DNA from: Sphingosinicella sp. BN140058
Lineage (GTDB): Bacteria; Pseudomonadota; Alphaproteobacteria; Sphingomonadales; Sphingomonadaceae
NCBI RefSeq assembly: GCF_004135585.1
Contig: NZ_CP035502.1
Coordinates: 1-64,000, forward strand
DNA length: 64,000 nt
Reading direction: 5' to 3'
In this document: in pieces, positions 1 to 64,000 of the stretch
Layout of the letters: every line of letters begins with the position of its first letter
How positions within the stretch are numbered: position 1 is the first letter of the stretch
Made by a program: the position numbers and the translations under genes
Notes under the pieces: model-generated
What the model was told of the DNA's origin: nothing
Databases searched by the model: none
Seen by the model: only the letters and a program-made list of their open reading frames with translations

Positions 1-1
1 G

Positions 2-172
2 CTTGATCTCTCGGTGCTGGCCGGCCGCAAGCTCGATCTCAAGCCAGCCTTCGTGGAAGTGGCCCCGAACCTTCTGATGGGAAAGGGGCGCCGAGGATCG
101 ATAGAGGTTGCCCTCGCGGGCGTCTCCGTCGTTCGGGGCGCGGCCGCGAGCCGCGGTTTGATGCTCTCCTGA
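2..172 (+). CDS. C-terminal fragment of an unidentified protein (cut by window edge)
   Basis: An open frame runs from the left edge to a TGA at 170-172, giving 56 residues without a visible start. The translation alternates hydrophobic and charged residues (LDLSVLAGRKLDLKP, then IEVALAGVSVV) like a beta-rich domain, but I do not recognise the family. It ends exactly where the convergent gene at 173-1174 ends, a zero-gap convergent junction that supports both frames being real. No product can be named from this fragment. Confidence 0.5.
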   Translation, partial: LDLSVLAGRKLDLKPAFVEVAPNLLMGKGRRGSIEVALAGVSVVRGAAASRGLMLS

Positions 173-1174
173 CTACGCCGCCTTCAAAAGGGACTGCTCG
201 GCGGCAAGAAGGTGCCCGATCTCATCATCTGGATAGTGGAGCGGCGGATTGCTCTGTGGGACGAGGCGGAAGCCGTCCGGTGCGGCCGGATCTTCAACCA
301 GAAGGCCTGCACGTTCGGCCCAAAGCCGCCAATTGCCCGGTCGTCCGTCGCTGATCCTGGTGTGCCGCCAGAGTCCTTCGGACTTGGTGAGTTTCGGCAT
401 AGCCCGCGTCTCGATGACGAGAGCTTCCCGGAACAGGGACGGATGATAGTGGTGCAGCCAACGTAGCTCCTGTTCTTTGGAAGCGCCGCAGAAAAAGCAG
501 CTTGATTTTAAAGGGATAGGGAGCCCCGCCGACTTGATGAGTCGCGCGCAATCCAGCCTATCCATGCCCAACTCGCGCAAAAGGTAGACGTGCTCATAGT
601 GGGCATCGCCTGTCGGGCCGCTCCGACGGCGATCCTTCGATCCGGCGTCGAACCCGATGAACTTAACGACGCGCTCTCCACGAGCCCAGCAATCGAGGGC
701 CGCTTGCCAGCCCGGAAGAGCAGGTCGACGGCCCTTAGCCGGCATGCCCCGAATTTCATTGTGGATCGCGGTTTGCTTCCACTTGATGCTGCAGCTGGCG
801 ATTCCCATGGAAACACCCGGAATCGTTCCATTCTTATGGAGTTCGCCGGTGAGGGTGTCGTATGGCGCGTTGGTCGGAAGGTACCGAGCAACCGTGATCT
901 GAACGCCGTGAGGCTCCAGCCACGCGTTGAAGACGTCCAGATAGGCGTATGTTTCTGGACGCTCTGCTCCGACGTCGGCAAAATAGATGGCAGACGGAAT
1001 ATGCCCCAGTTGGATGAGGGCGATCGTCATAGCGACGGAATCGACTCCCAACCCCAAGCTGACCATGGTGGGCCGATCCAGCGTCCCAGCCTTGATCGCG
1101 TCGAGGAAGCCTGTCCTCGGCGCCGCGGCCGCCCGGCCCTCCTGGCTCGATTTGAATATGTCCAGCTGACTCAT
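173..1174 (-). CDS. PP-loop ATPase, phosphoadenosine phosphosulfate reductase-like family
   Basis: This 333-residue protein carries a PP-loop near residues 38-48 (SLGLGVDSVAM, cf. SGGxDS) that binds ATP in the PAPS reductase/N-type ATP pyrophosphatase superfamily. Conserved cysteines occur at about 126 (ASCSIKWK) and in SSCFFCGASK near 226, typical of the phage and plasmid branch related to DndC rather than of true CysH, and suggesting a metal or Fe-S site. Members activate a substrate by adenylation; some act in DNA or tRNA sulfur chemistry, but no dnd partners are visible here, so the substrate is unknown. The ATG is preceded by GGAAG. It stands alone on the minus strand, divergent from the gene at 1278. 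Confidence 0.75.
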   Translation of the reverse strand: MSQLDIFKSSQEGRAAAAPRTGFLDAIKAGTLDRPTMVSLGLGVDSVAMTIALIQLGHIPSAIYFADVGAERPETYAYLDVFNAWLEPHGVQITVARYLPTNAPYDTLTGELHKNGTIPGVSMGIASCSIKWKQTAIHNEIRGMPAKGRRPALPGWQAALDCWARGERVVKFIGFDAGSKDRRRSGPTGDAHYEHVYLLRELGMDRLDCARLIKSAGLPIPLKSSCFFCGASKEQELRWLHHYHPSLFREALVIETRAMPKLTKSEGLWRHTRISDGRPGNWRLWAERAGLLVEDPAAPDGFRLVPQSNPPLHYPDDEIGHLLAAEQSLLKAA

Positions 1175-1277
1175 TTTCTTCCATTCCCGTGTGCTTCGCT
1201 CGCACGCAAACTTCGGTAGTCAGCCCACGTCTGGGCGTCTAAAAGATCTTAGAAAGATCCTCAACGGAGAACCCGAA

Positions 1278-1868
1278 ATGCAGTTTGCTTCGAACCTGAC
1301 CACGTTGATGCAGCGCGTGATGGCCATGCGGTCGCCTGAGGTGACTGCCGTGCTCCCCAAGATCGAGGCAATGGAGCAGCAGGAGCGAATTCGTCTCGTC
1401 CAGCAGGGACACGACAACCTCTCTTCGCTGATCAAGCACTGGGATAAATTCTCTGATGTCCTGGTCGCGCAGCGAGGGCTCAGCAAAGCCGAGGTCAAAA
1501 AGAAAGCTAAGGAGCTCAAGGAGATCAGGCAGAAGCTCGATTGGGCGCTACGGCTCGTGAACCCGAAGATGATCCCGGCTCCGTTCCGGCCACAATGCCA
1601 GTCAGCCTTTGACATCCTCGCCGCATGGTTCCTGGTCAACCAGGGCTACCTTGGGAACGTCCTGTCTCGTGAGAGCATCGCCCGGCAGGACGTAGAAGGT
1701 CTGGATCTATCGGCCGCTCCTGTTTCCCTCTTTGGTGACGGGCTGGAGATCGAAAATCCGGTCGGACTGGAGGACGCGGTGGTGGCTCCACGGCAGCAGG
1801 TCAGATCGGTGCGCGAGGAAGATCAGGTGGATGTTCTCGACGCCGCTGGTTTGTCGTTTTCACACTAA
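1278..1868 (+). CDS. conserved hypothetical, helical protein
   Basis: I do not recognise this 196-residue protein. The start at 1278 is chosen because GGAGA lies at the right distance before ATG; the frame extends further upstream but would cross the divergent promoter region. The first 110 residues are predicted helical and charged, including a lysine-rich coiled stretch (KAEVKKKAKELKEIRQKL), followed by a tail rich in acidic and polar residues. An AAAGATCC motif sits 18-25 nt upstream of the start, as in several other genes of the window. It is the first gene of a plus-strand run that leads to the large membrane protein at 2369. Confidence 0.55.
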   Translation: MQFASNLTTLMQRVMAMRSPEVTAVLPKIEAMEQQERIRLVQQGHDNLSSLIKHWDKFSDVLVAQRGLSKAEVKKKAKELKEIRQKLDWALRLVNPKMIPAPFRPQCQSAFDILAAWFLVNQGYLGNVLSRESIARQDVEGLDLSAAPVSLFGDGLEIENPVGLEDAVVAPRQQVRSVREEDQVDVLDAAGLSFSH

Positions 1869-1877
1869 ACATTCGCT

Positions 1878-1906
1878 TTCCAGACTGGCCCGTCGGTGGT
1901 TATGAT
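1878..1906 (+). promoter_or_regulatory. sigma70-like promoter, TTCCAG-N17-TATGAT
   Basis: A good -10 (TATGAT, 1901-1906) lies 17 nt after a weak -35 (TTCCAG, 1878-1883). It is followed after nine bases by AAAGATCC (1916-1923), a sequence repeated ahead of other genes in this window. It would drive the gene at 1949 and probably the genes after it. Confidence 0.45.
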
Positions 1907-1948
1907 GCGGGCCGAAAAGATCCACAACTCACAAAGGGGTAGACGGCA

Positions 1949-2365
1949 ATGGCCGATGCATATCCATGGGGCACTCAGACGCCACAAGCCAGGCTTTCGA
2001 AGCTGGAGCGGGACCTCTCCGGAGAGGAGAGTCGCAAAACCAAGTACCTCGAGGGCCATCGCGCGAAGATGGCGGAGTTCGAGAAAAGCGATCGCGAGAT
2101 CAGAGCGGACATCAAGGTCGTGCAGGCGATCATCGAGAGGGAGACCGCCGAGGCCCAGAGCCGGGAACTTATGAAGACAATCCAGAAGCTGGCGTCCAGC
2201 GGCAAGATCGACCTTGCCGCATTGGTGAGCAATCCGGATGGACTTGCGGCGAAGCTCGCTGAGATCGGTGCCCAAGCTTCCAACGACGATGCTTCGGAGG
2301 CCTCGCGGAAGGGCGACAAGGGCGCTGCGGCGGCCGAAGCTGCCCCGGCAGCCGAGGCGGCTTAA
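1949..2365 (+). CDS. small coiled-coil protein
   Basis: This 138-residue protein of unknown function has AAGGGG before its ATG. Residues about 15-75 are almost continuously charged heptad-like helix (QARLSKLERDL onward), and the last 35 residues are an Ala/Glu-rich low-complexity tail. It ends 3 nt before the GTG of the 1200-residue membrane protein, so the two are almost certainly co-transcribed and translationally coupled, and may interact. There is no signal peptide or membrane segment. Confidence 0.55.
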   Translation: MADAYPWGTQTPQARLSKLERDLSGEESRKTKYLEGHRAKMAEFEKSDREIRADIKVVQAIIERETAEAQSRELMKTIQKLASSGKIDLAALVSNPDGLAAKLAEIGAQASNDDASEASRKGDKGAAAAEAAPAAEAA

Positions 2366-2368
2366 GCC

Positions 2369-5300
2369 GTGGAGAAAGCCTTCTCCTCGCTCGACAGCGG
2401 AATGCGCGTCACGATTGCGCTCGCGCTCTTCGCGCTTTCGAGCCTCGCCGGCCTGATGATGCTTCGCACGATGGTCAATGGGCCGTGGTTCGCGGCTCTA
2501 GGGGTCGCATTGGTATGCTGCGGGGCCGTCACTGTCGGCTTCGAGGCGTGGCCTGGAAAGCTTCCGGCTGCGTTGTCGGACATGATGGATCGGTGGGAGA
2601 AGGCGAGGAAGAAGGCGACCAAGACTGGGGGCGGCCGGTTCGTATGGTCGTGCGGGCGGACGGCGTTGGCGGCGATCGCCGCCAAGCAGGCGTTGCCTCT
2701 GATGACGGACATCGAAGGGCTGATTGCCTGGGCCTTGATTGGTGGGTTCGCGACGTCGGTCGGGTTTTTCGGAATTAGGTCGGCGCTGTGGGCTGGGATC
2801 ATCACGATCGCCTTGGGCCACCGTGCGGCGCTGAGCGGCCTCGAATATGACTTCGCGGACCCGGCAGCACGGGCGCTCTTCGTTCAGCATTGGAACAGCG
2901 GCTTCGAGATGTCGTGGTGGTGGCCGATTGGGCTGGCTGCAGGACCGTTTCTTTGGGTCGGCATGTCTGCGTCAATGGTCGCGGCCGGTGAGAATTTGCA
3001 AATGGCGCTAAAGGACCGGGAAGCCGCGGCCGATGCTCAGCGCCGGATCGATGCTCGGCGTGAGCGCCTGCGGGCGCGGCGAGAGGCAGAGGCCAAGGAC
3101 CCTGTGGCGGTCGCTGCTTTGGCCACCCAGCAAGCCATGGCTCAAGTTGCGGCTGCGTCCACTGGCGCCCACGGAAACCTGTCGCCGGCGGATCTAAGGG
3201 GGCCTGAGGCTCCGAAGCCAGTCGAGGAGTTAAGCGGGGTGGCAAAGCTGGAGCATGATCGCAACGACGAGTTGCTGAAGCGGTACGCCAGTCACGCTGT
3301 CCAGATCTTCGAGTTCGAAACGTCCGGCATCGATACGAACACTCTGCATCGGCGGTCGTTCGACCGCGTGATCATGGCTCTCACGCCTGATCAGCTTGCG
3401 CAGCTTCGGGCGGCAAGCTGGTCTGGGGCCGCCGATCTTCTGTCCTATCACGCGTACGTGTGCAGCGGCGAAAACGCCGCGCTGTTCGGGTCGGACGGCG
3501 AGGTCGTCACCATGACCCCAGCCTATAGCAGCGATGAAATTCCGGCAGCGCCGGAGCCGCTCAGCACAAGGCTGGATCCGACCGTAGTGGGTGCCGACAC
3601 TTTGGAGGTCGACTTGCTCGACCAAGAGGCAAATCTCCTTCCCGAGGCGGCGGACCTGGCACCGCGGCCGAAGCGCGAGATCGATTTGGAACCAATGCTC
3701 TCCGAGGCGGCGAAGGCCGTTGCGGATGAGGCGAATAGCGAAGATGCAGGGGCAGAGACCATGGGCGACGACTTGTTGGATGCGGTGCGCGCTCGTTCAC
3801 CGGGCGATGTCGATATCGCGAGCGCCGAACACTTGGTCATGCCGGATGAGCCGGAAGGTGAGTATCGAGCCACGGCGAGAGGCACTGACGCCGAGCGCAT
3901 CGAGGAAGATGGTCGGCCGGCTGGGGAAGGGAACCGCGAGGGCGATGAAACGGCGGCTCGCACTGAAGCGGCCGAGCAGAACCTGCCGCTGAATGTCGCG
4001 GTCGATGATCAGCGGAAGGACGGCCCGGAAGCGCTGCCTGCAACAGTGACGATCGCAGCCCCAGCCATCGCGGTGGTCCACCGCGGCGCGGTACCATTGG
4101 AGCAGCGCAGGGACGCCGCCGTTCGTATCGCGATCGGCGTTCTCGATCGCCCGTTCATCACGGAAACCAACGGATGGTTTGGCTCGATGCCGGAGCTGCT
4201 CGAAGATCTGCCTGATTGGATCAGCGAGGCGATCGTCGCGCCCAAATTCGAGATGTACGGCTCGTTGCTGGAAGCCGCCGATCTGGAGCGACGTCTTGTG
4301 GGCGCGCTTGAGAGTGAGGGCCTCGACGAGGCCCGTGTGCTCTCGGAGAAGCTGAAGATCGGGGTAGCGGGCTGGGAGGCCGATGCTGCCCTTGTTTCTC
4401 GAGCAGCAGGCTGGATCGCCCAGAAGGAGGAAGAGGCACGTCTTCTGGCTCTTGAGGAGGCCCGGCGGCAGCAGGAGATCCTCGACGAAGAGGCAAGGGT
4501 TCGCCGCGAAGCCGAGGCGGAGAAGCAGCGCCAGGATGAGGCTGCGGAAGCCGATCGCGTCCGCCAAGAGCAAGAGCAGCGCCGACTCGATGATGAGCGG
4601 CGCCAAGAAGAGGAAGCGGCGGCCGAGAAGGAGCGGGTAGAAGCGCTAGCGGCTCAGCGGTGGCGTTATGCGACGCGCATTCTCGCAGGGATCCTCGATG
4701 ACGACGTCCTTGTAGAGGGCGGGGAGCTGTTCCCCACCGTTGAATCTCTCGTGGAGGTGCTGGAGATTGATGCTGAGCACCTTCTGCCGCGATTTCAGGC
4801 ATTCGGCACCAGACGGGACGCCAAGCAGAAGTTCGACGAGCTGCAGCTTGCCATGCACGAGCAGCAACTTGAACAGGTGCGGGAGCTTCTTCGTGATGAG
4901 GCAAGCTTCGCGGCCTACGAGCATCCGACGTTCTCGCTGGCGGTGGCGCGGGACTGGCTCAAGGGCCAAGAGGCAACCTCGCTCATCGCGGGCCTCGTTG
5001 AAGAGCATCGCGATATTCCCGCACTGGGCAACCGCGGCGATCTCGCCCGGAAGATGATGCAGCGTCGTAATCGCATAACGCCGGAGCAGGTCGAGCTCAT
5101 TGAGCAGCGCCTCCCGCAGGCGGTCATCAAGGCGCGTAAGCTCGGCGATGCCGTGGCTATCTTGGGTGACGAGAATCCGTCGCTTCTGGAGAATCACGCC
5201 GATGCGCTTCGCGCCGCGGGTGCGCTCGCGAGCATCTTGGTTTCCGAGGAAAGCCAGTGCCGGGAGTATGCGAACACGTTCTTCCCGGCAGATGCAAGGA

Positions 5301-5971
5301 ACCCGGGAGTCGAAGTGTGGGAGTTGGTTTGCGAGCTCGCGGCGCACGCGCCGGCTGCGGGAGGCGCCAAACCTCACGAGGCGCCGTTGATTCCAGCCGC
5401 TCCGCCGGCGGCGGGTCGCCAGTTGCTGATGATCTCCGAACCCCTGACCCTCGAACGGGTGCAGCAGATGGACATCATGGAAGAGATCGGGAAGATCGAG
5501 TTCGGAGGCCTGAAGGAGGGCCGGGAGTATGAGGAGCAATTCCTCATCACCATCCGAGGCGAGTTCCAGGATGACCCGAAGACACACCCAGCCGGACTTG
5601 GCGGCTTGATGGTCGATCTCGCGCCGGAACACGGCGGCGGCCGCATTCTCTTCAGCTGCCGATTGGCCAGAATTCCGCTGTGGTACGATGCTGAAAGGGA
5701 CTTGGTTCATGCCGTTGCCACTGACGACGGGTTTCGCCTGATCACCATTCCGGGCGATCAGGTCGTGGACAATTACCGCGGCATCCTGCGAAACACGCAG
5801 AATCAGGTGCGTGGCGTGGTGATTGCCTCGCCGTTCGCCTCTGAAGCAGGGCTCATCTCTTTCCAGCCAATGCTCGAAAAGATCCAGGAAGGACCCGTAG
5901 TGATCCTGAACAATGGGCGCTTGAACGAGCAGGACTTTTCTGCTTTTCTGCAGAGAGTCCAGAAAGCCTGA
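2369..5971 (+). CDS. giant membrane-anchored coiled-coil protein
   Basis: This is a 1200-residue protein with a GTG start 3 nt after the preceding stop. The N-terminal 215 residues hold several hydrophobic segments (about 14-33, 40-55, 90-140 and 170-190), so this part is probably a multipass inner-membrane domain. The remainder is cytoplasmic-looking: an Ala/Glu-rich linker, a highly charged coiled coil around residues 680-770 with runs such as EEARRQQEILDEEARVRREA, and a folded C-terminal domain (about 990-1200). It lies directly upstream of a secretin-domain-like exported protein and on the same strand as the pilus genes 17 kb away. I do not recognise a family; a structural or tethering role is only inference. 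Confidence 0.6.
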   Translation: MEKAFSSLDSGMRVTIALALFALSSLAGLMMLRTMVNGPWFAALGVALVCCGAVTVGFEAWPGKLPAALSDMMDRWEKARKKATKTGGGRFVWSCGRTALAAIAAKQALPLMTDIEGLIAWALIGGFATSVGFFGIRSALWAGIITIALGHRAALSGLEYDFADPAARALFVQHWNSGFEMSWWWPIGLAAGPFLWVGMSASMVAAGENLQMALKDREAAADAQRRIDARRERLRARREAEAKDPVAVAALATQQAMAQVAAASTGAHGNLSPADLRGPEAPKPVEELSGVAKLEHDRNDELLKRYASHAVQIFEFETSGIDTNTLHRRSFDRVIMALTPDQLAQLRAASWSGAADLLSYHAYVCSGENAALFGSDGEVVTMTPAYSSDEIPAAPEPLSTRLDPTVVGADTLEVDLLDQEANLLPEAADLAPRPKREIDLEPMLSEAAKAVADEANSEDAGAETMGDDLLDAVRARSPGDVDIASAEHLVMPDEPEGEYRATARGTDAERIEEDGRPAGEGNREGDETAARTEAAEQNLPLNVAVDDQRKDGPEALPATVTIAAPAIAVVHRGAVPLEQRRDAAVRIAIGVLDRPFITETNGWFGSMPELLEDLPDWISEAIVAPKFEMYGSLLEAADLERRLVGALESEGLDEARVLSEKLKIGVAGWEADAALVSRAAGWIAQKEEEARLLALEEARRQQEILDEEARVRREAEAEKQRQDEAAEADRVRQEQEQRRLDDERRQEEEAAAEKERVEALAAQRWRYATRILAGILDDDVLVEGGELFPTVESLVEVLEIDAEHLLPRFQAFGTRRDAKQKFDELQLAMHEQQLEQVRELLRDEASFAAYEHPTFSLAVARDWLKGQEATSLIAGLVEEHRDIPALGNRGDLARKMMQRRNRITPEQVELIEQRLPQAVIKARKLGDAVAILGDENPSLLENHADALRAAGALASILVSEESQCREYANTFFPADARNPGVEVWELVCELAAHAPAAGGAKPHEAPLIPAAPPAAGRQLLMISEPLTLERVQQMDIMEEIGKIEFGGLKEGREYEEQFLITIRGEFQDDPKTHPAGLGGLMVDLAPEHGGGRILFSCRLARIPLWYDAERDLVHAVATDDGFRLITIPGDQVVDNYRGILRNTQNQVRGVVIASPFASEAGLISFQPMLEKIQEGPVVILNNGRLNEQDFSAFLQRVQKA

Positions 5972-5987
5972 GCGGCTGGGGGAATAC

Positions 5988-7187
5988 ATGAAGAAGTTGG
6001 TTTCGGCGGCGCTGATTGCGTCGGTCGCTCTTTCCACGCCGGTGCAGGCGGCTCCGCAATATGCTCCGGTGGCCGCTGCGGTCAGCGAGTGCGGCTATTC
6101 GGAGGAGGCGCCGATCTTCGGCGTCGGGATGGCTGCCGGAACCACTCCGACGCCGATCCTGCTGCAGATCGAGCAGCAGATCGTGGCGAAGGGTGACAAG
6201 TCGGCGATGCTACGCTCGGTCCCGGTGCCGGCGACGAACGTTGAGAATTGGACGTCCGACTACGCATTGATGCGGCTGTCGCAGACGGCAGGGCGGCCAA
6301 TTTGGGCGGTAACCGAGGATGGCCGCCCGGGTGAAATCATTTCAGCGCAGATCCCGGCGACGAACCTCGCAGACGCGTTCGATCGCGTCGCGGCCGCCAA
6401 GGGCAAGCGCTGGCGGTTCGATGGCGAGCGCGTCTACCTGCTCGGCGGGCGTGAATGGACTTTGCCGATGCCGGCAAGCCGCGACCTCGCGCTCGCGGTC
6501 GCAGACGCGTTGCAGAAGAACAACGTCAAGGCTGTCATAACCGGAAACATGATCCGCTTTCAGGCGGATGACGCTGGCGTCGCCCGGATCAAGGGCATTG
6601 TGGATCAGGTCTACGCGCAGCAGCGTCTTAACCCGTACGACGTGAAGTTCTTCAAGGTCTATCCGACGAAGGGGCAGGTCGACTGGACTGCCCTCGTCGA
6701 GCGCACAGACTCCGTCGAAACCGTGAGCTTTGAGGGCAAAGGCGTGACGATGGTTCTCGATCCGACCGCCGGTGCGGTCATCGAGACCTTCCTTGCGCGA
6801 GAGGGTCAGGTTCAGGCGCTGGGCTCCACCACCATGGTGTCGGCTCAGGCGAGCATGGGTTCCTCGCACGCCGCGGGTTGCGGCGGAACCGCCTCCAGCA
6901 CGCGAGGCCTTGAACTCGCCGGTGGAGCGTACGAGCGCGGTCGCGTCAGCCTCAGCTATGCCATTCTCGGTTCGCCGCAGGAGCAGGCGGGCAAGCTGGC
7001 CGTCACGCCGGGCGCAGTGGTCGTGCTTGCCGACGCAGTTCCGGATGAAGGTGGCTATATGGTAGCCATCATTCGACCGCGCGTGCTCGAGCTTCAGGGA
7101 GGCTCGCCTATGCCGTACCAGCCGCAGCCGACGCAGATGCCGGGGCAGCCGGTGCCGCAGGTCGTAGCGGCCAACGTGGGGTACTGA
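5988..7187 (+). CDS. exported protein with secretin N-domain-like region
   Basis: The 399-residue product begins with a clear Sec signal peptide (KKLVSAALIASVALSTPVQAA). Residues about 115-150 (TNLADAFDRVAAAKGKRWRF followed by a short strand) resemble the STN/N0 domain of secretins, and the region after about 160 resembles a ring-building N1-type fold. The C-terminal beta-barrel secretin signature is absent, so this is not a complete secretin; the tail is Pro/Gln-rich. A full secretin is encoded separately at 23789. It could be a periplasmic partner of the pilus channel or of the large protein upstream, from which it is separated by 16 nt. SD-like GGGGGA precedes the ATG. Confidence 0.55.
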   Translation: MKKLVSAALIASVALSTPVQAAPQYAPVAAAVSECGYSEEAPIFGVGMAAGTTPTPILLQIEQQIVAKGDKSAMLRSVPVPATNVENWTSDYALMRLSQTAGRPIWAVTEDGRPGEIISAQIPATNLADAFDRVAAAKGKRWRFDGERVYLLGGREWTLPMPASRDLALAVADALQKNNVKAVITGNMIRFQADDAGVARIKGIVDQVYAQQRLNPYDVKFFKVYPTKGQVDWTALVERTDSVETVSFEGKGVTMVLDPTAGAVIETFLAREGQVQALGSTTMVSAQASMGSSHAAGCGGTASSTRGLELAGGAYERGRVSLSYAILGSPQEQAGKLAVTPGAVVVLADAVPDEGGYMVAIIRPRVLELQGGSPMPYQPQPTQMPGQPVPQVVAANVGY

Positions 7188-7189
7188 AC

Positions 7190-7235
7190 ATCTAAGCCAT
7201 GACCTGCGGGACGGATCCCGCCGGTCTGCTTAGAT
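7190..7235. other. nested inverted repeat in the 5988/7256 gap
   Basis: An outer 8-bp arm ATCTAAGC (7190-7197) pairs with GCTTAGAT (7228-7235), and inside it GCGGGA (7206-7211) pairs with TCCCGC (7216-7221) around a CGGA loop. There is no T-run, so this is not a classic intrinsic terminator. It could be an RNA processing or attenuator structure between the upstream gene and the gene starting at 7256. Confidence 0.45.
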
Positions 7236-7255
7236 CATCCTGGGGGGGATGGACG

Positions 7256-7726
7256 ATGATCGAGCCTGCCGTCTTCAAAAATGTGATCGCGGTGCCGCCG
7301 ACTCTGCTCGCGTGGGCAGAGAAAGAGCATCGCACGACCTACGAAGAATGGGGGTTCGACGACAGCCTAACGTTCGCTGGCAAGATGGGCGGTCAGTTCG
7401 GCCCGGTAGCGCCGCACATCGATGCCGATGTCCCTTCCCAGCATTGCGTCTGGGGCCTGGTCCTCGTCTCCGAGGGCCATCGGTTGATCACGAGCGGCTT
7501 CGAGGCCGATCTGAGCGCTGGCGATCTCTATAGGCTCGACCCACTCGATTATCACGGCACGGATACTGCGGTGCCAGATGGCCGGATCATCTTTGCTGCC
7601 CTGGATCGTCCCGCCGCCGGGGACGCGCTAAGCGAAGCCGAGATCGCCGCGGCGATCGTGGAGAGCTGCGAGGCGGAGATTGCGCTGCTGGCGGCACGCG
7701 CGACCGCTTACACGCTCGCAGGCTGA
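7256..7726 (+). CDS. hypothetical protein, possible cupin-like fold
   Basis: The ATG at 7256 is preferred over an upstream in-frame ATG at 7199 because a strong GGGGGGA stands just before it and the upstream start lies inside the hairpin. The 156-residue protein has a segment HRLITSGFEADLSAGDLYRL followed by DPLDYHGT, with glycine-aspartate and histidine spacing reminiscent of cupin-type barrels. It may be a metal-binding sensor or enzyme, but the match is only visual. It converges with the gene ending at 7743. Confidence 0.45.
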   Translation: MIEPAVFKNVIAVPPTLLAWAEKEHRTTYEEWGFDDSLTFAGKMGGQFGPVAPHIDADVPSQHCVWGLVLVSEGHRLITSGFEADLSAGDLYRLDPLDYHGTDTAVPDGRIIFAALDRPAAGDALSEAEIAAAIVESCEAEIALLAARATAYTLAG

Positions 7727-7742
7727 GAATACGGCAGCCAGG

Positions 7743-9473
7743 TCACCAGAGCCGTTGACGGCCGTTTTGGCCCGGCAGACGAGGCATGAGGGAGATGCAT
7801 CTCTGCATCGATGGGATGTCGGTGGCGAAGGTGCGCGGGGTATCGCCTCCAAGAGCCTCGTTGGGCTGGTCCAGGAACCGGGCCGCTGCCTTCGCCGAGC
7901 AGAAGTGCCGTCGGCCTATCTCCAGCATCGTTTCCGAATGAGAGCGCGTTGCGTTCAAGGTTTCGATCGATTGGCAAATGTAATAGCGATCGGCCCGCGC
8001 GGGCGAGTAGCCGCCGGCGGCGGCAATCCTCGACTGCGCGTCTCGTTGCACCCAGAGCGGTTCGATACCCCACAGCAGTGCCTCTGCCCATCCTCCGTCG
8101 AGCATGTTGCGCAGGGCGTCGATATGGGCGAGCAGTCGGTAGAAGATGGGCCCGCCGCCTAGACATATCTTGCGCGGCGACTGCCCCTTGGTCACCGCCG
8201 CTTCTTCTGGCACCTGCCGCCTCATGGGCAGCCAAGCCGCAAAGGTGTTGGGAGCCCGGTTTCGGAACGCTGCGCGTCGATAGGATCGCTCGAGCTGGGT
8301 TCTCCGCCGAACGTATCTAAGCCAATCGGTGTTGATCACGAGGTGGCCGGGTCGCGTCCCGCGCGAGACAATGCGGCGCTGCGTGGCGTGAACGGCAATT
8401 CTGTCGGGCTCGGCGCAGAGCAGATCTAAGTAGGCAGCGATCGCAACCTGGGGAGACCCGTAGGTTTCGGCGGTGAAGCCCGCGGCCGCGAGCAGGTCGG
8501 GGCGCGGAGCGAGCTCGAGATCGGCTCTGCGATATGTCCACGACGCGCCGTCCGCTCCCGCCGGCCGATAAGGAATTTCGGCATCCTCAACGCCAGGTCC
8601 CTCAGCATGGGCAACCGCATAGTGGCAGAGCGCCGCGAGCTGCCATTGGTCCGGAGGCACGCTAAACCAGAACGCAAATGGAACCTCGCGTCCTACAAAT
8701 GGCGAGAGGCCGTAGTAGGACAGACGAGTGTCCGGAGTGTTGGACGGTCGCGCCTCCGGCGGCCGGAGGACCGCATCCCGCAGGGCCTTTCCGCGCTGCA
8801 GTAGCAGGGTACGGTATTCGGCTTCAGCCTTCGCGGTTCGAGATGCCTCTTCTTCGTGGTGCAACCAGCGCCGCGGGCTGTCCGCAAGAATGATTTGGGC
8901 GAGCTCAGCGCGGCTGAGTTCCGCCGGATCCACCTCGCTGAGGTCCAACTCGACTGCAGAGACGTCGCGAGTTGCGATCTTCCGAACCTTGGAGGCTTCC
9001 GTCTCGTGAGAGACGAGGATTTCTACGTGCAGCTCCCGGTCTCCCCGATAGAGGACAACATCCGGGCGGAGCCCCTCTTCCCATTCCTCGATGGCGGCTC
9101 GATCGAAGGTCCATGAGTCTCGGACCGTCACGCTATGCTGAAAGGCTGAGCCGACCGTGACCACATGGGGCGGGAGAAGGATGCCGCGGGCTTCCGCAAT
9201 GACTTCCTTTGCCCAGCGATGGAGTGCTGTCTCGAGGCCCTTAGGACATTCGGCGCCTGGTTCGTGGGAGAAGTGAGCTCGTCGAGTGTAGATCCGGCGC
9301 TTGCTGCAGATCTCCCGGCTCTCTTTGATGTAGCGCAGAGAGGTGCCGCAGCCGAGGCATGTGAAGGGGCCGTGGTCGGCGGTCACTTCGTCGACGTGGC
9401 GCACGCCGTCCGACGCGCGGGCGAGGGGTGTTCTAAGAGCTGACGCGGAGGTCATCCTCGGAGAATGCCACAT
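7743..9473 (-). CDS. CoiA-like competence/nuclease-family protein
   Basis: This 576-residue protein has the start typical of the CoiA family: a CxxC pair (CLGCGTSLRYIK, about 39-42), then RRAHFSHEPGAECPKG with histidine and cysteine (about 64-79), then TALHRWAKEVI and a nuclease-like core RPDVVLYRGDRELHVEILVS (about 136-155) with the D...E.E pattern of PD-(D/E)XK enzymes. CoiA proteins are linked to processing incoming DNA. The C-terminal 370 residues are unfamiliar and extend the protein well past usual CoiA length. Two ATGs are possible; the one five codons in has GAGG before it. It overlaps no neighbour and lies upstream of no obvious operon partner. Confidence 0.55.
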   Translation of the reverse strand: MWHSPRMTSASALRTPLARASDGVRHVDEVTADHGPFTCLGCGTSLRYIKESREICSKRRIYTRRAHFSHEPGAECPKGLETALHRWAKEVIAEARGILLPPHVVTVGSAFQHSVTVRDSWTFDRAAIEEWEEGLRPDVVLYRGDRELHVEILVSHETEASKVRKIATRDVSAVELDLSEVDPAELSRAELAQIILADSPRRWLHHEEEASRTAKAEAEYRTLLLQRGKALRDAVLRPPEARPSNTPDTRLSYYGLSPFVGREVPFAFWFSVPPDQWQLAALCHYAVAHAEGPGVEDAEIPYRPAGADGASWTYRRADLELAPRPDLLAAAGFTAETYGSPQVAIAAYLDLLCAEPDRIAVHATQRRIVSRGTRPGHLVINTDWLRYVRRRTQLERSYRRAAFRNRAPNTFAAWLPMRRQVPEEAAVTKGQSPRKICLGGGPIFYRLLAHIDALRNMLDGGWAEALLWGIEPLWVQRDAQSRIAAAGGYSPARADRYYICQSIETLNATRSHSETMLEIGRRHFCSAKAAARFLDQPNEALGGDTPRTFATDIPSMQRCISLMPRLPGQNGRQRLW

Positions 9474-9518
9474 CGCGAGCCTAGGGAGAAGCGGGCGGGA
9501 GAGTTCCCGAGGGGCTCT

Positions 9519-9815
9519 CTAGTCGACCTGGTAAACAAGGCCCCCAAGAAAACCGCCCCGATCTGCAAGCTTGCCGAGCCGGGCCTGCTCGATAGTCTCC
9601 CACGGAATGCCTGCGGTCTCGGCCATGTCCATGAGGGTCTGGAGGGCATCGGCATACTCAACAGGATCCGCATAAGAGGAAGCCGCGATTTCGTCGCCTT
9701 CCTCGCAAAGCTTCTCGCGGAGCAACGCGAGGTGCTCGTCCGTGTTTTTGACAAACCTAAGTTGGTCCATTGGAATCCTGGTCGCCAGGCGATCGCGAAC
9801 AAGCTTCCGTGCCAT
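9519..9815 (-). CDS. MazG-like nucleoside triphosphate pyrophosphohydrolase
   Basis: The 98-residue product starts with KLVRDRLATRIP and has LLREKLCEEGDEI near residue 33, then a DPVEYADALQTL helix and a C-terminal KLADRGGFLGGLVY. This is the short all-alpha NTP-PPase type common in phages and plasmids, which hydrolyses (d)NTPs or their analogues. The frame is open from a TTG five codons earlier, but GGAG sits 8 nt before the ATG at 9815, which fixes the start. A 10-bp hairpin separates it from dnaN. It may clean or shape the nucleotide pool for the element-encoded polymerase. Confidence 0.7.
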   Translation of the reverse strand: MARKLVRDRLATRIPMDQLRFVKNTDEHLALLREKLCEEGDEIAASSYADPVEYADALQTLMDMAETAGIPWETIEQARLGKLADRGGFLGGLVYQVD

Positions 9816-9853
9816 CTGAGCTATCTCCAAGGTGCGCGGGTTCAGAATCGATC

Positions 9854-9876
9854 CCCCCGGAGAGCGTCTCCGGGGG
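9854..9876 (-). terminator. 10-bp perfect hairpin downstream of dnaN
   Basis: CCCCCGGAGA (9854-9863) and TCTCCGGGGG (9867-9876) form a perfect stem with a GCG loop, between the end of dnaN and the start of the MazG-like gene. There is no good T-run on either strand, so it may be a weak terminator or an mRNA-stabilising structure. Confidence 0.45.
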
Positions 9877-9980
9877 CTCGTTGATGATGGTACGGATCAG
9901 TTCTGATTGGAGGGTTGTTGACCAGGAGGTCGGACGTGCGTAATCAGTGCTGTGCCAAAAAATGCAATCCTTACAACCAC

Positions 9981-11087
9981 TTAGACCCGCATCGGCATCA
10001 AAATACCGATCTCCGTCGCGCCTTCGGTCTTCGGCCGAAGAAGCGCCGGTGCCGCCGGATCGGCAAGAGAGATCTCGATCGACGTCGCTTTGTGGTGGTT
10101 CAGGACCTCGAGGAAGTATCGGGCGTTGAAACCGATAGACAGGTCAGCGCCAGTGTAGTCGGCCTCGACCTCCTCGACCGCGCGGCCGTTCTCCGGACTT
10201 TCGACGATGAGCGTGAGCTTGTTCGATGAGAGGTCGACCCTGACAGCCCGGGTCTTCTCGGTCGCAATCGTCGCGACGCGGTCGATGCCCTGAGCCAGGC
10301 TGGTCGCGTCGACAGTCACGATTTTATCGTTCGTCGTCGGAATCACGCGCTGGTACTGCGGGAAGGTGCCGTCGATCACCTTGCTCGTGAGAATTGCATT
10401 GCCGAGCAAGAAGCGAATCTTGGTTTGCGAGAGCTCGATCGAGACGTCGCCGTCCACCTCGTCGACGAGCTTCAGCAGCTCCGCGACGCACTTCCGGGGG
10501 ATGATGATGCCGGGATCGATTTCGATCCCTGCCGGTGCTGGAATGCCATTGCGGGCAAGCCGGTGACCGTCGGTGGCCACCGCGAGGAGTTCCTTTTCGT
10601 CAGTGGTGTGGAGATAGATGCCGTTCAGGTAGTAGCGGGTCTCCTCCGTCGAGATCGCGTACCGGACCCGGCCCAGAAGCGTGCCGAGTTCTTCCGCGTC
10701 GAGTTCGAAGCGGGTGGGCAGTTCACCAGTGGCAATCACCGGGAAGTCTTCGGCGGGAAGGATCGCCAGGCGGAAACGGGCGCGGCCGCCGGTGATGGTC
10801 AGCTGCGCGTCGCCGGCAGCGAGCTCGATCTCGCATCCGTCCGGCATTTTGCGAATGATGTCGAAGAGTGTGTGCGCCGAGACCGTGATGCGGCCTCCGA
10901 GCTCGACACGCGCTCCGACAGTCTCGGTGATCTGGAGATCCAGATCGGTAGCAGTCAGCGTAACCGCATCGTTACGGGCCTCGATCATGACGTTCGACAA
11001 AACTGGAATGGTGTTGCGCCGCTCGACGACCGACTGGCTGTGGCTGAGGACGCGGAGAAGCGCAGCGCGCTCGATGAGAAGCTTCAT
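9981..11087 (-). CDS. dnaN: DNA polymerase III beta subunit (sliding clamp)
   Basis: This 368-residue protein is collinear with bacterial beta clamps. It begins MKLLIERAALLRVLSHSQSV, contains IPVLSNVMIEA, TDLDLQI, ATDGHRLARN and GTFPQYQRVIP, and ends with the near-canonical ILMPMRV. It should form the ring that tethers DNA polymerase to DNA. The start at 11087 has GAGGGAATTT upstream; an in-frame ATG 63 nt earlier lacks an SD. A TACAAT -10 is visible at 11112-11117 on the minus strand. It lies directly downstream of the repC-like gene, next to the predicted replication origin. A clamp gene next to the replicon, separate from the dnaE and dnaQ genes 26 kb away, suggests an element-specific replisome. 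Confidence 0.95.
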   Translation of the reverse strand: MKLLIERAALLRVLSHSQSVVERRNTIPVLSNVMIEARNDAVTLTATDLDLQITETVGARVELGGRITVSAHTLFDIIRKMPDGCEIELAAGDAQLTITGGRARFRLAILPAEDFPVIATGELPTRFELDAEELGTLLGRVRYAISTEETRYYLNGIYLHTTDEKELLAVATDGHRLARNGIPAPAGIEIDPGIIIPRKCVAELLKLVDEVDGDVSIELSQTKIRFLLGNAILTSKVIDGTFPQYQRVIPTTNDKIVTVDATSLAQGIDRVATIATEKTRAVRVDLSSNKLTLIVESPENGRAVEEVEADYTGADLSIGFNARYFLEVLNHHKATSIEISLADPAAPALLRPKTEGATEIGILMPMRV

Positions 11088-11251
11088 AAATTCCCTCGGG
11101 TGTATGGACGTATTGTAGACGCGGGGCGGCGTGATCGGTGAGGAGTGCACGACTGGGCTGGATCTTCGGCTGCCTCAGTCGTGCGAAATCTTCCCTCGGC
11201 TGGATTCGGCGAGGGCGTTTCCTCTCTCTTCCTGCGAGGCTCGTTGCGAGC

Positions 11252-12463
11252 CTAAGCCACCTCGTACCTAACACTCCGCTGGTCAGCAGCGGGAAGCAGT
11301 GTGAGCGCCGCCTCAATCGCTCCTCCGAAGTTGCTCTCGACGTAAGCGGCGTTGAAGGCATTTCTAGCGCGCACGGTGACGACGTCTTCGGTGACGTCGA
11401 AGGTCAGGTGGTCGAACCAGGAATGGTAGGGGCCAGCTCCGACGTCTTCCTTGATAGCCTGCCTGACCGCGGTCATGGTTGCATCCTCGCCGACGATCGG
11501 TCTCAATTCAGCCGTTGGCACGGGAGCTGGGGCGCAGACCTTAGCCCCGGCCGTCCCAGCCTTGGTGCGCGCGCGGTAAGCAGCCTGCTCGATGATGGTG
11601 TGCCCATCGCCGGTCATGGCCATGCGGACCAGCCAGCCGAAATACCGCTCAGTGGTGGCCTTTCGCTTCGGATCGTTCTCTGCGATCGCGCACAAGGCGA
11701 TGGCTCGATCCAGGCCATAGGTCTTCTTGGCCAGGAACCAACCCAGGTGGGCGGCACGACCGGATCCGGTCAAGAGCTGAAGGATCTGAGCCTCTCGCTC
11801 TGCTTCCGGCGCCAACGGATCGCCCGAGGGACCGAGCTTCTCGATCAGGCTCTCATCAACAGAATCCAAAATTGCAGAAAGACCGGACTCTGCTGAATCT
11901 TGATGATTTGGTCTGTTAAGGGTGACAGCCTCGTCATCCTGGGATGTCGTGGGTGACGCAGTGACCGGCCGGCGGATGCGATCGGCTTCCAACGTGAGCT
12001 CGAGCTGCAGCCGATCGCGCTCTTGCCTCCGGCGCGTATGGACGGCGCAGATGTTCGCTTCGATCGTCTCGTGTTGCATGGCGAGAGGGGTGAGGTCGAA
12101 GCCCGTGCGCCGATTGAGGCCGTTATAGCAGCGGCGCAGGAGGCCCTTGCTCTCCAACTCGTCGGCAAGCCGCTGGATAGATCGCGTGGAATAATTCAGT
12201 TCGTCGGCGAGGCGTGTGTTGCCTGGGAAGACGACGAAGCGGGCGGAGGGATCTTGACGCTGATCGACGCCGAGATATCCGATAAGATGCACGAGAAGGA
12301 GGCGCGCCTGCGGGCTCGCTTCCGCGCGGGTAGCGGCCTTGCAAAGGCGGTAGTTCGGGACCGTGTCGAGGGAAGCTCGTCCGGCTGTGGAGAGCTCAGT
12401 CACCTCGTCCCAGTCAGGGTGCCGTCTGGCGACCCCTGAGGGAGTTTCGGGTTGGGGCTGCAT
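11252..12463 (-). CDS. repC: RepC-like plasmid replication initiator with DnaA domain I-like C-terminus
   Basis: The N-terminal half of this 403-residue protein matches the RepC pattern: FVVFPGNTRLADELNYSTRS, then IQRLADELESKGLLRRCYNG and GFDLTPLAMQ (about 75-130), a winged-helix DNA-binding region followed by a long helix. The last 95 residues (from about 310) look like DnaA domain I: YHSWFDHLTFDVTEDVVTVR then NAFNAAYVESNFGGAI. DnaA domain I mediates self-interaction and helicase loading. In repABC plasmids RepC binds the origin and initiates replication. No repA or repB is adjacent; an RHH-like gene lies upstream instead, with a candidate antisense RNA in between. The ATG at 12463 has only a weak SD, consistent with translational control. 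Confidence 0.7.
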   Translation of the reverse strand: MQPQPETPSGVARRHPDWDEVTELSTAGRASLDTVPNYRLCKAATRAEASPQARLLLVHLIGYLGVDQRQDPSARFVVFPGNTRLADELNYSTRSIQRLADELESKGLLRRCYNGLNRRTGFDLTPLAMQHETIEANICAVHTRRRQERDRLQLELTLEADRIRRPVTASPTTSQDDEAVTLNRPNHQDSAESGLSAILDSVDESLIEKLGPSGDPLAPEAEREAQILQLLTGSGRAAHLGWFLAKKTYGLDRAIALCAIAENDPKRKATTERYFGWLVRMAMTGDGHTIIEQAAYRARTKAGTAGAKVCAPAPVPTAELRPIVGEDATMTAVRQAIKEDVGAGPYHSWFDHLTFDVTEDVVTVRARNAFNAAYVESNFGGAIEAALTLLPAADQRSVRYEVA

Positions 12464-12498
12464 CTTAGGTAATATCCAGCATTCGGAGCCGCCTTCGG

Positions 12499-12527
12499 TT
12501 GACGGTCCGTGGATTTGGTCCTATGTT
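12499..12527 (+). promoter_or_regulatory. strong sigma70-like promoter for a candidate ctRNA
   Basis: TTGACG (12499-12504), a 17-nt spacer and TATGTT (12522-12527) point away from repC, into the gap between repC and the RHH-like gene. There is no open frame in the short transcript it would make, which ends at the hairpin at 12574-12603. Confidence 0.6.
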
Positions 12528-12533
12528 GCAAGG

Positions 12534-12610
12534 AGAACTGGTGGAACGGTTCGCGCGCAACATCGATCGAGGGACGGCGTGGGTTTTGACGAACCCACGC
12601 CGTTCTTGCG
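12534..12610 (+). ncRNA. candidate counter-transcribed RNA controlling repC
   Basis: A transcript starting about 7 nt after the TATGTT -10 and stopping at the hairpin would be roughly 75 nt long and fully antisense to the repC mRNA leader. This geometry (upstream gene, antisense RNA, repC) is that of the inc-alpha ctRNA of repABC plasmids, which sets copy number and incompatibility by stopping RepC synthesis. Promoter, length, terminator and position all agree. The RNA itself is predicted, not recognised by sequence, and its ends are approximate. Confidence 0.55.
12574..12603 (+). terminator. 12-bp perfect hairpin ending the candidate ctRNA
   Basis: ACGGCGTGGGTT (12574-12585) and AACCCACGCCGT (12592-12603) form a perfect 12-bp stem with a TTGACG loop, followed by TCTTGCGTTT on the plus strand. 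In repABC ctRNAs the same hairpin acts as both terminator and antisense kissing loop. Confidence 0.6.
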
Positions 12611-12616
12611 TTTGGG

Positions 12617-12868
12617 CTAGTGCATACGCTGCATTGCCTCCTCGAGGGTGCAGATCCCGAGAGCGACGCTTAGGAGCGCATCGATCGCAACGCCGCGGCG
12701 ATGCTTGCCTCGGATCCTGTCGACAGCGTCCACGAGGTCGGCCGCCAGGTCGATGTTCACGATCTTGCGTCCGCTCTCTGTCAGGCGCTGCTCATAAGGC
12801 CGTCCAGCATACGCCGAGGCGCTTGCTGACTGGACGGATGAACGGCCGGGGGATGAAAGGGTCGACAA
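12617..12868 (-). CDS. small ribbon-helix-helix-like protein upstream of repC
   Basis: The 83-residue product has a strand-helix-helix order in its second half (RKIVNIDLAADLVDAVDRIR, then RGVAIDALLSVALG), typical of CopG/Arc-type DNA-binding proteins; the first 30 residues look disordered. The TTG start is supported by AGGAG 8 nt upstream. It occupies the place taken by repB/parB in repABC operons: same strand as repC, with the candidate ctRNA in between. It may repress the rep operon or act in partition. A 10-bp palindrome (TCCATATGGA, 12926-12935) upstream is a possible operator. Confidence 0.5.
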   Translation of the reverse strand: MSTLSSPGRSSVQSASASAYAGRPYEQRLTESGRKIVNIDLAADLVDAVDRIRGKHRRGVAIDALLSVALGICTLEEAMQRMH

Positions 12869-13187
12869 GGATCACTCCTGGAAACATCGTGCGTTGCAAG
12901 CATTCTAGAAGCGCAACAGGAAACTTCCATATGGAGACTGGTTTTTTCTGGATTAAGGGATTCTGCGTGCCCCCCGCTTTGCAGGATAAAATCGAAGCAG
13001 ATACGGTGGGTTCCCTTGGCTCACAGCACAGGACTCGGTCGGTGCGTGCGCTCGCAAGGATCCCATGGACTGGGACCCTGATCGATAGCGCTAAGGCGCG
13101 AAGCTCCCGAAGGTTCCTGCCGCAGGAGCAAAAGAAAAACCCCGCCGGCGGGGCCGGCGGGGCGGATCTGCGCAACGATGTCTCGCC
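12869..13187. other. 319-nt gene-free region: upstream control region of the RHH-repC unit and a terminator
   Basis: No convincing gene lies here. The part next to the RHH-like gene (12880-12960) is relatively AT-rich, with TCCATATGGA at 12926-12935 and a minus-strand TAGAAT that could be a -10. TTTCTGGATTAA (12945-12956) recurs exactly at 31668-31679 ahead of the pilus ATPase. The far end holds the terminator of the gene at 13188-13742. An origin could lie here or inside repC, but no iterons or DnaA-box cluster is evident. Confidence 0.4.
13131..13162 (-). terminator. intrinsic terminator after the 13188-13742 gene
   Basis: On the minus strand CCCCGCCGG (13162-13154) pairs with CCGGCGGGG (13148-13140) and is followed by TTTTTCTTTT, a textbook Rho-independent terminator 26 nt past the stop codon. 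Confidence 0.85.
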
Positions 13188-13742
13188 CTACTTCCAGGCG
13201 AGCATGTTCGAGGACGCTGGAGCCTTGAACTTGGCGAGCAGGCCGCGAACGTGTTCCGGGCCAAACTTCCACGACTTGGCGAGCTGGATCAGCCGATCCT
13301 GAGAGTCGGCGGAGATATTGCCGGGCGTTGCGCGGAGCTGGCAGACGATGAATTCGAGCCGATCGGCCAGTTGGACGGGATCCTTGCGGTACGCGCGGTA
13401 GACCTGGCGGGCGTATTCCGCCCAATCGTCGGGGTAGGCGAAGGCCGCTTCCCGAAGCTTGCCGCGCAGCTCAGCAGCCTGCGGCTCATCCGGCGCGATG
13501 TCTGCGTGGACGTCGAAGGTGTCGTCATCCATCGGCCCATTGAGCGCCAGCAGCTTCACGGAAAGAAGTCGATAGGCGATCTGCGCGCGCAGATTGTTCG
13601 CGTCGGCCCGGTTGAACGGCTGGCCAGCATACTTGAGGTAGGCGAACACGAGGAGAGCCAGGACTGCGGCCGCCACCGTCGAGGGAACGAGGAGGACGGC
13701 GAGGACGAAGGCGAGGACGGGAACGTAGAACATCTTTTTCAT
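13188..13742 (-). CDS. membrane-anchored protein with a possible TerB/DjlA-like domain
   Basis: The 184-residue protein starts with two close hydrophobic segments (about 4-38, KKMFYVPVLAFVLAVLLVP and AVLALLVFAYLKYAG) and continues as a soluble helical domain. The C-terminal segment ISADSQDRLIQLAKSWKFGP with a preceding helical bundle has the spacing of TerB/DjlA-type domains, but the match is loose. It is monocistronic, bounded by a strong terminator at 13131-13162. Function unknown. Confidence 0.5.
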   Translation of the reverse strand: MKKMFYVPVLAFVLAVLLVPSTVAAAVLALLVFAYLKYAGQPFNRADANNLRAQIAYRLLSVKLLALNGPMDDDTFDVHADIAPDEPQAAELRGKLREAAFAYPDDWAEYARQVYRAYRKDPVQLADRLEFIVCQLRATPGNISADSQDRLIQLAKSWKFGPEHVRGLLAKFKAPASSNMLAWK

Positions 13743-13916
13743 CGCTGCTTAGGGTTACACCCAACAAGCACGATCACCTATCACCTGCTCCCTCTTCGGC
13801 AAAGACCCTCTGCACCCAAGCTAAGGATTTATCGGTATCGGCGAACCCAGAACGACGAATGCGGTGATAGCAGGACTACCACCGCATCCGGTCGACTTCT
13901 CTCTGGCTGGAAGCCG

Positions 13917-14486
13917 CTATTCCGCGGCGAGTGGCAGCAGGTCGAGATTGTGCGACGTGATGCCCGACACGACGCTCGCTTCCATCGCGCGGCGGAAGCT
14001 CTCAGGGAGCAGCTCGAGGAGGTACGTGTCCTCGACCGCAAGCCAATTGCCGACTTCGTCCTCGACCTCGAGAAACAGAAGCTCGGGCATCGCATCATGC
14101 TCCACGTAGCGGAAGTGGAGCCGGTGACTCTCGTCATAGTCGGGCAGCTCGAAATCGATCTCATGGAACGATGCGCGCTCGCTCTCATCGAGCTCCCACG
14201 TGTTGACAAGGATGTCGTTTTTGGCCCGCTCCGGAACGGCATGCGACACCGGAAACTCGTCCAGGGTGAAGCGGCTGCCGCCGGCGCGGATGGTGAAACC
14301 CTCGACGTCGATCGAGTGAGCGCGACTGTCGACGATAGGGCTGAATTTGAGCGTCCCGTACGTGACTGTCGGGCCACGAACCTGGACAACCACGGTGGCT
14401 GTGCTGGTACTGTGCAAGGAAAACCCCCAAGGATCCACACGAATAGCGTGTGTGGCAACCTTGAGGGTAATCTGGGGGGTCGTCAA
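13917..14486 (-). CDS. hypothetical acidic beta-rich protein
   Basis: This 189-residue protein has no signal peptide or membrane segment and is rich in beta-like segments and acidic residues. The start is taken as TTG at 14486; its SD is weak, and an in-frame GTG about ten codons later is an alternative. A longer frame on the opposite strand (13251-14651) is arginine-rich and looks like its shadow. I do not recognise the family. It lies between other unassigned minus-strand genes. Confidence 0.4.
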   Translation of the reverse strand: MTTPQITLKVATHAIRVDPWGFSLHSTSTATVVVQVRGPTVTYGTLKFSPIVDSRAHSIDVEGFTIRAGGSRFTLDEFPVSHAVPERAKNDILVNTWELDESERASFHEIDFELPDYDESHRLHFRYVEHDAMPELLFLEVEDEVGNWLAVEDTYLLELLPESFRRAMEASVVSGITSHNLDLLPLAAE

Positions 14487-14576
14487 GCGGAGCTTGAGGA
14501 TAAAGATCCAGCGAGTTTACCCGAGCCATTCTTGTGGCTGAGTGCGATCAGGGATTCCCTGGAGTCGAGATCCGGC

Positions 14577-15272
14577 TCAACGCTCGAGTCCACGGCGACC
14601 GAAGGCCGCCACAGGCTGTTGCACGCGGGGTCCGGAGCTGAAAGTCGCTGACGGAAAGCTGGGAGCAGCGACGGGTGCCTGAGTTCCGGTCTCGATCGGC
14701 GGCACACGCATGGTCGGCAGCTTCACCTGCGCCTCGCTGAGATGAAGGACTGACGCGACGGCGTGACGAGTTCGGTCTGCCTTGATCTGGTGATATCGGC
14801 CAGCCGCAATTGCCTGAAGATCGTCCACGGTCGCGCCTTCGAAAACCTGCTGAGGGCTGATGCTGTTTCGGTTGAGGATCTCGTGCGCCCGGTGGCTGCC
14901 GCTGTCGCGGGCAGATGCGGGATTTGAAACGTGCCGAAGTGGATCCTGCGAGCCGAGGAACTCCAGCCGCTGCGCAGCGGCCTCTTGAAGATAGAGGTCT
15001 GCGATGATTGCGCGGGCGACGGGACCGGCTGTCGACTGTGTTGATGCGCGCCCGGCAACCTGGCGATCGATGGCGGCCGACAATCTGATCTGCGTGGCTC
15101 GATCACTTTCGGGATTGAGCCCGTTTGCCGACGCAAGAATGATAGCGTGAGCAGCGGCGTGGCCCATCTTGTCGCTGCGCTTGTGAAGCGCCGCGGCACC
15201 GGGGCAGCGGGCGCCGTCCATGCCGGCGCTTTCGGCGCGAGCTATGATGGCGACGGCGCGTATCGTTTCCAT
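14577..15272 (-). CDS. hypothetical helical protein
   Basis: The 231-residue product is Ala-rich and helical over residues 1-170, with a Pro/Ala-rich tail. There are no cysteine clusters, signal peptide or recognised motif. GGAG lies 10 nt before the ATG, and a TTGACC-N17-GAAAAT promoter is found at 15301-15329. The sequence ATAGGTGCC that follows this -10 recurs before the start of the gene at 36309-37043, hinting at shared regulation. Confidence 0.45.
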   Translation of the reverse strand: METIRAVAIIARAESAGMDGARCPGAAALHKRSDKMGHAAAHAIILASANGLNPESDRATQIRLSAAIDRQVAGRASTQSTAGPVARAIIADLYLQEAAAQRLEFLGSQDPLRHVSNPASARDSGSHRAHEILNRNSISPQQVFEGATVDDLQAIAAGRYHQIKADRTRHAVASVLHLSEAQVKLPTMRVPPIETGTQAPVAAPSFPSATFSSGPRVQQPVAAFGRRGLER

Positions 15273-15300
15273 TGATCAGGTCTCCAGAGAGCAGGCACCT

Positions 15301-15329
15301 ATTTTCCTGCTACAGGACGTGTGGGTCAA
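15301..15329 (-). promoter_or_regulatory. promoter of the 14577-15272 gene
   Basis: On the minus strand TTGACC (15329-15324), a 17-nt spacer and GAAAAT (15306-15301) precede the ATG at 15272. The spacer contains CCTGTAGC, also found in the promoter of the helicase gene at 17795-17823 and in the 31690-31719 element. Confidence 0.45.
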
Positions 15330-15371
15330 TGGGCCTGTGGAAGTTTTCTGGGTCGTGAGGCTGAGGAAACT

Positions 15372-16235
15372 TTACGCCGCGAGGAGCAGGGGCAAAGCTG
15401 TGACATCGTCGCTTACTCGAGACCGATCGAGCACTGGGTAGGGGAGATGAGCCAAGGGGCGGTCGGCAATCTTCGCGGCCTTCGTGAGCGGGAACACGTA
15501 GACATGGTTCCCTGGGTGCCGTCGCTTTCGAAAGAAGCCGCGATCGATCAGGCTGGCGATCCAGGCACGCCCGTCTTCGCCGGCGGGTCGCTCGGCACCG
15601 CGGCGGATGAGCTCGTCGATGGCGTAGCCTTCGCCTTGCTCCCTGTTCCGGATTTTGGAGAGCGCTCGCTCGCAAAAGACTTGTCCATCGGGCGTGAGCG
15701 TCTCGGTCTTGGGTCGACTGCGTCCGCGGTAAGCTGCCCCAAACACTGAATAGATCTGGCCGCAATGGCCGCCGAGGATAACTCCGCTGGAGCCGACGCG
15801 CCGCATTGGGTCAGCGTAGGATAGAACCGAGATGATGCCCTGCTTCTCCTGGCGAAGGTGCCTGAATGCGCGGGACAAGAACCAGGTCTCACCGTTGCCG
15901 GCGACTTCATCGAGCAGCACGAGGCGGCCGAGCTCGACGCCAGCGTTGTAGCTAGTCAGGCCAGTGTGCTTGATGATGGCGGCGTTGTTCATCGGGACCG
16001 AGAACGTGGCAACGCCAACCAGTCGCGACCGGCCGGCGGCGCCGTTTCGAAACAAACCGACCGAGAGCCGCGATGCCGGAAACGAGCCCGAATAGTGCTG
16101 TTCGATGACAAACGGCCGAGCCATCTTGCCACAATCAATCACGTCGACCGCGTACTCGGAGGGGTCGATCACGGTGCTCGCGGGAACAAACTTATTGCGG
16201 CGATCGCGCCAGCGCTGCGAACGATCGGTAATCAA
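15372..16235 (-). CDS. Mom-like DNA modification protein (GNAT-type acyltransferase fold)
   Basis: From about residue 46 the 287-residue product reads EQHYSGSFPASRLSVGLF, RLVGVATFSVP, VELGRLVLLDE, a serine/phenylalanine helix, and ISVLSYADPMRR followed by GQIYSVFGAAYRGRS. This order is that of Mom-related proteins of phages. Mu Mom, a GNAT relative, converts adenine in DNA to a carbamoylmethyl form that blocks restriction. The last 100 residues (from about 175) are an added helical domain. Start: TTG at 16235 preceded by AGGGAG; the open frame continues upstream into the helicase gene but without an SD. It is 44 nt downstream of that helicase, probably one operon. Mom of Mu needs a Com activator; none is visible. 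Activity is inferred from similarity. Confidence 0.6.
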   Translation of the reverse strand: MITDRSQRWRDRRNKFVPASTVIDPSEYAVDVIDCGKMARPFVIEQHYSGSFPASRLSVGLFRNGAAGRSRLVGVATFSVPMNNAAIIKHTGLTSYNAGVELGRLVLLDEVAGNGETWFLSRAFRHLRQEKQGIISVLSYADPMRRVGSSGVILGGHCGQIYSVFGAAYRGRSRPKTETLTPDGQVFCERALSKIRNREQGEGYAIDELIRRGAERPAGEDGRAWIASLIDRGFFRKRRHPGNHVYVFPLTKAAKIADRPLAHLPYPVLDRSRVSDDVTALPLLLAA

Positions 16236-16279
16236 TTTCTTCTCCCTGCAAGTGCCATCGGCACAGCGGGCATGCCGTC

Positions 16280-17788
16280 TTACATGATGTCGAAATCGTG
16301 CTCGATGCGAGCCTCGTTCATGATCTCGTCGTAGAGCGGCTGAGCGATCGAGAGCGTCTGCCTGCCCCGCGTAAGTACAACATAAAGAAGATTGATTTCG
16401 GAGTTGTACTCCGTGGGCGTGATCCTCTTGCGGCTGAGCATGGCCCGAAGCTCGTTGGGGCCGAGGAAGTCGTCGAGGACAACGGTATTGTCCCACTCGC
16501 GCCCCTTGGCCTTGTGTCCGGTCGATAGGATAAGCTGCGCGTCGGTCTCGTCCGGCTGGAAGCGCGCTTTGATGTCTACCAGGATCTCTGGGATAGCCGT
16601 CGTGTATTGCTCGACGATGCGCACCAGTCGGATAAGATCAGGATCCTCCTCGGCCTTGGCCGCCTCCTTGCAGTCGTCCCACGTCAGAAAGCGCGAGACC
16701 AATGGATCGATGAATTGGTTGGGCTGCTTGGTGTACAGAGCGTAGCCCGCTCGAACCTGACTGATGAGCTCGTCGATGCCGCCCACCATGTGGTAGGGGA
16801 GCTTCATCGCCACGAGGCCCTCGAAGAGCCTGAAGTTCGTTCGGGCTAGGATCGTGCAGCGGCGCTTCAGGCGGCCCTCGTAAGGCAGAACGAAGCTCTC
16901 CTGTTTCTCGAAGCCAACGAGCGGCCAGGTGGGCGGCGTCAGGCTTTGAGAAAGGACGTAGTTGGCCACAGCAGCGATCTTCGGGCCGAAGCGGAAGGAT
17001 TTGGAGAGAGGGAAGACGGGCCCCGGGAAAGAGTCCATCGCGTTCTCGGCGCCGCGGAACGCGTAGATGGACTGCCACGGATCGCCGACGACCTTGGATG
17101 GCAGCTGCGCCTTGCGCGCGATCTCGAGCAGGACGGGGTTCCAGTCCTGGGCCTCGTCGAGGAGGAGGTAGTCGAAGCCGGTGATGGCTCGAGTGAGCTG
17201 GAACTTCTTGAGGTACATGTCGTGTGTGATCGGCAGCTCTGAACGATCGAAGTCCATGAACCTGTCGATGATCGCAGACACCATCGGCACGCAAGCCGCA
17301 CGAGTTTGGATGGGGAAACCGGATAGGTGGTACTCGCGAACCTCATAGTCACCGGAGATCAGGAAGTTCTGAATGCTACGGAGGACCGCTCGGCGGACGC
17401 TCTGCTCCTTCATGCTCCCCACGAGGCGGAGGAGGTCCTGGCAGCCGTCGAGATGATCTGGCCGAAGGTTGCTCTTGATGATCCGGTCCTGGTGCCGCCG
17501 CATGTTCAATAACTGGTAGGCATGGGCGTGCGCCGTCTGGGTGCGGATGTGACGGGGGAAGCGTCCCTTCGCCTCCGCGGCAATCGGAGCGTTGAAGGCT
17601 AGGTACAGTCCCGAATAGTCGCTCCACGCGTGAGCATATTCCACGAGTGAGGTGGTTTTCGAGCATCCGGCGCCGGCAATCCAACGCGCTGTCTCCGACG
17701 GCGGAGAGGCGATGAGAGCTTGCTGCTCAGCAGTCAGAGGATGGCCGCTCACGCCGATGGGGACGTGCGACTTCGGTGCTGTTGCCAT
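16280..17788 (-). CDS. UvrD/FBH1-like superfamily 1 helicase
   Basis: This 502-residue protein has the SF1A helicase motifs in order: LTAEQQALI (Q motif), Walker A AGAGCSKTT at 38-46, LLLDEAQDW near 210 (motif II), GDPWQSIYAFRGA (motif III), TGHKAKGREWD (motif V) and LLYVVLTRGRQ (motif VI). Short length and the motif III form fit the FBH1-like group that removes recombinase filaments or unwinds DNA. The second Walker A glycine is replaced by serine (GCSKT instead of GSGKT), which may alter ATP use. It heads an operon with the Mom-like gene. The promoter ends only six nt before the ATG, so its mRNA may be leaderless. Confidence 0.8.
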   Translation of the reverse strand: MATAPKSHVPIGVSGHPLTAEQQALIASPPSETARWIAGAGCSKTTSLVEYAHAWSDYSGLYLAFNAPIAAEAKGRFPRHIRTQTAHAHAYQLLNMRRHQDRIIKSNLRPDHLDGCQDLLRLVGSMKEQSVRRAVLRSIQNFLISGDYEVREYHLSGFPIQTRAACVPMVSAIIDRFMDFDRSELPITHDMYLKKFQLTRAITGFDYLLLDEAQDWNPVLLEIARKAQLPSKVVGDPWQSIYAFRGAENAMDSFPGPVFPLSKSFRFGPKIAAVANYVLSQSLTPPTWPLVGFEKQESFVLPYEGRLKRRCTILARTNFRLFEGLVAMKLPYHMVGGIDELISQVRAGYALYTKQPNQFIDPLVSRFLTWDDCKEAAKAEEDPDLIRLVRIVEQYTTAIPEILVDIKARFQPDETDAQLILSTGHKAKGREWDNTVVLDDFLGPNELRAMLSRKRITPTEYNSEINLLYVVLTRGRQTLSIAQPLYDEIMNEARIEHDFDIM

Positions 17789-17794
17789 CCTTTG

Positions 17795-17823
17795 ATGATG
17801 TGGGAAAAGCCTGTAGCCGTCAA
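17795..17823 (-). promoter_or_regulatory. promoter of the UvrD-like gene, TTGACG-N17-CATCAT
   Basis: On the minus strand TTGACG (17823-17818), a 17-nt spacer and CATCAT (17800-17795) are followed after CAAAGG by the ATG at 17788. The six-nt distance from the -10 to the ATG suggests a leaderless transcript. Confidence 0.55.
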
Positions 17824-17855
17824 AGGGAGATTGGCAAATGCTGGATCTTTTCCAC

Positions 17856-18245
17856 TCAGCTGCAGAGCGTCGCTTCGGGATTGGATTTCAGCCGGGCAGT
17901 GATCTCGCGGACTGTGGCGACGCCAATCTCCCTTTGCTGCTTCCATGGGAGTTTGTCATTCGCCGCGATAGCGCAGTTAAGTGCCGCTTGGTGCTTCTCA
18001 CGCAGCGCCGGCGGCACCTCTTCGAGAGCTTCCGCGTATGTGGCTTCAGCCTGCTGCTGAGCGGCTTCGATGCCCTGCAGGGTGGTCGGCATCTCTTCGA
18101 CAGGCTTCTGGGCCGCCGGCAACCCTGGGGCGTCCGCCGTGCCGGCTGCCGCTGAAGTGCCCGCAGAAGACTGCGAGGACGGCGCGGTTTCCGACCCGCA
18201 CGCCGATAGCGCCGCGATGAGGATCAGTGTGGCAAGTTTTTGCAT
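17856..18245 (-). CDS. small lipoprotein
   Basis: The 129-residue product starts QKLATLILIAALSACGSE, a signal peptide with lipobox LSAC and cysteine at 15, so it should be lipid-anchored. A Ser/Ala/Pro-rich linker (about 20-50) leads to a helical domain ending NPEATLCS. The ATG at 18245 has AAAGG upstream; the frame extends further but overlaps the neighbouring gene. Its C-terminal end (LKSNPEATLCS) resembles that of the next lipoprotein (LKANPAAAGVCSL), so the two are probably related. Role unknown; surface exclusion is one possibility for plasmid lipoprotein pairs. Confidence 0.6.
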   Translation of the reverse strand: MQKLATLILIAALSACGSETAPSSQSSAGTSAAAGTADAPGLPAAQKPVEEMPTTLQGIEAAQQQAEATYAEALEEVPPALREKHQAALNCAIAANDKLPWKQQREIGVATVREITARLKSNPEATLCS

Positions 18246-18256
18246 TGGAGAGCCTT

Positions 18257-18589
18257 TCAGAGGGAGCAGACGCCAGCCGCGGCCGGGTTTGCCTTCAGGT
18301 ATGAGTAGAGCGCGCGAAGGTAATCGGCGCTGATGGGCTTCGGCTGCGGCTGACGCGCATTCCGACGCATCTCGCAAATGAAGAGACGCTGGAAGGACTG
18401 GATGTCGGGTTGTGGGATCTCTGCGACCGCAGCCTCGATGCTCTTGTGATAAGCTTCTGGGTCGACCTCTTTGAGGGCGCGCGCTGTGACGGCCTTCACT
18501 GGAGGTTGGGTCAGCTTGCCAGCATCATCCGCTCCACAAGCGGTGAGCGAAAACGTGACGGCAACTGCCTTTAGCAGCTGGCGGTTCAT
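18257..18589 (-). CDS. small lipoprotein, paralogue-like partner of the next gene
   Basis: The 110-residue product starts with NRQLLKAVAVTFSLTACGAD, with lipobox LTAC. GGAG stands before the ATG. The domain after residue 35 is helical, with one cysteine pair (ICEM near 71 and the final VCSL) that could be disulfide-linked in the periplasm. It is the first gene of a two-lipoprotein unit, 11 nt before the second. An AAAGATCC motif (minus strand, 18603-18610) lies just ahead of the SD. Confidence 0.6.
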   Translation of the reverse strand: MNRQLLKAVAVTFSLTACGADDAGKLTQPPVKAVTARALKEVDPEAYHKSIEAAVAEIPQPDIQSFQRLFICEMRRNARQPQPKPISADYLRALYSYLKANPAAAGVCSL

Positions 18590-18695
18590 TGGTTTCTCCA
18601 GAGGATCTTTCCCGGAGCGTAGAATTGACGGACGGCAGCGGGAGCCGTCAAGCGGTTTCAGGGCTAGTCTGAGGATCTTTTGTGAAAGAACCCGC

Positions 18696-18724
18696 TTGGA
18701 CGTGGATCGGTTTCTCGATAGATT
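18696..18724 (+). promoter_or_regulatory. promoter TTGGAC-N17-TAGATT for the 18756 gene
   Basis: TTGGAC (18696-18701) and TAGATT (18719-18724) are spaced by 17 nt; AAAGATCC (18734-18741) follows at the likely transcript start. Divergent from the lipoprotein unit. Confidence 0.5.
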
Positions 18725-18755
18725 ACCGCAGAGAAAGATCCACGGGAGTAGCGGT

Positions 18756-19757
18756 TTGTCGGAGAAAAGCTGGCGGCTTGGCGCCGTGTGCAGAGCGGAC
18801 GGCGAGGTAGATCTCGACGGCGCGATCGTGGTTGCCGAGGTGCAAAGCCGCGCCTTGCGGTACGATGATGGGGGCCTCGTCGCGTGCTACGTCGTGGCGC
18901 ACGGCGTGAGCGAGGACGAGGCCGAGCGCGCAGTCGAGTTCTTCAAGGATCAGGCTCGGTTGCTGGTCGACGCTGAGCGGCTTGCGCATGACGCAGGTGC
19001 GGAGATGCCAGCCCTGGTCACGATCCGCTACTCGTCAGATCCCGCTGGATACCTGGCGACAGCGGACGAGTTTGGCTTCCTAAGGATGTTGCCTGCGGAC
19101 GATGTGGTGTTTGAGGGCGGTTGGGAGATCTTCTGCGGCCTCGATGCGATCCGGCGGGGCGAGCAGCTCGAGGGCGCCGCCGAGCTCCCCCCATTCGATT
19201 TCCGAAGCCTGCGGCGGAAGGTCTATGCGAACCGAGCTCTGACCGAGGAAGACATGTCTCCGTGGCTGGTCGAGGAAAGCGCCGCGTTACGCCGCCTTAC
19301 GCAGCACAATCCTGAGGGGTCCGAGGTCTTCGTTGCGATGGCGGATGACATGGATGCTGCGATGAGGGGCGAAATCGCCGTCGGCGGGGCGTATTCGATC
19401 GTGATTCCCACGAAGATCGAACGTGCGCAGATGGACGGCGCGGTATTCGAATGGGTGGCTCAGGGCGGACGGGAGATCGTCGTTGCCCATGGGTTGGATG
19501 CCGATCAGGCAGTACGTGCCTTTGCCTTGGTGGATGCGGCGCCTGCCGCATTTGTGGCTCCGAAGGCCTTGCTGGCCGGTGGCAAAGAGCGGGAGAAAGT
19601 CGGGAGGCCGATCATCGTGCCGGACGATGCGCTCAATTGGATGTCGACGGACCTGAAGGGGCAATGCCGGGATCAGCAAGCCTACGAGAGGCTGCGGAGC
19701 CGACTTGGCGAACCGGTCGATCAGGCGATGCGGAGGTCTGAGTTGTCGATTGGATGA
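18756..19757 (+). CDS. hypothetical protein
   Basis: This 333-residue acidic protein has no recognised motif. The start is a TTG preceded by GGGAG, which agrees with the promoter at 18696-18724; an ATG 95 codons earlier would overlap the divergent lipoprotein gene and its promoter. The sequence mixes alpha and beta segments (for example DLDGAIVVAEVQSRALRYDD) and shows two internally similar phrases (VVAHGVSEDEAERAVEFF near 50 and VVAHGLDADQAVRAFALV near 243), suggesting a duplicated domain. It ends with a good terminator. Confidence 0.5.
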   Translation: MSEKSWRLGAVCRADGEVDLDGAIVVAEVQSRALRYDDGGLVACYVVAHGVSEDEAERAVEFFKDQARLLVDAERLAHDAGAEMPALVTIRYSSDPAGYLATADEFGFLRMLPADDVVFEGGWEIFCGLDAIRRGEQLEGAAELPPFDFRSLRRKVYANRALTEEDMSPWLVEESAALRRLTQHNPEGSEVFVAMADDMDAAMRGEIAVGGAYSIVIPTKIERAQMDGAVFEWVAQGGREIVVAHGLDADQAVRAFALVDAAPAAFVAPKALLAGGKEREKVGRPIIVPDDALNWMSTDLKGQCRDQQAYERLRSRLGEPVDQAMRRSELSIG

Positions 19758-19762
19758 AGCGG

Positions 19763-19793
19763 GGCCGCCGAGATCACTCGGCGGCCTTCTTCT
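19763..19793 (+). terminator. intrinsic terminator after the 18756 gene
   Basis: GGCCGCCGAG (19763-19772) pairs with CTCGGCGGCC (19777-19786), loop ATCA, followed by TTCTTCTTTT. It overlaps the last codons of the convergent gene at 19774. Confidence 0.75.
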
Positions 19794-20403
19794 TTTCGGG
19801 GGCGGGTTTCTCGGTCGGCTCGTCGTCGCCGAATATGCCGTCCCAGACTCCGCCGAGAATGGCGCCGACGAGATGGACGCCGTCTTTGCCGAGGTCCGCG
19901 GCGATCTCGGTAGCCGGCCGGTCCTTATTGGCCTGGTAGAAGTTGACGCCGGCGAATAGCAGCATCGGCGCGACGAGGATCAGCAGAACCTTCTGCAGAA
20001 GCCCGACGCCTGCCATGACCAGACCTTCGATGATCCGGCCGGCGAAGCGGAATGGCCAGGCGAAGAAGTTGCCGACAGTTTTCGCGAACGACAGCCCAAG
20101 CTCCTGCTTCCAGGGCCGATAGTTCTGGGCGTTGTTATGCACCGTCACGGTCGTGTTCGGCATCAGGTAGGGCGCCATCTGGGGATCGATCGGGTAACGG
20201 CCATGATCCTCCGCGGACAAACCGCGCATGGTCTCGCTGGTTTGCAGTGGCTGCCCGTAGGTGCCGAGGTTGCGCACCTGTGGGTGTTGCTGGCGCCACC
20301 CGGACGTGCGCGGCGTGATGTCCTGGCCTTCGAGAACCTGGGGCGTGGCCGCGAAGTCCGGCTGGGCTTCGGGGATGTGGCGGTAGGGGACGCGGTCGGT
20401 CAT
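19774..20403 (-). CDS. hypothetical protein with one or two membrane segments
   Basis: The first 100 residues of this 209-residue protein are polar and Pro-rich without obvious structure. Residues about 110-160 are hydrophobic (FAKTVGNFFAWPFRFAGRI, then GLLQKVLLILVAPMLLFAG), followed by a short soluble part and a Lys/Glu-rich tail. It is probably an inner-membrane protein. It lies 10 nt after a small protein gene at 20414, forming a likely two-gene unit. Confidence 0.5.
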   Translation of the reverse strand: MTDRVPYRHIPEAQPDFAATPQVLEGQDITPRTSGWRQQHPQVRNLGTYGQPLQTSETMRGLSAEDHGRYPIDPQMAPYLMPNTTVTVHNNAQNYRPWKQELGLSFAKTVGNFFAWPFRFAGRIIEGLVMAGVGLLQKVLLILVAPMLLFAGVNFYQANKDRPATEIAADLGKDGVHLVGAILGGVWDGIFGDDEPTEKPAPEKKKAAE

Positions 20404-20413
20404 CGTGGGGATC

Positions 20414-20647
20414 CTACTTGCTCTGCTCGTCGCGCATTTGCTTTTCCAAGCGGCGCAACGTGATCTTCTGGGTGACGGCCGGGAACCGGTACTGCAGCTC
20501 TTCCGTCTTGAGAGTGAGCGCCACGGCCTTGTGCATAAGGCGCGTGTGTTTCGGCGACCCTGCGGCCGCCGCGGCTTTGGCGATGTACCGCTCAGCTCTC
20601 GCGTGGAGAAGAAGGTACTCGAGAGGGACGATGAACCAGGCTAACAT
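20414..20647 (-). CDS. small protein with N-terminal membrane segment
   Basis: A 77-residue protein beginning MLAWFIVPLEYLLLHARAERY has a single hydrophobic stretch, then a basic helical region. The start is uncertain: ATG at 20647 has GGTG upstream, but GTG or TTG three or four codons earlier is possible. It is coupled to the membrane protein gene downstream. Confidence 0.45.
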   Translation of the reverse strand: MLAWFIVPLEYLLLHARAERYIAKAAAAAGSPKHTRLMHKAVALTLKTEELQYRFPAVTQKITLRRLEKQMRDEQSK

Positions 20648-20817
20648 TTCAATCACCAATCAGAATCTACATCAGTAAATCTAAATTTGGCACTACCTCG
20701 CCCGATCAGGGCTCCGTCCATCGGTTGACACGGAATCACCTTCCTACCCGAGCCTAACGCGCGCCCGGCCGGAGAATGCGGTTCGGCCGGCTTGGCGTCA
20801 ACCCGTTGGGAGGAAAC

Positions 20818-21732
20818 CTAGAATTGGAGATCGCGGTAGAGCGCGAAGTCGTCGACTTCGACCAGTCCAGCAGGAGGGTCGTTAGCCGGCTCGGAACCTG
20901 AGCCTCCGTGATTGCGCGCCGATCCCGTCTCAGGAGGGGGATCGCTCGGGCGGTAAGCGTCTCCGAGTTGGTCGATTTCGTCTTCACCTTGGTGAAGCGC
21001 TGCAAGGCTTTGTGCGAGCTCCGCGCCCGCGGCCGCCAACGGGGTGGGGGCTGGCTTTGGCGCCGGTGCCGCCTTCGAATGGACGGGGCGGGTGGGTGCC
21101 GGACGGAAATGGACCGGAGCATCCGGCGGCGGGCTGTCGAGGAGATCTTCTGCAAGCGTGCCGGATTGTTCGGAGTGCTTCTGGATCTGCTGATCGAGGG
21201 CATGCCAGAGGAGCGGATAGGCGATCTTCGAGGATCGGTTGGCTATGACGCAGTGCCGCTCCTGCTCGATCGTTGAGGCGCCCTCGAACCGGATGGTAGC
21301 GATCCGGTTCCGACCGGCGGACGCCCGATCGTTCGGCGCCGGCGGGATCAGGAGGAGCGGCCCGCCATTGTAGAAGATAAGGTTGATGCTGCGGACACCC
21401 AGCGCCATCAGGCCCTGTACCATCGCCGCTTTGACATGGCCGTTCAGCTGACTGCGCAGCTCGGCAAACATGCTTCGCTGGGCCGGCAACATGAGGTGGG
21501 AGCCAAACTCCTCCACGGAGGCACCCGCGACAACGTTGTTCGTGAAATCGATCGGGCCGACATGATAAAATTGGGGTGTCTTGAGGAGGCCAAGCGTGCC
21601 TTTCGACTGCCCCATGAAGCCCAGGCATGGTCCCGCGGCGCGAGCTGTGCGGTTGAACGCCTCGGCGTGGGAGGCGTCGAACATGACCATGAAGTCCGGA
21701 TCAGGCGTAGGGGATAGCCGATAGGGGTACAT
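20818..21732 (-). CDS. partner protein of the HerA-like ATPase (unknown)
   Basis: The ATG of this 304-residue product overlaps the stop of the HerA-like gene (TGATG), a sign of translational coupling and probably a shared complex. Residues 1-195 look like a globular alpha/beta domain (MVMFDASHAEAF, INLIFYNGGPLLLI); the rest is Pro/Ala-rich linker and an acidic C-terminus. HerA ATPases often pair with NurA nucleases, but I see no NurA motif here, so the role is open. Confidence 0.5.
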   Translation of the reverse strand: MYPYRLSPTPDPDFMVMFDASHAEAFNRTARAAGPCLGFMGQSKGTLGLLKTPQFYHVGPIDFTNNVVAGASVEEFGSHLMLPAQRSMFAELRSQLNGHVKAAMVQGLMALGVRSINLIFYNGGPLLLIPPAPNDRASAGRNRIATIRFEGASTIEQERHCVIANRSSKIAYPLLWHALDQQIQKHSEQSGTLAEDLLDSPPPDAPVHFRPAPTRPVHSKAAPAPKPAPTPLAAAGAELAQSLAALHQGEDEIDQLGDAYRPSDPPPETGSARNHGGSGSEPANDPPAGLVEVDDFALYRDLQF

Positions 21733-23054
21733 CAGCCCCTCGCGAGATAAACGTCGTTGAACGCGTTCGTGAGGCCTGCTCCTGAGCCGCTGCGCACCTG
21801 AACCAAGGCGGTATGCTTCGGCCTGATCCATTTAAGGCGATCGACTTTGAGCCCAAGCTTGCTGGCAGCGCGCTTGTGATGCAGGTCATGAAGTCCCAGG
21901 ATCATCGTCATAGCCGAGTTGGCGATGAGGTCCTCGGGAAAGTGCTCGAAATTCTGACTAACCAGAATAAGGCCAACACCAAACTTACGCACCTCTCTCG
22001 CCATCCTGTTGAGGATATGATCGTTCTCGTCGGTCATAAACTTGTGGGCTTCGTCTATCACGATAAACGTATCCGGAGCTGGCTTCTGCCCGGTAGCCTT
22101 GGCGTCGATAAACAGGCGCTCCAGCAACACCTCCGCGAACATTTTCTGTTCGTCTTCAAGGAGCGAGCTTATCTCGTAAACACGGAGCGGATCGCGCGGG
22201 TCGAACTGAGGCGGCTGGTCTTTGAAGATGCCGGTAGCGTCGAGCTGCTTGAGGCGCTCGTACACCGCACGCATCGGCTCAACGGACTCGTAATTGAGGA
22301 GGTCGTCCAGCTCCTTGCCCGTTTCGATCGAGTGAACGAAGGCTGCATACTGATCGATACAGGTGGACTTCATCGTCTCTAGGGTAGCCTCTTCCCCCGG
22401 CGCCAGTTTCCGCTGAAGCCTGGCCATACGCTTGTAGGTCTTGTTGATCTCATTGAGGGTCCGGAAAGCCTCGCTGCCGGACCCGGTGAGCAGATTCTTG
22501 ATCCGCCAAGCGCAAAGGTTGGTGAGATCGCTCATGGCCGGGTGGGTGCCGGTCTGGGCGGACATCCCGCTGACCAGCGGGTTCGTAGCCGGGTCCCAGG
22601 TGATCGGGTTCGCGGGATCGTAGCCGTTGAGCTCGTAAAGGTCGTTGAGGAGCGCGCGCAGAACCGCCAGCTGCCGAGTGCCCAAGTGGCTGGTCGAGCG
22701 GTTGATCATGCTGATGAAGGTGTTGATGCGCTTCCGTACCCCGCCAAATTCGGGATCGGTCGTGACCGCGAGGGGGTTGAGCCCGTAAGGGGTGGTCTCG
22801 GAGAAGCGCACGCTGTTTGGGTGGTTGGGGGCAATGTCCCCATGCACGTCCAGGATGTGAATGGTCGGGTTGCGGACCACGCGTTGCAGCCGGTCGATCA
22901 GGTAGCGCAAGCGATGCGTCTTACCGGAGCCGGACGAGCCCACGATGATCGCGTGGCCCGAAATTGCCGTCGAAAGGTCCCAGAAGATATTCTCCGGGGT
23001 ACCGCCTTTTTCCCTCGCGAACTTAGCGCGACCGAGTTCCACTGCCATAGCCAT
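21732..23054 (-). CDS. HerA/VirB4-like hexameric AAA ATPase (DUF87 type)
   Basis: The 440-residue product has Walker A GSSGSGKT at 39-46, ILDVHGDI near 66, Walker B TFIVIDEAHKF near 333, and a late VSQNFEHFPEDLIANSA sensor/arginine-finger region typical of HerA-FtsK DNA motors. Such ATPases translocate DNA in end-processing, transfer or defence complexes. The ATG at 23054 has no SD; a -10 (TATTCT) lies seven nt upstream, suggesting a leaderless mRNA. The partner gene overlaps its stop. It is divergent from the pilus locus and may be unrelated to it. Confidence 0.75.
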   Translation of the reverse strand: MAMAVELGRAKFAREKGGTPENIFWDLSTAISGHAIIVGSSGSGKTHRLRYLIDRLQRVVRNPTIHILDVHGDIAPNHPNSVRFSETTPYGLNPLAVTTDPEFGGVRKRINTFISMINRSTSHLGTRQLAVLRALLNDLYELNGYDPANPITWDPATNPLVSGMSAQTGTHPAMSDLTNLCAWRIKNLLTGSGSEAFRTLNEINKTYKRMARLQRKLAPGEEATLETMKSTCIDQYAAFVHSIETGKELDDLLNYESVEPMRAVYERLKQLDATGIFKDQPPQFDPRDPLRVYEISSLLEDEQKMFAEVLLERLFIDAKATGQKPAPDTFIVIDEAHKFMTDENDHILNRMAREVRKFGVGLILVSQNFEHFPEDLIANSAMTMILGLHDLHHKRAASKLGLKVDRLKWIRPKHTALVQVRSGSGAGLTNAFNDVYLARG

Positions 23055-23061
23055 GTGTGGG

Positions 23062-23090
23062 AGAATAGGGGCAGGATGGAGGTGCGTCGA
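23062..23090 (-). promoter_or_regulatory. candidate leaderless promoter of the HerA-like gene
   Basis: TCGACG (23090-23085), 17 nt and TATTCT (23067-23062) are followed by CCCACAC and the ATG. The same TCCCACACATG occurs at the start of the gene at 55273-56004. Confidence 0.4.
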
Positions 23091-23229
23091 CAGCTTTTTT
23101 CCTGAACGAACACGGTGGAGACCCGATCGCTCAGGAAAAAACATCTTGCGGAAAATAGCGCTTGCCAGCCTTTCGCTTTCCCCCCATCAAAGTGAGGACG
23201 AGTTAGAAATCACCGGGGGAAGTTCCTCA

Positions 23230-23766
23230 ATGATCCGTAAGCCGACCAGGATACTGGGCGTGGCCGCTTGCATGTTGGCCGTTGCCGCCGCTGCGCCTGC
23301 GCTCGCGCAGAGCAATCCGTTCATCCCAAGCGCGGCGGCGTCGCGCGCGGAAGTAAAGAGGATGATGGACGAGCGCCTCAGAGTGCTCGAAGCCAAGATA
23401 GCGAAGTCCAACGCGGCTCCGCCGCCGGCTGCACCCGGGGTTCCTGGCGCGCCTGTCCCGGGAGCGAATATGCCTGGCGCTGCGGTGCCGGGAACAATGG
23501 CACCGCCGCCTGGAATGCCGGGCGCTCCTGTTATGGCAGGAATTCCCGGCGCACCCGGCGCTCCGGGGATGCCCGGCGGCGTGCCTGCGGCGCCAGTCGA
23601 AGCGCCGAAGGGCGCGATCGAAGCCGCGCAGGGGGAAGGCGTTCGTTTCCTCGGCTGTATCAATGGGCGGCAGAAGTTCGTCCGTACCAACGGCCAGCGG
23701 GTGGCCTTCACGGACAAAGAGATCAGCGCGGCGGTGAAGGCCAACTTCATTCCGAGTTGCGACTGA
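23230..23766 (+). CDS. exported protein with collagen-like PG(A/M)PG region, first gene of pilus locus
   Basis: The 178-residue product has a Sec signal peptide (ending ALAQ at about 26), a short helical part (EVKRMMDERLRVLEAKIAKS), a long Pro/Gly-rich region (about 60-130) with PGAP, PGMPG and PGAPGMPGG repeats, and a C-terminal domain with two cysteines (LGCINGRQKFVRT and the last PSCD). GGGGGAAG precedes the ATG at 23230. It lies 22 nt before the secretin gene and is probably a periplasmic or surface part of the pilus machine, but I do not match it to a named Pil protein. Confidence 0.6.
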   Translation: MIRKPTRILGVAACMLAVAAAAPALAQSNPFIPSAAASRAEVKRMMDERLRVLEAKIAKSNAAPPPAAPGVPGAPVPGANMPGAAVPGTMAPPPGMPGAPVMAGIPGAPGAPGMPGGVPAAPVEAPKGAIEAAQGEGVRFLGCINGRQKFVRTNGQRVAFTDKEISAAVKANFIPSCD

Positions 23767-23788
23767 AACGCGAACAGGAAGTCATACG

Positions 23789-25669
23789 ATGAGTAAGCTG
23801 ACCGGCCGCGCGAAGGCGGCACTTTTGATAACCGCTTGTGTAGCAGCGGCGGGCGCCGCCGAGGCGAAGCGCTCGAAGGAAGTGAGCGCGCCGCCGATGC
23901 AGAGCGCGACAGCTGAGAAGTTCGTGGGTGACAACTTCTCGATGGGTCGGCCGGCCGTGAGGCGAGTTCGTCTGACGGGCGACTTTTTCGCTCTGAAGCC
24001 GGTCGGTGGAGAGATCCCGCAGTCAATCCGAGAAGCCAAGGTCCGGATCGATTTCGCTGGTCAGCAGCCCACCTTCGACGATCTGCTCATGCTTCTGGAA
24101 GAGCGGGGCCTTTCGGTCATCCTTGGCTGGGATGACGGCTCCTACGGGATCGATGACGAAGGAGGCGAGATCGCGGTGTCGTCAGGATCGGTGAAGCCTT
24201 CGAAGAGCGACAAGTCGGACGACGGGGAGGCCTCCCAAAAGGCGGAGCCTGCTGGGGAGATCCTGGCCCCAGAGCCGGCCATGACCGCTACGCTGGGCGC
24301 GCGGAAGGCAGTCGGCGCAGGCGACCTGAGGGGGAGGGCATTGCCGTTCCGGCGGTACGAGGGCACGCTTGGCGGGCTCTTCCGCCAAATCCAGCGGTCG
24401 ATGGGCGTGACCCTCTGGTGGAACGAGGGGATCTACGTTGCTCCCGTCGGCCGGTACTCGGTCATGCTGCCGCAGAACCGGGATCTGATGAATCAGGTCG
24501 TAAAGGAGCTGAAGGCGAAGGGTGCGAGCAATGTCGTTGCGTCGCTCCAGGCCGGCACCGTCTCGTTCGTCGCGCCGGGCGCCCTCGCGGAAGAGGCGAT
24601 CCGGCCGTACCTTCTGCGCCTTGGCAGGAATGCGTCTGAGGTGACCATGCAGGTCGCTCTCGTCTCTGTGACGATGAACGAGAACGCATCTCGCGGCTTC
24701 GATTGGTCTCAATTCGGCCTGACGTTCGGCCGGCCGCCGAGCTCAGGCGCGGGAGCGGGGACGGGGACAGGGTCAGGTGGATCTGTTGGTTCTGGAACGC
24801 TGCTGGGCGGCACGAGTGGCACCCCAGCCACCGGGGCTGATGCTCTGCCGACGTCCGGTCTGTTCTCGCTCGGCCAGGATGCGCTGCGCGTCTTCAATCC
24901 GGCTGCGACCATCCTCGGAGCTACGCGACCGCTGGACATCACGGGAGCGATCAAGTTCCTGTCGAATTACGGCAACGTCGCTGTCGATCAGAACGTTGAG
25001 GTTCGAACTCTCGCGGGCACAAGCGTGAACTGGCGCTCGGGCGAAACGATCCCGTATGTGTCAGGGGTCGGAGCAACGACCTACGGAGGCCAGTCGGGCG
25101 GTTTCGCCGGCGCGATGGGGTCCGCGCAGACCGAGGAGCTCGAGACGGGCCTCTCACTCAAGCTCGCGCCAAACTACGAAGCCGCCGGCGGACTGGTGAC
25201 GGTGGCCTTCGACCTCGAACTCGTCGAGCTCATCGAGATGGTGAAGCTCGACGCCGGTAACCAGCTCGGCTCGTTCACTCAGCCGCGTACGCGAGAGCAG
25301 AAGCTAGACGACATCGTACGCATCCCGGTTGGGGAGACTGTGGTCCTTGGGGGCCTGCGCCGGCAACTCGCGTCGGTCGACAAGAATGGGCCCTTTGGCC
25401 TGTACGGCATCGGCTCCAAGACGAAGAAGAATGAGACCCAGACGGTATTCATCATCCTTCGCCCGACGGTGACTGTCTACGAGGTTGCTGGTCTGGATCA
25501 GCCCGTCCCTGGCAAGTCGAACGAGCTGACCGTTGGGAACGATGGCGAGCCATGGGCGGCGCCGGAAGGCGGTTATCGCGGCACGAACCTTTTTGGCGCC
25601 CGCGTGGACGCTGCGGGGCCCGATCGTCGCCGGTCTATGGCCCAGCCGGAGAAGAGCTATGAGCAATAA
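23789..25669 (+). CDS. pilN: type IVb pilus secretin, PilN-like
   Basis: This 626-residue protein starts with a lipoprotein-type signal (LLITAC, Cys 17), as PilN of R64 does. Residues about 95-130 (QPTFDDLLMLLEERGLSVIL) form an STN/N0-type domain, and about 205-290 further ring domains. The C-terminal 350 residues carry the secretin signature: VTMQVALVSVTMNENASRGF, SNYGNVAVDQNVEVRT, VNWRSGETIPYVSG, ETGLSLKLAPNYE and IPVGETVVLGGLRRQ. It should form the outer-membrane pore for the pilus. A Gly-rich insert (about 315-345) is unusual. Its stop overlaps the next gene. Confidence 0.85.
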   Translation: MSKLTGRAKAALLITACVAAAGAAEAKRSKEVSAPPMQSATAEKFVGDNFSMGRPAVRRVRLTGDFFALKPVGGEIPQSIREAKVRIDFAGQQPTFDDLLMLLEERGLSVILGWDDGSYGIDDEGGEIAVSSGSVKPSKSDKSDDGEASQKAEPAGEILAPEPAMTATLGARKAVGAGDLRGRALPFRRYEGTLGGLFRQIQRSMGVTLWWNEGIYVAPVGRYSVMLPQNRDLMNQVVKELKAKGASNVVASLQAGTVSFVAPGALAEEAIRPYLLRLGRNASEVTMQVALVSVTMNENASRGFDWSQFGLTFGRPPSSGAGAGTGTGSGGSVGSGTLLGGTSGTPATGADALPTSGLFSLGQDALRVFNPAATILGATRPLDITGAIKFLSNYGNVAVDQNVEVRTLAGTSVNWRSGETIPYVSGVGATTYGGQSGGFAGAMGSAQTEELETGLSLKLAPNYEAAGGLVTVAFDLELVELIEMVKLDAGNQLGSFTQPRTREQKLDDIVRIPVGETVVLGGLRRQLASVDKNGPFGLYGIGSKTKKNETQTVFIILRPTVTVYEVAGLDQPVPGKSNELTVGNDGEPWAAPEGGYRGTNLFGARVDAAGPDRRRSMAQPEKSYEQ

Positions 25670-26867
25670 GGGTGGCAAATCGAAGTTCGGCCTTCCCTTC
25701 CGGGGCCGAGCGCGCGGCGAGGCGATGGCGGCAGCCATCGCCGCTGCGGGTCAAGCAAGCTTCGAACCGACGTCGGCGGGACCGGCGCCAGTCCAGCAGG
25801 ACAGCCAAGCTTTGCCGGCGCCAGGCAGCGCATCTCCGGCGTCGCAGGCCCCAGCGGCGCAGGATCTGGAGGTCTCTGGTCGCAGCGGTAGGGTTGTGAA
25901 GGGCGGACCGGTCCCTGCGAACGAGGCGGACAGCAAGCGACGTGATCGCGAGCCTGCGCCGGTGAAGAAGGACAAGGCGGTCCGCCCGAAGAGCTTCAAG
26001 CCGGACCGCGGCAGCAAGAAGGCGAAGGGCGAGGAGCATTTCTCGATCCCGAACCTCGTTGCCATCAATTTCTACCGCGGCCTCACGAAGGCGCGGGAAG
26101 TCGAGGTCATTGCGCGTGCCTTCGTCGAGGAGAAGTTCGCCGCTCCGAATGCATCCTTCATCTACGTGCAGGAATGGCGCGACGGCTTTGCCGTTGAGAT
26201 GCAGGAAGGTGGCGGTCGAGCGTTCCTTCCCGATGTGCTCGCGATGCTCGACGACGACCCGAACCGCATCTGCGCGGTGCCGATGGTCAATCGCGCCCTC
26301 CAGGTCCGGTTCGACCATGAGAGCCAGACGCTCGAAGCGATCATGCTGCCGCAGACTCAGGCGCCGCCCGAAGGATCGTTTGTCCCGCTGCAGACGGCGA
26401 AGATGCTGCCGATCGACCGGCGTGGGTCGAAGGTGTTTCTGACCGGCGTCGGGCTGCTGGCTGCGAGCGGCATGTCGCTCGTCTTCTCGTTATCGGCGCT
26501 GTTTCTCGATACGAGCGCATGGGCGCTACCTCGCTTGGCAATGAGCGATGTTGCCAGTTTGCCGAGCGCGCAGAGCGAGAAGGTAAAGGCGGCACTGAAC
26601 GGCGCTGAGTGCGTGGCGAAGATGGAGTTCGCAGGTGCTGCTTGGAACATCGTTCCTGGGTGGGACGATGGGAACGGTAATTGCACGTCGCAGAGGCAAA
26701 TTGAGCCGATGGCTGCGCCGGAAGGCGCCGAGGCGATGACGGGCGTCGAACCTGCCGAAGCAAGCGGAGGGATCCCCATGTCGGTCGACGGTCCGCCGTT
26801 ACCTGGCGGGCCGCCTCTGCCAGGCGCTGTGCCACCTAGCGCCGTGCCGCCACCGCCCTTGCCGTAG
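25659..26867 (+). CDS. bitopic inner-membrane pilus assembly protein (PilO-like position)
   Basis: The ATG at 25659 overlaps the secretin stop and has GGAGAAG upstream. The 402-residue product has a disordered Ala/Pro-rich N-terminus, a folded cytoplasmic domain (about 130-290, HFSIPNLVAINFYRGLTKAR onward), one membrane helix near 305-327 (VFLTGVGLLAASGMSLVFSL) and a short periplasmic domain with two cysteines, ending in a Pro-rich tail. By order in the locus it corresponds to PilO of thin-pilus systems, linking the cytoplasmic ATPase to the secretin; sequence alone does not prove this. Confidence 0.6.
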   Translation: MSNKGGKSKFGLPFRGRARGEAMAAAIAAAGQASFEPTSAGPAPVQQDSQALPAPGSASPASQAPAAQDLEVSGRSGRVVKGGPVPANEADSKRRDREPAPVKKDKAVRPKSFKPDRGSKKAKGEEHFSIPNLVAINFYRGLTKAREVEVIARAFVEEKFAAPNASFIYVQEWRDGFAVEMQEGGGRAFLPDVLAMLDDDPNRICAVPMVNRALQVRFDHESQTLEAIMLPQTQAPPEGSFVPLQTAKMLPIDRRGSKVFLTGVGLLAASGMSLVFSLSALFLDTSAWALPRLAMSDVASLPSAQSEKVKAALNGAECVAKMEFAGAAWNIVPGWDDGNGNCTSQRQIEPMAAPEGAEAMTGVEPAEASGGIPMSVDGPPLPGGPPLPGAVPPSAVPPPPLP

Positions 26868-26899
26868 AACCAGAGCTGTTGCTCTAAGGAGTGTAGAGA

Positions 26900-27274
26900 A
26901 TGTTGGATCCAGCACAGCGCCGGCAATACGGCCTTGGATCGATGATTTTGGCCGCCGTGTTCGTGGCAGTCTCTGCCGGCGCCGGCGTGGCGAACGCCGT
27001 TCGCCGCGACGCGGTGGTCGAGCAGGTGAAGACTTCCGACCAGGAATGCGAAGCGCGGGTCCGGGCGCTCGGCGCGACATCCGTCAGCCGCACGGAAACG
27101 ACCATCACTGCGGTATGGTCGTCGCTGGAAGGGGGTTACTCCACGCTTGGTGATTCCTCGGCGGCTGCAATGTCGTGCCCAGGTTGGAAGATGACAGGAT
27201 TCTGCATGGGACAGGAATGTCCCACGCCGGGGGTGAAGCTCGAACTCGGCAGGGTCTCGTCCGAAGAAGAATAA
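26900..27274 (+). CDS. small exported or membrane-anchored protein of pilus locus (PilP-like position)
   Basis: The 124-residue product has one N-terminal hydrophobic helix (SMILAAVFVAVSAGAGVANAV) that is a signal anchor or signal peptide, and a periplasmic domain with four cysteines (ECEA, SCPG, FCMG, ECPT), probably disulfide-bonded. It lies 32 nt after the preceding gene; the DsbA-like protein at 35437 could oxidise it. Confidence 0.55.
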   Translation: MLDPAQRRQYGLGSMILAAVFVAVSAGAGVANAVRRDAVVEQVKTSDQECEARVRALGATSVSRTETTITAVWSSLEGGYSTLGDSSAAAMSCPGWKMTGFCMGQECPTPGVKLELGRVSSEEE

Positions 27275-27312
27275 TTTTTCCTGGGGGGGCTTTTGGCCGC
27301 GCAGGAACTATT

Positions 27313-27322
27313 GTAAATTTAC
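27313..27322. promoter_or_regulatory. AT-rich palindrome GTAAATTTAC upstream of the pilin genes
   Basis: A perfect 10-bp palindrome (extended imperfectly as TTGTAAATTTACGCAA, 27311-27326) stands out in the 230-nt gap between 26900-27274 and the first pilin. It is a candidate operator for the pilin promoter; the rest of the gap holds no gene. Confidence 0.35.
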
Positions 27323-27504
27323 GCAAGGAAAAGCTGAGCTCCCATCGGAGGGGTCGGCAGCGAGCGCTGAGAATTCCGGGACGTCAGCGTCGCACATCGT
27401 GACTGGTTCTGTAGGGGGGGACGAACTGTCTACCTAGAGAGCGGTTAAGCGTCCTGGGATTTCGTGTGGGGCCCAATCCCGGGCCCGGTCAAAGGGAAAC
27501 ATTC

Positions 27505-28032
27505 ATGTCGAACGTGCTGATTGGCATCATCGGTGTCATCCTCTTCATCGGCCTGGCACTCGCCGGCGCTCTCTACCTCGGCCCGCGCTTCCAGGAGTCG
27601 GTCAACAACAGCCGTGCCTCCGCCGCAGTGCAGGCCGTCAACCAGGTCGGCAATGCCGCGAACATGGCGAACACCACGAACGGCACGACCGTATTCGCCG
27701 TGCAGACGTCCGCAGCGACTGCGCTGCAGACCGCGGGCTTTCTGAAGGCCGTGCCGGTGAACCCGACGGGCGGCGCGGCGATCGAGCTGATCAGCGAGAC
27801 CGGCACGCAGGGCGCGGCGGTACCCGCGCGGATCGTCGCGATGAAGCTCGGCAACAATGCCGCTGAGATCTGCGAAGCGATCGCTCGGCAGTCCGGTCAG
27901 ACCATGCCGACCTCGGGGCCGCCGACCGGGACTGCAGTCCCGACGACCACCCCGTCCGGCTGCTTCCAGGCGACGGGCGCGGTCGGTACGGCGATCGCGT
28001 CGGGCGATCACGTCGCCTTCGCTCGCATCTAA
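27505..28032 (+). CDS. pilin-like protein 1, candidate major pilin
   Basis: This 175-residue protein opens with MSNVLIGIIGVILFIGLALA, a hydrophobic helix after a very short polar leader, followed by GPRFQESVNNSRASAAVQAV and a globular domain with a cysteine pair (EICEA and SGCFQ), as in type IVb pilins. It shares the N-terminus with three downstream paralogues. The usual prepilin site with Glu at +5 is not evident. An intrinsic terminator lies after it, which would make it the most expressed pilin. The start at 27505 has GGGAAA upstream. Confidence 0.65.
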   Translation: MSNVLIGIIGVILFIGLALAGALYLGPRFQESVNNSRASAAVQAVNQVGNAANMANTTNGTTVFAVQTSAATALQTAGFLKAVPVNPTGGAAIELISETGTQGAAVPARIVAMKLGNNAAEICEAIARQSGQTMPTSGPPTGTAVPTTTPSGCFQATGAVGTAIASGDHVAFARI

Positions 28033-28105
28033 GGCAAATGGGCCGATCCGACACGGGTCGGCCCACCGCTGCTCTGGGTCGGCTTGAGCTTGCCAAGGTG
28101 AAGAA

Positions 28106-28135
28106 AGCGGGGGCCGAGAGGCTCCCGCTTTTTTG
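28106..28135 (+). terminator. intrinsic terminator between pilin 1 and pilin 2
   Basis: AGCGGGGGCC (28106-28115) pairs with GGCTCCCGCT (28120-28129) with one G-T pair, loop GAGA, followed by six T. Partial read-through would give high pilin 1 and lower minor pilins. Confidence 0.85.
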
Positions 28136-28147
28136 TAGGAGAAAACG

Positions 28148-28645
28148 ATGTCAAACGTGATCATCGGGATCATCGGGGCAATGATGGTGATCGGCCTCGC
28201 GCTGGCCTCTGCCACCTACTTCGGACCGCGCGTGACGCAAACCCACAATCAGGGCGACGCGCAGCTTGCGATCGAGGCGGTGAGCAGCGCCGCCAACGCC
28301 ATCCGTGTGCGGGACCTGGAGAAGAGTTCCGTCTTCCAGAGCGGGACGGATCTAAGTTCCCTGAATCCCGACTATCTCCCTGAAGCACCTCGCAATCCCT
28401 TCGGCGGCCCGGCGCCAATGGCTCTGAACGCAACAGGCGATACAACGGGCGTGGCCCATTTTGTCGCGTTGAAGCTGGCTGGGCTCAGAGCAAGCAAGAT
28501 ATGTGATGAGATCAGCAGGCAGACCGGCGGCCCGGTACCCGCGCCGGCCGGCGCTATGAGCTACCAGATCGGCTGCGTAGGGATTTCTACCACCATGAGC
28601 CCTAACCTTCTGGCAGGTGATTACATCGCCTATGCGAGGCTGTGA
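28148..28645 (+). CDS. pilin-like protein 2
   Basis: This 165-residue paralogue of pilin 1 begins MSNVIIGIIGAMMVIGLALA, then PRVTQTHNQGDAQLAIEAVS, a linker FRNPFGG-type segment (APRNPFGGPAPMALN) and cysteines in KICDE and IGCVG. The ending DYIAYARL matches DHVAFARI of pilin 1 and DYVVYTRL of pilin 3. AGGAG precedes the ATG, directly behind the terminator. Probably a minor pilin. Confidence 0.6.
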   Translation: MSNVIIGIIGAMMVIGLALASATYFGPRVTQTHNQGDAQLAIEAVSSAANAIRVRDLEKSSVFQSGTDLSSLNPDYLPEAPRNPFGGPAPMALNATGDTTGVAHFVALKLAGLRASKICDEISRQTGGPVPAPAGAMSYQIGCVGISTTMSPNLLAGDYIAYARL

Positions 28646-28670
28646 GTAGAGGCGGCTGGAGGGATCGTCG

Positions 28671-29222
28671 ATGTCGAACTTGGTGACGGGCTTCATAGGC
28701 GCGAACCCGCTGATCGGGATCGCCGTGGCGACGTTCCACTATGCCGGCCCGGATGTTGATGAGATGCAGAACAAGCAGCGCGCGCTCGAGCTGCGCCAGG
28801 CTGCGACCCAGATCGTCTCCGTGGCATCGATGCGACAGGTTGAGAATGGCGCCGCCTTGGTAGCCCGCACGCCAATCGCGTCATTGCGCGAGAGTGGCTA
28901 TCTCAAGGCGGTACCGGTCAATCCGTTCATCGACCGTGGCGGCTATCCGTTCCAGCTGCTCTTCTCGGGAGATCTCGAAAGCACAGGCTACTATGCCGAC
29001 CTGGTCTTCCTGAGCATCGGGAGAACTGAGGAGGCTCGGGCGGTCTGTGAAGCTGTGAATTTCCAGGCGCAGGGCAAACCCGGTGTCGACGAGATCCCCA
29101 CGGTGTTTGGCAGCGATGTTCGTCCCGTTGTCGTGAGAGAAAGCGGCTGCTTCCGGATGCACGATGTTGGGGTAAGCGGCGCTGCAGCGTCCCATGACTA
29201 TGTGGTCTATACCCGCCTCTAA
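28671..29222 (+). CDS. pilin-like protein 3, diverged
   Basis: The 183-residue product begins MSNLVTGFIGANPLIGIAVA, with a proline breaking the hydrophobic helix, then EMQNKQRALELRQAATQIVS. Shared features with paralogues are the GYLKAVPVNPF segment, the cysteine pair (AVCEA and SGCFR) and the final DYVVYTRL. GGAGGGA precedes the ATG. The shorter hydrophobic stretch makes it a less typical pilin; it could be a minor or tip pilin. Confidence 0.6.
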   Translation: MSNLVTGFIGANPLIGIAVATFHYAGPDVDEMQNKQRALELRQAATQIVSVASMRQVENGAALVARTPIASLRESGYLKAVPVNPFIDRGGYPFQLLFSGDLESTGYYADLVFLSIGRTEEARAVCEAVNFQAQGKPGVDEIPTVFGSDVRPVVVRESGCFRMHDVGVSGAAASHDYVVYTRL

Positions 29223-29305
29223 AAGATCCACACGAAACTCTCGTTGCGGCCTCGCCCGATCTCGCGTATCCAGAATTATTCCAGAAACCCATGCGGGGAA
29301 ACGCG

Positions 29306-29545
29306 ATGGCGTCGAAGTCCAGGAAGTCGCTTGCCGACGGCGTGAGCATCAAGAAAGTGAGCAGGGGCGTGAAGCTGGCGGATGCCGGCTTCGCGGCGGC
29401 TTTCTTTGCGGCAGCGCTCTACACTGGCTGGTGGTTCTGGTACGCATCGGCGGCGTTCTGCGCATTCACGTCGTGGTATGAGCCGTTCGACAAGTTGGCG
29501 AAGGCCATCGGCCGCAAAGGCCTTACGATCAAGACCACGAGATAA
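29306..29545 (+). CDS. small membrane protein in pilus locus
   Basis: This 79-residue protein has a basic N-terminus (ASKSRKSLADGVSIKKVSRG) and two close hydrophobic stretches rich in Trp/Tyr (FAAAFFAAALYTGWWFWYAS, AAFCAFTSW). The ATG at 29306 has CGGGGA upstream; an AAAGATCC motif at 29222-29229 and a possible TATACC -10 suggest an internal promoter. It ends 3 nt before the next pilin-like gene. Role unknown. Confidence 0.5.
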   Translation: MASKSRKSLADGVSIKKVSRGVKLADAGFAAAFFAAALYTGWWFWYASAAFCAFTSWYEPFDKLAKAIGRKGLTIKTTR

Positions 29546-29548
29546 TCT

Positions 29549-29998
29549 GTGTCGAACGTCATCATCGGTCTAATTGGGGTGATCCTCGCGATCAGCCTCG
29601 CCCTCGCGAGCGCCATCTACTTCGGGGATCAGTTCCAGGAAGGGAAGGTCGAGGTTGAGGCCATGAGCTACCTCAACGACGTCGGGCAAATCTCGAGGGC
29701 GGCGCAGCAGTATGCCAGCGAGAAGGGCAAGGCGCCGATCGAAGCCGGACGAGAGCCGATAGAGATCCTCGTAAGCGAGAAGTACATGAAGAACGGCTCG
29801 CTGGCGGACTCGACCTGGACGCTGCAGGGGCGCGCGCTGCTTCGTGACGTACCCGGCGACCTCGCTAGGGCCAACAAAATTTGTGCAATCGCCCGCGCCA
29901 AGGCGAAGATGCCGACGCCCAACAACATTCTAAAATGTGACGGGTCGAACGCGCCCGGCGGCGTGCTGTCGCCGCGCGACCCGTGCTGTTTGAGGTAG
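29549..29998 (+). CDS. pilin-like protein 4
   Basis: The 149-residue product starts from GTG with SNVIIGLIGVILAISLALAS and YFGDQFQEGKVEVEAMSYL, clearly paralogous at the N-terminus to pilins 1 and 2. The C-terminal half differs and ends PRDPCCLR, with a KICAIA cysteine in the usual place and a second near LKCDG. It lies 4 nt before the adhesin gene, so it may be the pilin that accompanies the tip. Confidence 0.6.
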   Translation: MSNVIIGLIGVILAISLALASAIYFGDQFQEGKVEVEAMSYLNDVGQISRAAQQYASEKGKAPIEAGREPIEILVSEKYMKNGSLADSTWTLQGRALLRDVPGDLARANKICAIARAKAKMPTPNNILKCDGSNAPGGVLSPRDPCCLR

Positions 29999-30002
29999 GA
30001 TC

Positions 30003-31640
30003 ATGGTAGCTTGGTTTGTCATTGCCATCGCGACGCTTGGCCTGTTGGGCTACATCGCGGTGAGTTCCGCTCAGACGATTTCGGTCACGACTGACGCTGC
30101 GGGCCGGGTTGAAACGGTCAGGCGTTTGGATAGTGTCGTGAACGCCATCCTCGTGCGCGCAGCCGCTGCGGACGGTACGGGCGCCATTTTCCTGCCTGCG
30201 GGTGCTGCCAACCCTGCGGGGCAGGGGTACGGGTTGCCGGCCGATCTCGCGCCAACGGCGGTGACGCCTTTCGGTCAACGCTTCGTCTACTGTCCATTCG
30301 GATCGGCAACCGGCACCGGCGCTGCGGTTACCATCTCGAACGCTAATGGCACAAGTTACGGAATAGCGACCACGACCCTCTCCGGGAGGGCATACGTGAC
30401 CGGCGGGCGCCCTGGTTACGCCGGATTGGCGGCCATGCCGAATCTGCTTGGCTATGTGCTGGCGCCGCGGACGAAGCTCTCAGCGACGCCGAGTTGCAAC
30501 GAAGTGGTCTACGACCCGGGCTCGCGCAGGTTTCAGGCGCCAGACGCGATCGTTCGCCCGATCGTTCGCGACGGCGGTGTCGACGAAGCGCGTACGGTGA
30601 ACTCTCGCAAACTGGTGTTTTTCGTTGCGCCGGGGGCCTCCGGCTCTGGCGCCTCTGCATCTGATCCGGCAGATTTCCAGACTGCTCTCGACTATTATCA
30701 ATCGAGGCGTCCTCTCGCGATGACCATACAGGCTGCGGCTGGCAATTATGACTTCAACCCCGGCTCGGTGACCACCGATGGGTTCGCCGACCGCTCAGAC
30801 CTTACCATACGGGGCGCAGGACCTACGTTATCGGTCTTCCGGTCAACCGCTCAGGGCTGGATGAACATCTCTGGACGGCTCACCCTCGACGGCGTCGGTT
30901 TCGACCAGTACGCCTTGATCCGCTCGTACAACGGGGAAGTCGTAGCGCGAAACATCACGGCTGGATCGATCCGCGGTGATCACGCGCTGATCACTCTGTT
31001 TGGAACGAACGTATTCAACAGCGGCGCCACCTACGGTTTGACGCTTTTCAACGGCGGATCGATCGAGGCGCAGGGTGCAGATATCACCATCGGGACGACC
31101 CTCGGCATCATGATCGCGCAGAACGGGCGGCTGACGCTCTCGGGATCTATCCTCAGGGCTGCAGGGCCAGTTCTGCTGTATGACGGCGCCGAAACCAACT
31201 TGAAGAACAACACGATCAATTACACGGCTGCGGTGAATCCGGGGCTGTTCGTGCAAAAGAGCAAGGCGACGCTGAGCGGAAACGTGATCTCGTTCGCTGG
31301 CTCTGCTCCGGTTGGAATTTCGCTGATGAACGGGTCGATCTTCGAGATGTCGAATGGCTCAATCAACGGGGCAGTTGTCAATCCAGTGGTGGACTCCGGT
31401 GCGCTCTCGGTTTCTGGATCTGGCACCCAAATGCGATCCTCGGGTGCTTGCTGGGCTGGAATCCTCTTCGGTGACTCGGTTGGAGCCTCCAGCGCTGTCC
31501 GAGCAGACGACGCGCTGCCCGCGGTCTCAACTCCAGCAACGGGACCGGAAGTGCAGGCTTACGCCGCCGCGCAAGCGAACAACGCTCGGCGCGGCGCTCG
31601 GCGCAGTACGAATACGTCATCCTGGACCTGCCTGAACTAG
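30003..31640 (+). CDS. PilV-like tip protein with pilin-type anchor and beta-helix domain
   Basis: This 545-residue protein has an N-terminal hydrophobic helix (MVAWFVIAIATLGLLGYIAV) and a pilin-like stalk, then from about 205 a right-handed parallel beta-helix: repeated Ile/Val/Asn ladders such as DLTIRGAGPTLSVFRS, RLTLDGVGFDQ, NGRLTLSGSILRAAG, TNLKNNTINYTAA and KATLSGNVISFAG. Beta-helix domains of this kind occur in adhesins and polysaccharide-binding proteins. In R64-type systems PilV sits at the pilus tip and selects recipient cells. GAGGTAGG precedes the ATG. I see no shufflon repeats. Confidence 0.6.
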   Translation: MVAWFVIAIATLGLLGYIAVSSAQTISVTTDAAGRVETVRRLDSVVNAILVRAAAADGTGAIFLPAGAANPAGQGYGLPADLAPTAVTPFGQRFVYCPFGSATGTGAAVTISNANGTSYGIATTTLSGRAYVTGGRPGYAGLAAMPNLLGYVLAPRTKLSATPSCNEVVYDPGSRRFQAPDAIVRPIVRDGGVDEARTVNSRKLVFFVAPGASGSGASASDPADFQTALDYYQSRRPLAMTIQAAAGNYDFNPGSVTTDGFADRSDLTIRGAGPTLSVFRSTAQGWMNISGRLTLDGVGFDQYALIRSYNGEVVARNITAGSIRGDHALITLFGTNVFNSGATYGLTLFNGGSIEAQGADITIGTTLGIMIAQNGRLTLSGSILRAAGPVLLYDGAETNLKNNTINYTAAVNPGLFVQKSKATLSGNVISFAGSAPVGISLMNGSIFEMSNGSINGAVVNPVVDSGALSVSGSGTQMRSSGACWAGILFGDSVGASSAVRADDALPAVSTPATGPEVQAYAAAQANNARRGARRSTNTSSWTCLN

Positions 31641-31652
31641 GAGGAAACGCTC

Positions 31653-31719
31653 CCCGCCGAGGAAGATTTCTGGATTAATGCTTTCAGGCGGGGAAAAGTC
31701 CCTGTAGCGTCATCAAGAG
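31653..31719 (+). promoter_or_regulatory. leader element before the pilus ATPase gene
   Basis: CCCCGCC (31653-31659) can pair with GGCGGGG (31687-31693) across a 27-nt loop that contains TTTCTGGATTAA, repeated exactly at 12945-12956. Immediately after it, GGGGAAAAGTCCCTGTAGC (31690-31708) resembles GGGAAAAGCCTGTAGC at 17802-17817. Promoter or attenuator function is inferred. Confidence 0.35.
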
Positions 31720-31748
31720 AAGGCGGCTGCGGCTGCGGTGAGGGAAAA

Positions 31749-33644
31749 ATGTTCAGTTTCATTCGGCGCGGCGGTGGCCGCAAAGGCAGCCTGTCTATCC
31801 ATGAAGGCGCGCTCGCAAGACAGCAACTGCTGAGCCGGGCGTTGGGAGATCGACCCAAACCACCTTCCGAGTCAGCCGGCGCGGCCGACGTGCCGAGCTT
31901 CTTGGTTGAGAAAAACCTTCTAGAGGTTGGCGCTGCCCGCTCGGCGATCATGGAGTCTCGCGCCCGCAATGTGCCCGTGTCGCAGGTCCTGGGCGAAACG
32001 GGTGCCGTCCCGCGCGAGAAGATCGTTGCTGCAATCGAGAACACGGACACAGGCCGGCTGGCGCAGACTCTGGACTTCGACGTCAGTCTACCGAAGAAGG
32101 TGATACGCGAGCTCAAGATCGTCGTTCACGCTCAAACCGACACGAAGCTGATGCTCTCGTCGCTCTCTAGCATCTCGCTCGTTCGCCAGGCCCTGGCGCC
32201 CTACGATGATCGCGAGATCCACGAGGTCCCGTTCTCGTACCAGCGGTGGGAAGAATTTGAGCAGGGAATAGAGCGCATCTCGGAGCCGGGAGAAGGGAAG
32301 GTCGACCTCGGGACCGATCTCTACGCCGATTCGATCATCCCGAAAGGGACCGAGGATGCGGAAGTGCTCGACATCCTTCTCGATCGCGCGGCGGCGAACG
32401 GTGCCTCGGACATCCATATTCATCCCGAGAAGGCGGTTTACGAGGTCTACCTGCGTATTCACGGCAAGCGGATGCTCGTCCATAAGTGGAAGCTCGATCA
32501 GTATCACCGCGTCTGTGCTATGGTGAAGGATCGCGCGAGCGTCGATCCGCTCGAAACCCGCGTGCCGCAAGACGGGTCGTTTTCGACAGTTGTCCGAGGC
32601 CGACCGTTCGACGTCCGCGTCGCGACGATCCCGACTGCCGGCAAAGAGCAAATCATCATGCGCGTGCTCGATCCGCGCCGGGCGCAGATGCCGCTGACCG
32701 CGCTCGGAATCACTCGTGTCGACGAGTGGCGGATGATCAACGAGCATCGAAACGGGCTGGTCCTGATCGTTGGTGCAACGGGGTCCGGCAAAACGACCAC
32801 TCTCAACGCGACGGTTCGAGAGATGCCGCGCATGGAGAAGGCGGTCTACACGATCGAGGACCCGGTCGAGTATCGAATTCCCGGCGTCACGCACGTCCAG
32901 CTGAATGATCAGGTCGGCCTCGATTATCCGCGGGCCATCAGGGCGTTCATGCGAGGCGATCCCGATGTCATCATCGTCGGCGAAATCCGCGACCCGATGA
33001 CCGCCGCGAAGGCGATCCAGGCAGCCGAGACGGGGCATTTGGTGCTTGCCACCATCCACGCCGAAGGTGTTGCGATGGCAATGCAGCGTTTGAAGGGGCT
33101 CGGAGTGCCAATCGAGGACTGCGAGATGCTCCTGCGTGGCGTGCTCGTCCAGTACCTCGTTCGGACGATCTGCCCGACGTGTGACGGAGCGCGCTGCGTC
33201 GAGTGTTTCGGCGAAGGCTACGCAGGCCGCACGGTCATCTCGGAGATCGCCCGCGTGCGCCGCCCATCTGACGTCGCCTTGATGATGTCTTCCGACGAGG
33301 CCGACTGGTACTGGGAACCGCTCTGGAAGGATATCGAGCTCAAACTGCTCAACAAGGTGACGGACGGCGCGGAGATCTACCGGACCTTCTCCACTGGTAT
33401 GGAGCCGTGGGCAGAGAAGTCAGAGGTGCTCCGCGCCGTTTGGACCGAAGAGCGCGCCAAGCGGCATATCGTTGCGGACAAGCTGGCTGTTGCCTCGATG
33501 GAGACCCTCTCGGGCGAGGAGAAGGAGCGTCAAAGGCGCATCGCGCTTGCGAGGATCGCACGCGGCCCCGTGGACGATGACGATGATGATGATCTGTCTG
33601 GCGAGGAGGCGGAAATCGGTGCCGCCTCCTGGTCCGCTGAATAG
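31749..33644 (+). CDS. pilQ: type IV pilus assembly ATPase (GspE/PilB/PilQ family)
   Basis: This 631-residue protein has an N-terminal GspE-N-like region (SFLVEKNLLEVGAARSAIME), the N2 domain (LLDRAAANGASDIHIHPE), Walker A GATGSGKTT near 341, Asp box YTIEDPVEYRI, Walker B DPDVIIVGEIRDPMTA and His box GHLVLATIHAE. A zinc-finger-like CPTCDGARCVECFGEG lies near 475-490, as in PilB/GspE. It should power pilus polymerisation from the cytoplasmic face. The C-terminus has a DDDDDDD tract. No separate PilT-type retraction ATPase is seen. Confidence 0.9.
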   Translation: MFSFIRRGGGRKGSLSIHEGALARQQLLSRALGDRPKPPSESAGAADVPSFLVEKNLLEVGAARSAIMESRARNVPVSQVLGETGAVPREKIVAAIENTDTGRLAQTLDFDVSLPKKVIRELKIVVHAQTDTKLMLSSLSSISLVRQALAPYDDREIHEVPFSYQRWEEFEQGIERISEPGEGKVDLGTDLYADSIIPKGTEDAEVLDILLDRAAANGASDIHIHPEKAVYEVYLRIHGKRMLVHKWKLDQYHRVCAMVKDRASVDPLETRVPQDGSFSTVVRGRPFDVRVATIPTAGKEQIIMRVLDPRRAQMPLTALGITRVDEWRMINEHRNGLVLIVGATGSGKTTTLNATVREMPRMEKAVYTIEDPVEYRIPGVTHVQLNDQVGLDYPRAIRAFMRGDPDVIIVGEIRDPMTAAKAIQAAETGHLVLATIHAEGVAMAMQRLKGLGVPIEDCEMLLRGVLVQYLVRTICPTCDGARCVECFGEGYAGRTVISEIARVRRPSDVALMMSSDEADWYWEPLWKDIELKLLNKVTDGAEIYRTFSTGMEPWAEKSEVLRAVWTEERAKRHIVADKLAVASMETLSGEEKERQRRIALARIARGPVDDDDDDDLSGEEAEIGAASWSAE

Positions 33645-33659
33645 CGCGTAGAGGACCGG

Positions 33660-34079
33660 ATGGGAAACATCATCGTCTCGTTGCTGACCCTGATGATGAC
33701 GCTGGCGATGATGTCGTTCGGCGCATACTCGAGCTTCTACGCCGCGCAGCGGGCCAAGGTGTCTACGGTGGTCGGGCGAACGTTGGAGCGGCAGCTAATC
33801 TACCTGGCAATGACTCGGGAGGACCTTGGGCGGGTTCCGACTGCCGGTGAAGTTTTGCCGGCCCGGATCAGCGGGGAGGATGGTGGAGACATCTCCTACT
33901 TCTACGGAACTGGTGCCGGGTACGGATACGTCTGTGCTCGGACCGAGCGTCGCGGCTGGAGGGAGGAAGCTTTCCAGCGGGTCCGCGATCAGCGACCCGG
34001 AGCGCTCTACGGTGGAGATTGCGACACGAACGGCGCCCCGTCGGGGACGTACGTCTCGGTAACGGTTAGGATAAGCTAA
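33660..34079 (+). CDS. small pilin-like or membrane-anchored protein
   Basis: The 139-residue product has an N-terminal hydrophobic helix (MGNIIVSLLTLMMTLAMMSF, then GAYSSFYAAQRAKV) and a small periplasmic domain with two cysteines (YVCAR, GDCDT). MGNIIVSLLTL recalls MSNVIIGLIG of the pilin-like set. Its stop overlaps the next start (TAATG), placing it firmly between ATPase and platform protein. Possibly a minor pilin. Confidence 0.55.
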   Translation: MGNIIVSLLTLMMTLAMMSFGAYSSFYAAQRAKVSTVVGRTLERQLIYLAMTREDLGRVPTAGEVLPARISGEDGGDISYFYGTGAGYGYVCARTERRGWREEAFQRVRDQRPGALYGGDCDTNGAPSGTYVSVTVRIS

Positions 34080-35266
34080 TGCCGACGTTTGCGGTTACAG
34101 TTCGTGACAACACGACGATCAAAAAGATCCCGGTTGTCGCAAAATCGCCGTCCGAAGCGCGATTCATCGCGCAGCGTCAGGGCGTCGTCATCACAAGCCC
34201 GCTCGAGATCAAAGAGCGGCAGGGCGGCGGCTTGTCGGCTGCAGAGCGCTACATCTTCCTGCACCAGCTCGCGACGATGAACATCGCCAAGGTGCCGCTT
34301 ACCACCGGTCTTCAGATCCTGCGGCAGAGTCACGGCGGCCGGATCGGCAAGGCAGCTGCATCGCTTGAAGCTGGCGTCGCGGCAGGGCGTCAGATCTCCG
34401 ACCTGATGTATGAAGACAAGCGCAACTTCCCTGGCGCAGTGGGACTGCTCGTCAAAGCCGGCGCGCAAGGAACAGGCGGCGCCGCGGCGTCTCTCAAGAA
34501 AGCGGCTGAATTCGAGCGGCAGATCCTTGGAGCGTCGACGAAGGGTGCGAAGGGCATCTATCAGGCTGGCTTCTGGGTCGTCGTGGCGACCATCAGCCTC
34601 TTCGCATGTCCGCTATGGCTGACGCCCTACCTTAAATCCTCGCAGCTCTTCACGCTTACAAAGACGCCGATCGAGTGGGGCTGGCTCGACATGGTCGCGT
34701 ACGCGACAGCTGCGTTGACGATGCTCTTCATGATGTTCGGAATGTTCCTGTTCTTCCTCATCACGGTGGGCCAGCGCATTTTCCCGCACTTCTCCGACGC
34801 GGTCGTCATGCGCTTGCCGTTCCTGAAGGACATCATCTTCACGCGGGACAATTTCGTTTCTTTGTACCGCTTCAGTCTCATGGTGAAGGCTGGCGTTACG
34901 CTGGAGGAGTCGCTGGAGACAACGCTCTCCGACACCCGAAAAGGCGCGCTGAAGGACGATCTCACGCGTGCGCTGCAGAACGTGAAAACCGGTCAGCCTT
35001 GGGCGGCGGATTTCCGCACCGTCCACCCGACGGACAAGGCGGCTTTGTCGATGGCGACGGATAAGGAGCGGCTGGGAGAGATCTTGGAAGAGGTCGCCGA
35101 CCAGAACAAGGCGATCTACGTACGCAGGCTGGAATTGATGCAGCCGATCATGGGAGCCATCGGCGGATTGTCGATGATTCTCGTCTACGCGATTACAGGC
35201 TTGTATTCGATAGTTCCGTTCAGCGAGCTGTTTGGTGCGTTGATGCAAGACGCCAGCGGATTCTGA
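34079..35266 (+). CDS. pilR: type IV pilus inner-membrane platform protein (PilC/GspF family, PilR-like)
   Basis: This 395-residue protein has the T2SF layout: two helical cytoplasmic domains (YIFLHQLATMNIAKVPLTTG near 58, and FVSLYRFSLMVKAGVTLEES near 260) and hydrophobic segments near 160-182, 205-235 and 360-385. It is the inner-membrane base that meets the ATPase. The single-copy order ATPase, small protein, platform fits R64 PilQ-PilR. It is last in the plus-strand unit and ends at a bidirectional terminator. Confidence 0.85.
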   Translation: MPTFAVTVRDNTTIKKIPVVAKSPSEARFIAQRQGVVITSPLEIKERQGGGLSAAERYIFLHQLATMNIAKVPLTTGLQILRQSHGGRIGKAAASLEAGVAAGRQISDLMYEDKRNFPGAVGLLVKAGAQGTGGAAASLKKAAEFERQILGASTKGAKGIYQAGFWVVVATISLFACPLWLTPYLKSSQLFTLTKTPIEWGWLDMVAYATAALTMLFMMFGMFLFFLITVGQRIFPHFSDAVVMRLPFLKDIIFTRDNFVSLYRFSLMVKAGVTLEESLETTLSDTRKGALKDDLTRALQNVKTGQPWAADFRTVHPTDKAALSMATDKERLGEILEEVADQNKAIYVRRLELMQPIMGAIGGLSMILVYAITGLYSIVPFSELFGALMQDASGF

Positions 35267-35381
35267 TACTTACGGACTCGATAGAGGATCTATGATCGAA
35301 CAATCTAATCGAGTCGGAGCACAATACTCCTAGAAGAGCACCGAGGGAAGATGCCTCCGCCCCGGTCCCTTCTAAGAGAAC

Positions 35382-35414
35382 AAAAAAAAGGGGCGCCGAG
35401 AGGCGCCCCTTTTT
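35382..35414. terminator. bidirectional intrinsic terminator between pilR and the DsbA-like gene
   Basis: GGGGCGCC (35390-35397) and GGCGCCCC (35402-35409) with loop GAGA are flanked by eight A on the left and five T on the right, so the hairpin serves both convergent genes. Confidence 0.9.
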
Positions 35415-35436
35415 GCGTGTAAACTCGAACCGCCTT

Positions 35437-36180
35437 TTACTGGAGGATGGTCTTTAGGGTTTCGTACGGGATCGCCCCAGGGATCGCGCGACCGTTGGCG
35501 TAGACCATGGGGGTGCCGGACACCTTGGCCTGCTTGGAGAGGTCCGAGTTGTAGGCGACCTGCTTCTTGGCAGAGCCATCGGCCAGCGCACGATCGAACT
35601 TGGCTTTGTCGAGCTTCGCCGCAGCCACCAGATCCGGAATGAGCTTGTCCGCTTCTGCGACATCCTTGGCGCTATGGTGGATGAGGAAATCGTGGGCCGC
35701 GCCGAACTTGCCCTGCAGATGTGCGGCGGCCGACAGTTCCGCGAGGCGCTCGGAGCCCGGGCCGAGGATCGGCGAGTGAACGAGAAGGACCTTCACGTTG
35801 CCGTCGGCGACCAGCTTACCGACCGTCTCCGAGTGGAATCGTTTGCAGAAGCCGCAATTGTAGTCGAAGAACTCGATCACCGGCTTACCGGTAGGAGCGC
35901 CAACGAAGCCCACCTGGTCATCGCCGGCGATGATGGATTTTGCGATCGGACCGGCCGCAGCGGCGAGCTGTTGCTCCCGCGCCTGGTTCTGCATCTGTTG
36001 GTGCTTGTTTAGCGCGTTGATGACGATCTCGGGGTTCTCCTCGAGGATCTTTCGGATCTGCTCGACCGAGATGGTTGGCTGGGCGGCGTTGGCGGCGATC
36101 GCGCTGGCGTGAGTGCCGGCGAGCCCGATAATTGCGGCTGCGGAGGCGACGACAATCGAGCGACGAAGGGCATGGGTCAT
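35437..36180 (-). CDS. DsbA-like periplasmic thiol-disulfide oxidoreductase
   Basis: The 247-residue product has a Sec signal peptide (RRSIVVASAAAIIGLAGTHA), a helical N-terminal extension (EQIRKILEENPEIVINALNK) common in alphaproteobacterial DsbA-like proteins, the active site FFDYNCGFCKRFHSE and the cis-proline loop SGTPMVYANG. It should oxidise or isomerise disulfides in the periplasm. The pilin-like and accessory pilus proteins here carry paired cysteines, so they are likely clients. GAGGAA precedes the ATG at 36180. Confidence 0.85.
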   Translation of the reverse strand: MTHALRRSIVVASAAAIIGLAGTHASAIAANAAQPTISVEQIRKILEENPEIVINALNKHQQMQNQAREQQLAAAAGPIAKSIIAGDDQVGFVGAPTGKPVIEFFDYNCGFCKRFHSETVGKLVADGNVKVLLVHSPILGPGSERLAELSAAAHLQGKFGAAHDFLIHHSAKDVAEADKLIPDLVAAAKLDKAKFDRALADGSAKKQVAYNSDLSKQAKVSGTPMVYANGRAIPGAIPYETLKTILQ

Positions 36181-36308
36181 GCGTTGTTCCTCTTGGTGCT
36201 GTGCGAGAGCTGTACCAGACACATCTGGATTTTCTTTTAAACATCCTGGCGAGCGGCCGAGCTCGTACAGGCATTCTTCCTCATAGACGGGAACCGCCGC
36301 GTCGGCGC

Positions 36309-37043
36309 TCAATCAGTAGCGTCTTCGGAGATGAAGTCAGATCGACGCTTCAGGAAGGCCGCTTGCACCGCGAGTGGGATCGCCGGCTCTGTCGCAGAGA
36401 TCCCCGGATAGCGATCGGAATGCGGGTGCTTCGCGCGAGCTGCTTGACGATCGTGCTCGAGCTTCTCCGTCAGATGCTCGCGCATGACCTTTGCGTAGAG
36501 CCGATGGCGCTGAGCGCGTTGGTGAAACTTGAGCTTCTCGGGCACCAAAAGCGCCTGAGCCTCCAGGGCGTCAAGCTCCTGAGCACGATCCTCGTGCCAA
36601 AGGCATGCATCGAGAAACCCCCGTCCATACGCGTCCTCCCCGCCGTCGGGGATGTCGAGGTCGTCAGCGAGGCTGTTCGCGGCTTCGGCGCGAGCGTTGT
36701 CCATGGCGGTGTCGTAGGCAGCGCGCGCCAATTTGATGGCGTGGACCTCGTCATTCCCCTCGGCGCGCAGACGCTGGATCATGCTATCGAAACCGGCGAA
36801 GGCGTCCGGGTCAATCTGGCGTGCAAGGGCGTCCAGCGATGTGCCAAGATCGTGGGCAGTGGCTGAAAGGAGCGTGGTCTCGAACTCCGAGGCAAGCTCC
36901 TCTGCTGCTTGGGCTTTGGCCTCCAGCTCTACGCTGAGGGCGGGGTTCGCGGATAGGTGCGCGTGAGCGTCGTCGCGGTACGACTGCGCATACGATCGAC
37001 AGGTGCGGACAACCGCCGCGACGGATACCGTTTGATCGGACAT
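36309..37043 (-). CDS. hypothetical helical protein
   Basis: This 244-residue acidic protein is predicted largely helical and lacks signal, membrane segment or known motif. AAGGGG precedes its ATG; the sequence AATAGGTGCC a little further upstream also occurs before the gene at 14577-15272. It lies between dnaE and the DsbA-like gene on the same strand. Confidence 0.45.
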   Translation of the reverse strand: MSDQTVSVAAVVRTCRSYAQSYRDDAHAHLSANPALSVELEAKAQAAEELASEFETTLLSATAHDLGTSLDALARQIDPDAFAGFDSMIQRLRAEGNDEVHAIKLARAAYDTAMDNARAEAANSLADDLDIPDGGEDAYGRGFLDACLWHEDRAQELDALEAQALLVPEKLKFHQRAQRHRLYAKVMREHLTEKLEHDRQAARAKHPHSDRYPGISATEPAIPLAVQAAFLKRRSDFISEDATD

Positions 37044-37097
37044 GAAGATCCCCTTGGCACCTATTATGGCCGAGGAAGTTTTCTCGGGAAAGCTCGA

Positions 37098-40000
37098 TCA
37101 GAGAACTTTCATCTCCAGCACGTCAGGATGTTGTGCGATGGCGGCCTGAACGTCGGGGGTGAGATTGAAGCACGCGGGCAGGACCTTGCGGGCCTTCTTC
37201 TCCCCGAGGTCGATCATGATGTCTAAACGGTCCTGACCGCGGCCGGCGGAGGTGAGGACGCGTCGCAGGTCCTCCCAGTTATGGCTTGCCTTGATGTCGA
37301 GGCGGATACGCTGCGGCGTTTCCGCTTTGCGGAAGGGCTTGGCCTGGACCATGCGCCACCGGCCCTCGTTGGGCTTCTTGGCGATGTCCGCGACGATGAT
37401 CTCGCCGTTGTCGACGAGGGTGGCGGCCGCAGTCGCGGCGAAGTCCTGGTCGATCACGCACTCGATCTCCGCCGATGCGTCCGAAATCTTGGCGAACGTG
37501 GACGCTCCCCGTGCCGATTTCGAGGAGCTTTCAACGCGAACGAGCACCGTGATCGCTCCGCAACCGACGAACTCGTCGATTTTGCCGAGTGCGACGCCGG
37601 CGTGGCGGCGGAGGTCAGACCAGGCGTTCGCGAGGGGATGCTCGTCGAATGAGATGCCGATCGCGTCGATCTCAGCGGCTCGCTTCTCATCTCGGGAGAG
37701 GTCGTCGACCTTCGGGCAAGCGGGCGCAACGAGATCGAAGAGTAGGCTCTGCCCAGATTGGCCGCACTCGAATTTGAGGCATGCGACAAGATGCTCAGCG
37801 GCAGCCTGGCGGTTCTTGTTGAAGACGTCGAGCACGCCCGCGGCCGCGAGAGCTTTGGCCTGCTGTGACGCGTTCCCATGAGGTGCCAGCGCCTTCGCCA
37901 AATCCTCGATAGACTTGATGCCCCGGCCGTGGGTGGCGGCTGATAGGGGAGCGGCGTAGCCGCCCAAGCCTTTCACGGCGCCGAGACCCCATCGGACGGC
38001 TGGCTGGCCGTCAGCTGTGACGTCCGGCTGAAATGCAACGCCGGACTTCTCGAGGGATGGGGGGAGCAGCTCGATGCCACGTTCGCGGGCTTCGCGAACC
38101 AGCTTGCGCAGCTTGTCGAAATCTTCGGCGTTGTAGGTAAGCGCGGCTGCATAGAATGCAGCGGGGTGATGCAGCTTCAGCCAAGCTGACTGCCAGCAGA
38201 GGAGAGCGTACGCTGCTGCGTGAGACTTATTGAAGCCGTAGCCGGCGAACTTGTCGATGGTGTCGAAAAACTGGATCGCGCGCTCGCGACTGATGCCGAG
38301 TGTGCGATGCTCGTGGATCTCGACGATCGTGACAGGCTCGATCGATATGATCACCGCGGCGCCGGCATCCTTGGCTGCCTGAGCGGTGAGGGCGTCGCCG
38401 CCGTCGGCTCGCTTCAGCTTCCTGTTCGACGGGATGCGCAGCACTTTGCCATCGTGAGTCTTCACAGAGACGTGCGAGACGATGCAGCCCTCGATGAACG
38501 TCTCGCGCTGCGCGTCCATCTCCGCTTGGATCTTCTTGCCCATCGCTCGGCGAAGCATGTCGGCGCCGCCGAGCGTATAGCCGGCGAGAATCTGGGCCAT
38601 CTGCATGATCTGCTCTTGGTAGACCGGAATGCCCTGGGTCTCGCTTAGCAGGCTGGCGAGGGCTGGATGGGGAAGCTGGAGGGGCTCCAACCCCGCTTTT
38701 CGAGCGGCATAGGTCGGGATGTTGTCCATCGGACCCGGCCGGTAAAGCGAGATGATGGCGATGAGGTCCTCGAAGCATGTGGGCCTGACTTGCTTCAAGG
38801 CCTTGACCATGCCCTCGGATTCGAGCTGAAAGATGCCGTGGCAGTAGCCCGCATTCAGCATCTCGAAAATCCCGTCGTCGTCGAACGGAATGTCCAGGAT
38901 ATCGAGATCAGCGTGCTCGGCATTCGAGGCACGGACATGCTCGACTGCGGCTTTGATGATGGTGGAGGTTTTCAGGCCCAGGAAGTCGAATTTGACCAAG
39001 CCGGAATCCTCGACACCCTTCATGTCGAATTGAGTGACGAGATCATCGCCAACGCCGGGATCGCGCATAACGGGCACGACCTCTCCCACGACGGGATCCG
39101 CGATGATGATGCCGGCGGCGTGGCGGCCGTGCTGTCGAACGAAGCCTTGCAGCGCTTCGCCCAGCTTCAGTGCGCGGTCGAGGTTTGGATCTTTCTTGAA
39201 GAAAGCTCGGACCTCAGGTGAGAGATAGCTCGGAGACTCAGGATCGGTCTCAGCGAGCGAGTAGGGGGCGTTTCCGGGCAGGTATTGCGAGGCGGCATGC
39301 GTGGCGCCTGCCGAGATGCCAAGACAACGAGCGGCGTCCCCGAAGGCCGAGCGCGATTTCCAGGAGCCGTGGGTGCCGATCGCGACGACGCGGTCCTCGC
39401 CGTACTTCTCTCGAACATACTGGATCGTCTCGTCTCTGCGGCTCTGGCAGAAGTCGACGTCGAAGTCGGGCAGGCTGACGCGTTCGGGGTTGATGAAGCG
39501 TTCAAACAGGAGGCCCCAGCGTATCGGATCGAGGTCGGTGATCCCCATTGCCCATGCGACGGCGCTGCCAGCGCCCGAGCCGCGGCCGGGGCCGACTGGA
39601 ATGCCTTTGCGTTTGGACCAGCCGATAAAGTCGGCGACGATCAGGAAGTAGCCGGCGAAGCCCTGTTTGCAGATGATGTCGAGCTCCGAGGCGAGGCGTG
39701 CGCGGTACTCGGCTTTAGCCTCCTCCGGAATGTTCGCGATGCGCGTCTCGTAGCCGGCCGCCGCAAGTTGGCGGAGCATCTCGTCTTCGCGCCCCTGGGC
39801 ATCCGGGAAGCGGGGTAGCATCGGCTTCTGGGATTGCGGTGCCGCGTCCGCGCTGCAGCGGAGTGCGAGTCGCGCGGCATTCTCAAGGACCTGTGGGGCG
39901 TCGGCAAAGAGGGCGACGAGCTCGGCGCTGCTTTTGAAATGCTGGCCGTTTTCGGGCCGGACCAGGTTTGCGTCGTCGATCAGCTTCTTGTGGTCGATTG

Positions 40001-40622
40001 CGCGGAGCAGCTCGAGCAGCTCGTAGTCTTTGGGCGAGCCGTAGGCGGCGGGTGAGGTCCCGACCAGAGGGAGGCTGTAGGCGCGCGAGATCCGATCGAG
40101 CACGGCTTCCGAGGCTCGGCGGCCGGTCGTTCGCGAGATCTCCAGATACAAGCGATCCTGAAACAACGGCATCATCCGCTTGAGCCAGTTGTTCGCCACC
40201 GACTTGTCGTGGTCGACCATGTTGAGGAGAGCTGAGCCTGGCGCTCCGGTCAGCAGGATCAGGCCCTCGGAGTGGGCCTCGAGGTCATCGTCGTCGATCG
40301 CAAGTGCTTCGGACGCCGCTTGGCGACGCGATAAGGCCAAGAGATTTGCCCAGCCCTGCGCCGTCTCAGCGATGAGCGTGATGCGGCCAGCCTCGGCATC
40401 GAAGTCGCAGCCTACGATGGGCTGGACACCTTCCTTTCGCGCAGCGGAGGCGAACTCCAGGGCTCCGGCGAGGCTGCGGTGATCGATAAGACCGAGCGCG
40501 GGTTGGCTCTCCTTGACCGCATAGCTCGGCATCTTCTTCGCGACGAGCGCGGATTGCATGATCGAGTAGGAGGAACGCCCGCGCAGATTGATCGCGGGAA
40601 GGGCATCGGCCGGAAGCGTCAT
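37098..40622 (-). CDS. dnaE: DNA polymerase III alpha subunit
   Basis: The 1174-residue protein has the DnaE order: PHP domain (1-270), then the C-family polymerase core with GPGRGSGAGSAVAWAMGITD, LPDFDVDF near 384-390 (two catalytic Asp), VKFDFLGLKT near 542 (third Asp), YQEQIMQMAQILAGYTLGGA, GYGFNKSHAAAYALLCWQSA and a C-terminal OB-like region. All polymerase Asp are present. The PHP start reads INLRGRSSYSIM where HxHSxYS is usual, so the metal site of this domain is lost and intrinsic PHP proofreading is unlikely; a DnaQ gene nearby can supply proofreading. GAG before the ATG; divergent from 40800. Confidence 0.95.
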   Translation of the reverse strand: MTLPADALPAINLRGRSSYSIMQSALVAKKMPSYAVKESQPALGLIDHRSLAGALEFASAARKEGVQPIVGCDFDAEAGRITLIAETAQGWANLLALSRRQAASEALAIDDDDLEAHSEGLILLTGAPGSALLNMVDHDKSVANNWLKRMMPLFQDRLYLEISRTTGRRASEAVLDRISRAYSLPLVGTSPAAYGSPKDYELLELLRAIDHKKLIDDANLVRPENGQHFKSSAELVALFADAPQVLENAARLALRCSADAAPQSQKPMLPRFPDAQGREDEMLRQLAAAGYETRIANIPEEAKAEYRARLASELDIICKQGFAGYFLIVADFIGWSKRKGIPVGPGRGSGAGSAVAWAMGITDLDPIRWGLLFERFINPERVSLPDFDVDFCQSRRDETIQYVREKYGEDRVVAIGTHGSWKSRSAFGDAARCLGISAGATHAASQYLPGNAPYSLAETDPESPSYLSPEVRAFFKKDPNLDRALKLGEALQGFVRQHGRHAAGIIIADPVVGEVVPVMRDPGVGDDLVTQFDMKGVEDSGLVKFDFLGLKTSTIIKAAVEHVRASNAEHADLDILDIPFDDDGIFEMLNAGYCHGIFQLESEGMVKALKQVRPTCFEDLIAIISLYRPGPMDNIPTYAARKAGLEPLQLPHPALASLLSETQGIPVYQEQIMQMAQILAGYTLGGADMLRRAMGKKIQAEMDAQRETFIEGCIVSHVSVKTHDGKVLRIPSNRKLKRADGGDALTAQAAKDAGAAVIISIEPVTIVEIHEHRTLGISRERAIQFFDTIDKFAGYGFNKSHAAAYALLCWQSAWLKLHHPAAFYAAALTYNAEDFDKLRKLVREARERGIELLPPSLEKSGVAFQPDVTADGQPAVRWGLGAVKGLGGYAAPLSAATHGRGIKSIEDLAKALAPHGNASQQAKALAAAGVLDVFNKNRQAAAEHLVACLKFECGQSGQSLLFDLVAPACPKVDDLSRDEKRAAEIDAIGISFDEHPLANAWSDLRRHAGVALGKIDEFVGCGAITVLVRVESSSKSARGASTFAKISDASAEIECVIDQDFAATAAATLVDNGEIIVADIAKKPNEGRWRMVQAKPFRKAETPQRIRLDIKASHNWEDLRRVLTSAGRGQDRLDIMIDLGEKKARKVLPACFNLTPDVQAAIAQHPDVLEMKVL

Positions 40623-40799
40623 TTCTTACTCTCAAAAGCGGAACGCACAGCGTCAAACACGGAACTGCCCCCGCCGAAGGCGCTCCCTCTCAATTTAGAC
40701 ACCTTCAGGCGTGGGAGGTGCCCCACAGCGAGTTTCCCTTCTTCCGCCTTGCATCCGCTTTGCGCATCGGTAGGTTCCCGGAGCATTCTGGGGGCAACG

Positions 40800-41336
40800 A
40801 TGAAGCGTTTCTTAGCCGCAGTTCTCGCGCTCAGCGCGGCCACGGTACCCACCGGGGCGGTGGGTGCTGGCGTTGTCCCGACGTCGCCTGGAACTACGGC
40901 ATCCGAGCTGATGGCCGGCGCAGGTGATGAGAGGCCCCTGGAGCCGATCGGCGCCCCAGAGCCGCTACCGCCCGGAATGAGCCTTGCGGCAGTTTGGGAG
41001 CGCCTGGATGGACAGCTGACCGCTTTGGTCGTTCATGTGGCGGCCGCACAAACGGAAGACGTTCGGTGCGGCTTATTGGACGAGGCGCGGCGCCATCGGG
41101 AGTTTCTGGAGAGCCTGGTCGAGAATGTGCTGGCCAATCGCGAGGCTTACATGCGTAAGCTGGACGTAATCCTGCGGCTTCATGGAAGCACCGACGGGAA
41201 AGGCGTCTGGTTTCTGGGAGAAGAATATCCCTGCAGAGGGCGCGAAAGGCTTGTCGCCGAGCGGACGGTACTGGTTGCTTTTGGGGATGCCTTGATGACG
41301 AAGGAGCGGTGGCTCGACCTGCGCGGCGATGAGTGA
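40800..41336 (+). CDS. exported hypothetical protein
   Basis: The 178-residue product starts with a Sec signal peptide (KRFLAAVLALSAATVPTGAV) and continues as a helical domain with two cysteines (RCGLL, YPCRG). GGGGG precedes the ATG at 40800; the frame is open further upstream but would overlap dnaE. It ends 4 nt before the convergent gene at 41341. Family not recognised. Confidence 0.5.
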   Translation: MKRFLAAVLALSAATVPTGAVGAGVVPTSPGTTASELMAGAGDERPLEPIGAPEPLPPGMSLAAVWERLDGQLTALVVHVAAAQTEDVRCGLLDEARRHREFLESLVENVLANREAYMRKLDVILRLHGSTDGKGVWFLGEEYPCRGRERLVAERTVLVAFGDALMTKERWLDLRGDE

Positions 41337-41340
41337 GGCG

Positions 41341-42345
41341 TTAGAATAGCAAGCCCTGCGCAGACAGTTGGGGTGCTGGTTTGTAGACTGGCACTTGCAA
41401 CGCCCAGCGGGGAGGAAAGAAGGGCTGAGAAAGGGCTTGCTGCGGCTGTCCGTAGCTCTGCTTGATCCGCGTACGACCGGCGATCCCGGGGAACTCTGGA
41501 TGTTTGACGCGAGCGTACTTGGAGACCTCGCAGTAGCAATTCTGGACGTCGATCAACTTGAGGCGGCGACCAAACAGGCCAGAAAATGAGAGACCGAGAC
41601 GCTCGAACTCTCTTTCTTGAACAGCCGTCGTCTCCATGATCACGTCGGTTGGGGATAGCTTACCAATCGAGCTGAAGCATTTGGAGATGCCGTCCAATGC
41701 TCCCGGCCCGGGGACAACGAACTCCTCCTCCGAGAAGCTGATGGCGTCGGAGTAGTTGATGTCAATCGCGAATTGGAACGCGAGGAACGGCCCAAGGCTC
41801 GGCTGGCCGCGGAGGAGCTCGTACACTTCGCGAAGGCTGCCGCAGCGGGCGATCCGAGCGGCGATGCCGTCCTCCATCATGCGGCTAAGAAGCCGGATGT
41901 GGTTGCTGTGCTTGCGGGCGTGTCCAAGATCCGGCGAGGGCATGATATAGGCTGCGGAGTAGATCGTCGCGCCGCGATCGAGCGCCCTGGTTAGTAGATC
42001 GTCCACCGCGGCTGCGTCGAAAGCTTGCCACGAGATGGGGCCGAAGGCGTGTTCAATCATCTCCCATGTGTCGACCTTGTTGAAGATCTTGAACAGGAGA
42101 ATCCTGAAGATTGTATCGGTCGGGTCGACCGACCTGTGATCGGCGTAGATGACCTCGCGGATGAGGTATTGGCTCACCCGGTCCGCCGCGCGGTAAGTGT
42201 TCGTGAAGCGGTGAGCCCGCAGGACTGGATCGTCGGTCCATGGGCCGATCGGATCTTCCAACCGTCGAAGGTACATGGCGTGTCGCTCGGCCGCGAAACG
42301 CCAATAGCTGTCTAGAACGACGGTAGGCTCAAGCTGGGGGTTCAT
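41341..42345 (-). CDS. 5-hmdU DNA kinase helical-domain / thymine pyrophosphorylase-like protein
   Basis: This 334-residue product reads DSYWRFAAERHAMYLRRLED, PWTDDPVLRAHRFTNTYRAAD, then FRILLFKIFNK, and near the C-terminus LIDVQNCYCEVSKYARVKHPE. These are the hallmark segments of the family described from hypermodified-thymine phages (HMUDK helical domain or alpha-glutamyl/putrescinyl thymine pyrophosphorylase-like, with a DNA glycosylase-type helical fold). Members are linked to attaching groups to 5-hydroxymethyluracil in DNA. The ATG overlaps the dnaQ stop (TGATG), so it is co-translated with a replication gene. No hydroxymethylase or P-loop hmdU kinase is visible in this window, so the actual reaction is uncertain. 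Confidence 0.6.
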   Translation of the reverse strand: MNPQLEPTVVLDSYWRFAAERHAMYLRRLEDPIGPWTDDPVLRAHRFTNTYRAADRVSQYLIREVIYADHRSVDPTDTIFRILLFKIFNKVDTWEMIEHAFGPISWQAFDAAAVDDLLTRALDRGATIYSAAYIMPSPDLGHARKHSNHIRLLSRMMEDGIAARIARCGSLREVYELLRGQPSLGPFLAFQFAIDINYSDAISFSEEEFVVPGPGALDGISKCFSSIGKLSPTDVIMETTAVQEREFERLGLSFSGLFGRRLKLIDVQNCYCEVSKYARVKHPEFPGIAGRTRIKQSYGQPQQALSQPFFPPRWALQVPVYKPAPQLSAQGLLF

Positions 42346-43010
42346 CAGGCCGCGGCAGGTGCGAGGAAAGGCGCCCAGGCGGGGAAGGTGGAAACCAGCC
42401 CGTTGGGGTTGTTGACGAGGACGGTGTTGAGGGCACCGAGGTTTGAGATGTCCTCGGCGACCTGCGTAACCGACTGGGCCGTGAGGTCGAGGCCGCCCTG
42501 GCCGAACCAGGCGAGATAAACCTGCGCGAGCAGCGATGCGTCGACGAGCGCGCCGTGCTTCGTTCTGGAGGTCAGGTCGATTCTGAAGTGACCGCACAGG
42601 GCGTCGAGCGAATGCCGACGTCCGGGGAAGTGGCGCGCGGCGAGCTTCAGTGTGTCGATGATCTTGAAGTCCGGCCAGGCGCGGTTGATCTCTGCGCAGC
42701 CGGTTTCGAGGAAGGGGACGTCGAATGCGGCGTTATGAATGATGATCTCCGGCTCGTCGTCTCCTATGAAGTCCAGCATCTGCTCGAGCACGTCCTCGAA
42801 CGTCGGCGCGTCTGCAACCATCTCGTCGGTGATACCGTGGACTGCCAGCGCCTCAGGATGAACCTGTCGGCCGTCCGGATTGACGTAGGAATGGAAAGAC
42901 CGGGGGTTCGGGCTGCGCGTGATCTCTACGAGCGCCACTTCGATGATCCTGTCCCCATCCACGACGTGGAGGCCGGTCGTTTCGGAGTCGTAGGCGTAAA
43001 GGCGGGGCAT
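42345..43010 (-). CDS. dnaQ: DNA polymerase III epsilon-like 3'-5' exonuclease
   Basis: The 221-residue protein has the three DEDDh motifs: ExoI YDSETTGL (D8, E10), ExoII HNAAFDVPF near 92 and ExoIII HGALVDASLLAQVY near 150. It should be the proofreading partner of the DnaE encoded 2 kb downstream. The gene is 24 nt after the LexA-like regulator and overlaps the next gene, so the three form one operon. Confidence 0.9.
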   Translation of the reverse strand: MPRLYAYDSETTGLHVVDGDRIIEVALVEITRSPNPRSFHSYVNPDGRQVHPEALAVHGITDEMVADAPTFEDVLEQMLDFIGDDEPEIIIHNAAFDVPFLETGCAEINRAWPDFKIIDTLKLAARHFPGRRHSLDALCGHFRIDLTSRTKHGALVDASLLAQVYLAWFGQGGLDLTAQSVTQVAEDISNLGALNTVLVNNPNGLVSTFPAWAPFLAPAAA

Positions 43011-43034
43011 GTCAGGTCCTAGAAGAGGCCGCGG

Positions 43035-43382
43035 TCATGCGGCAGCGGAAAGAGAGCTCGCGCGGCCGACGAGATACCCACGGTCGATGATCTCGGCGAG
43101 CAGTTCGCTATCTCCAAACTCCTTGATAGACGGCTTTTGGGTGGCGGTCGCGGCGTGCGGGCACTTTGGCGTGAGGATCTCGATGGCACGAGCGCGGCCG
43201 GCGCTGGCCGAGCGGGCGATGCACCCTCGTTCTTCAAGAGCCGCGAGGAGGCGGGTTACGCCAGATTTCGAGGCGAGCCCGAGTGCGCCACGCATCTCGG
43301 CGTAGGTGGGAGAGACGCCCAGGTGCTCGTCTTGATACGCGCTGATGAAAGACAGGAGAGTGCGCTGGCGGTGCGTGAGCAT
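43035..43382 (-). CDS. LexA DNA-binding-domain-only regulator
   Basis: The first 65 residues of this 115-residue protein match the LexA winged helix: MLTHRQRTLLSFISAYQDEH, GVSPTYAEMRGALGLASKSG, VTRLLAALEERGCIARSASA. The remaining 50 residues are unlike the S24 peptidase domain; no cleavage site or Ser/Lys dyad is present, so it cannot be inactivated by RecA-driven self-cleavage. It probably binds the three dyads just upstream (43401-43489) and controls its own operon with dnaQ. Confidence 0.7.
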   Translation of the reverse strand: MLTHRQRTLLSFISAYQDEHLGVSPTYAEMRGALGLASKSGVTRLLAALEERGCIARSASAGRARAIEILTPKCPHAATATQKPSIKEFGDSELLAEIIDRGYLVGRASSLSAAA

Positions 43383-43400
43383 GGTCGACCACTCCTAATT

Positions 43401-43489
43401 GAGTTCTGACACCATCATCGTGGGTCTGATAGCTCGAACTAAGTTGTGACGCCTCGAAGCGCCGGCATCGAAGTAAGTTCTGACACGCC
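43401..43489 (-). promoter_or_regulatory. three operator-like repeats upstream of the LexA-like gene
   Basis: GAGTTCTGACACC (43401-43413), AAGTTGTGACGCC (43441-43453) and AAGTTCTGACACG (43475-43487) are direct repeats at 40- and 34-nt spacing. Copies two and three also form a short dyad with the bases before them, GAACTAAGTTG and GAAGTAAGTTC. The arrangement suits cooperative binding by a dimeric winged-helix protein, most simply the adjacent LexA-like regulator. It differs from the direct GAAC-N7-GAAC SOS box of alphaproteobacterial LexA. Confidence 0.5.
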
Positions 43490-43513
43490 TGGGCCGGCAG
43501 ACCTGCTGGGCAG

Positions 43514-44374
43514 TCAAGCAGCCTGTGCGAGGCCAGCGGGCGCCAGGGCCCAGCGTCCCTCACCCAAGGCCCTGAAACCGCCGCGCTGGAGCGTCTGGCG
43601 GATCTTCGGGCGCCAGTGAGGCGATGTCTGTCGCTCCGGCGCGATCGCGTCGTAAATCGCTTTGAGGGACGCCTGGCCGCCCAGCGATTGCAGGGCGAGA
43701 GAAACTGTCTCTCGCCAAGTGCCCGGCCGTGCCAGCGCCTCGCGGAACGCGGGGCGCATCGCTTCGATGTCGCGGGTCTCAGCAAACATGAGGAGCCCGG
43801 AGAAGCGTCGGGCACTCGTTTTCTGGAAGGCGGACCAGGTCAGCGGCTTAGAAAGCCCAGGAAAAAGCGTTCTGGGTACCAAATTCACTTCGATGGAAAA
43901 TTTCGACATCCAGCGAGTGACGCGTGCCGGAGTTTGCCAGAAATAGGCCGGGATCAGCATCGCCACGCATCCGTCCTCCGGGAGGATGTCCAACGCTCGG
44001 TCGAGAAAGCCCTCGAAGACATCCACCTCGAATGGTGGATTTCCGATGATGAGCTCTGGTCGACGATCTCCGATGTCCACGGTTCGAAAGTCGCCAACCA
44101 GCACTTCGCGACCGCTGTTCGCGATCGCGGCGGGGACGAGGGATGGGTCGATCTCGACTCCGAATGCCGTGTAAGACTCCGGCACGGCGGCGAGAAATGC
44201 TCCAGTGCCGCAAGATGGCTCGCACACGGATACGTGCCCCATCTTGCTGAGGGTGCGGTCCATCAGTTCTTCGGCAACCCAGAAAGGGGTGAACCACTGC
44301 GATAAGCCGGCGTCGCCGGACCGGGCCTCGCGGGCGGTGGGTTCGCGAGGCGAAGGCGTCGAAAACAGGTCCAT
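43514..44374 (-). CDS. N6-adenine-type DNA methyltransferase with C-terminal winged helix
   Basis: The 286-residue product has SAM motif I VCEPSCGTGAFLAAV near 47, acidic motif II (FGVEIDPSLV) and catalytic motif IV IIGNPPFEVD near 107 (NPPF). The last 65 residues (SLALQSLGGQASLKAIYDAI, then RQTLQRGGFRALGEGRWALA) resemble a winged-helix domain seen in restriction-associated proteins. There is no adjacent restriction endonuclease. Start: ATG at 44374 with GGAAG upstream; an upstream in-frame ATG is arginine-rich and unlikely. Confidence 0.75.
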   Translation of the reverse strand: MDLFSTPSPREPTAREARSGDAGLSQWFTPFWVAEELMDRTLSKMGHVSVCEPSCGTGAFLAAVPESYTAFGVEIDPSLVPAAIANSGREVLVGDFRTVDIGDRRPELIIGNPPFEVDVFEGFLDRALDILPEDGCVAMLIPAYFWQTPARVTRWMSKFSIEVNLVPRTLFPGLSKPLTWSAFQKTSARRFSGLLMFAETRDIEAMRPAFREALARPGTWRETVSLALQSLGGQASLKAIYDAIAPERQTSPHWRPKIRQTLQRGGFRALGEGRWALAPAGLAQAA

Positions 44375-44568
44375 GGTCAATTCTTCCGTGGCAAGTTGGC
44401 GGCAGGTGGAATGTCGTCTCAGCTCCAGGCGCCGAGCTTCGGAAGTTGGCGCATGGGAAGGGATACGAAAGCCGGTACTTAGAGCACCTTCACTCGAACG
44501 GTCATGAGGACGGTGACGTCGAACTCTCGCATTTCTTCCTCCCAAGGGGCCCACCTTGAGGGGCCGCC

Positions 44569-44775
44569 CTAAGCGAAGAGAATGACCTGCAGAGCTACCA
44601 TCACCGCGAGGATGACGCAGATCGATAGGATTTGCTCTCGGCTTGCGGATCGTAGGCGCTCCGGGATGGATCTGACGCCTTCATGGAGAGCGGCCGAGTG
44701 CACGGAGCGATCATCCCAGGCGTCGACTAGGTTGTCCCAGCCGCTACGGAAGCGCAGAACGAGATTGTAGAGCAC
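44569..44775 (-). CDS. small single-pass membrane protein
   Basis: The 68-residue product starts from GTG (AGGAG upstream) and ends with a C-terminal membrane helix (ILSICVILAVMVALQVILFA), a tail-anchor-like topology. It follows another small membrane protein by 10 nt. Function unknown. Confidence 0.5.
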   Translation of the reverse strand: MLYNLVLRFRSGWDNLVDAWDDRSVHSAALHEGVRSIPERLRSASREQILSICVILAVMVALQVILFA

Positions 44776-44785
44776 CTGAGATCTC

Positions 44786-45019
44786 CTAGAAAAAACGAAT
44801 GCCGGTGGCGAGCTTTGCCGTCGCCAGCAGGAAGCCCACGCACAAGCCGAACATGAAGGACGATGCCGGTGCGCTGACGAATCCGACGAAAAGGAACAGT
44901 CCGACCGCCGCGAACATCGCGGCGCCCCAGCGTTGCGAGCCGTTTGGTATCATGGCGCTTCCGAGCAGAGGCAAGATGGACCCGAGCACCGTAAGCGCCA
45001 AGCTGAAGATTTGGGTCAT
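44786..45019 (-). CDS. small multipass membrane protein
   Basis: The 77-residue product has three hydrophobic stretches (LALTVLGSILPLLGSAM, AAMFAAVGLFLFVGFV, FMFGLCVGFLLATAKL). Its ATG overlaps the stop of the nucleotidase gene (TGATG), which supports translation. Role unknown; holin-like size, but no lysis genes are nearby. Confidence 0.5.
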   Translation of the reverse strand: MTQIFSLALTVLGSILPLLGSAMIPNGSQRWGAAMFAAVGLFLFVGFVSAPASSFMFGLCVGFLLATAKLATGIRFF

Positions 45020-45651
45020 CAGCTGGCAGTCCGGGGAACTGCGTGCTCCGACAGCAGCAGCGCGACGGCGCTTGCCGCGTCCGGCATGATGCGGATGTGG
45101 GGATGAGCTGCGGCGAACTCGGCGCGTGCGGCCCGGCCGATCGGAGCGTCGACCAGGATGACTTCGATGCCGGCCGAGTGGAGGAGCTCCGCTTCCTTCA
45201 CATGATCGTCGATCACATGACTGATGCCATAGCGGCTGCAGATCGTGGATTTGCAGGTGTCGTAGTAGGACGCGCCGTCACTGGTTCCGACGTGTTCGAT
45301 CGGCCGCGGCGGCAATCCATGGTGCTCGCGGTACCTGAGGGTGATTCGAGCGACGGCCGGCGGGCGCCGGGTGATGTAGCAGCCGAGCAGGCCAGCCTGC
45401 TCCAGGCGCCAAGCGGCAGCATGGGCGCCAGGCAAGAGCGGTGCGCCGAGCAGGACGTCCTCGCGATCCCAGAAGGCGAAGTCAGGGCGTAGCTTTGCCG
45501 CCAAGTGCTCGTCGTGATGTGTGAACGGATCAAAGTAGATGTTCGTGTCGATGATCTCCGAAGGTTCCAGGCCGTGGTCACGTGCCATAGCGAGCCGCGC
45601 GCCTTCCACGGTGGCGATCAGAGTGTTGTCGAGATCGAGTGCAACCTTCAT
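45019..45651 (-). CDS. HAD-superfamily 5'(3')-deoxyribonucleotidase-like protein
   Basis: This 210-residue protein has HAD motif I VALDLDNTLI (D7, D9), motif II CYITRRPPA near 108 and motif IV SHVIDDHVKEAELLHSAG near 158, with a small cap between I and II. The layout is that of the NT5C/phage deoxyribonucleotidases that dephosphorylate dNMPs. It sits among methyltransferases and a MazG-like gene and may help shape the nucleotide pool. Confidence 0.65.
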   Translation of the reverse strand: MKVALDLDNTLIATVEGARLAMARDHGLEPSEIIDTNIYFDPFTHHDEHLAAKLRPDFAFWDREDVLLGAPLLPGAHAAAWRLEQAGLLGCYITRRPPAVARITLRYREHHGLPPRPIEHVGTSDGASYYDTCKSTICSRYGISHVIDDHVKEAELLHSAGIEVILVDAPIGRAARAEFAAAHPHIRIMPDAASAVALLLSEHAVPRTAS

Positions 45652-45711
45652 TGGTGGATCCTGGGGCTTCTGGCCGAAGGTGGGAAAGGGGCACGGCGAG
45701 TTCTGCCTCCG

Positions 45712-45813
45712 CTACACCGCCAGGGAGCGTTCGGCTCCTTCTGAGAGGATGCGCCCGACGGTATAGCGGTAGGCCTCGTCGACGTTCGGAAAGTGGGTCG
45801 AGATCATCGTCAT
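45712..45813 (-). CDS. possible 33-residue peptide
   Basis: The ATG overlaps the upstream stop in an ATGA arrangement, and the frame encodes MTMISTHFPNVDEAYRYTVG plus 13 residues. The overlap is the only support, and the peptide has no motif. It lies between the MazG-like and nucleotidase genes in the same operon. Confidence 0.35.
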   Translation of the reverse strand: MTMISTHFPNVDEAYRYTVGRILSEGAERSLAV

Positions 45814-46490
45814 GCGGCCTTCCTTTTCGGCTTGGGAGTCGTTTCCTGCGAGATGAGTGCGGCCATCGCAGCGACGTGATCGGCCGTGCCGGTGCTTTGC
45901 TGGAGCTTGAATGCAGCCTCTGGGAACCGGCTTTGCACGATCGCCCACTTGGCGGCGGTGGAGGCTTCCGTCGGGATCAGCGCCTGCTCGCAGGTGACCT
46001 GGTGGTACATGCGAACGTCGGCGGCTTCGGCGCCGATCGAAGGGAGAGCGTTCGCGAGCGATACGCGCCCGGCCGCGACGGCGGCGAGGTGCTCGGCGAG
46101 CTCGCCCGCTTCTTCGAGATGGCCAAGCGCGAGCAGGCCGAAGTTGCCGTGGCTCGCGTAGGTGGCGTCAGCTTCGGCGGCGTTGTCAGACGTGATGGCA
46201 GAGGTGGCGAGGTCATCCTGTGCGACGAGCATCTCCAGCATCCCAAGCGCGAGATTGATCTGGTTCCGAGCCTCTTGGATGTCCTTGACCGTTAGGGCGT
46301 TGGCGTTCCCGTCGCGCCAGAGCTTCTTTGCCTTTCCGGCGATGCCAGCCGCGGCGGACGCGGCCTCGAAGGCTGACTGGGCGAAATAGGGCCAGTGGCC
46401 GAAGCGGGCCTCCGCATTGGACGACGGACCCGTGAGCCAGCGGTGAAGTTGCAAGGCTCCGGCCTTCCAGCCGGTGAAGCGATCCTTCAT
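45810..46490 (-). CDS. MazG-like all-alpha NTP pyrophosphatase family protein (second copy)
   Basis: The 226-residue product contains LLALGHLEEAGELAEHLAAV (about 120-140) followed by GAEAADVRMYHQVTCEQAL, matching the EExxE...ExxD metal-binding pattern of MazG-like enzymes. The rest is helical with an unfamiliar N-terminal part. The start is the ATG at 46490, whose ATGA overlap with the Dam-like stop and upstream GGAG decide against a longer form. A role in removing modified or excess dNTPs is inferred. Confidence 0.5.
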   Translation of the reverse strand: MKDRFTGWKAGALQLHRWLTGPSSNAEARFGHWPYFAQSAFEAASAAAGIAGKAKKLWRDGNANALTVKDIQEARNQINLALGMLEMLVAQDDLATSAITSDNAAEADATYASHGNFGLLALGHLEEAGELAEHLAAVAAGRVSLANALPSIGAEAADVRMYHQVTCEQALIPTEASTAAKWAIVQSRFPEAAFKLQQSTGTADHVAAMAALISQETTPKPKRKAA

Positions 46491-47386
46491 TTCAGTGCTC
46501 CGAACAGGCTCGGCGATGGGCGCCGGCTTTCTGCGAGGGGGTTGAGCCACAGGGTGTCCATCTTGGCGCGGTTTGGATCGAGGGACGCAGGTGGGCGGTA
46601 CTTGGTCCAGCCGGCGAGCATTCGATCGTAGAGTTCGCTCTCCTGGGCAGCGAGCACGACCATGCCCTCGGAGCCCCTGAGAGCCTGTAGGAGGGCGCGG
46701 TGGTCAGCGACGGGCATGTCGGCCCGAAACGCCCGGCGCGACCGCTGGCGGGCTGTTGCGCGAGCGTCCGGAAGGCTTGGCGGGTCGACAAAGATTAGGG
46801 TATCCGGCGTGTCGCACTTGGCGATGACGTCGAGCGCGTCGGAGCGCTTGAAGGCAACAAGGCGGAGTCGTTGAGTGATCGCCTCGAGGTGATCGGGGAG
46901 AGCTGCCCATTCACGCGCAGTCGATGCGCCCGAGCGACCAACGCAGGACCGGAACCCGGGCACGCCGTCGATGAGAAGTGCCTCCGTGGTTCGGCTCATG
47001 AATGTGCGGACCACGAGCCTGCGGGCACGCTCAACCGGGTCGTGGTGCCACTCGCCAGAGAGCTCGAGCTCTGCTGGATGGAACGGTGTTAGCTGCAAAA
47101 GCTGTCGTAGCCGGGCGGCCGCGACGTGGTCCCTCAGGACGTCGAAGTAATCCACGACGCGGGAGTCGCAGTCGTTGTAGATCTCGATCTCGGCCGGTTC
47201 TTTCTGAAGGAGAACCGACATGGCGCCGCCGTATGGCTCGACATACTGCCGGTGGGGAGCGAGATGCTCGATGATCCAGTGGGCGAGCTGGAATTTGCCG
47301 GCGTGATAGCGCAGCGCCTCCCGTTCCGGGCGTCGGAACGGGATGACAGCTGCGTCCGAAGTGGCCTGCTGCGCTACCGATGCCAT
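46487..47386 (-). CDS. D12-class (Dam-like) DNA adenine methyltransferase, variant DPPS motif
   Basis: The 299-residue product has the D12 start LRYHAGKFQLAHWIIEHLAP and HRQYVEPYGGAMSVLL (SAM motif I), IYNDCDSRVVDYF, and TLIFVDPPSLPDA near 200. The catalytic DPPY of Dam-type enzymes reads DPPS here, losing the aromatic residue that stacks on the flipped adenine; activity is therefore uncertain. The start at 47386 is 1 nt after the C5-methyltransferase stop, and its own stop overlaps the MazG-like gene. Confidence 0.75.
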   Translation of the reverse strand: MASVAQQATSDAAVIPFRRPEREALRYHAGKFQLAHWIIEHLAPHRQYVEPYGGAMSVLLQKEPAEIEIYNDCDSRVVDYFDVLRDHVAAARLRQLLQLTPFHPAELELSGEWHHDPVERARRLVVRTFMSRTTEALLIDGVPGFRSCVGRSGASTAREWAALPDHLEAITQRLRLVAFKRSDALDVIAKCDTPDTLIFVDPPSLPDARATARQRSRRAFRADMPVADHRALLQALRGSEGMVVLAAQESELYDRMLAGWTKYRPPASLDPNRAKMDTLWLNPLAESRRPSPSLFGALK

Positions 47387-47387
47387 A

Positions 47388-50300
47388 TCAAGCCGCCATT
47401 TGCTCCGGTTGAAGGCGAGCCGCAGCGACCGATCGCTTCGGTTTGACGTTCGCACCGATGATCGCTTTGCCGAGGCCTGGCGGAACGGCGTTGCCGATGA
47501 GGCCCATCATTTTGGTCTTGGAGACCGTCTTGCCGTCGGCGGTGCGGTCGAGCACGTAGTCGTCGGGGAACGACGACGCTGCTGCTGCCTCTTCCGGGAT
47601 CAGCATCCTCATTTCGATAGTCCAGAGGATAGCGCCGGGGCGGCCAACAACTGAGGGTCGTGGGCCGTCGAGGTGTGCCGTGTTCGGGTTGCCCTGGTCC
47701 TTCGTGCCGTAGATCTCGAGAAAGCGGGCGATCCACCAGGCCTCGAAACGCTGCTCTTCGGTGAGGCCCAGATCTTCGACGGGAACCTGCACAACGGCAA
47801 AGCGAGGCTTGACGGTCAGGGTGTCGAGCGGCTCGTTTGCGGCCTGGGATTGCGAGCCCTCGCCGTAATATTTGACGAAGCAGGCACGCACCTCGCCGTG
47901 ATGGTTCCCGCGAGCGCAGAATGCCGCGGCCGGATCCGACATGGAGCTGCCGATCCCGTTCTGTCGGAGGGTCAGCATGTGACTGGTGACGACGTTCTGT
48001 TGACATGCCTTCGAGGTCATCGTGGACACAGGGTCCAGCATCGAGTGGCCGACATTGCCTTCGTTCTGCTGAGCCATGTGGGCGGCGACGACGTGCGCGC
48101 GCGGTTGCGGCGCCATGCCGGTGGTGATTACGCTCTGATGGCTGACGGAAGCGCAAAAGGTCGAGATCGGATCGGTCATCGGGTGACCGACCTTGCCGGC
48201 ATTGTTCTGGCCCATGAAGGCAGCGGCGTGGGTCGGGATCAGACCCGTGGTGATGATGCTTTGGTGAGGGCTGACCGTGATAGACGACACAGGCTCTCGC
48301 TCAGATCGCCCCCGGTCAGTGTGGTTTTCTTGACCGATGTGGATAGCGGCAAGACCGACTTCGGTGACGATCTGTTGATTGCCAGTGGTCATCGCCGGGA
48401 CGGGCGCCAGCATTGAGGTGGCGAGCCGGTTGGTGTTGTTGTTGACGACGAGAGCGGCGAACCTGCTCTCGTTGTCGTTGTCGAACCGGAAGCGGCTGTC
48501 GACCATAGCAAACCTGCCGGCGGCGCTGAAGGCGAAGACCTGCTCGCTCGGAGGTGCGCAGACAGGCTTCGACATCGGCGTGTCGGTTCGGATCAGGCTT
48601 GCGGCGACAACTTCCTGTCGACCGGCGCCACAAGCTACGAACGTCAGGAATGGATCCTTGAGGTCGTGCACGCGGGGCTTCTGACCTTTGCGCTCTCCGT
48701 ATCCGGACGTGACGAGGAAAGGCTCGACGACGGCGAACTCGTTCGACATCGACTGGGTCGGCAGCGGATCGCGCACGTCGTGGTCGCCGCGGCCGCGACG
48801 CTTGCCATGGCGGTCCACGGATCCGTGAGCAACGCGGACAAGCGTTGGTACGACGACGGCTGAGCGGTTGTCGCACTTGAAGGTGTTGATGGGGACGTCG
48901 ACGGGCCGTGGCTTCGCCGCATATTGGCTGCCGCCAGTCGCCGTGATGAACGCGGTATCGATGAGGCTGCCAGTCGGAAGGTACGGCATGACTTGGCCGG
49001 GGGAAGAGGCTTGCTGGGCAATCGGCTTCATGCTGCCGAATGCGACCGCCATCTGGCTATGGCCCGTGAGGGCGGGCACTAAGCCGCCGAGTTCAACTGG
49101 ATTGGTCTCCCGGCGGAGGGGTATCAGAGCTCCGCTGGTGATGTCGGTACCGGAGCTCTGCGAGTAGACGGGGCTGATGATCGCGAACTCGCCACGTTGG
49201 GCGGTCGTGAAGGTCGGAAAAAGATCTTCGTTCGGCGCATAGTAGCGGCCCGGCCCGTGGTGTGTGATCGGCGTCACGAGTGGCTGGACAACGGAGAAGC
49301 GGTTCTCGGTCGTGAGAGTCGCCAGGGGCTCGGCCGTCGACTGGCCGCGAAAGGTGGGGCCATTCTTCGGCCCGTAGTAGGAGACGATGAATGGGTCTTC
49401 CGCCTCGATAACGAACCGCTCAACGCCGGCCGCGATGCGACCGAGGGTGTTATCGGCGAGCGGCCGGACAGCGCCGGCCTTCTTCGCGTCCGCTTGGTAC
49501 ATGAAAATCGGATTGCACTTCTGCGAAAAGTCGATCGCGGAGGAGGCTGGGACGTAAGGCTTCAGGAGTCCCTGCCTCACCGCCTGTGAATTTCGGGGGC
49601 CGTGCGTGGGTTTTGGGAAGCGGATCGCCAGGCCGTCGCGGCGAGCAACCACGAACAGGCGACGTCGCGAAGTGGCGACGCCGTAGTCTGCGGCGTTGAG
49701 GATGCGATACTCGGTGACATAGCCGGCATCATGCAGCTGCGCGCGCCATTCCTTGAAGGTCGAGCCGAGGCCTTGAGCGTCGATGAAGCGCTTGTCGATC
49801 TTGCCGCTCGCCTTGAGCGGCGCCCAAGTCAAGAACTCGCGGACGTTCTCCACGATGATGACGCGCGGTCGGAACCGAGGGTTTTGGTGTGTCGCCCACT
49901 GGCCCGCGATCCATGCCTGGTCGCGGATACCAGCATCTTTAGGTGCGCCCCCGCGCGCGCCGGAAAAATGCACGCAGCTAGGCGACATTGCTAGGAGCCC
50001 GATGCTTTTCCCAGCGGGAACGTGCTCTTCCGGGTCCGCAGCAAAAACATCCGACTCCAGATGGATCGTGTCTGGATGATTGACCGAGTGAACACCGATC
50101 GCGGTCGGGTTGTGGTTGACTGCGAACGCCGGCGATTCACCAAGCGCTTGGAAGATCGCTTCGCTGGTGCCGCCGGCGCCGCAAAACAGGTCAACGCATA
50201 CCTCGTTCTCGTCGAGCTCATAGCCGCCGCCGTCGAGATCGTATCGGTCGGTGATGCCGTCATTCCGCATCTGATCGACAAGATCGAGGCCGGGCAGAAC

Positions 50301-50420
50301 GATCGAATCCGAACTGAGTGCGAGCTTGGAACGCAAGACTTTCTTCCCTTCAACGGTGGACGCCTTACGGCCCACCTCCCCTTGGGAAAAAAGCATCGGC
50401 AAATGGGCACGCTTGGGCAT
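47388..50420 (-). CDS. very large cytosine-C5 DNA methyltransferase with tandem repeats
   Basis: This 1010-residue protein has C5-MTase motifs in order: VDLFCGAGGTSEA (76-88), catalytic AMSPSCVHFSG with Cys 149 (PSC instead of PPC), IIVENVREF (motif VI), ADYGVATSRRRLFVVARR (motif VIII) and the final IGNAVPPGLG near 976 (motif X). Usual length is 350-450. Between motif VIII and X lie some 600 residues built of about eight degenerate 35-45-residue repeats with a P-L/I/V-x-T-F/L/M core, for example DPISTFCASVSHQSVITTGM and DPVSTMTSKACQQNVVTSHM. Phage enzymes often carry one or two such units. The repeats may enlarge the target recognition region. Confidence 0.85.
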   Translation of the reverse strand: MPKRAHLPMLFSQGEVGRKASTVEGKKVLRSKLALSSDSIVLPGLDLVDQMRNDGITDRYDLDGGGYELDENEVCVDLFCGAGGTSEAIFQALGESPAFAVNHNPTAIGVHSVNHPDTIHLESDVFAADPEEHVPAGKSIGLLAMSPSCVHFSGARGGAPKDAGIRDQAWIAGQWATHQNPRFRPRVIIVENVREFLTWAPLKASGKIDKRFIDAQGLGSTFKEWRAQLHDAGYVTEYRILNAADYGVATSRRRLFVVARRDGLAIRFPKPTHGPRNSQAVRQGLLKPYVPASSAIDFSQKCNPIFMYQADAKKAGAVRPLADNTLGRIAAGVERFVIEAEDPFIVSYYGPKNGPTFRGQSTAEPLATLTTENRFSVVQPLVTPITHHGPGRYYAPNEDLFPTFTTAQRGEFAIISPVYSQSSGTDITSGALIPLRRETNPVELGGLVPALTGHSQMAVAFGSMKPIAQQASSPGQVMPYLPTGSLIDTAFITATGGSQYAAKPRPVDVPINTFKCDNRSAVVVPTLVRVAHGSVDRHGKRRGRGDHDVRDPLPTQSMSNEFAVVEPFLVTSGYGERKGQKPRVHDLKDPFLTFVACGAGRQEVVAASLIRTDTPMSKPVCAPPSEQVFAFSAAGRFAMVDSRFRFDNDNESRFAALVVNNNTNRLATSMLAPVPAMTTGNQQIVTEVGLAAIHIGQENHTDRGRSEREPVSSITVSPHQSIITTGLIPTHAAAFMGQNNAGKVGHPMTDPISTFCASVSHQSVITTGMAPQPRAHVVAAHMAQQNEGNVGHSMLDPVSTMTSKACQQNVVTSHMLTLRQNGIGSSMSDPAAAFCARGNHHGEVRACFVKYYGEGSQSQAANEPLDTLTVKPRFAVVQVPVEDLGLTEEQRFEAWWIARFLEIYGTKDQGNPNTAHLDGPRPSVVGRPGAILWTIEMRMLIPEEAAAASSFPDDYVLDRTADGKTVSKTKMMGLIGNAVPPGLGKAIIGANVKPKRSVAAARLQPEQMAA

Positions 50421-50568
50421 CAGCCGCGTGCCTCAGCAGCAGGCGCGGCGGTCGGCCGTGCGTCTTGAATCTGTGTCACAGGCGTCCCCGCAGGAGACGA
50501 AGGATCTTCCTCCACCTCTCAGGGAATTTTAGACGCCGATCCGCAAGGTTTCTAGGGTCATGACATGA

Positions 50569-51255
50569 TTATCCTGCTTCTCTGGGGAACGCGCATGCTA
50601 TCTGAGATCGCCAGGCCCGCCGAGGCTGATGCTGAGGGGGCGCTTCAGCGCTGTCGTGTGCGGCGATCACGCACTCCGAGATGTTGTCGTTAGCAGGAAA
50701 ACCGGTTGCCGTGCCGGCCGCCAAGTCAAGATCGATCACAAGTCCAGGGCGAGCTTGGCCCCACCGTCGGGCAGGTGCAAGCACGATGACGCCGCGGCGC
50801 GTCTGACACATGCCGATCGCGGGCCCGCCGAAGGCGTGGCCAGGCGCGACGGCCAGCGGCTGCCGAAGCACATTCTGGAAAAGCTTCGAGACGGGCCGGT
50901 CGGCAACATCCGACAAGCTCGCTGTCTCGGGCCCGAGAAACCAGTAGAACTGGGCTGGCACGTAAGCACCGACCGTTTCTGCTGCTCGTGCGCCAGAAGC
51001 GCCGATAAGAAAGGTGATCGCTGAGGCGTCTTCGAGCTCCACCCCGACCAGCGGCTTGCCGTGGATGCCGGCCGCGAGCCGTGGATGAAGATTGATGAAC
51101 CGTATGAGCGTGCCGTCAGCGCGACCGATCGACAAATCTCCAGGCGCCGCATCAAGTCGAGCTGGACGCCCGTCTGCCCCTTGGTAGCCGTAGACGAGGA
51201 GAATGGCCGTTTCGGTCTCGATGGCGTCATAAGGAAAGGGCTTGATCCAGTTCAT
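50569..51255 (-). CDS. hypothetical protein coupled to the CobT-like gene
   Basis: The 228-residue product starts at the ATG overlapping the CobT-like stop (ATGA). The sequence is beta-rich with Gly/Ala loops (LVYGYQGADGRPARLDAAPG, ITFLIGASGARAAETVGAYV). No motif is recognised. Position suggests a third member of the MoxR-VWA unit. Confidence 0.5.
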   Translation of the reverse strand: MNWIKPFPYDAIETETAILLVYGYQGADGRPARLDAAPGDLSIGRADGTLIRFINLHPRLAAGIHGKPLVGVELEDASAITFLIGASGARAAETVGAYVPAQFYWFLGPETASLSDVADRPVSKLFQNVLRQPLAVAPGHAFGGPAIGMCQTRRGVIVLAPARRWGQARPGLVIDLDLAAGTATGFPANDNISECVIAAHDSAEAPPQHQPRRAWRSQIACAFPREAG

Positions 51256-53771
51256 GCCGCCTTCCTCAGCGCCCTTTTGTGGGCGCGCGGATCGATTACC
51301 GAGAGCAGAGCGGTCGGCAGCTCCGAGATGTCGTTGATGACGAAGCTGTTGGGGCACCAGCTTCTCACGGAGTCATCCATGATGCCGATCGCGACGACCT
51401 CGGTTCCCCGGCTCTCGATCAAGGGGACCATTGCTTTGCACAGGCCGACGTCGTCGGCGGTCCCGTCCGTCAGGATCAGGAGCACACGCCGCTTCTCGGG
51501 AACGTCCTCGGCAAGCTCAGCAACGGCGGCCATAGCTTCTCCGGTCGGCGTACAGCCCATCGAGACGCCTTCATAGGCCCCGAGCTTGCGGCGGGTCGTG
51601 ATGCGGGCTTGCCGTCCCTCCTTGAACGCAAAAAGGCGCACGACGGGGGAGCGACCCGCGTAGCCGTAGATGGACGTGGCTATGGACGTGTTCTGGGTGG
51701 CTTCTTCAATCGCGACGGTGCTCATGACCGCCGTGTCGAGTTCCCGCCCGGCCATGGAGTAGGAAAAATCGGCGAGAACGAAGAGGTGCGTCTCGGGCGC
51801 CGGGCGGTGCCAGCGCTTCTTGTAGCAGCTGCCAGTGGCTCGCACGACGGCCGAAATGTTGCGGATGTCGAACTCGCCTGAGCGGCGGTTGCGGAGCACG
51901 CCCTTTTGCTCCTCAGCCATCAGGAGGCGACGGATGGTTCGCGCGGTGGTGCCGATAACGCCTCGGGCAGCATCCATCAGGGCAGCGAACTTATTCTCTT
52001 CGACGGCACCGACGTCCACATCCTCGAACCGGTTGTCGTTGTAGTGGTGTGCGGTTGCGCCGCGCTTTTTCTGATCGTCCGACTGATTGGCGTCGGGGTC
52101 CGGGTCAGCGGAGGTGTAGTTCGGCGCGACATCATTGGCGCCCTTGATGGCTTCCACGAGCTGGGTCGGATCAACCTCGCCATCGATCGACTGTGGCGGT
52201 AGCTCCGGGAGCGGGTTCTCTTGGATCGCCTCTCGAAGATCGTCGAGCAGGTCGTCGAAGGCAGCTCCATCTTCGAGAGCACCCTCGAAGGGATCCGCCG
52301 CGTGTCCATCCGAGGAGCTGCAGTTCTCGGGCGAATTTGCCCTGGCACCATCGTCGGCTGGCATTTGCCCCATGCCGTCGTTCAGATCGATCTTGCCGTC
52401 TTGTTGCTGGCGAGCGCCCGCGTCGGTGCCGCTCGAGGCGTCCTCTCCTGCTTCCGGAGCTTCGAACGTGATGCCGTCGACGCCGTCCGACTGGCCGTCG
52501 GGCGACATGCTGTCGCTCCCATCGTCTCGGCTCTCCGACGGACCTGTCTGGGGTGCGTCTGAGCTTGCCGCGGAGGATGTGCTTGGGCCGTCTTGTGCTT
52601 GTGTCGAACCAGAGGCGCCCTCCTCGGCGGAACGATGTTCGGCGCCAGTCTCGAGCGCGTCGTCGGTCGGAGCCGCGCCGCTCGGTTCGCCGGCGTCGCG
52701 ATCATCGTCGCCAGCCGTATCCGTGTGTGGCTCGGGCGAGGCTTCGGATTGCCCAGGTTCGTTTCCGGTTTTCTCGTCGGCAGAGGTGGGAGCATCCGAC
52801 CCTGAATCAGCTTGCCCGTCGCCGTCTCTGTCGTCGTCATCGACTTTCGTTGTTTGCTCCGGTTCGGCGGGCGCGGGCGCCTGGTTCGCGTCGGCGTCCG
52901 GCTCGGCCGCGGCTGCTCCCTCAGAGCCGCCGTCCTCACCTTCGTTGCGCTCCTCCTGTGGCGCCTGCGTGGCCTCGTCCGAGGAGGGTTTATGGTCGGG
53001 CTGATGTGGCTCTGAAGCGGCTGTGTCCTGCCGGTCGTTTGATGCGTCAGCAGGGTCTTGAGGTGCAGGCGTTTTGCGCTGGGAAGGCTTTCCTTGGCTG
53101 GCGGCAGCATAGTCGCAGGCTTCTTGGTGGAAGACGATCGCCAGGTCGACAGCGTGCTCAGTCGAGGCCACGTCTTTCATGCGATCGGTCCAGCTGTCGA
53201 TAAGCGCTCGGACAGGCGGGACAATCGCGTCGAGGCTATCCTGCACGCCGGGAACGGTGAACCGGTTCAGCGCGCTTCCGGTCCAGGTGAGAGCCAGAGG
53301 GCCGCAGGCACGCGGATCGGCATACCAAGCGCCGGGGAAGCGGCTGACGGCGGGGTGGATCCGTGTGCGCAAGGCGGTCAGGTCACTGACGGCTCCGGGG
53401 AACTCCTTGGATCCGTCTCGCTCGATGCGATAATCTTCGATAGCGTTGTCGAAGTCGAAGATCAGCTTGAGCGGCGCCGTTTGCCCCGGAAGGACCGGCA
53501 GCTTCCCGCTCTCCGCCGCTCGGATGCGGGCGCTGAAGTCCGTCATACGGATATGGAAGACCTCGTGGATGGCGAAGCCGATAAGCGCGCGCGCAACGCT
53601 GTAAGGGATCACGGCCATGTCGCGGATGGCGGGAAGGGTGATCGTCTGACCGTTCGTGTGCGCGCGGGTGCCCCGGAAGATCACGCGGATGTGATCTCCG
53701 CGGCCCATGCCGTTGACAGTCGAGACGATGAGGCGCCGGAGGGCGACGCCGAGGATGGTCATCTCGGCCAT
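51252..53771 (-). CDS. CobT-like VWA protein with HExxH motif and long acidic linker
   Basis: This 839-residue protein has an N-terminal domain with ALIGFAIHEVFHIRMTDF (HEVFH at 69-73) and FDFDNAIEDYRIERDG near 107, a zinc-site pattern known from CobT-like VWA proteins; then a disordered Asp/Glu/Ser/Ala linker (about 225-560); then a VWA domain with MIDAS motif LADFSYSMAG near 665 and LLILTDGTADD. CobT works with CobS as the AAA+ chaperone of aerobic cobaltochelatase, but no cobN is present here. The pair is common on jumbo phages and megaplasmids, where its function is unknown. Confidence 0.75.
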   Translation of the reverse strand: MAEMTILGVALRRLIVSTVNGMGRGDHIRVIFRGTRAHTNGQTITLPAIRDMAVIPYSVARALIGFAIHEVFHIRMTDFSARIRAAESGKLPVLPGQTAPLKLIFDFDNAIEDYRIERDGSKEFPGAVSDLTALRTRIHPAVSRFPGAWYADPRACGPLALTWTGSALNRFTVPGVQDSLDAIVPPVRALIDSWTDRMKDVASTEHAVDLAIVFHQEACDYAAASQGKPSQRKTPAPQDPADASNDRQDTAASEPHQPDHKPSSDEATQAPQEERNEGEDGGSEGAAAAEPDADANQAPAPAEPEQTTKVDDDDRDGDGQADSGSDAPTSADEKTGNEPGQSEASPEPHTDTAGDDDRDAGEPSGAAPTDDALETGAEHRSAEEGASGSTQAQDGPSTSSAASSDAPQTGPSESRDDGSDSMSPDGQSDGVDGITFEAPEAGEDASSGTDAGARQQQDGKIDLNDGMGQMPADDGARANSPENCSSSDGHAADPFEGALEDGAAFDDLLDDLREAIQENPLPELPPQSIDGEVDPTQLVEAIKGANDVAPNYTSADPDPDANQSDDQKKRGATAHHYNDNRFEDVDVGAVEENKFAALMDAARGVIGTTARTIRRLLMAEEQKGVLRNRRSGEFDIRNISAVVRATGSCYKKRWHRPAPETHLFVLADFSYSMAGRELDTAVMSTVAIEEATQNTSIATSIYGYAGRSPVVRLFAFKEGRQARITTRRKLGAYEGVSMGCTPTGEAMAAVAELAEDVPEKRRVLLILTDGTADDVGLCKAMVPLIESRGTEVVAIGIMDDSVRSWCPNSFVINDISELPTALLSVIDPRAHKRALRKAA

Positions 53772-53774
53772 GGA

Positions 53775-55163
53775 TCAGCGCTCGAGAAGGTTGAGGTCGA
53801 CGTTGGTCGCGAGCTGGATGTAGCCGCGGATGGTGGCTGCATCGTCTTTGTTCGCACGGCCGGCCATGACCGAGTCTGCGGCGAGTGCGAGGGCGACATC
53901 CGAACCTCGCCCGGAGAACCTGCGGTACGGCGCCGCCAAGTCCTCAAGCTGGCGGAAGGAGCACGTCTGCGACAGCTCGCCGGTCCCCCAACCGGTCCGG
54001 ATCAGCGTGGCTACCTTCACTGCCTGCTGACAGGCGGCAAGCTCCATGGCGGTCGCTAGCTGGAGCGTCTCGATCTCGTTAGCTTCCTTCATGTACTCGA
54101 ACTCAAGCCAGTAGGGCAGGCGATCGCGCGTCGCCTCCGACATCTCCTGCCGGACGTGGGTCATGCCATTGTCGGAGCCGCGCCCCTTCGTATTTGCGGT
54201 CGCTGCGAAGTAGCAATGGGGGTGACGGGGAATGCGGCGCCCACCATCCTCCTGGATGACCAGGTGGTCTTTGCCCTCGAGAAGCGGGTGAAGCATGTAC
54301 ATGATGTCCGGATCGGCCTGGTCGATCTCGTCGAGCACGATGATGCCCGGGCGTTGGATCAGCTGGGGGATCTGCCCGAGGACGAACGGCGTGGCGGATC
54401 CGGTCGGGGTCGCGACTTGCCGGAAGGAGCCGATGATTTCGGCGCGGGTCAGACTGCCATCAAAGGGAATGACCGTGCAGGGGAGGCCGATCCGCGCGGC
54501 GACCTGCTCGTAGAACACGGTCTTCCCGCAGCCAGGTTCGCCAACGCCAATGATCGGCTTCCCACGGTCCATGGCTACAGCCATCATAGACACCTGGAAG
54601 CCGTCAAAGCTGTAGTGCGGCTTGAGCTCCGGGAGAACCGGTTGCGCCGTCTCCCAGACGAAGGTCGGCATCAGGTCCGAGTTGTAGATCGGCTTGATCC
54701 CCTTGAAGAGGCCCTGCATCGGCTGCGGTACCGTGCTTACCTGGGCGACCGGCTCTTCGATGACGGTCGCTCTTGCCGCCTGTTCAAACAGCATGCTCGT
54801 AGGGATGGCTGTTGCTGCCTGATCGGTGGGGGCGGCAGGAGCGAGCGGCTCCGCCGCTGGCTGCGCCGAACCTGCCGCGGGCGCGCTTCCGTGGACAGAA
54901 GCGAGGAAGGCCGCCGGATCGGCTGCAAAGGCTTTGGCGGAGTCGATGCACTCGCGGGCCGCGATCTCGTCCCCGTCGTCGGGGCTGCCGAGTTGATGAA
55001 GGCCATAGACCTTGAGGACAGCTATGACAGCGCTACGAGCGGCTCCGGCCGCTGCTGTGCAGTCGGCTTCGTACTGCTGCATCGAGACGAAATCGATGTC
55101 CTGGGTGACCTCGTCACTGAGGATCGAAACGGCAAGCGCAGCGTCGTTTGCATTGAAAGGCAT
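53775..55163 (-). CDS. CobS-like MoxR-family AAA+ ATPase
   Basis: The 462-residue product has Walker A GVGEPGCGKTVFYEQVA near 206, Walker B GIIVLDEIDQADPDIMY near 268, HCYFAATANTKGRGSDNG (sensor 1) and a helical C-terminal lid, the MoxR/CobS layout. An Ala/Pro-rich linker near 90-125 separates an N-terminal helical domain. The gene ends 3 nt before the CobT-like gene, so they probably form a hexameric ATPase plus VWA co-chaperone that remodels an unknown target. Confidence 0.8.
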   Translation of the reverse strand: MPFNANDAALAVSILSDEVTQDIDFVSMQQYEADCTAAAGAARSAVIAVLKVYGLHQLGSPDDGDEIAARECIDSAKAFAADPAAFLASVHGSAPAAGSAQPAAEPLAPAAPTDQAATAIPTSMLFEQAARATVIEEPVAQVSTVPQPMQGLFKGIKPIYNSDLMPTFVWETAQPVLPELKPHYSFDGFQVSMMAVAMDRGKPIIGVGEPGCGKTVFYEQVAARIGLPCTVIPFDGSLTRAEIIGSFRQVATPTGSATPFVLGQIPQLIQRPGIIVLDEIDQADPDIMYMLHPLLEGKDHLVIQEDGGRRIPRHPHCYFAATANTKGRGSDNGMTHVRQEMSEATRDRLPYWLEFEYMKEANEIETLQLATAMELAACQQAVKVATLIRTGWGTGELSQTCSFRQLEDLAAPYRRFSGRGSDVALALAADSVMAGRANKDDAATIRGYIQLATNVDLNLLER

Positions 55164-55272
55164 GAAAAACTTTCCTCAGGCGATCAGGACCATTGGTCCC
55201 TCGCCATCTCAGAAAAGTCGTTCGTTGATCGGCCGGCTTGTCCGTCCGGCACCTAAGCTCGACCCACGAAAG

Positions 55273-56004
55273 CTATGCCGCTTGGTCACTCTCGACGTGC
55301 TCGAGGCGCTCGTTGAGCTCAAGATCGGCTGCAAGTCGCCGCAGCTCGTCGCCGCCACGACCAGGCGCGATTTCGTAGGCAAACCCTTGCGCTCCCGCCA
55401 GAGAGATCAGGACGAACGAGGCGATATTCGCCTTGTCCAGACTAGAGTCCGGCGCTGGCGTGAGGTCCCACGAGTTCACCAGAAACGGGCCGTCAACGGT
55501 GATGCGAGACAAGCTTTCGCCGTCCATCTCGGCGTCGAGAACGTGCCTCAGGGGAGCCTCAGCCGACGCCGCGATCGCCTCCTCGTATCGAGCTTCGAGC
55601 GCCATTGCGCGTCGGATCGCAATGCCGGAGATATCGTGGGGAATTGGACCATCCAGATCCAGCTGGGTGACGCGCGCCCGGTCGCCGAGTGCGCGTTGGA
55701 TCTCCTGCACCAGAGGGATGGTGGCATCTTCGTGGTGGATAAGGAGCATGCGATCGCCGACAGCAGGCTTCACGAGTTCATTCGCAAGGTAGTCGTCGGG
55801 AATAGTCTGTTCGACGTGATCGGGGTTGATACCGGCCTTCCATAGCCAGGTCCGAACGGCCTCATTCGACACGTCCAGGCCCGAGTCCGTCCACGAACTG
55901 AACGTGACGGCTCCGGTGATGGCGATCTCGACGGACCGTTGACCGACGGAAGTGCTAGCCGCGAGGACGCCGAGGTAGGCCAGATTGGGGAAGTTCTTGG
56001 ACAT
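55273..56004 (-). CDS. hypothetical protein
   Basis: This 243-residue protein has no recognised domain. The start at 56004 is preferred over the ATG 12 codons upstream because TCCCACACATG with a TACGAT hexamer seven nt earlier matches the start of the HerA-like gene, suggesting leaderless transcription. The sequence alternates helices and strands (SVEIAITGAVTFSSWTDSG; GDRMLLIHHEDATIPLVQEI). It precedes the CobS-like gene by 109 nt. Confidence 0.45.
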   Translation of the reverse strand: MSKNFPNLAYLGVLAASTSVGQRSVEIAITGAVTFSSWTDSGLDVSNEAVRTWLWKAGINPDHVEQTIPDDYLANELVKPAVGDRMLLIHHEDATIPLVQEIQRALGDRARVTQLDLDGPIPHDISGIAIRRAMALEARYEEAIAASAEAPLRHVLDAEMDGESLSRITVDGPFLVNSWDLTPAPDSSLDKANIASFVLISLAGAQGFAYEIAPGRGGDELRRLAADLELNERLEHVESDQAA

Positions 56005-56063
56005 GTGTGGGATCGTAGCTTTCGGGCTGGATGTTTGCATCCGGAAAAGATGCGCCGGGATGC

Positions 56064-57680
56064 TTATCGGCTGGCGCCGCGCTGGGAGAGGGCGGTGAAC
56101 TGGATCACGGAAGCGAGATGTTGGTCCGCTGCCTCACGCACCTTTTGATCGAGGATGGACCGGCCAGTACCAGCGCTGGTGCTCTCCATGCGGATGAGCG
56201 AGTGGCGTGCGGGCAGCAGCCGCTCGACCTCGATCGCCTTCAGGGCTTTGTCATCGCCGAGGGGGAGCCGCTTGCCTTGCTCGTCTTTCAGAAAGGTGAG
56301 CTGGGTTCGGCCGCGCACGGTTTCGGTCTCCAGAAGTTGGTACAGGCGTGAGCCGTCGGCGCCCCGGCCAGCGGCGGCAGCAAACAGCACACCGGCGCCG
56401 GCGGTGAGCGCCTTAACTTCGGGGTTGTTGTGGATCGTCCGCCAAGGCGTGTATTCGGTAGCGGCAACGCGGCTAAGATCTTGCCTCGGGTGGACGCGCT
56501 CGAGCGTCTGAAAATAATCAGCGACCTTTGCACGCCGCTCGATCGCGCCGTGGATCATGGTCGAAGCGCCGCCATCGATGACGAGGGGCTGGACCTGCCG
56601 AAGAGCGGGATCAGTGCCCGCGCGAGCGGCGCGGCCTACCATCTGGCTGTATTCGATCTCCGAAGTGGTCTCGCGAAGGATAAGAATGCAGCGAGTCGCT
56701 GGAACGTTGATCCCTTCGTCGATCTTCTTGACGGACACGACCATTTGGATTTCGCCCTTGGCGTAGCGAGCCAGGACGTCGTCGTTCTCCTTGCCGGGCG
56801 CGTCGCTGTCGACGACGGCCACGGCGTGGCCGCGCTCGCGCATCTCTGAGGCAAAGGCCCGTGCTCCAGCAATGGTCGACTCATAGGCGATCGTCTGTCG
56901 ACCTTCGTTTAAGCGCTCCCAGTGGATCGCCATCTCTTCGTGGAAGGACTCGGTGCGAGCCTCTCGCAGAGCCTTCGTGAGTCCGTCGGCATTGGCGTCC
57001 TTCTCTGGGCGATAATGTTCAGCGGCGATCTGCTGGCTGTTGCCGCCCTTTTTGGTGGAAGTACGAACCTCGACCGTGCGAGGGAGCAGTATCTGTCCGG
57101 CTCGTTCCAGCTCCGACCAGCCGATAGTCACGCGGGCGGCGTCTCGGATGTGCGGCGAGAGTCCCTTCTTGTCTGGGCGCTCCCACGTCGCCGAGACGAG
57201 GACCATCTTCATGTCGGGATTCAGCTCGACGAGACGGTCCAGGACCTCCTTGTAATCGCCGCTCTTCGCGTCGGAGACGTGGTGCCCCTCGTCGACCACG
57301 AGGAGATCGACCGGCTCCAGATCGTCCTTCCGCGCCTTCGCGGTCTGGACCATGGCGAAGTTGACGTCTTTGCTTTGGTCCAGCTTGCCGTCCAGCGATG
57401 TAGCGGAGGAGAGGCCGGCGTCGGCAGCCCACTTGGCGAGTTCTTCCTGCGCCTGCGTAGCCAGGAAGTTCCGGTGCGAAAGACCCATGGTTTTCGGCGC
57501 GCGGCCAAGCTCCTCCTGCTGCTTGGCAATCACGCGCGAGGTGATCCGCGTTTTGCCGGCGGCGGTTGGGGCTTCGACGAGCACGACGTTCTTCGTGCGG
57601 AGCTCCTCGGTCGTTTCGTCGATCGCGCGATCTTGGATGCGCGTGATCTCGGCATAGTTGGGGGCTGGAAGCTTGCTCAT
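56064..57680 (-). CDS. SF2 DEAD/DEAH-type helicase
   Basis: The 538-residue product has motif I VLVEAPTAAGKTRITSRVI near 36, Ib/Ia-like segments, motif II DLLVVDEGHHVSD near 128, motif III VLVSATW, and a second RecA domain with VVSVKKIDEGINVPATRCIL and SQMVGRAARAG (motif VI). This is a restriction-helicase-like SF2 ATPase (ResIII type). It lies downstream of the Strawberry-notch-like gene. A TTGAGG-N18-TAAACT promoter ends six nt before the ATG. Confidence 0.8.
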   Translation of the reverse strand: MSKLPAPNYAEITRIQDRAIDETTEELRTKNVVLVEAPTAAGKTRITSRVIAKQQEELGRAPKTMGLSHRNFLATQAQEELAKWAADAGLSSATSLDGKLDQSKDVNFAMVQTAKARKDDLEPVDLLVVDEGHHVSDAKSGDYKEVLDRLVELNPDMKMVLVSATWERPDKKGLSPHIRDAARVTIGWSELERAGQILLPRTVEVRTSTKKGGNSQQIAAEHYRPEKDANADGLTKALREARTESFHEEMAIHWERLNEGRQTIAYESTIAGARAFASEMRERGHAVAVVDSDAPGKENDDVLARYAKGEIQMVVSVKKIDEGINVPATRCILILRETTSEIEYSQMVGRAARAGTDPALRQVQPLVIDGGASTMIHGAIERRAKVADYFQTLERVHPRQDLSRVAATEYTPWRTIHNNPEVKALTAGAGVLFAAAAGRGADGSRLYQLLETETVRGRTQLTFLKDEQGKRLPLGDDKALKAIEVERLLPARHSLIRMESTSAGTGRSILDQKVREAADQHLASVIQFTALSQRGASR

Positions 57681-57686
57681 GCTTCT

Positions 57687-57716
57687 AGTTTATCCTGACA
57701 AGTCCCAGCCCCTCAA
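57687..57716 (-). promoter_or_regulatory. promoter of the SF2 helicase, close to its ATG
   Basis: TTGAGG (57716-57711), 18 nt, TAAACT (57692-57687), then AGAAGC and ATG at 57680. Transcription would start at or next to the ATG. Confidence 0.45.
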
Positions 57717-57733
57717 GCCGACGGCGAGGAAAT

Positions 57734-60700
57734 TTATGCGGCGAGCTGCTGCTGTTGCACAGAAGTCGCTGCGCTGTTGGCGGCGAGCGGAAACGGCACG
57801 AGAGGAGCGACCTTCGCCGTGATGTCTTCCTCGACGAACTTCGCCGGGGCAACAGCCATGACGGTGCGTAGAGCGTGGTCGATGGCGCTGCGCTGAGAAG
57901 CGATCCTGAGCACCGCTCCAGCACCGCGGCCGGGGTGCCCGGAGACCAGGGCTTCCAAAGCCACGTTGAGGGTGGGCGAGGGAGACGCCCCGATCTCGAT
58001 CTCGACGCCCGTCATCTCGGATCCAGTGAAGACTCCCGAAAGGTAGTGCGGAGCCGTCGCCTTAGACACAAGGGCGACCCGCGCGCCGGTGCGGAGGTGA
58101 CCGGCGATCTCCGCAACCTCTTCGTCGCAAGGAGCAGCGCTGACGCCGATCATCGAGAAGAAACCTTCCAGGCTTTCGGGTGCGAGCGGTCGACCGACGA
58201 TCTGTTGCCCCTCGTCCGTCTGGAGCCGGTAAACGGCATTCCTGAATCCTGACCCCTGCTTGAGGGCACTCCAGATCGGGAGAAGGGCGTCGGTGACGAT
58301 CGTCACGTAGGAGATCGCCTCGCGCGGCGCAGCCTCGACCGCGGCGTCCCACATGGCCTGGAGAAGCTCCATGTCGCCCATAGGCATCCAGGGCTCTCGC
58401 TCGACGATGCGCGCGAGGCGGTTCTGGGTGGACGTCGGCGTTATGATGTCTTTCGTCGCGAGGCGGCGCCCCATGATGTCGACGAAGGGCTTGCCGGGCA
58501 CGTGCAGAGCGACCTGGCCGGTGGTGCGGTGCTTCACGAAGTTCGCGTAGCCGCCGGCGCCAGCTCGACTGATGAAATACCGGCGCTGCGCCTCCTTCCA
58601 AGTGTTGGTGGCAAGCTCCGACTTCTTGCGGATCCGCAGGACGCGGGTGCGCGCTCCGTGGACTTCGTCCTGCTCGATCAGCTTTTCAGAAACGATCTGC
58701 AGAGAGGAAGCCTTGAGAATCTCCGGGCCAGCGTTGAACGTGCCGTCGGCGATCGCCTTCTCGATCCGTTTGTCGATCCGCGTGCGCAGGTGCTCGAAAA
58801 TGAGATCCTGCCGTCGGTCGGTCAGAGCGGCGACACGATTGATCATGCGGTTGACATTGGTGAGCACGCTTCGAGCCTTGCGGTTCCCGATCTCCTCCAT
58901 CTCGTCGGAGTCGGAGAAATCCAGCCCGAGGTCCATCATGAACTGCTCCCAGGTGTAATCCGGGATGAGGCCTTCCTGAACGTCGAGCTGGAGATCCTCC
59001 CACGCGGCGATAGCATAGGGGCCGTCGAGGCAGTCGCGTTCGTCGAACATTCCGTTGGACGCCGCGTGCCGGTGGCCCTGGGTCAGGGCACCAAGCTTGA
59101 ACAGCGCCGAGACAATGCGGCTTGCGTACAGGCGGTCAGCGGGCAAATCGCAGGAGACGATCGTGAGGATCGGCGGGTGGACCTGGTCCGATCGGTGAGT
59201 TCGGCCGAAACCTTGCGTCACCTCATCGGCGCGGTAGCCGAGCTGGATCACGTAGTGGACGCGCCGCGCTGTGTTTTTCGTGCCGATCTTGGCGTGGTAG
59301 GAGAGGCTCGCGCCGCCAGCGCCGGTCGAGAAAACGAGGCCTTGCTTGCGACCGTCGTGGAACGCTTCAATGTCTTTCAGGCGGTGCGCCTCCGTCCGAT
59401 CCTCGATCAGCACACCGTTGGCTCCGTCAAGGTCGCCGTTCGGCTTGTTCGGGATCAATCGCTTGGTTCGACCGGTGACTTCCGCCAGGCGGCCGGGTCC
59501 AAACGCCAGCATGATCTGATCGAGCGGAGGAAGCGGAAGCTTGATGCTCCGCACTTCGTCGATCATCCGTTGGCGGCAGGCGGCAGCGTGGCCGTTGATG
59601 ACCGGCTTGCCGACCGCATCGAGCTTCGGCTCCCAGACGAGGATTTCGTTGCCCTTCTCGGTGAAGCTCTTGACCAGGTGATATTCCTCGGTCGGCAGGG
59701 CCTCAGCGAACGAGATGAGCTCGGCGGGCTCGAGACGAATGTTGGTGATGTCTTCGAGGCGGTCGAGCGCACGATTGAGCTGAGCCTCATAGGTGTTCTG
59801 CATCTGGATGACGACGGCATGGCCGCTGTCGATGTTCTCCTTGGCATCGACGATAACAGCGCGTGCCTTGAAGGCCGCTATGAGGGTCGCCATCGAACTC
59901 TTGCGGTTCGACTCGAACATGCCGTTTAGGTTGGAGTAGGGGACTGCGCCGCTAGCGCCCTTCTCAGCGAGCTCCCGCATCTTCTTTTCGTCGCGGGAGG
60001 GAACGCCGCATAGTTCTGCACAATGCCCCATCGCGTCAAACAGGCGGCCCCAGGCGCGGGATGCCTCGTTATAGACGTCTCGTTCCTGTTGCGTAAGCGT
60101 GACGGCAAGGTGGCGCGTCTCGACGCCGTCAAAGGACAGAGAGCGGGCCATGTAAACGCCTGCCGCCTTCAGCGAGAGCGTCACCTGTTCGAGGTCGGCG
60201 ATGCCGCCCTGCTCGAAGGTGCTGATGAAATTCGAGCGCTGCGGGAAGCACGTGCCGGCACCCCAGAGGCCCAGACGGGTCGCGTACGCCAAATTGTGCA
60301 CATCCGTTGCGCCGGTGGCGGAGGCGTAAACTACGCGCGCCTTGGGGAAACGATCTTGAACGGCGATGCCGGACAAGCCCTGCCGACTGGTGTTCGAACG
60401 GCCGGACACGTCCTCGAACCCGGCAGCGTTGCGCATCTCCTGGGACTCGTCGAACGCCATGACGCCTTCGAAGTCCTCGCCGAGCCAGCGCTCCAGCTGT
60501 TCGATGCGGGGATACTCCTCCGCGGTCGCATTGAAGTCGCGCAAGGTCGAGTAGGTGGTCAGGATGATGCCCTGGCGGCCGCGGAAATCCTGGCCTGGCT
60601 TTAACGCCCACTGGAACTGAAAATCGCGACGATCGCGCCCCATGCGGGCCCATGTCTCAAGGAAACCGTGACGGTGGCGGCGCTTGGCGAGCACGATCAC

Positions 60701-61657
60701 GGCTTGGGTTCGGCCGCGGAGGAAGTTGTCGAGAATGACACCGAGGATTTCGTTGGTCTTGCCCGCGCCGGTGCCGTCCGCAAGGTCGAACCCGGTCCGA
60801 TATTCCTGTGGCTGGTCAGCGTCCGGATCGATCGGCAGGAAACGCTGGTGAGCTTCGCCGGCGGCGGCGATGAAGTCGAATTGCGCGTTCGAGATGAAAC
60901 CGCTGGAGATCACGCGCCGCGGCAGTCGCGGGCGGTACGCGACCGGCGGGGGCGATACCGTCGCGAGGGTAGCCGACTGGATGAGGCGGGACGGGTGAGG
61001 CTTCAGATCGGCGTGGAAGGCAATCTCCGGGGCCCAGTCCTCGTGGATGGAGTCGGCATCGACTTTGCCGTCGCGGCCGGGGCGGACGAAATCGAGCTCG
61101 ACGATCGCGTCCGGATCGGCGTCATAGGCTTTGCGGCCGAAGCTCGCGGCCACCTTGTCGATTGCTGCGAGCGCGGAAGCCCAGGTTCCGATCGAGGAAG
61201 CGATTGGGCAACCGGGGAAGCGGAGCGTGCCGGCCGGGGTAGCGATGACGCCGCTTTCGTCGGCGGTAGGCTCGGCCCTGGTCAGGCTGATCGCGGCCGG
61301 ATTGCTTTGATCGTCACGAAGGATATGGGCCTCGTTAGCGACAGCCACGGTCCCGAGGGCTGCCGCCAGTGCGACTGCCACTGGGCAGTCGTACTCGACG
61401 AGGATCGCATCGCCTGCCTGGGCGCGGAGAGCACGGAATGCGAACCAGGACGCGAAGACCTGATGGTCGTGCGGGAGCCCAGCGTTGTCACAGAGCTTGC
61501 GGAACTTCGCGAGCGCGCTGGCACCGTTCGTCTGGGTCGGATTGATGTGGTTGAAGAGATAGGGGATCGTCAGCGCGATCGCGGCGACTCCTGTATCGAC
61601 ATCGACGTTCAGAACCTGGCCTTGGCGCAGAGCATTGGCGGCCGTCTCGGGCGTCAT
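57734..61657 (-). CDS. Strawberry-notch-like SF2 helicase/methyltransferase-associated protein
   Basis: This 1307-residue protein matches the bacterial SNO-like family: GFDLADGTGAGKTNEILGVI near 285 (motif I), VIVLAKRRHRHGFLETW, IILTTYSTLRDF, GVMAFDESQEMRNA near 398 (motif II DESQ), VVYASATGATDVHNLAY, then in the C-terminal half GLVFSTGAGGASLSYHAKIG and VTQGFGRTHRSDQ (motif VI). The N-terminal 200 residues have no methyltransferase motif I that I can see. Such giant helicases recur on plasmids and phages; the biochemical role is undefined. AAAGG precedes the ATG. Confidence 0.8.
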   Translation of the reverse strand: MTPETAANALRQGQVLNVDVDTGVAAIALTIPYLFNHINPTQTNGASALAKFRKLCDNAGLPHDHQVFASWFAFRALRAQAGDAILVEYDCPVAVALAAALGTVAVANEAHILRDDQSNPAAISLTRAEPTADESGVIATPAGTLRFPGCPIASSIGTWASALAAIDKVAASFGRKAYDADPDAIVELDFVRPGRDGKVDADSIHEDWAPEIAFHADLKPHPSRLIQSATLATVSPPPVAYRPRLPRRVISSGFISNAQFDFIAAAGEAHQRFLPIDPDADQPQEYRTGFDLADGTGAGKTNEILGVILDNFLRGRTQAVIVLAKRRHRHGFLETWARMGRDRRDFQFQWALKPGQDFRGRQGIILTTYSTLRDFNATAEEYPRIEQLERWLGEDFEGVMAFDESQEMRNAAGFEDVSGRSNTSRQGLSGIAVQDRFPKARVVYASATGATDVHNLAYATRLGLWGAGTCFPQRSNFISTFEQGGIADLEQVTLSLKAAGVYMARSLSFDGVETRHLAVTLTQQERDVYNEASRAWGRLFDAMGHCAELCGVPSRDEKKMRELAEKGASGAVPYSNLNGMFESNRKSSMATLIAAFKARAVIVDAKENIDSGHAVVIQMQNTYEAQLNRALDRLEDITNIRLEPAELISFAEALPTEEYHLVKSFTEKGNEILVWEPKLDAVGKPVINGHAAACRQRMIDEVRSIKLPLPPLDQIMLAFGPGRLAEVTGRTKRLIPNKPNGDLDGANGVLIEDRTEAHRLKDIEAFHDGRKQGLVFSTGAGGASLSYHAKIGTKNTARRVHYVIQLGYRADEVTQGFGRTHRSDQVHPPILTIVSCDLPADRLYASRIVSALFKLGALTQGHRHAASNGMFDERDCLDGPYAIAAWEDLQLDVQEGLIPDYTWEQFMMDLGLDFSDSDEMEEIGNRKARSVLTNVNRMINRVAALTDRRQDLIFEHLRTRIDKRIEKAIADGTFNAGPEILKASSLQIVSEKLIEQDEVHGARTRVLRIRKKSELATNTWKEAQRRYFISRAGAGGYANFVKHRTTGQVALHVPGKPFVDIMGRRLATKDIITPTSTQNRLARIVEREPWMPMGDMELLQAMWDAAVEAAPREAISYVTIVTDALLPIWSALKQGSGFRNAVYRLQTDEGQQIVGRPLAPESLEGFFSMIGVSAAPCDEEVAEIAGHLRTGARVALVSKATAPHYLSGVFTGSEMTGVEIEIGASPSPTLNVALEALVSGHPGRGAGAVLRIASQRSAIDHALRTVMAVAPAKFVEEDITAKVAPLVPFPLAANSAATSVQQQQLAA

Positions 61658-61911
61658 CGGTGACCTTTCATCTTCTTGATAGCTTCCTCAGAAGCCATCC
61701 CTCTTTGCAGCGCTTCAGCGCAGCCGGGCGGGCAAGCACGACCGACTTCTCACTTTACAGGAGTCTCAGACCTCCAGCCCCGGAGTCAGCGGCGTATTGT
61801 GCATCTACGGGAATGCGGACCGGTTCAAGCTGTGAACGGGATGGTAGCTGGGGACCATGTGAATCGGTCAGCGCGCGCGCGATCCGAACGTGCAATCGGC
61901 CGAGTGTTTGG

Positions 61912-62532
61912 CTACGGTTTGCACTCATCAGCGGTGGGCGACTCAGCCGGCGGTCCAACGGTCACACTGCCGTCCGGCTCGTGCGTGAAGGTCAGGACGC
62001 GATGAACGTGCCCGTGGTAGAGCAGCATGTTCGCCAGGTCGTCTTCACCCAAGGTGATTTCGGCAGCGCGCCCCTCTTTCTCGGCTGCCGCGATCCTCAG
62101 GCGGGTGAGCAGCCCCGAAATGACCTTCAAGAGATGTTCCACGAGTGCGATGAAGCCAGTCAGGAACTCCTCGGCGTCGTCCCGTTTGGCGACCCCTTGG
62201 ATGTCCGCGTGGAACACTCGCCAATAATTGTGCGCGATGAGGTTCCGATCCGCGACCAGTCGATCGAGCTCATTGGAGGCCAGGAGCAGAGGCGCGCCGA
62301 ATTCTTTGGCGAGCTGCCCGAGGGTAACTTTTAGATCGGACGGATTGCCACGAAGAAAGGCTTCGGGTTCCAGGTCCTTGTACCGCTTCCCCTCCCTGCC
62401 AGGCAGCTGCGACAGCTCGGCGACGATGCCGTAAAGTGCAAATTCGAACTTCTGCACAAGGACGATTGCAGCGCCAAGCAGCGCCATTTCGCGAGCAATC
62501 GCTTCGCCGGCAGCGTTTTCCGAGGCGTCCAT
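61912..62532 (-). CDS. HEPN-like helical protein
   Basis: The 206-residue product is all-helical and contains LDRLVADRNLIAHNYWRVFH near 87-106, where RNLIAH fits the Rx4H motif of HEPN ribonuclease folds. The ATG at 62532 has GGAG upstream. HEPN proteins act in toxin-antitoxin, abortive infection and RNA processing; no antitoxin-like gene is adjacent, so the role stays open. It stands alone on the minus strand. Confidence 0.5.
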   Translation of the reverse strand: MDASENAAGEAIAREMALLGAAIVLVQKFEFALYGIVAELSQLPGREGKRYKDLEPEAFLRGNPSDLKVTLGQLAKEFGAPLLLASNELDRLVADRNLIAHNYWRVFHADIQGVAKRDDAEEFLTGFIALVEHLLKVISGLLTRLRIAAAEKEGRAAEITLGEDDLANMLLYHGHVHRVLTFTHEPDGSVTVGPPAESPTADECKP

Positions 62533-62762
62533 ACCCGCTCCTCTCAGGATCCGGTCCTGACATGTGTCTTCTGCTGCGCGGCCACAAGCCTCTTCGCAAT
62601 TGCCGACGAGGCTTGTGGGTTGGATTGACCGCGGCGATCGGACCAAGGAACCGTGGGCTGCTAGGCTGTCCCTACGAAGGAGAGGCTTCGGCACACTCAA
62701 GGGCGGCGGCGACGGCCGCCTAAATCGAATGGCGCTCAGGTGCTTCGATTATGATCCCTCTC

Positions 62763-63212
62763 CTACGCTCCGATACAGGCCCAGTACCCAGCCCCAGTGA
62801 CACGGATCCCGTCGGCTACCACTTCGGTTTCGAGAACCGTTCCGGCCATGAAAATGGCTGAGGCAGCGAGAAGGTCGAGGTTGGCGTCCGGTGGGACGAC
62901 TTTGTCGATAGCATCCTTCCAGTGGGTCTCGTTCTGAATCGATGTGAAGGCCTCGCGCAGCTGACGGTTGGAGTAGCCGCGAAAGCTCGGGCGATCATCG
63001 AAGTGGACGTCGCCCATGATCCAGCCGCCGTTGCGCATGTTGCGATAGCCGACGGTTGTGCCTTCCGCGGTGAGCACCCCTTTTGAATAGGGCGTCGGGT
63101 CGGAGGCCATCTCAGCATCAACGTGAGCGCATGCTGCGTCATCGCCGACGGCGTCGAAAGCCAGATCACGCTGTTTCCCGCCGCCCGAGGCGGAGAACTG
63201 ATACTCTCTCAT
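62763..63212 (-). CDS. hypothetical protein coupled to the DUF3085-like gene
   Basis: The 149-residue product starts at an ATG overlapping the upstream stop (TGATG). Sequence such as VGYRNMRNGGWIMGDVHFDD and VLETEVVADGIRVTGAGYW is beta-rich. There is no signal peptide and no recognised family. An in-frame ATG 96 codons earlier gives an Arg-rich shadow of the neighbour and is rejected. Confidence 0.5.
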   Translation of the reverse strand: MREYQFSASGGGKQRDLAFDAVGDDAACAHVDAEMASDPTPYSKGVLTAEGTTVGYRNMRNGGWIMGDVHFDDRPSFRGYSNRQLREAFTSIQNETHWKDAIDKVVPPDANLDLLAASAIFMAGTVLETEVVADGIRVTGAGYWACIGA

Positions 63213-63688
63213 CAACGGGACATCACGGACATGGCGTCGTCGGAGAACTCGATCATGAGCTCCTTGGCGCCGTCGGCGATCACCTGCTGGAAGAGGCCGA
63301 TCTCCAGCTTTTCGCAGAAGTCGTCCCCGCCTGCGATCCGGCGCGCCGCGAGATAAGAGTCTTCTCCGTCGGCGGGAGTCTCGACTGCATACGCGCAGAG
63401 GTGTCGGGTGCTGTCCGGGTTGGCGGCAATGAATGCGTCGTCGAGGAGAGGAGGGTTGCCGGGGCTCATGAGGTAGATCCCATTGTCCTTCACCAGCCAC
63501 AGGCCACGGGGGATCTTGGCGAGGTCTATGTCATCCTCTCCGGGGAAGCCGGCCGGGGTGACGCCGGGCTTCAGATTGTCAGGGTCACACATCTCGTTGC
63601 CGTTCGGCCGGATGGTGGGAGCATTGGTTGCGTGCTCGACAATCTGGCGGAGCCTGTCGTCGATGCGGAAGGTGGCGATGCGGTTCAT
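63212..63688 (-). CDS. DUF3085-like protein
   Basis: The 158-residue product contains RQIVEHATNAPTIRP, GLWLVKDNGIYLMSPGNPPL and a late GGDDFCEKLEIG segment, which fit the DUF3085 proteins common on alpha- and gammaproteobacterial plasmids. Function unknown. It is the first gene of a two-gene unit, following a 150-nt gap with strong hairpins. Confidence 0.6.
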   Translation of the reverse strand: MNRIATFRIDDRLRQIVEHATNAPTIRPNGNEMCDPDNLKPGVTPAGFPGEDDIDLAKIPRGLWLVKDNGIYLMSPGNPPLLDDAFIAANPDSTRHLCAYAVETPADGEDSYLAARRIAGGDDFCEKLEIGLFQQVIADGAKELMIEFSDDAMSVMSR

Positions 63689-63756
63689 CTGAGGCCCTTG
63701 TTAGATGTGCCGAGAAATAGTTGAGCGTCTCGCGAGTGCCAGGCGACATTCGCATG

Positions 63757-63831
63757 GGCACCCTGCGCCGGCGTGGCACTGAATGATGGCGCAGGGTGCC
63801 GCGAGCTGCGCCCCGAAGATCGGGGGCGCAG
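63757..63831. other. two tandem hairpins downstream of the partial gene
   Basis: GGCACCCTGCGCC (63757-63769) pairs perfectly with GGCGCAGGGTGCC (63788-63800), and CTGCGCCCC (63806-63814) with GGGGCGCAG (63823-63831). They lie directly after the stop of the minus-strand gene at 63839 and probably end its transcript, although there is no T-run. Confidence 0.55.
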
Positions 63832-63838
63832 AAGGCTG

Positions 63839-64000
63839 TTACGCGGCCTTCGGGAGCGCAGCGTCCACTGCGGCTTCCTGGGCGGCGCGCTTGGCAGCGA
63901 GCTTGTTGAGCACCGCCTGGATCTGTGGCGGCACAAAGCCCCCCGCGTTCAGGAAGTTGCCGGCGAGCGCGTCGGCATCGACGGCTTCGAGGATGGCCTT
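63839..64000 (-). CDS. C-terminal fragment of a protein cut by the window edge
   Basis: The minus strand is open from the edge to a TAA at 63841-63839 and encodes 53 residues: AILEAVDADALAGNFLNAGG followed by FVPPQIQAVLNKLAAKRAAQ and an Ala-rich end. Codon use is like neighbouring genes. The product cannot be named from this part. Confidence 0.55.
   Translation of the reverse strand, partial: KAILEAVDADALAGNFLNAGGFVPPQIQAVLNKLAAKRAAQEAAVDAALPKAA

Follow-up and report, generated by a model that had tools for sequence, protein, structure and literature searches.

The two genes treated here lie on C2, a large plasmid (347,485 bases) of a sphingomonad with a whole genome of 6.07 Mb and a chromosome, C1. 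The window, i.e. the whole stretch of 64,000 nucleotides of C2 that was analysed, carries a gene for a relative of the DNA modification enzyme Mom and a gene for a protein of the PF18723 family, P0002 (Table 1). Both open reading frames claimed by a sequence-only reading of the window were found at their coordinates and on the minus strand, and chance open reading frames were rejected because the Pfam scores of both proteins are far too strong for chance.

Table 1. Features of the window, with positions counted from its first letter.
Feature	Position	Strand	Evidence
Candidate small nucleotide pyrophosphohydrolase, resembling MazG by eye	9519..9830	minus	PF04447 sub-threshold
dnaN, beta clamp of the plasmid's DNA polymerase III	9981..11150	minus	E. 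aureus plasmid dnaN (annotated), 53%
Likely replication initiator, with RP-C-like domain at N terminus and DnaA_N-like domain at C terminus	11252..12463	minus	PF03428 3.8e-7, PF11638 3.5e-7
GNAT protein of the Mom family (287 aa, TTG start), predicted to modify DNA adenine	15372..16235	minus	PF25680, phrog_1384, Mu Mom profile match
Plasmid DnaE (DNA polymerase III alpha), gene downstream of PF18723	37098..40622	minus	Four Pol III alpha domains
PF18723 (HMUDK_hel / aGPT-Pplase1-type) protein P0002, 334 aa, no P-loop domain	41341..42345	minus	PF18723, M6 gp055, AlphaFold model
Plasmid DnaQ-like 3'-5' exonuclease, stop overlapping PF18723 start	42345..43010	minus	PF00929 1.4e-32
LexA-type DNA-binding domain protein, same strand run	43035..43382	minus	PF01726 1.2e-12
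Protein resembling class I SAM DNA methyltransferases, encoded upstream of dnaQ	43514..44554	minus	PHROG DNA methyltransferases
D12-class N6-adenine DNA methyltransferase	46487..47455	minus	PF02086 3.3e-7
C5-cytosine DNA methyltransferase, 1010 aa	47388..50420	minus	PF00145 2.3e-21

The Mom relative matched PF25680 over model positions 3-201 of 202 (E 6.4e-25, 88.4 bits, cut-off 27.1) and phrog_1384, 'Mom-like DNA modification protein' (5.2e-26), and its TTG start at 16235 falls where its nearest relatives have their first Met. The sole PDB match of the Mom profile was the solved Mom of phage Mu (8bv8, 1.6e-9), and a single-sequence PDB search with the protein also gave Mu Mom (0.0012). The proposal of a Mom-like protein is thus upheld, both by a score above the curated Pfam cut-off and by detectable homology to a solved structure. 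Mom of phage Mu is a DNA-masking enzyme, which acts by methylcarbamoylation of adenine in DNA. It is likely, and well supported by homology, that its plasmid relative modifies DNA adenine; some plasmid adenines, and perhaps host adenines too, would then carry the modification and so block host restriction enzymes. Mom relatives matched 90 plasmid records out of 72,556, in 60 cases across 80% or more of the protein, and adenine masking may therefore be a plasmid trick too, serving plasmids against restriction beyond its use in phages.

PF18723 is a family of phage thymine modification. P0002 belongs to it with an E-value of 3.8e-103 (345 bits, cut-off 25), and aligns to gp055 of phage M6 with 26% identity over 317 positions. 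Residues are shared across bacterial, archaeal and phage members: an alignment of 52 sequences of the family, P0002 being one of them, contains 18 invariant columns, and M6 gp055, from outside this set, has 15 of the 18 residues. The profile searches thus placed the two plasmid proteins in the Mom and PF18723 families and not in unrelated ones, while neither was matched in PADLOC at E 0.001 or in NCBIfam at E 1. The description of P0002 as hmdU-kinase/thymine-pyrophosphorylase-like holds for the family but not for a kinase domain: no P-loop family was found in the protein, and a role as kinase was rejected on this ground and on the absence of PF18748 and PF18751 from the genome. PDB sequence searches with P0002 alone and with the PF18723 profile returned only unrelated proteins with E-values above 0.2. 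The AlphaFold model is confident (pLDDT 92.7) and gave tentative DNA-glycosylase-like matches in a structure search, the best being PUGT (8z2n), the 5-PmdU glycinyltransferase of phage PaMx11.

The PF18723 gene is found in the order dnaQ - PF18723 - dnaE, without the usual partners of the family. The dnaQ stop overlaps the PF18723 start as TGATG here and as ATGA on a plasmid of Erythrobacter aureus, bearing out the translational coupling to dnaQ that had been read from the sequence, and we infer from gene order and overlap that a single transcript would yield the protein together with plasmid DnaQ and DnaE. Literature searches gave no description of this operon among the matches listed, though one may yet be in print. 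DnaE is 74% identical to that of the E. aureus plasmid and 34-39% to the other 29 among the plasmid matches listed, and, at E 1e-5, a search of the 72,556 plasmid records with the initiator found a match on the E. aureus plasmid alone. The methyltransferase-like gene upstream of dnaQ is 69% identical to the dnaQ-adjacent gene on that plasmid, where a counterpart of the LexA-type protein was sought and not found.

Two further claims concerned the surrounding genes. Three DNA methyltransferases are indeed present, two with Pfam matches (PF02086 and PF00145) and a third recognised by PHROG only, with nothing in Pfam above cut-off; the D12 methyltransferase frame probably overlaps the next one through over-extension. 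Of two nucleotide pyrophosphatase-like genes, a single candidate was left among the window open reading frames scanned, a part of the total, and its match to PF04447 (E 0.0029, 18.3 bits) is below the cut-off of 23.

We then considered where else the two families occur. Among 296 genomes of the order, Mom was found in 9 and PF18723 in 9, and both together only in the present one. Mom and PF18723 as a general functional set were rejected on this co-occurrence in 1 of 296 genomes, and the proposed pairing does not extend across the order, although the two genes do travel together in this rare plasmid lineage. PF18723 is present in 15 of 397 genomes of the family, the present one included, and in 21 plasmid records, of which 13 were examined, that of E. 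aureus among them. Distant relatives of P0002 were found by tblastn in 472 of 50,697 phage records, and a scan of viral_contigs for relatives gave none. In 39 of 43 other PF18723 loci a TS-like, dCTP-deaminase-like or MazG_C gene lies alongside; five of the 43 (L023, L024, L026, L027 and L044) were sources of the query proteins and therefore match themselves, and an Acinetobacter plasmid locus with PF18723 split over two annotated open reading frames was counted as partnered on a DCD-like match. The remaining four (L021, L029, L043 and L046) had none of the three partner types in the fetched stretch, so a partnerless PF18723 gene is not unique. A Nostoc plasmid carries PF18723 in a full cassette with holA, dnaX and dnaN close by, and polymerase genes near PF18723 thus do not exclude a cassette. 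A weak dnaQ-like match (E 1.7e-4) was seen near PF18723 in L027.

The scatter of PF18723 relatives across plasmids and chromosomes of many phyla would fit a passenger gene that was caught in the operon and has no role in plasmid biology. This is unlikely, however, since the protein was kept at 62% identity between the two plasmids, with the stop/start overlap to dnaQ, while their matched genes overall diverged to 32-74%, and since 13 plasmid-type PF18723 sequences form a clade in the tree.

In the same tree the plasmid copy branches within the cassette-type proteins, as would be expected if the TS-like, PF18723 and MazG_C cassettes are defence systems and the lone plasmid gene encodes a decoy or reversal factor sparing the plasmid's own replication. 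Such cassettes are carried by genomes within the family, and the congeneric genome G543 has a version combining DCD with MazG_C. Thymidylate synthase and 5-hydroxymethyluracil kinase figure among the newly validated defence domains of a 2026 paper (PMC13092281), whose validated system may or may not be the TS-like/PF18723/MazG_C cassette. With PF18723 so rare in the family the selective pressure would moreover be weak, and we regard counter-defence as quite unlikely.

The sequence-only reading had joined both genes in a DNA hypermodification set. Its adenine half stands by homology to Mom; its pyrimidine half does not, as the partner families were not found genome-wide. Phage enzymes make 5-hydroxymethyluracil and then decorate it. 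Across the full 6.07 Mb genome, profile searches detected no PF18748 5-hmdU DNA kinase, no PF18751 kinase, no PF18724 amino acid:DNA transferase and no MazG_C (PF18722), with positive controls from phage M6 for PF18748 and PF18724, from phage BouleyBill for PF18751 and from G543 for PF18722. The check suggested with that reading was to look outside the window for a dUMP hydroxymethylase and a P-loop kinase; the genome has a single PF00303 thymidylate synthase gene, on C1, and none of these kinases; no additional member of the thymidylate synthase family was found in the genome with PF00303, nor any TS on C2 by tblastn. PF00303 detected the TS genes beside PF18723 in 4 of 4 cases (two phages, two bacterial loci) but none of three short TS-like proteins from the bacterial cassette, a type searched for by tblastn on C2 only. 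Furthermore, when 31 cassette proteins, including two PF18723 members, were run by tblastn over the full 347,485 bases of C2, the PF18723 gene itself was the only match, and a usual cassette elsewhere on C2 was therefore rejected. A search for TET/JBP gave no match; since it had no positive control, absence is not claimed. Mom and PF18723 do not add up to any recognisable pathway for pyrimidine hypermodification, and because the enzymes making and decorating 5-hydroxymethyluracil in phages were not found at the sensitivity of profile searches, the PF18723 protein would not produce a phage-style hypermodified genome. That plasmid purines and pyrimidines are both modified after all, PF18723 acting with an unrecognised hydroxymethylase and kinase, is very unlikely in the face of these searches, even though the family belongs to the phage M6 cassette, is paired with TS-like or other nucleotide genes at most of the bacterial loci examined (39 of 43), and P0002 retains the invariant residues and therefore does not look decayed.

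The best explanation of the whole, to which we give about an even chance, is that two separate functions have been united in a single lineage of large sphingomonad plasmids equipped with parts of their own replisome. Next to the adenine modification by Mom, we infer from position and predicted fold that the PF18723 protein handles a pyrimidine at the plasmid replication fork. As the modelled fold appears close to that of the DNA-glycosylase / amino acid:DNA transferase group, the protein would most likely act on plasmid DNA near the fork by flipping a pyrimidine out of the helix and binding or processing it; candidate substrates are stray 5-hydroxymethyluracil, or a base put in by a hostile modification system. 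It is a long shot that the protein is a built-in base writer or editor of the plasmid replisome, made with DnaQ and DnaE, which would modify or strip a pyrimidine of fresh plasmid DNA without the phage 5-hydroxymethyluracil route and so provide a second self mark beside the Mom-adenine, or immunity to the thymine-modifying defence cassettes of hosts. A PF18723 gene that sits in the polymerase operon of a plasmid, apart from its customary neighbours, gives a handle on the solo action of this core protein, which is hidden in phage cassettes, and on whether plasmids bear counters to thymine-modifying defence systems.

Compared with known systems, the plasmid Mom relative shares its Pfam family with Mu Mom over nearly the whole model, and profile positions 26-155 align, with a His-Tyr pair at residues 47-48 and an L-x-R ... 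D ... N-x-E stretch; it differs in being plasmid-borne and longer (287 versus 232 residues), and the PDB search aligns only its N-terminal half. M6 gp055, with the same Pfam family and 15 of the 18 invariant residues in common with P0002, is by its gene order the counterpart of 'aGPT-Pplase1' in the phage SN1 paper (PMC9476957). It is flanked by the kinase gp054 (PF18748), the amino acid:DNA transferase gp051 (PF18724), the radical SAM protein gp053, Nmad5 gp056 and an annotated thymidylate synthase, whereas the plasmid has no copy of those neighbour families that were searched for (PF18748, PF18724 and TS). PUGT matches M6 gp051 in sequence (1.2e-90) but resembles P0002 in predicted fold only: M6 gp051 against P0002 gives E 1.4, and the PF18723 profile misses PUGT in the PDB. 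The bacterial ACP - HTH - ImmA/IrrE - TS-like - PF18723 - MazG_C cassette of Sinorhizobium, Nostoc, Allocoleopsis and sphingomonads has its PF18723 component in common with the plasmid (46-64% identical), but tblastn against C2 revealed no ACP, HTH, ImmA/IrrE or TS-like gene beside it, and neither C2 nor the fetched stretch of the E. aureus plasmid yielded any other component. That plasmid, NZ_CP031358.1 of strain YH-07, shares a backbone of Mom (68% identical), dnaN, initiator, dnaE, PF18723, dnaQ, methyltransferase and secretion/pilus genes; it continues with a sigma factor and flagellar genes, whereas the window instead has further methyltransferases and helicases.

Both open reading frames are present on the minus strand, and profile searches bore out the two families proposed by a sequence-only reading: the first matched PF25680 Mom (6.4e-25), and also PHROG 1384, and the second matched PF18723 HMUDK_hel (3.8e-103), with no P-loop family detected in the latter protein. 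Judged from these profiles, the family assignments are correct. Each profile had a single match in the whole genome, namely the window gene itself. The genome comprises 6.07 Mb in two contigs, and the window is bases 1-64000 of the 347,485-base plasmid contig C2, with a G+C content of 62.7% vs a mean of 67% for five sampled 20-kb stretches of the chromosome (C1). No tRNA genes were found in the window. The overlap of dnaQ with the PF18723 gene, previously read as translational coupling, is real, and so are the D12 and C5 DNA methyltransferases and a third, methyltransferase-like gene; of the two nucleotide pyrophosphatase-like genes claimed, one weak candidate was recovered but the second was not found.

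To define the usual neighbours of PF18723, 43 other bacterial or archaeal loci were compared (12 genome contigs, 12 plasmids and 19 genomes of the order and family of the host). A TS-like (thymidylate synthase-like), dCTP-deaminase-like or MazG_C/NTP-pyrophosphohydrolase gene was present in 39 of these (tblastn with component proteins, counted by hand; misses L021, L029, L043 and L046), five loci having themselves supplied queries. The full cassette has the order acyl carrier protein, HTH, ImmA/IrrE peptidase, TS-like, PF18723, MazG_C. The label TS-like follows the annotators' naming; the three short cassette proteins tried had no Pfam match, and four other TS-named proteins adjoining PF18723, two from phages, matched PF00303. 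Possible writers at individual loci are a TylF-like methyltransferase (L027 and L062) and a radical SAM gene (L043). A full cassette also adjoins holA, dnaX and dnaN on Nostoc sp. C057 plasmid p057_B (L025, 4418-14557), a further plasmid with PF18723 neighbouring polymerase III genes. Thymidylate synthase and 5-hydroxymethyluracil kinase are among the domains reported as newly validated in defence in a 2026 paper (PMC13092281), in systems that may differ from this cassette.

When 31 cassette component proteins were searched against all of C2, and against the fetched part of the Erythrobacter aureus YH-07 plasmid, the PF18723 gene alone was matched in each case; the same set gave 160 matches, PF18723 included, in 11 comparison loci (L092-L102). 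The search for short cassette-type TS-like and dCTP-deaminase-like proteins was confined to C2. Genome-wide profile searches for PF18748, PF18724, PF18722 and PF18751 gave no match, each positive control being detected, and PF00303 occurs once, on C1, presumably as the housekeeping enzyme. The dUMP hydroxymethylase and P-loop kinase that the sequence-only reading proposed to seek outside the window were not found by these profiles, and since the partner families are absent from these searches, pyrimidine hypermodification by a phage-style thymidine pathway is not supported. A distant pathway may be present in the genome.

Nor is there support for Mom and PF18723 forming a modification set. Among 296 genomes of the order, PF18723 was found in nine and Mom in nine (eight above cut-off), and both only in the present genome. 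Of the plasmid records, 21 carry PF18723 and 90 carry Mom; among the 40 Mom matches listed, a single record, the E. aureus plasmid, is shared with the PF18723 set. In the protein database, P0004 and P0127 both derive from contigs of 72,920 bases, and P0017 and P0124 from contigs of 144,510 bases, from which we infer two further Mom/PF18723 pairs, each on one contig. The plasmid-type proteins form a clade of 13 in the PF18723 tree (140 sequences, support 0.98) and likewise in the Mom tree (123 sequences, support 0.95); both clades contain the window copy, the E. aureus copy and the two paired-contig partners, with inner nodes partly unsupported. Within the plasmid lineage the genes do travel as a pair. 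Inheritance on a single backbone accounts for the pairing, which is no proof that the two act jointly.

That backbone was examined by comparing 58 window gene models, chosen by hand from ORFs, with 82,976 fetched bases of the E. aureus plasmid (NZ_CP031358.1, 407,975 bases). Matches were obtained for 36 of the 58, spanning window positions 173 to 44554, at 32-74% identity and with gene order mostly kept; DnaE is the best conserved (74%), and genes in the secretin region match those annotated there as secretion/pilus ATPase and type II secretion F. DnaE matches occur in 2,040 plasmid records, of which the E. aureus plasmid alone exceeds 60% identity. It is also the sole other match to the likely initiator (E 1e-5) in 72,556 plasmid records, with weak partial matches in three others among 396 genomes of the order, so that this protein is nearly private to the lineage. 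This is therefore a rare lineage of large plasmids that encode polymerase III subunits of their own (alpha, epsilon and beta). On the E. aureus plasmid PF18723 and dnaE are separated by just 191 bases; the window has an opposite-strand ORF at this point. Read from an internal Met, this ORF looks signal-peptide-like by eye.

Features of the window
Feature	Position	Strand	Evidence
PAPS-reductase-like protein	173-1174	-	phrog_424 3e-24; PADLOC SspD 2.1e-11; 68% identical on E. aureus plasmid
Likely plasmid initiator	11252-12463	-	RP-C-like N-terminal and DnaA_N-like C-terminal domains joined
Mom	15372-16235	-	
Secretin and secretion/pilus genes	23789-35266	+	PF00263
dnaE	37098-40622	-	
ORF of 285 codons between PF18723 and dnaE	40479-41336	+	ORF
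PF18723	41341-42345	-	
dnaQ	42345-43010	-	
Strawberry-notch-type helicase-like protein, 1307 aa	57734-61657	-	PF13872, PF13871

Residues 29-267 of the plasmid Mom align to the Pfam model, and its alignment to Mu Mom, whose structure is solved, covers profile positions 26-155. Related proteins bear the source annotation 'Mom family adenine methylcarbamoylation protein', so such relatives have been annotated already; no experimental report on a plasmid Mom was found in the literature listings searched. Its natural reading is the shielding of plasmid adenines from restriction. Mom relatives occur in 90 of 72,556 PLSDB records, among them plasmids from Streptomyces (37 records) and from several genera of sphingomonads, and the majority of the 40 listed are annotated 'hypothetical protein'.

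Two points retain interest: a plasmid polymerase operon that holds a PF18723 protein lacking the customary partners, and the presence of a Mom in this same rare lineage of plasmids. At phage loci, the possible writers that accompany PF18723 are glycosyltransferases (LuckyBarnes) or kinases, TS and MazG (BouleyBill). In phage M6 the PF18723 protein is gp055; the kinase (gp054, PF18748) and the amino acid:DNA transferase (gp051, PF18724) are separate proteins.
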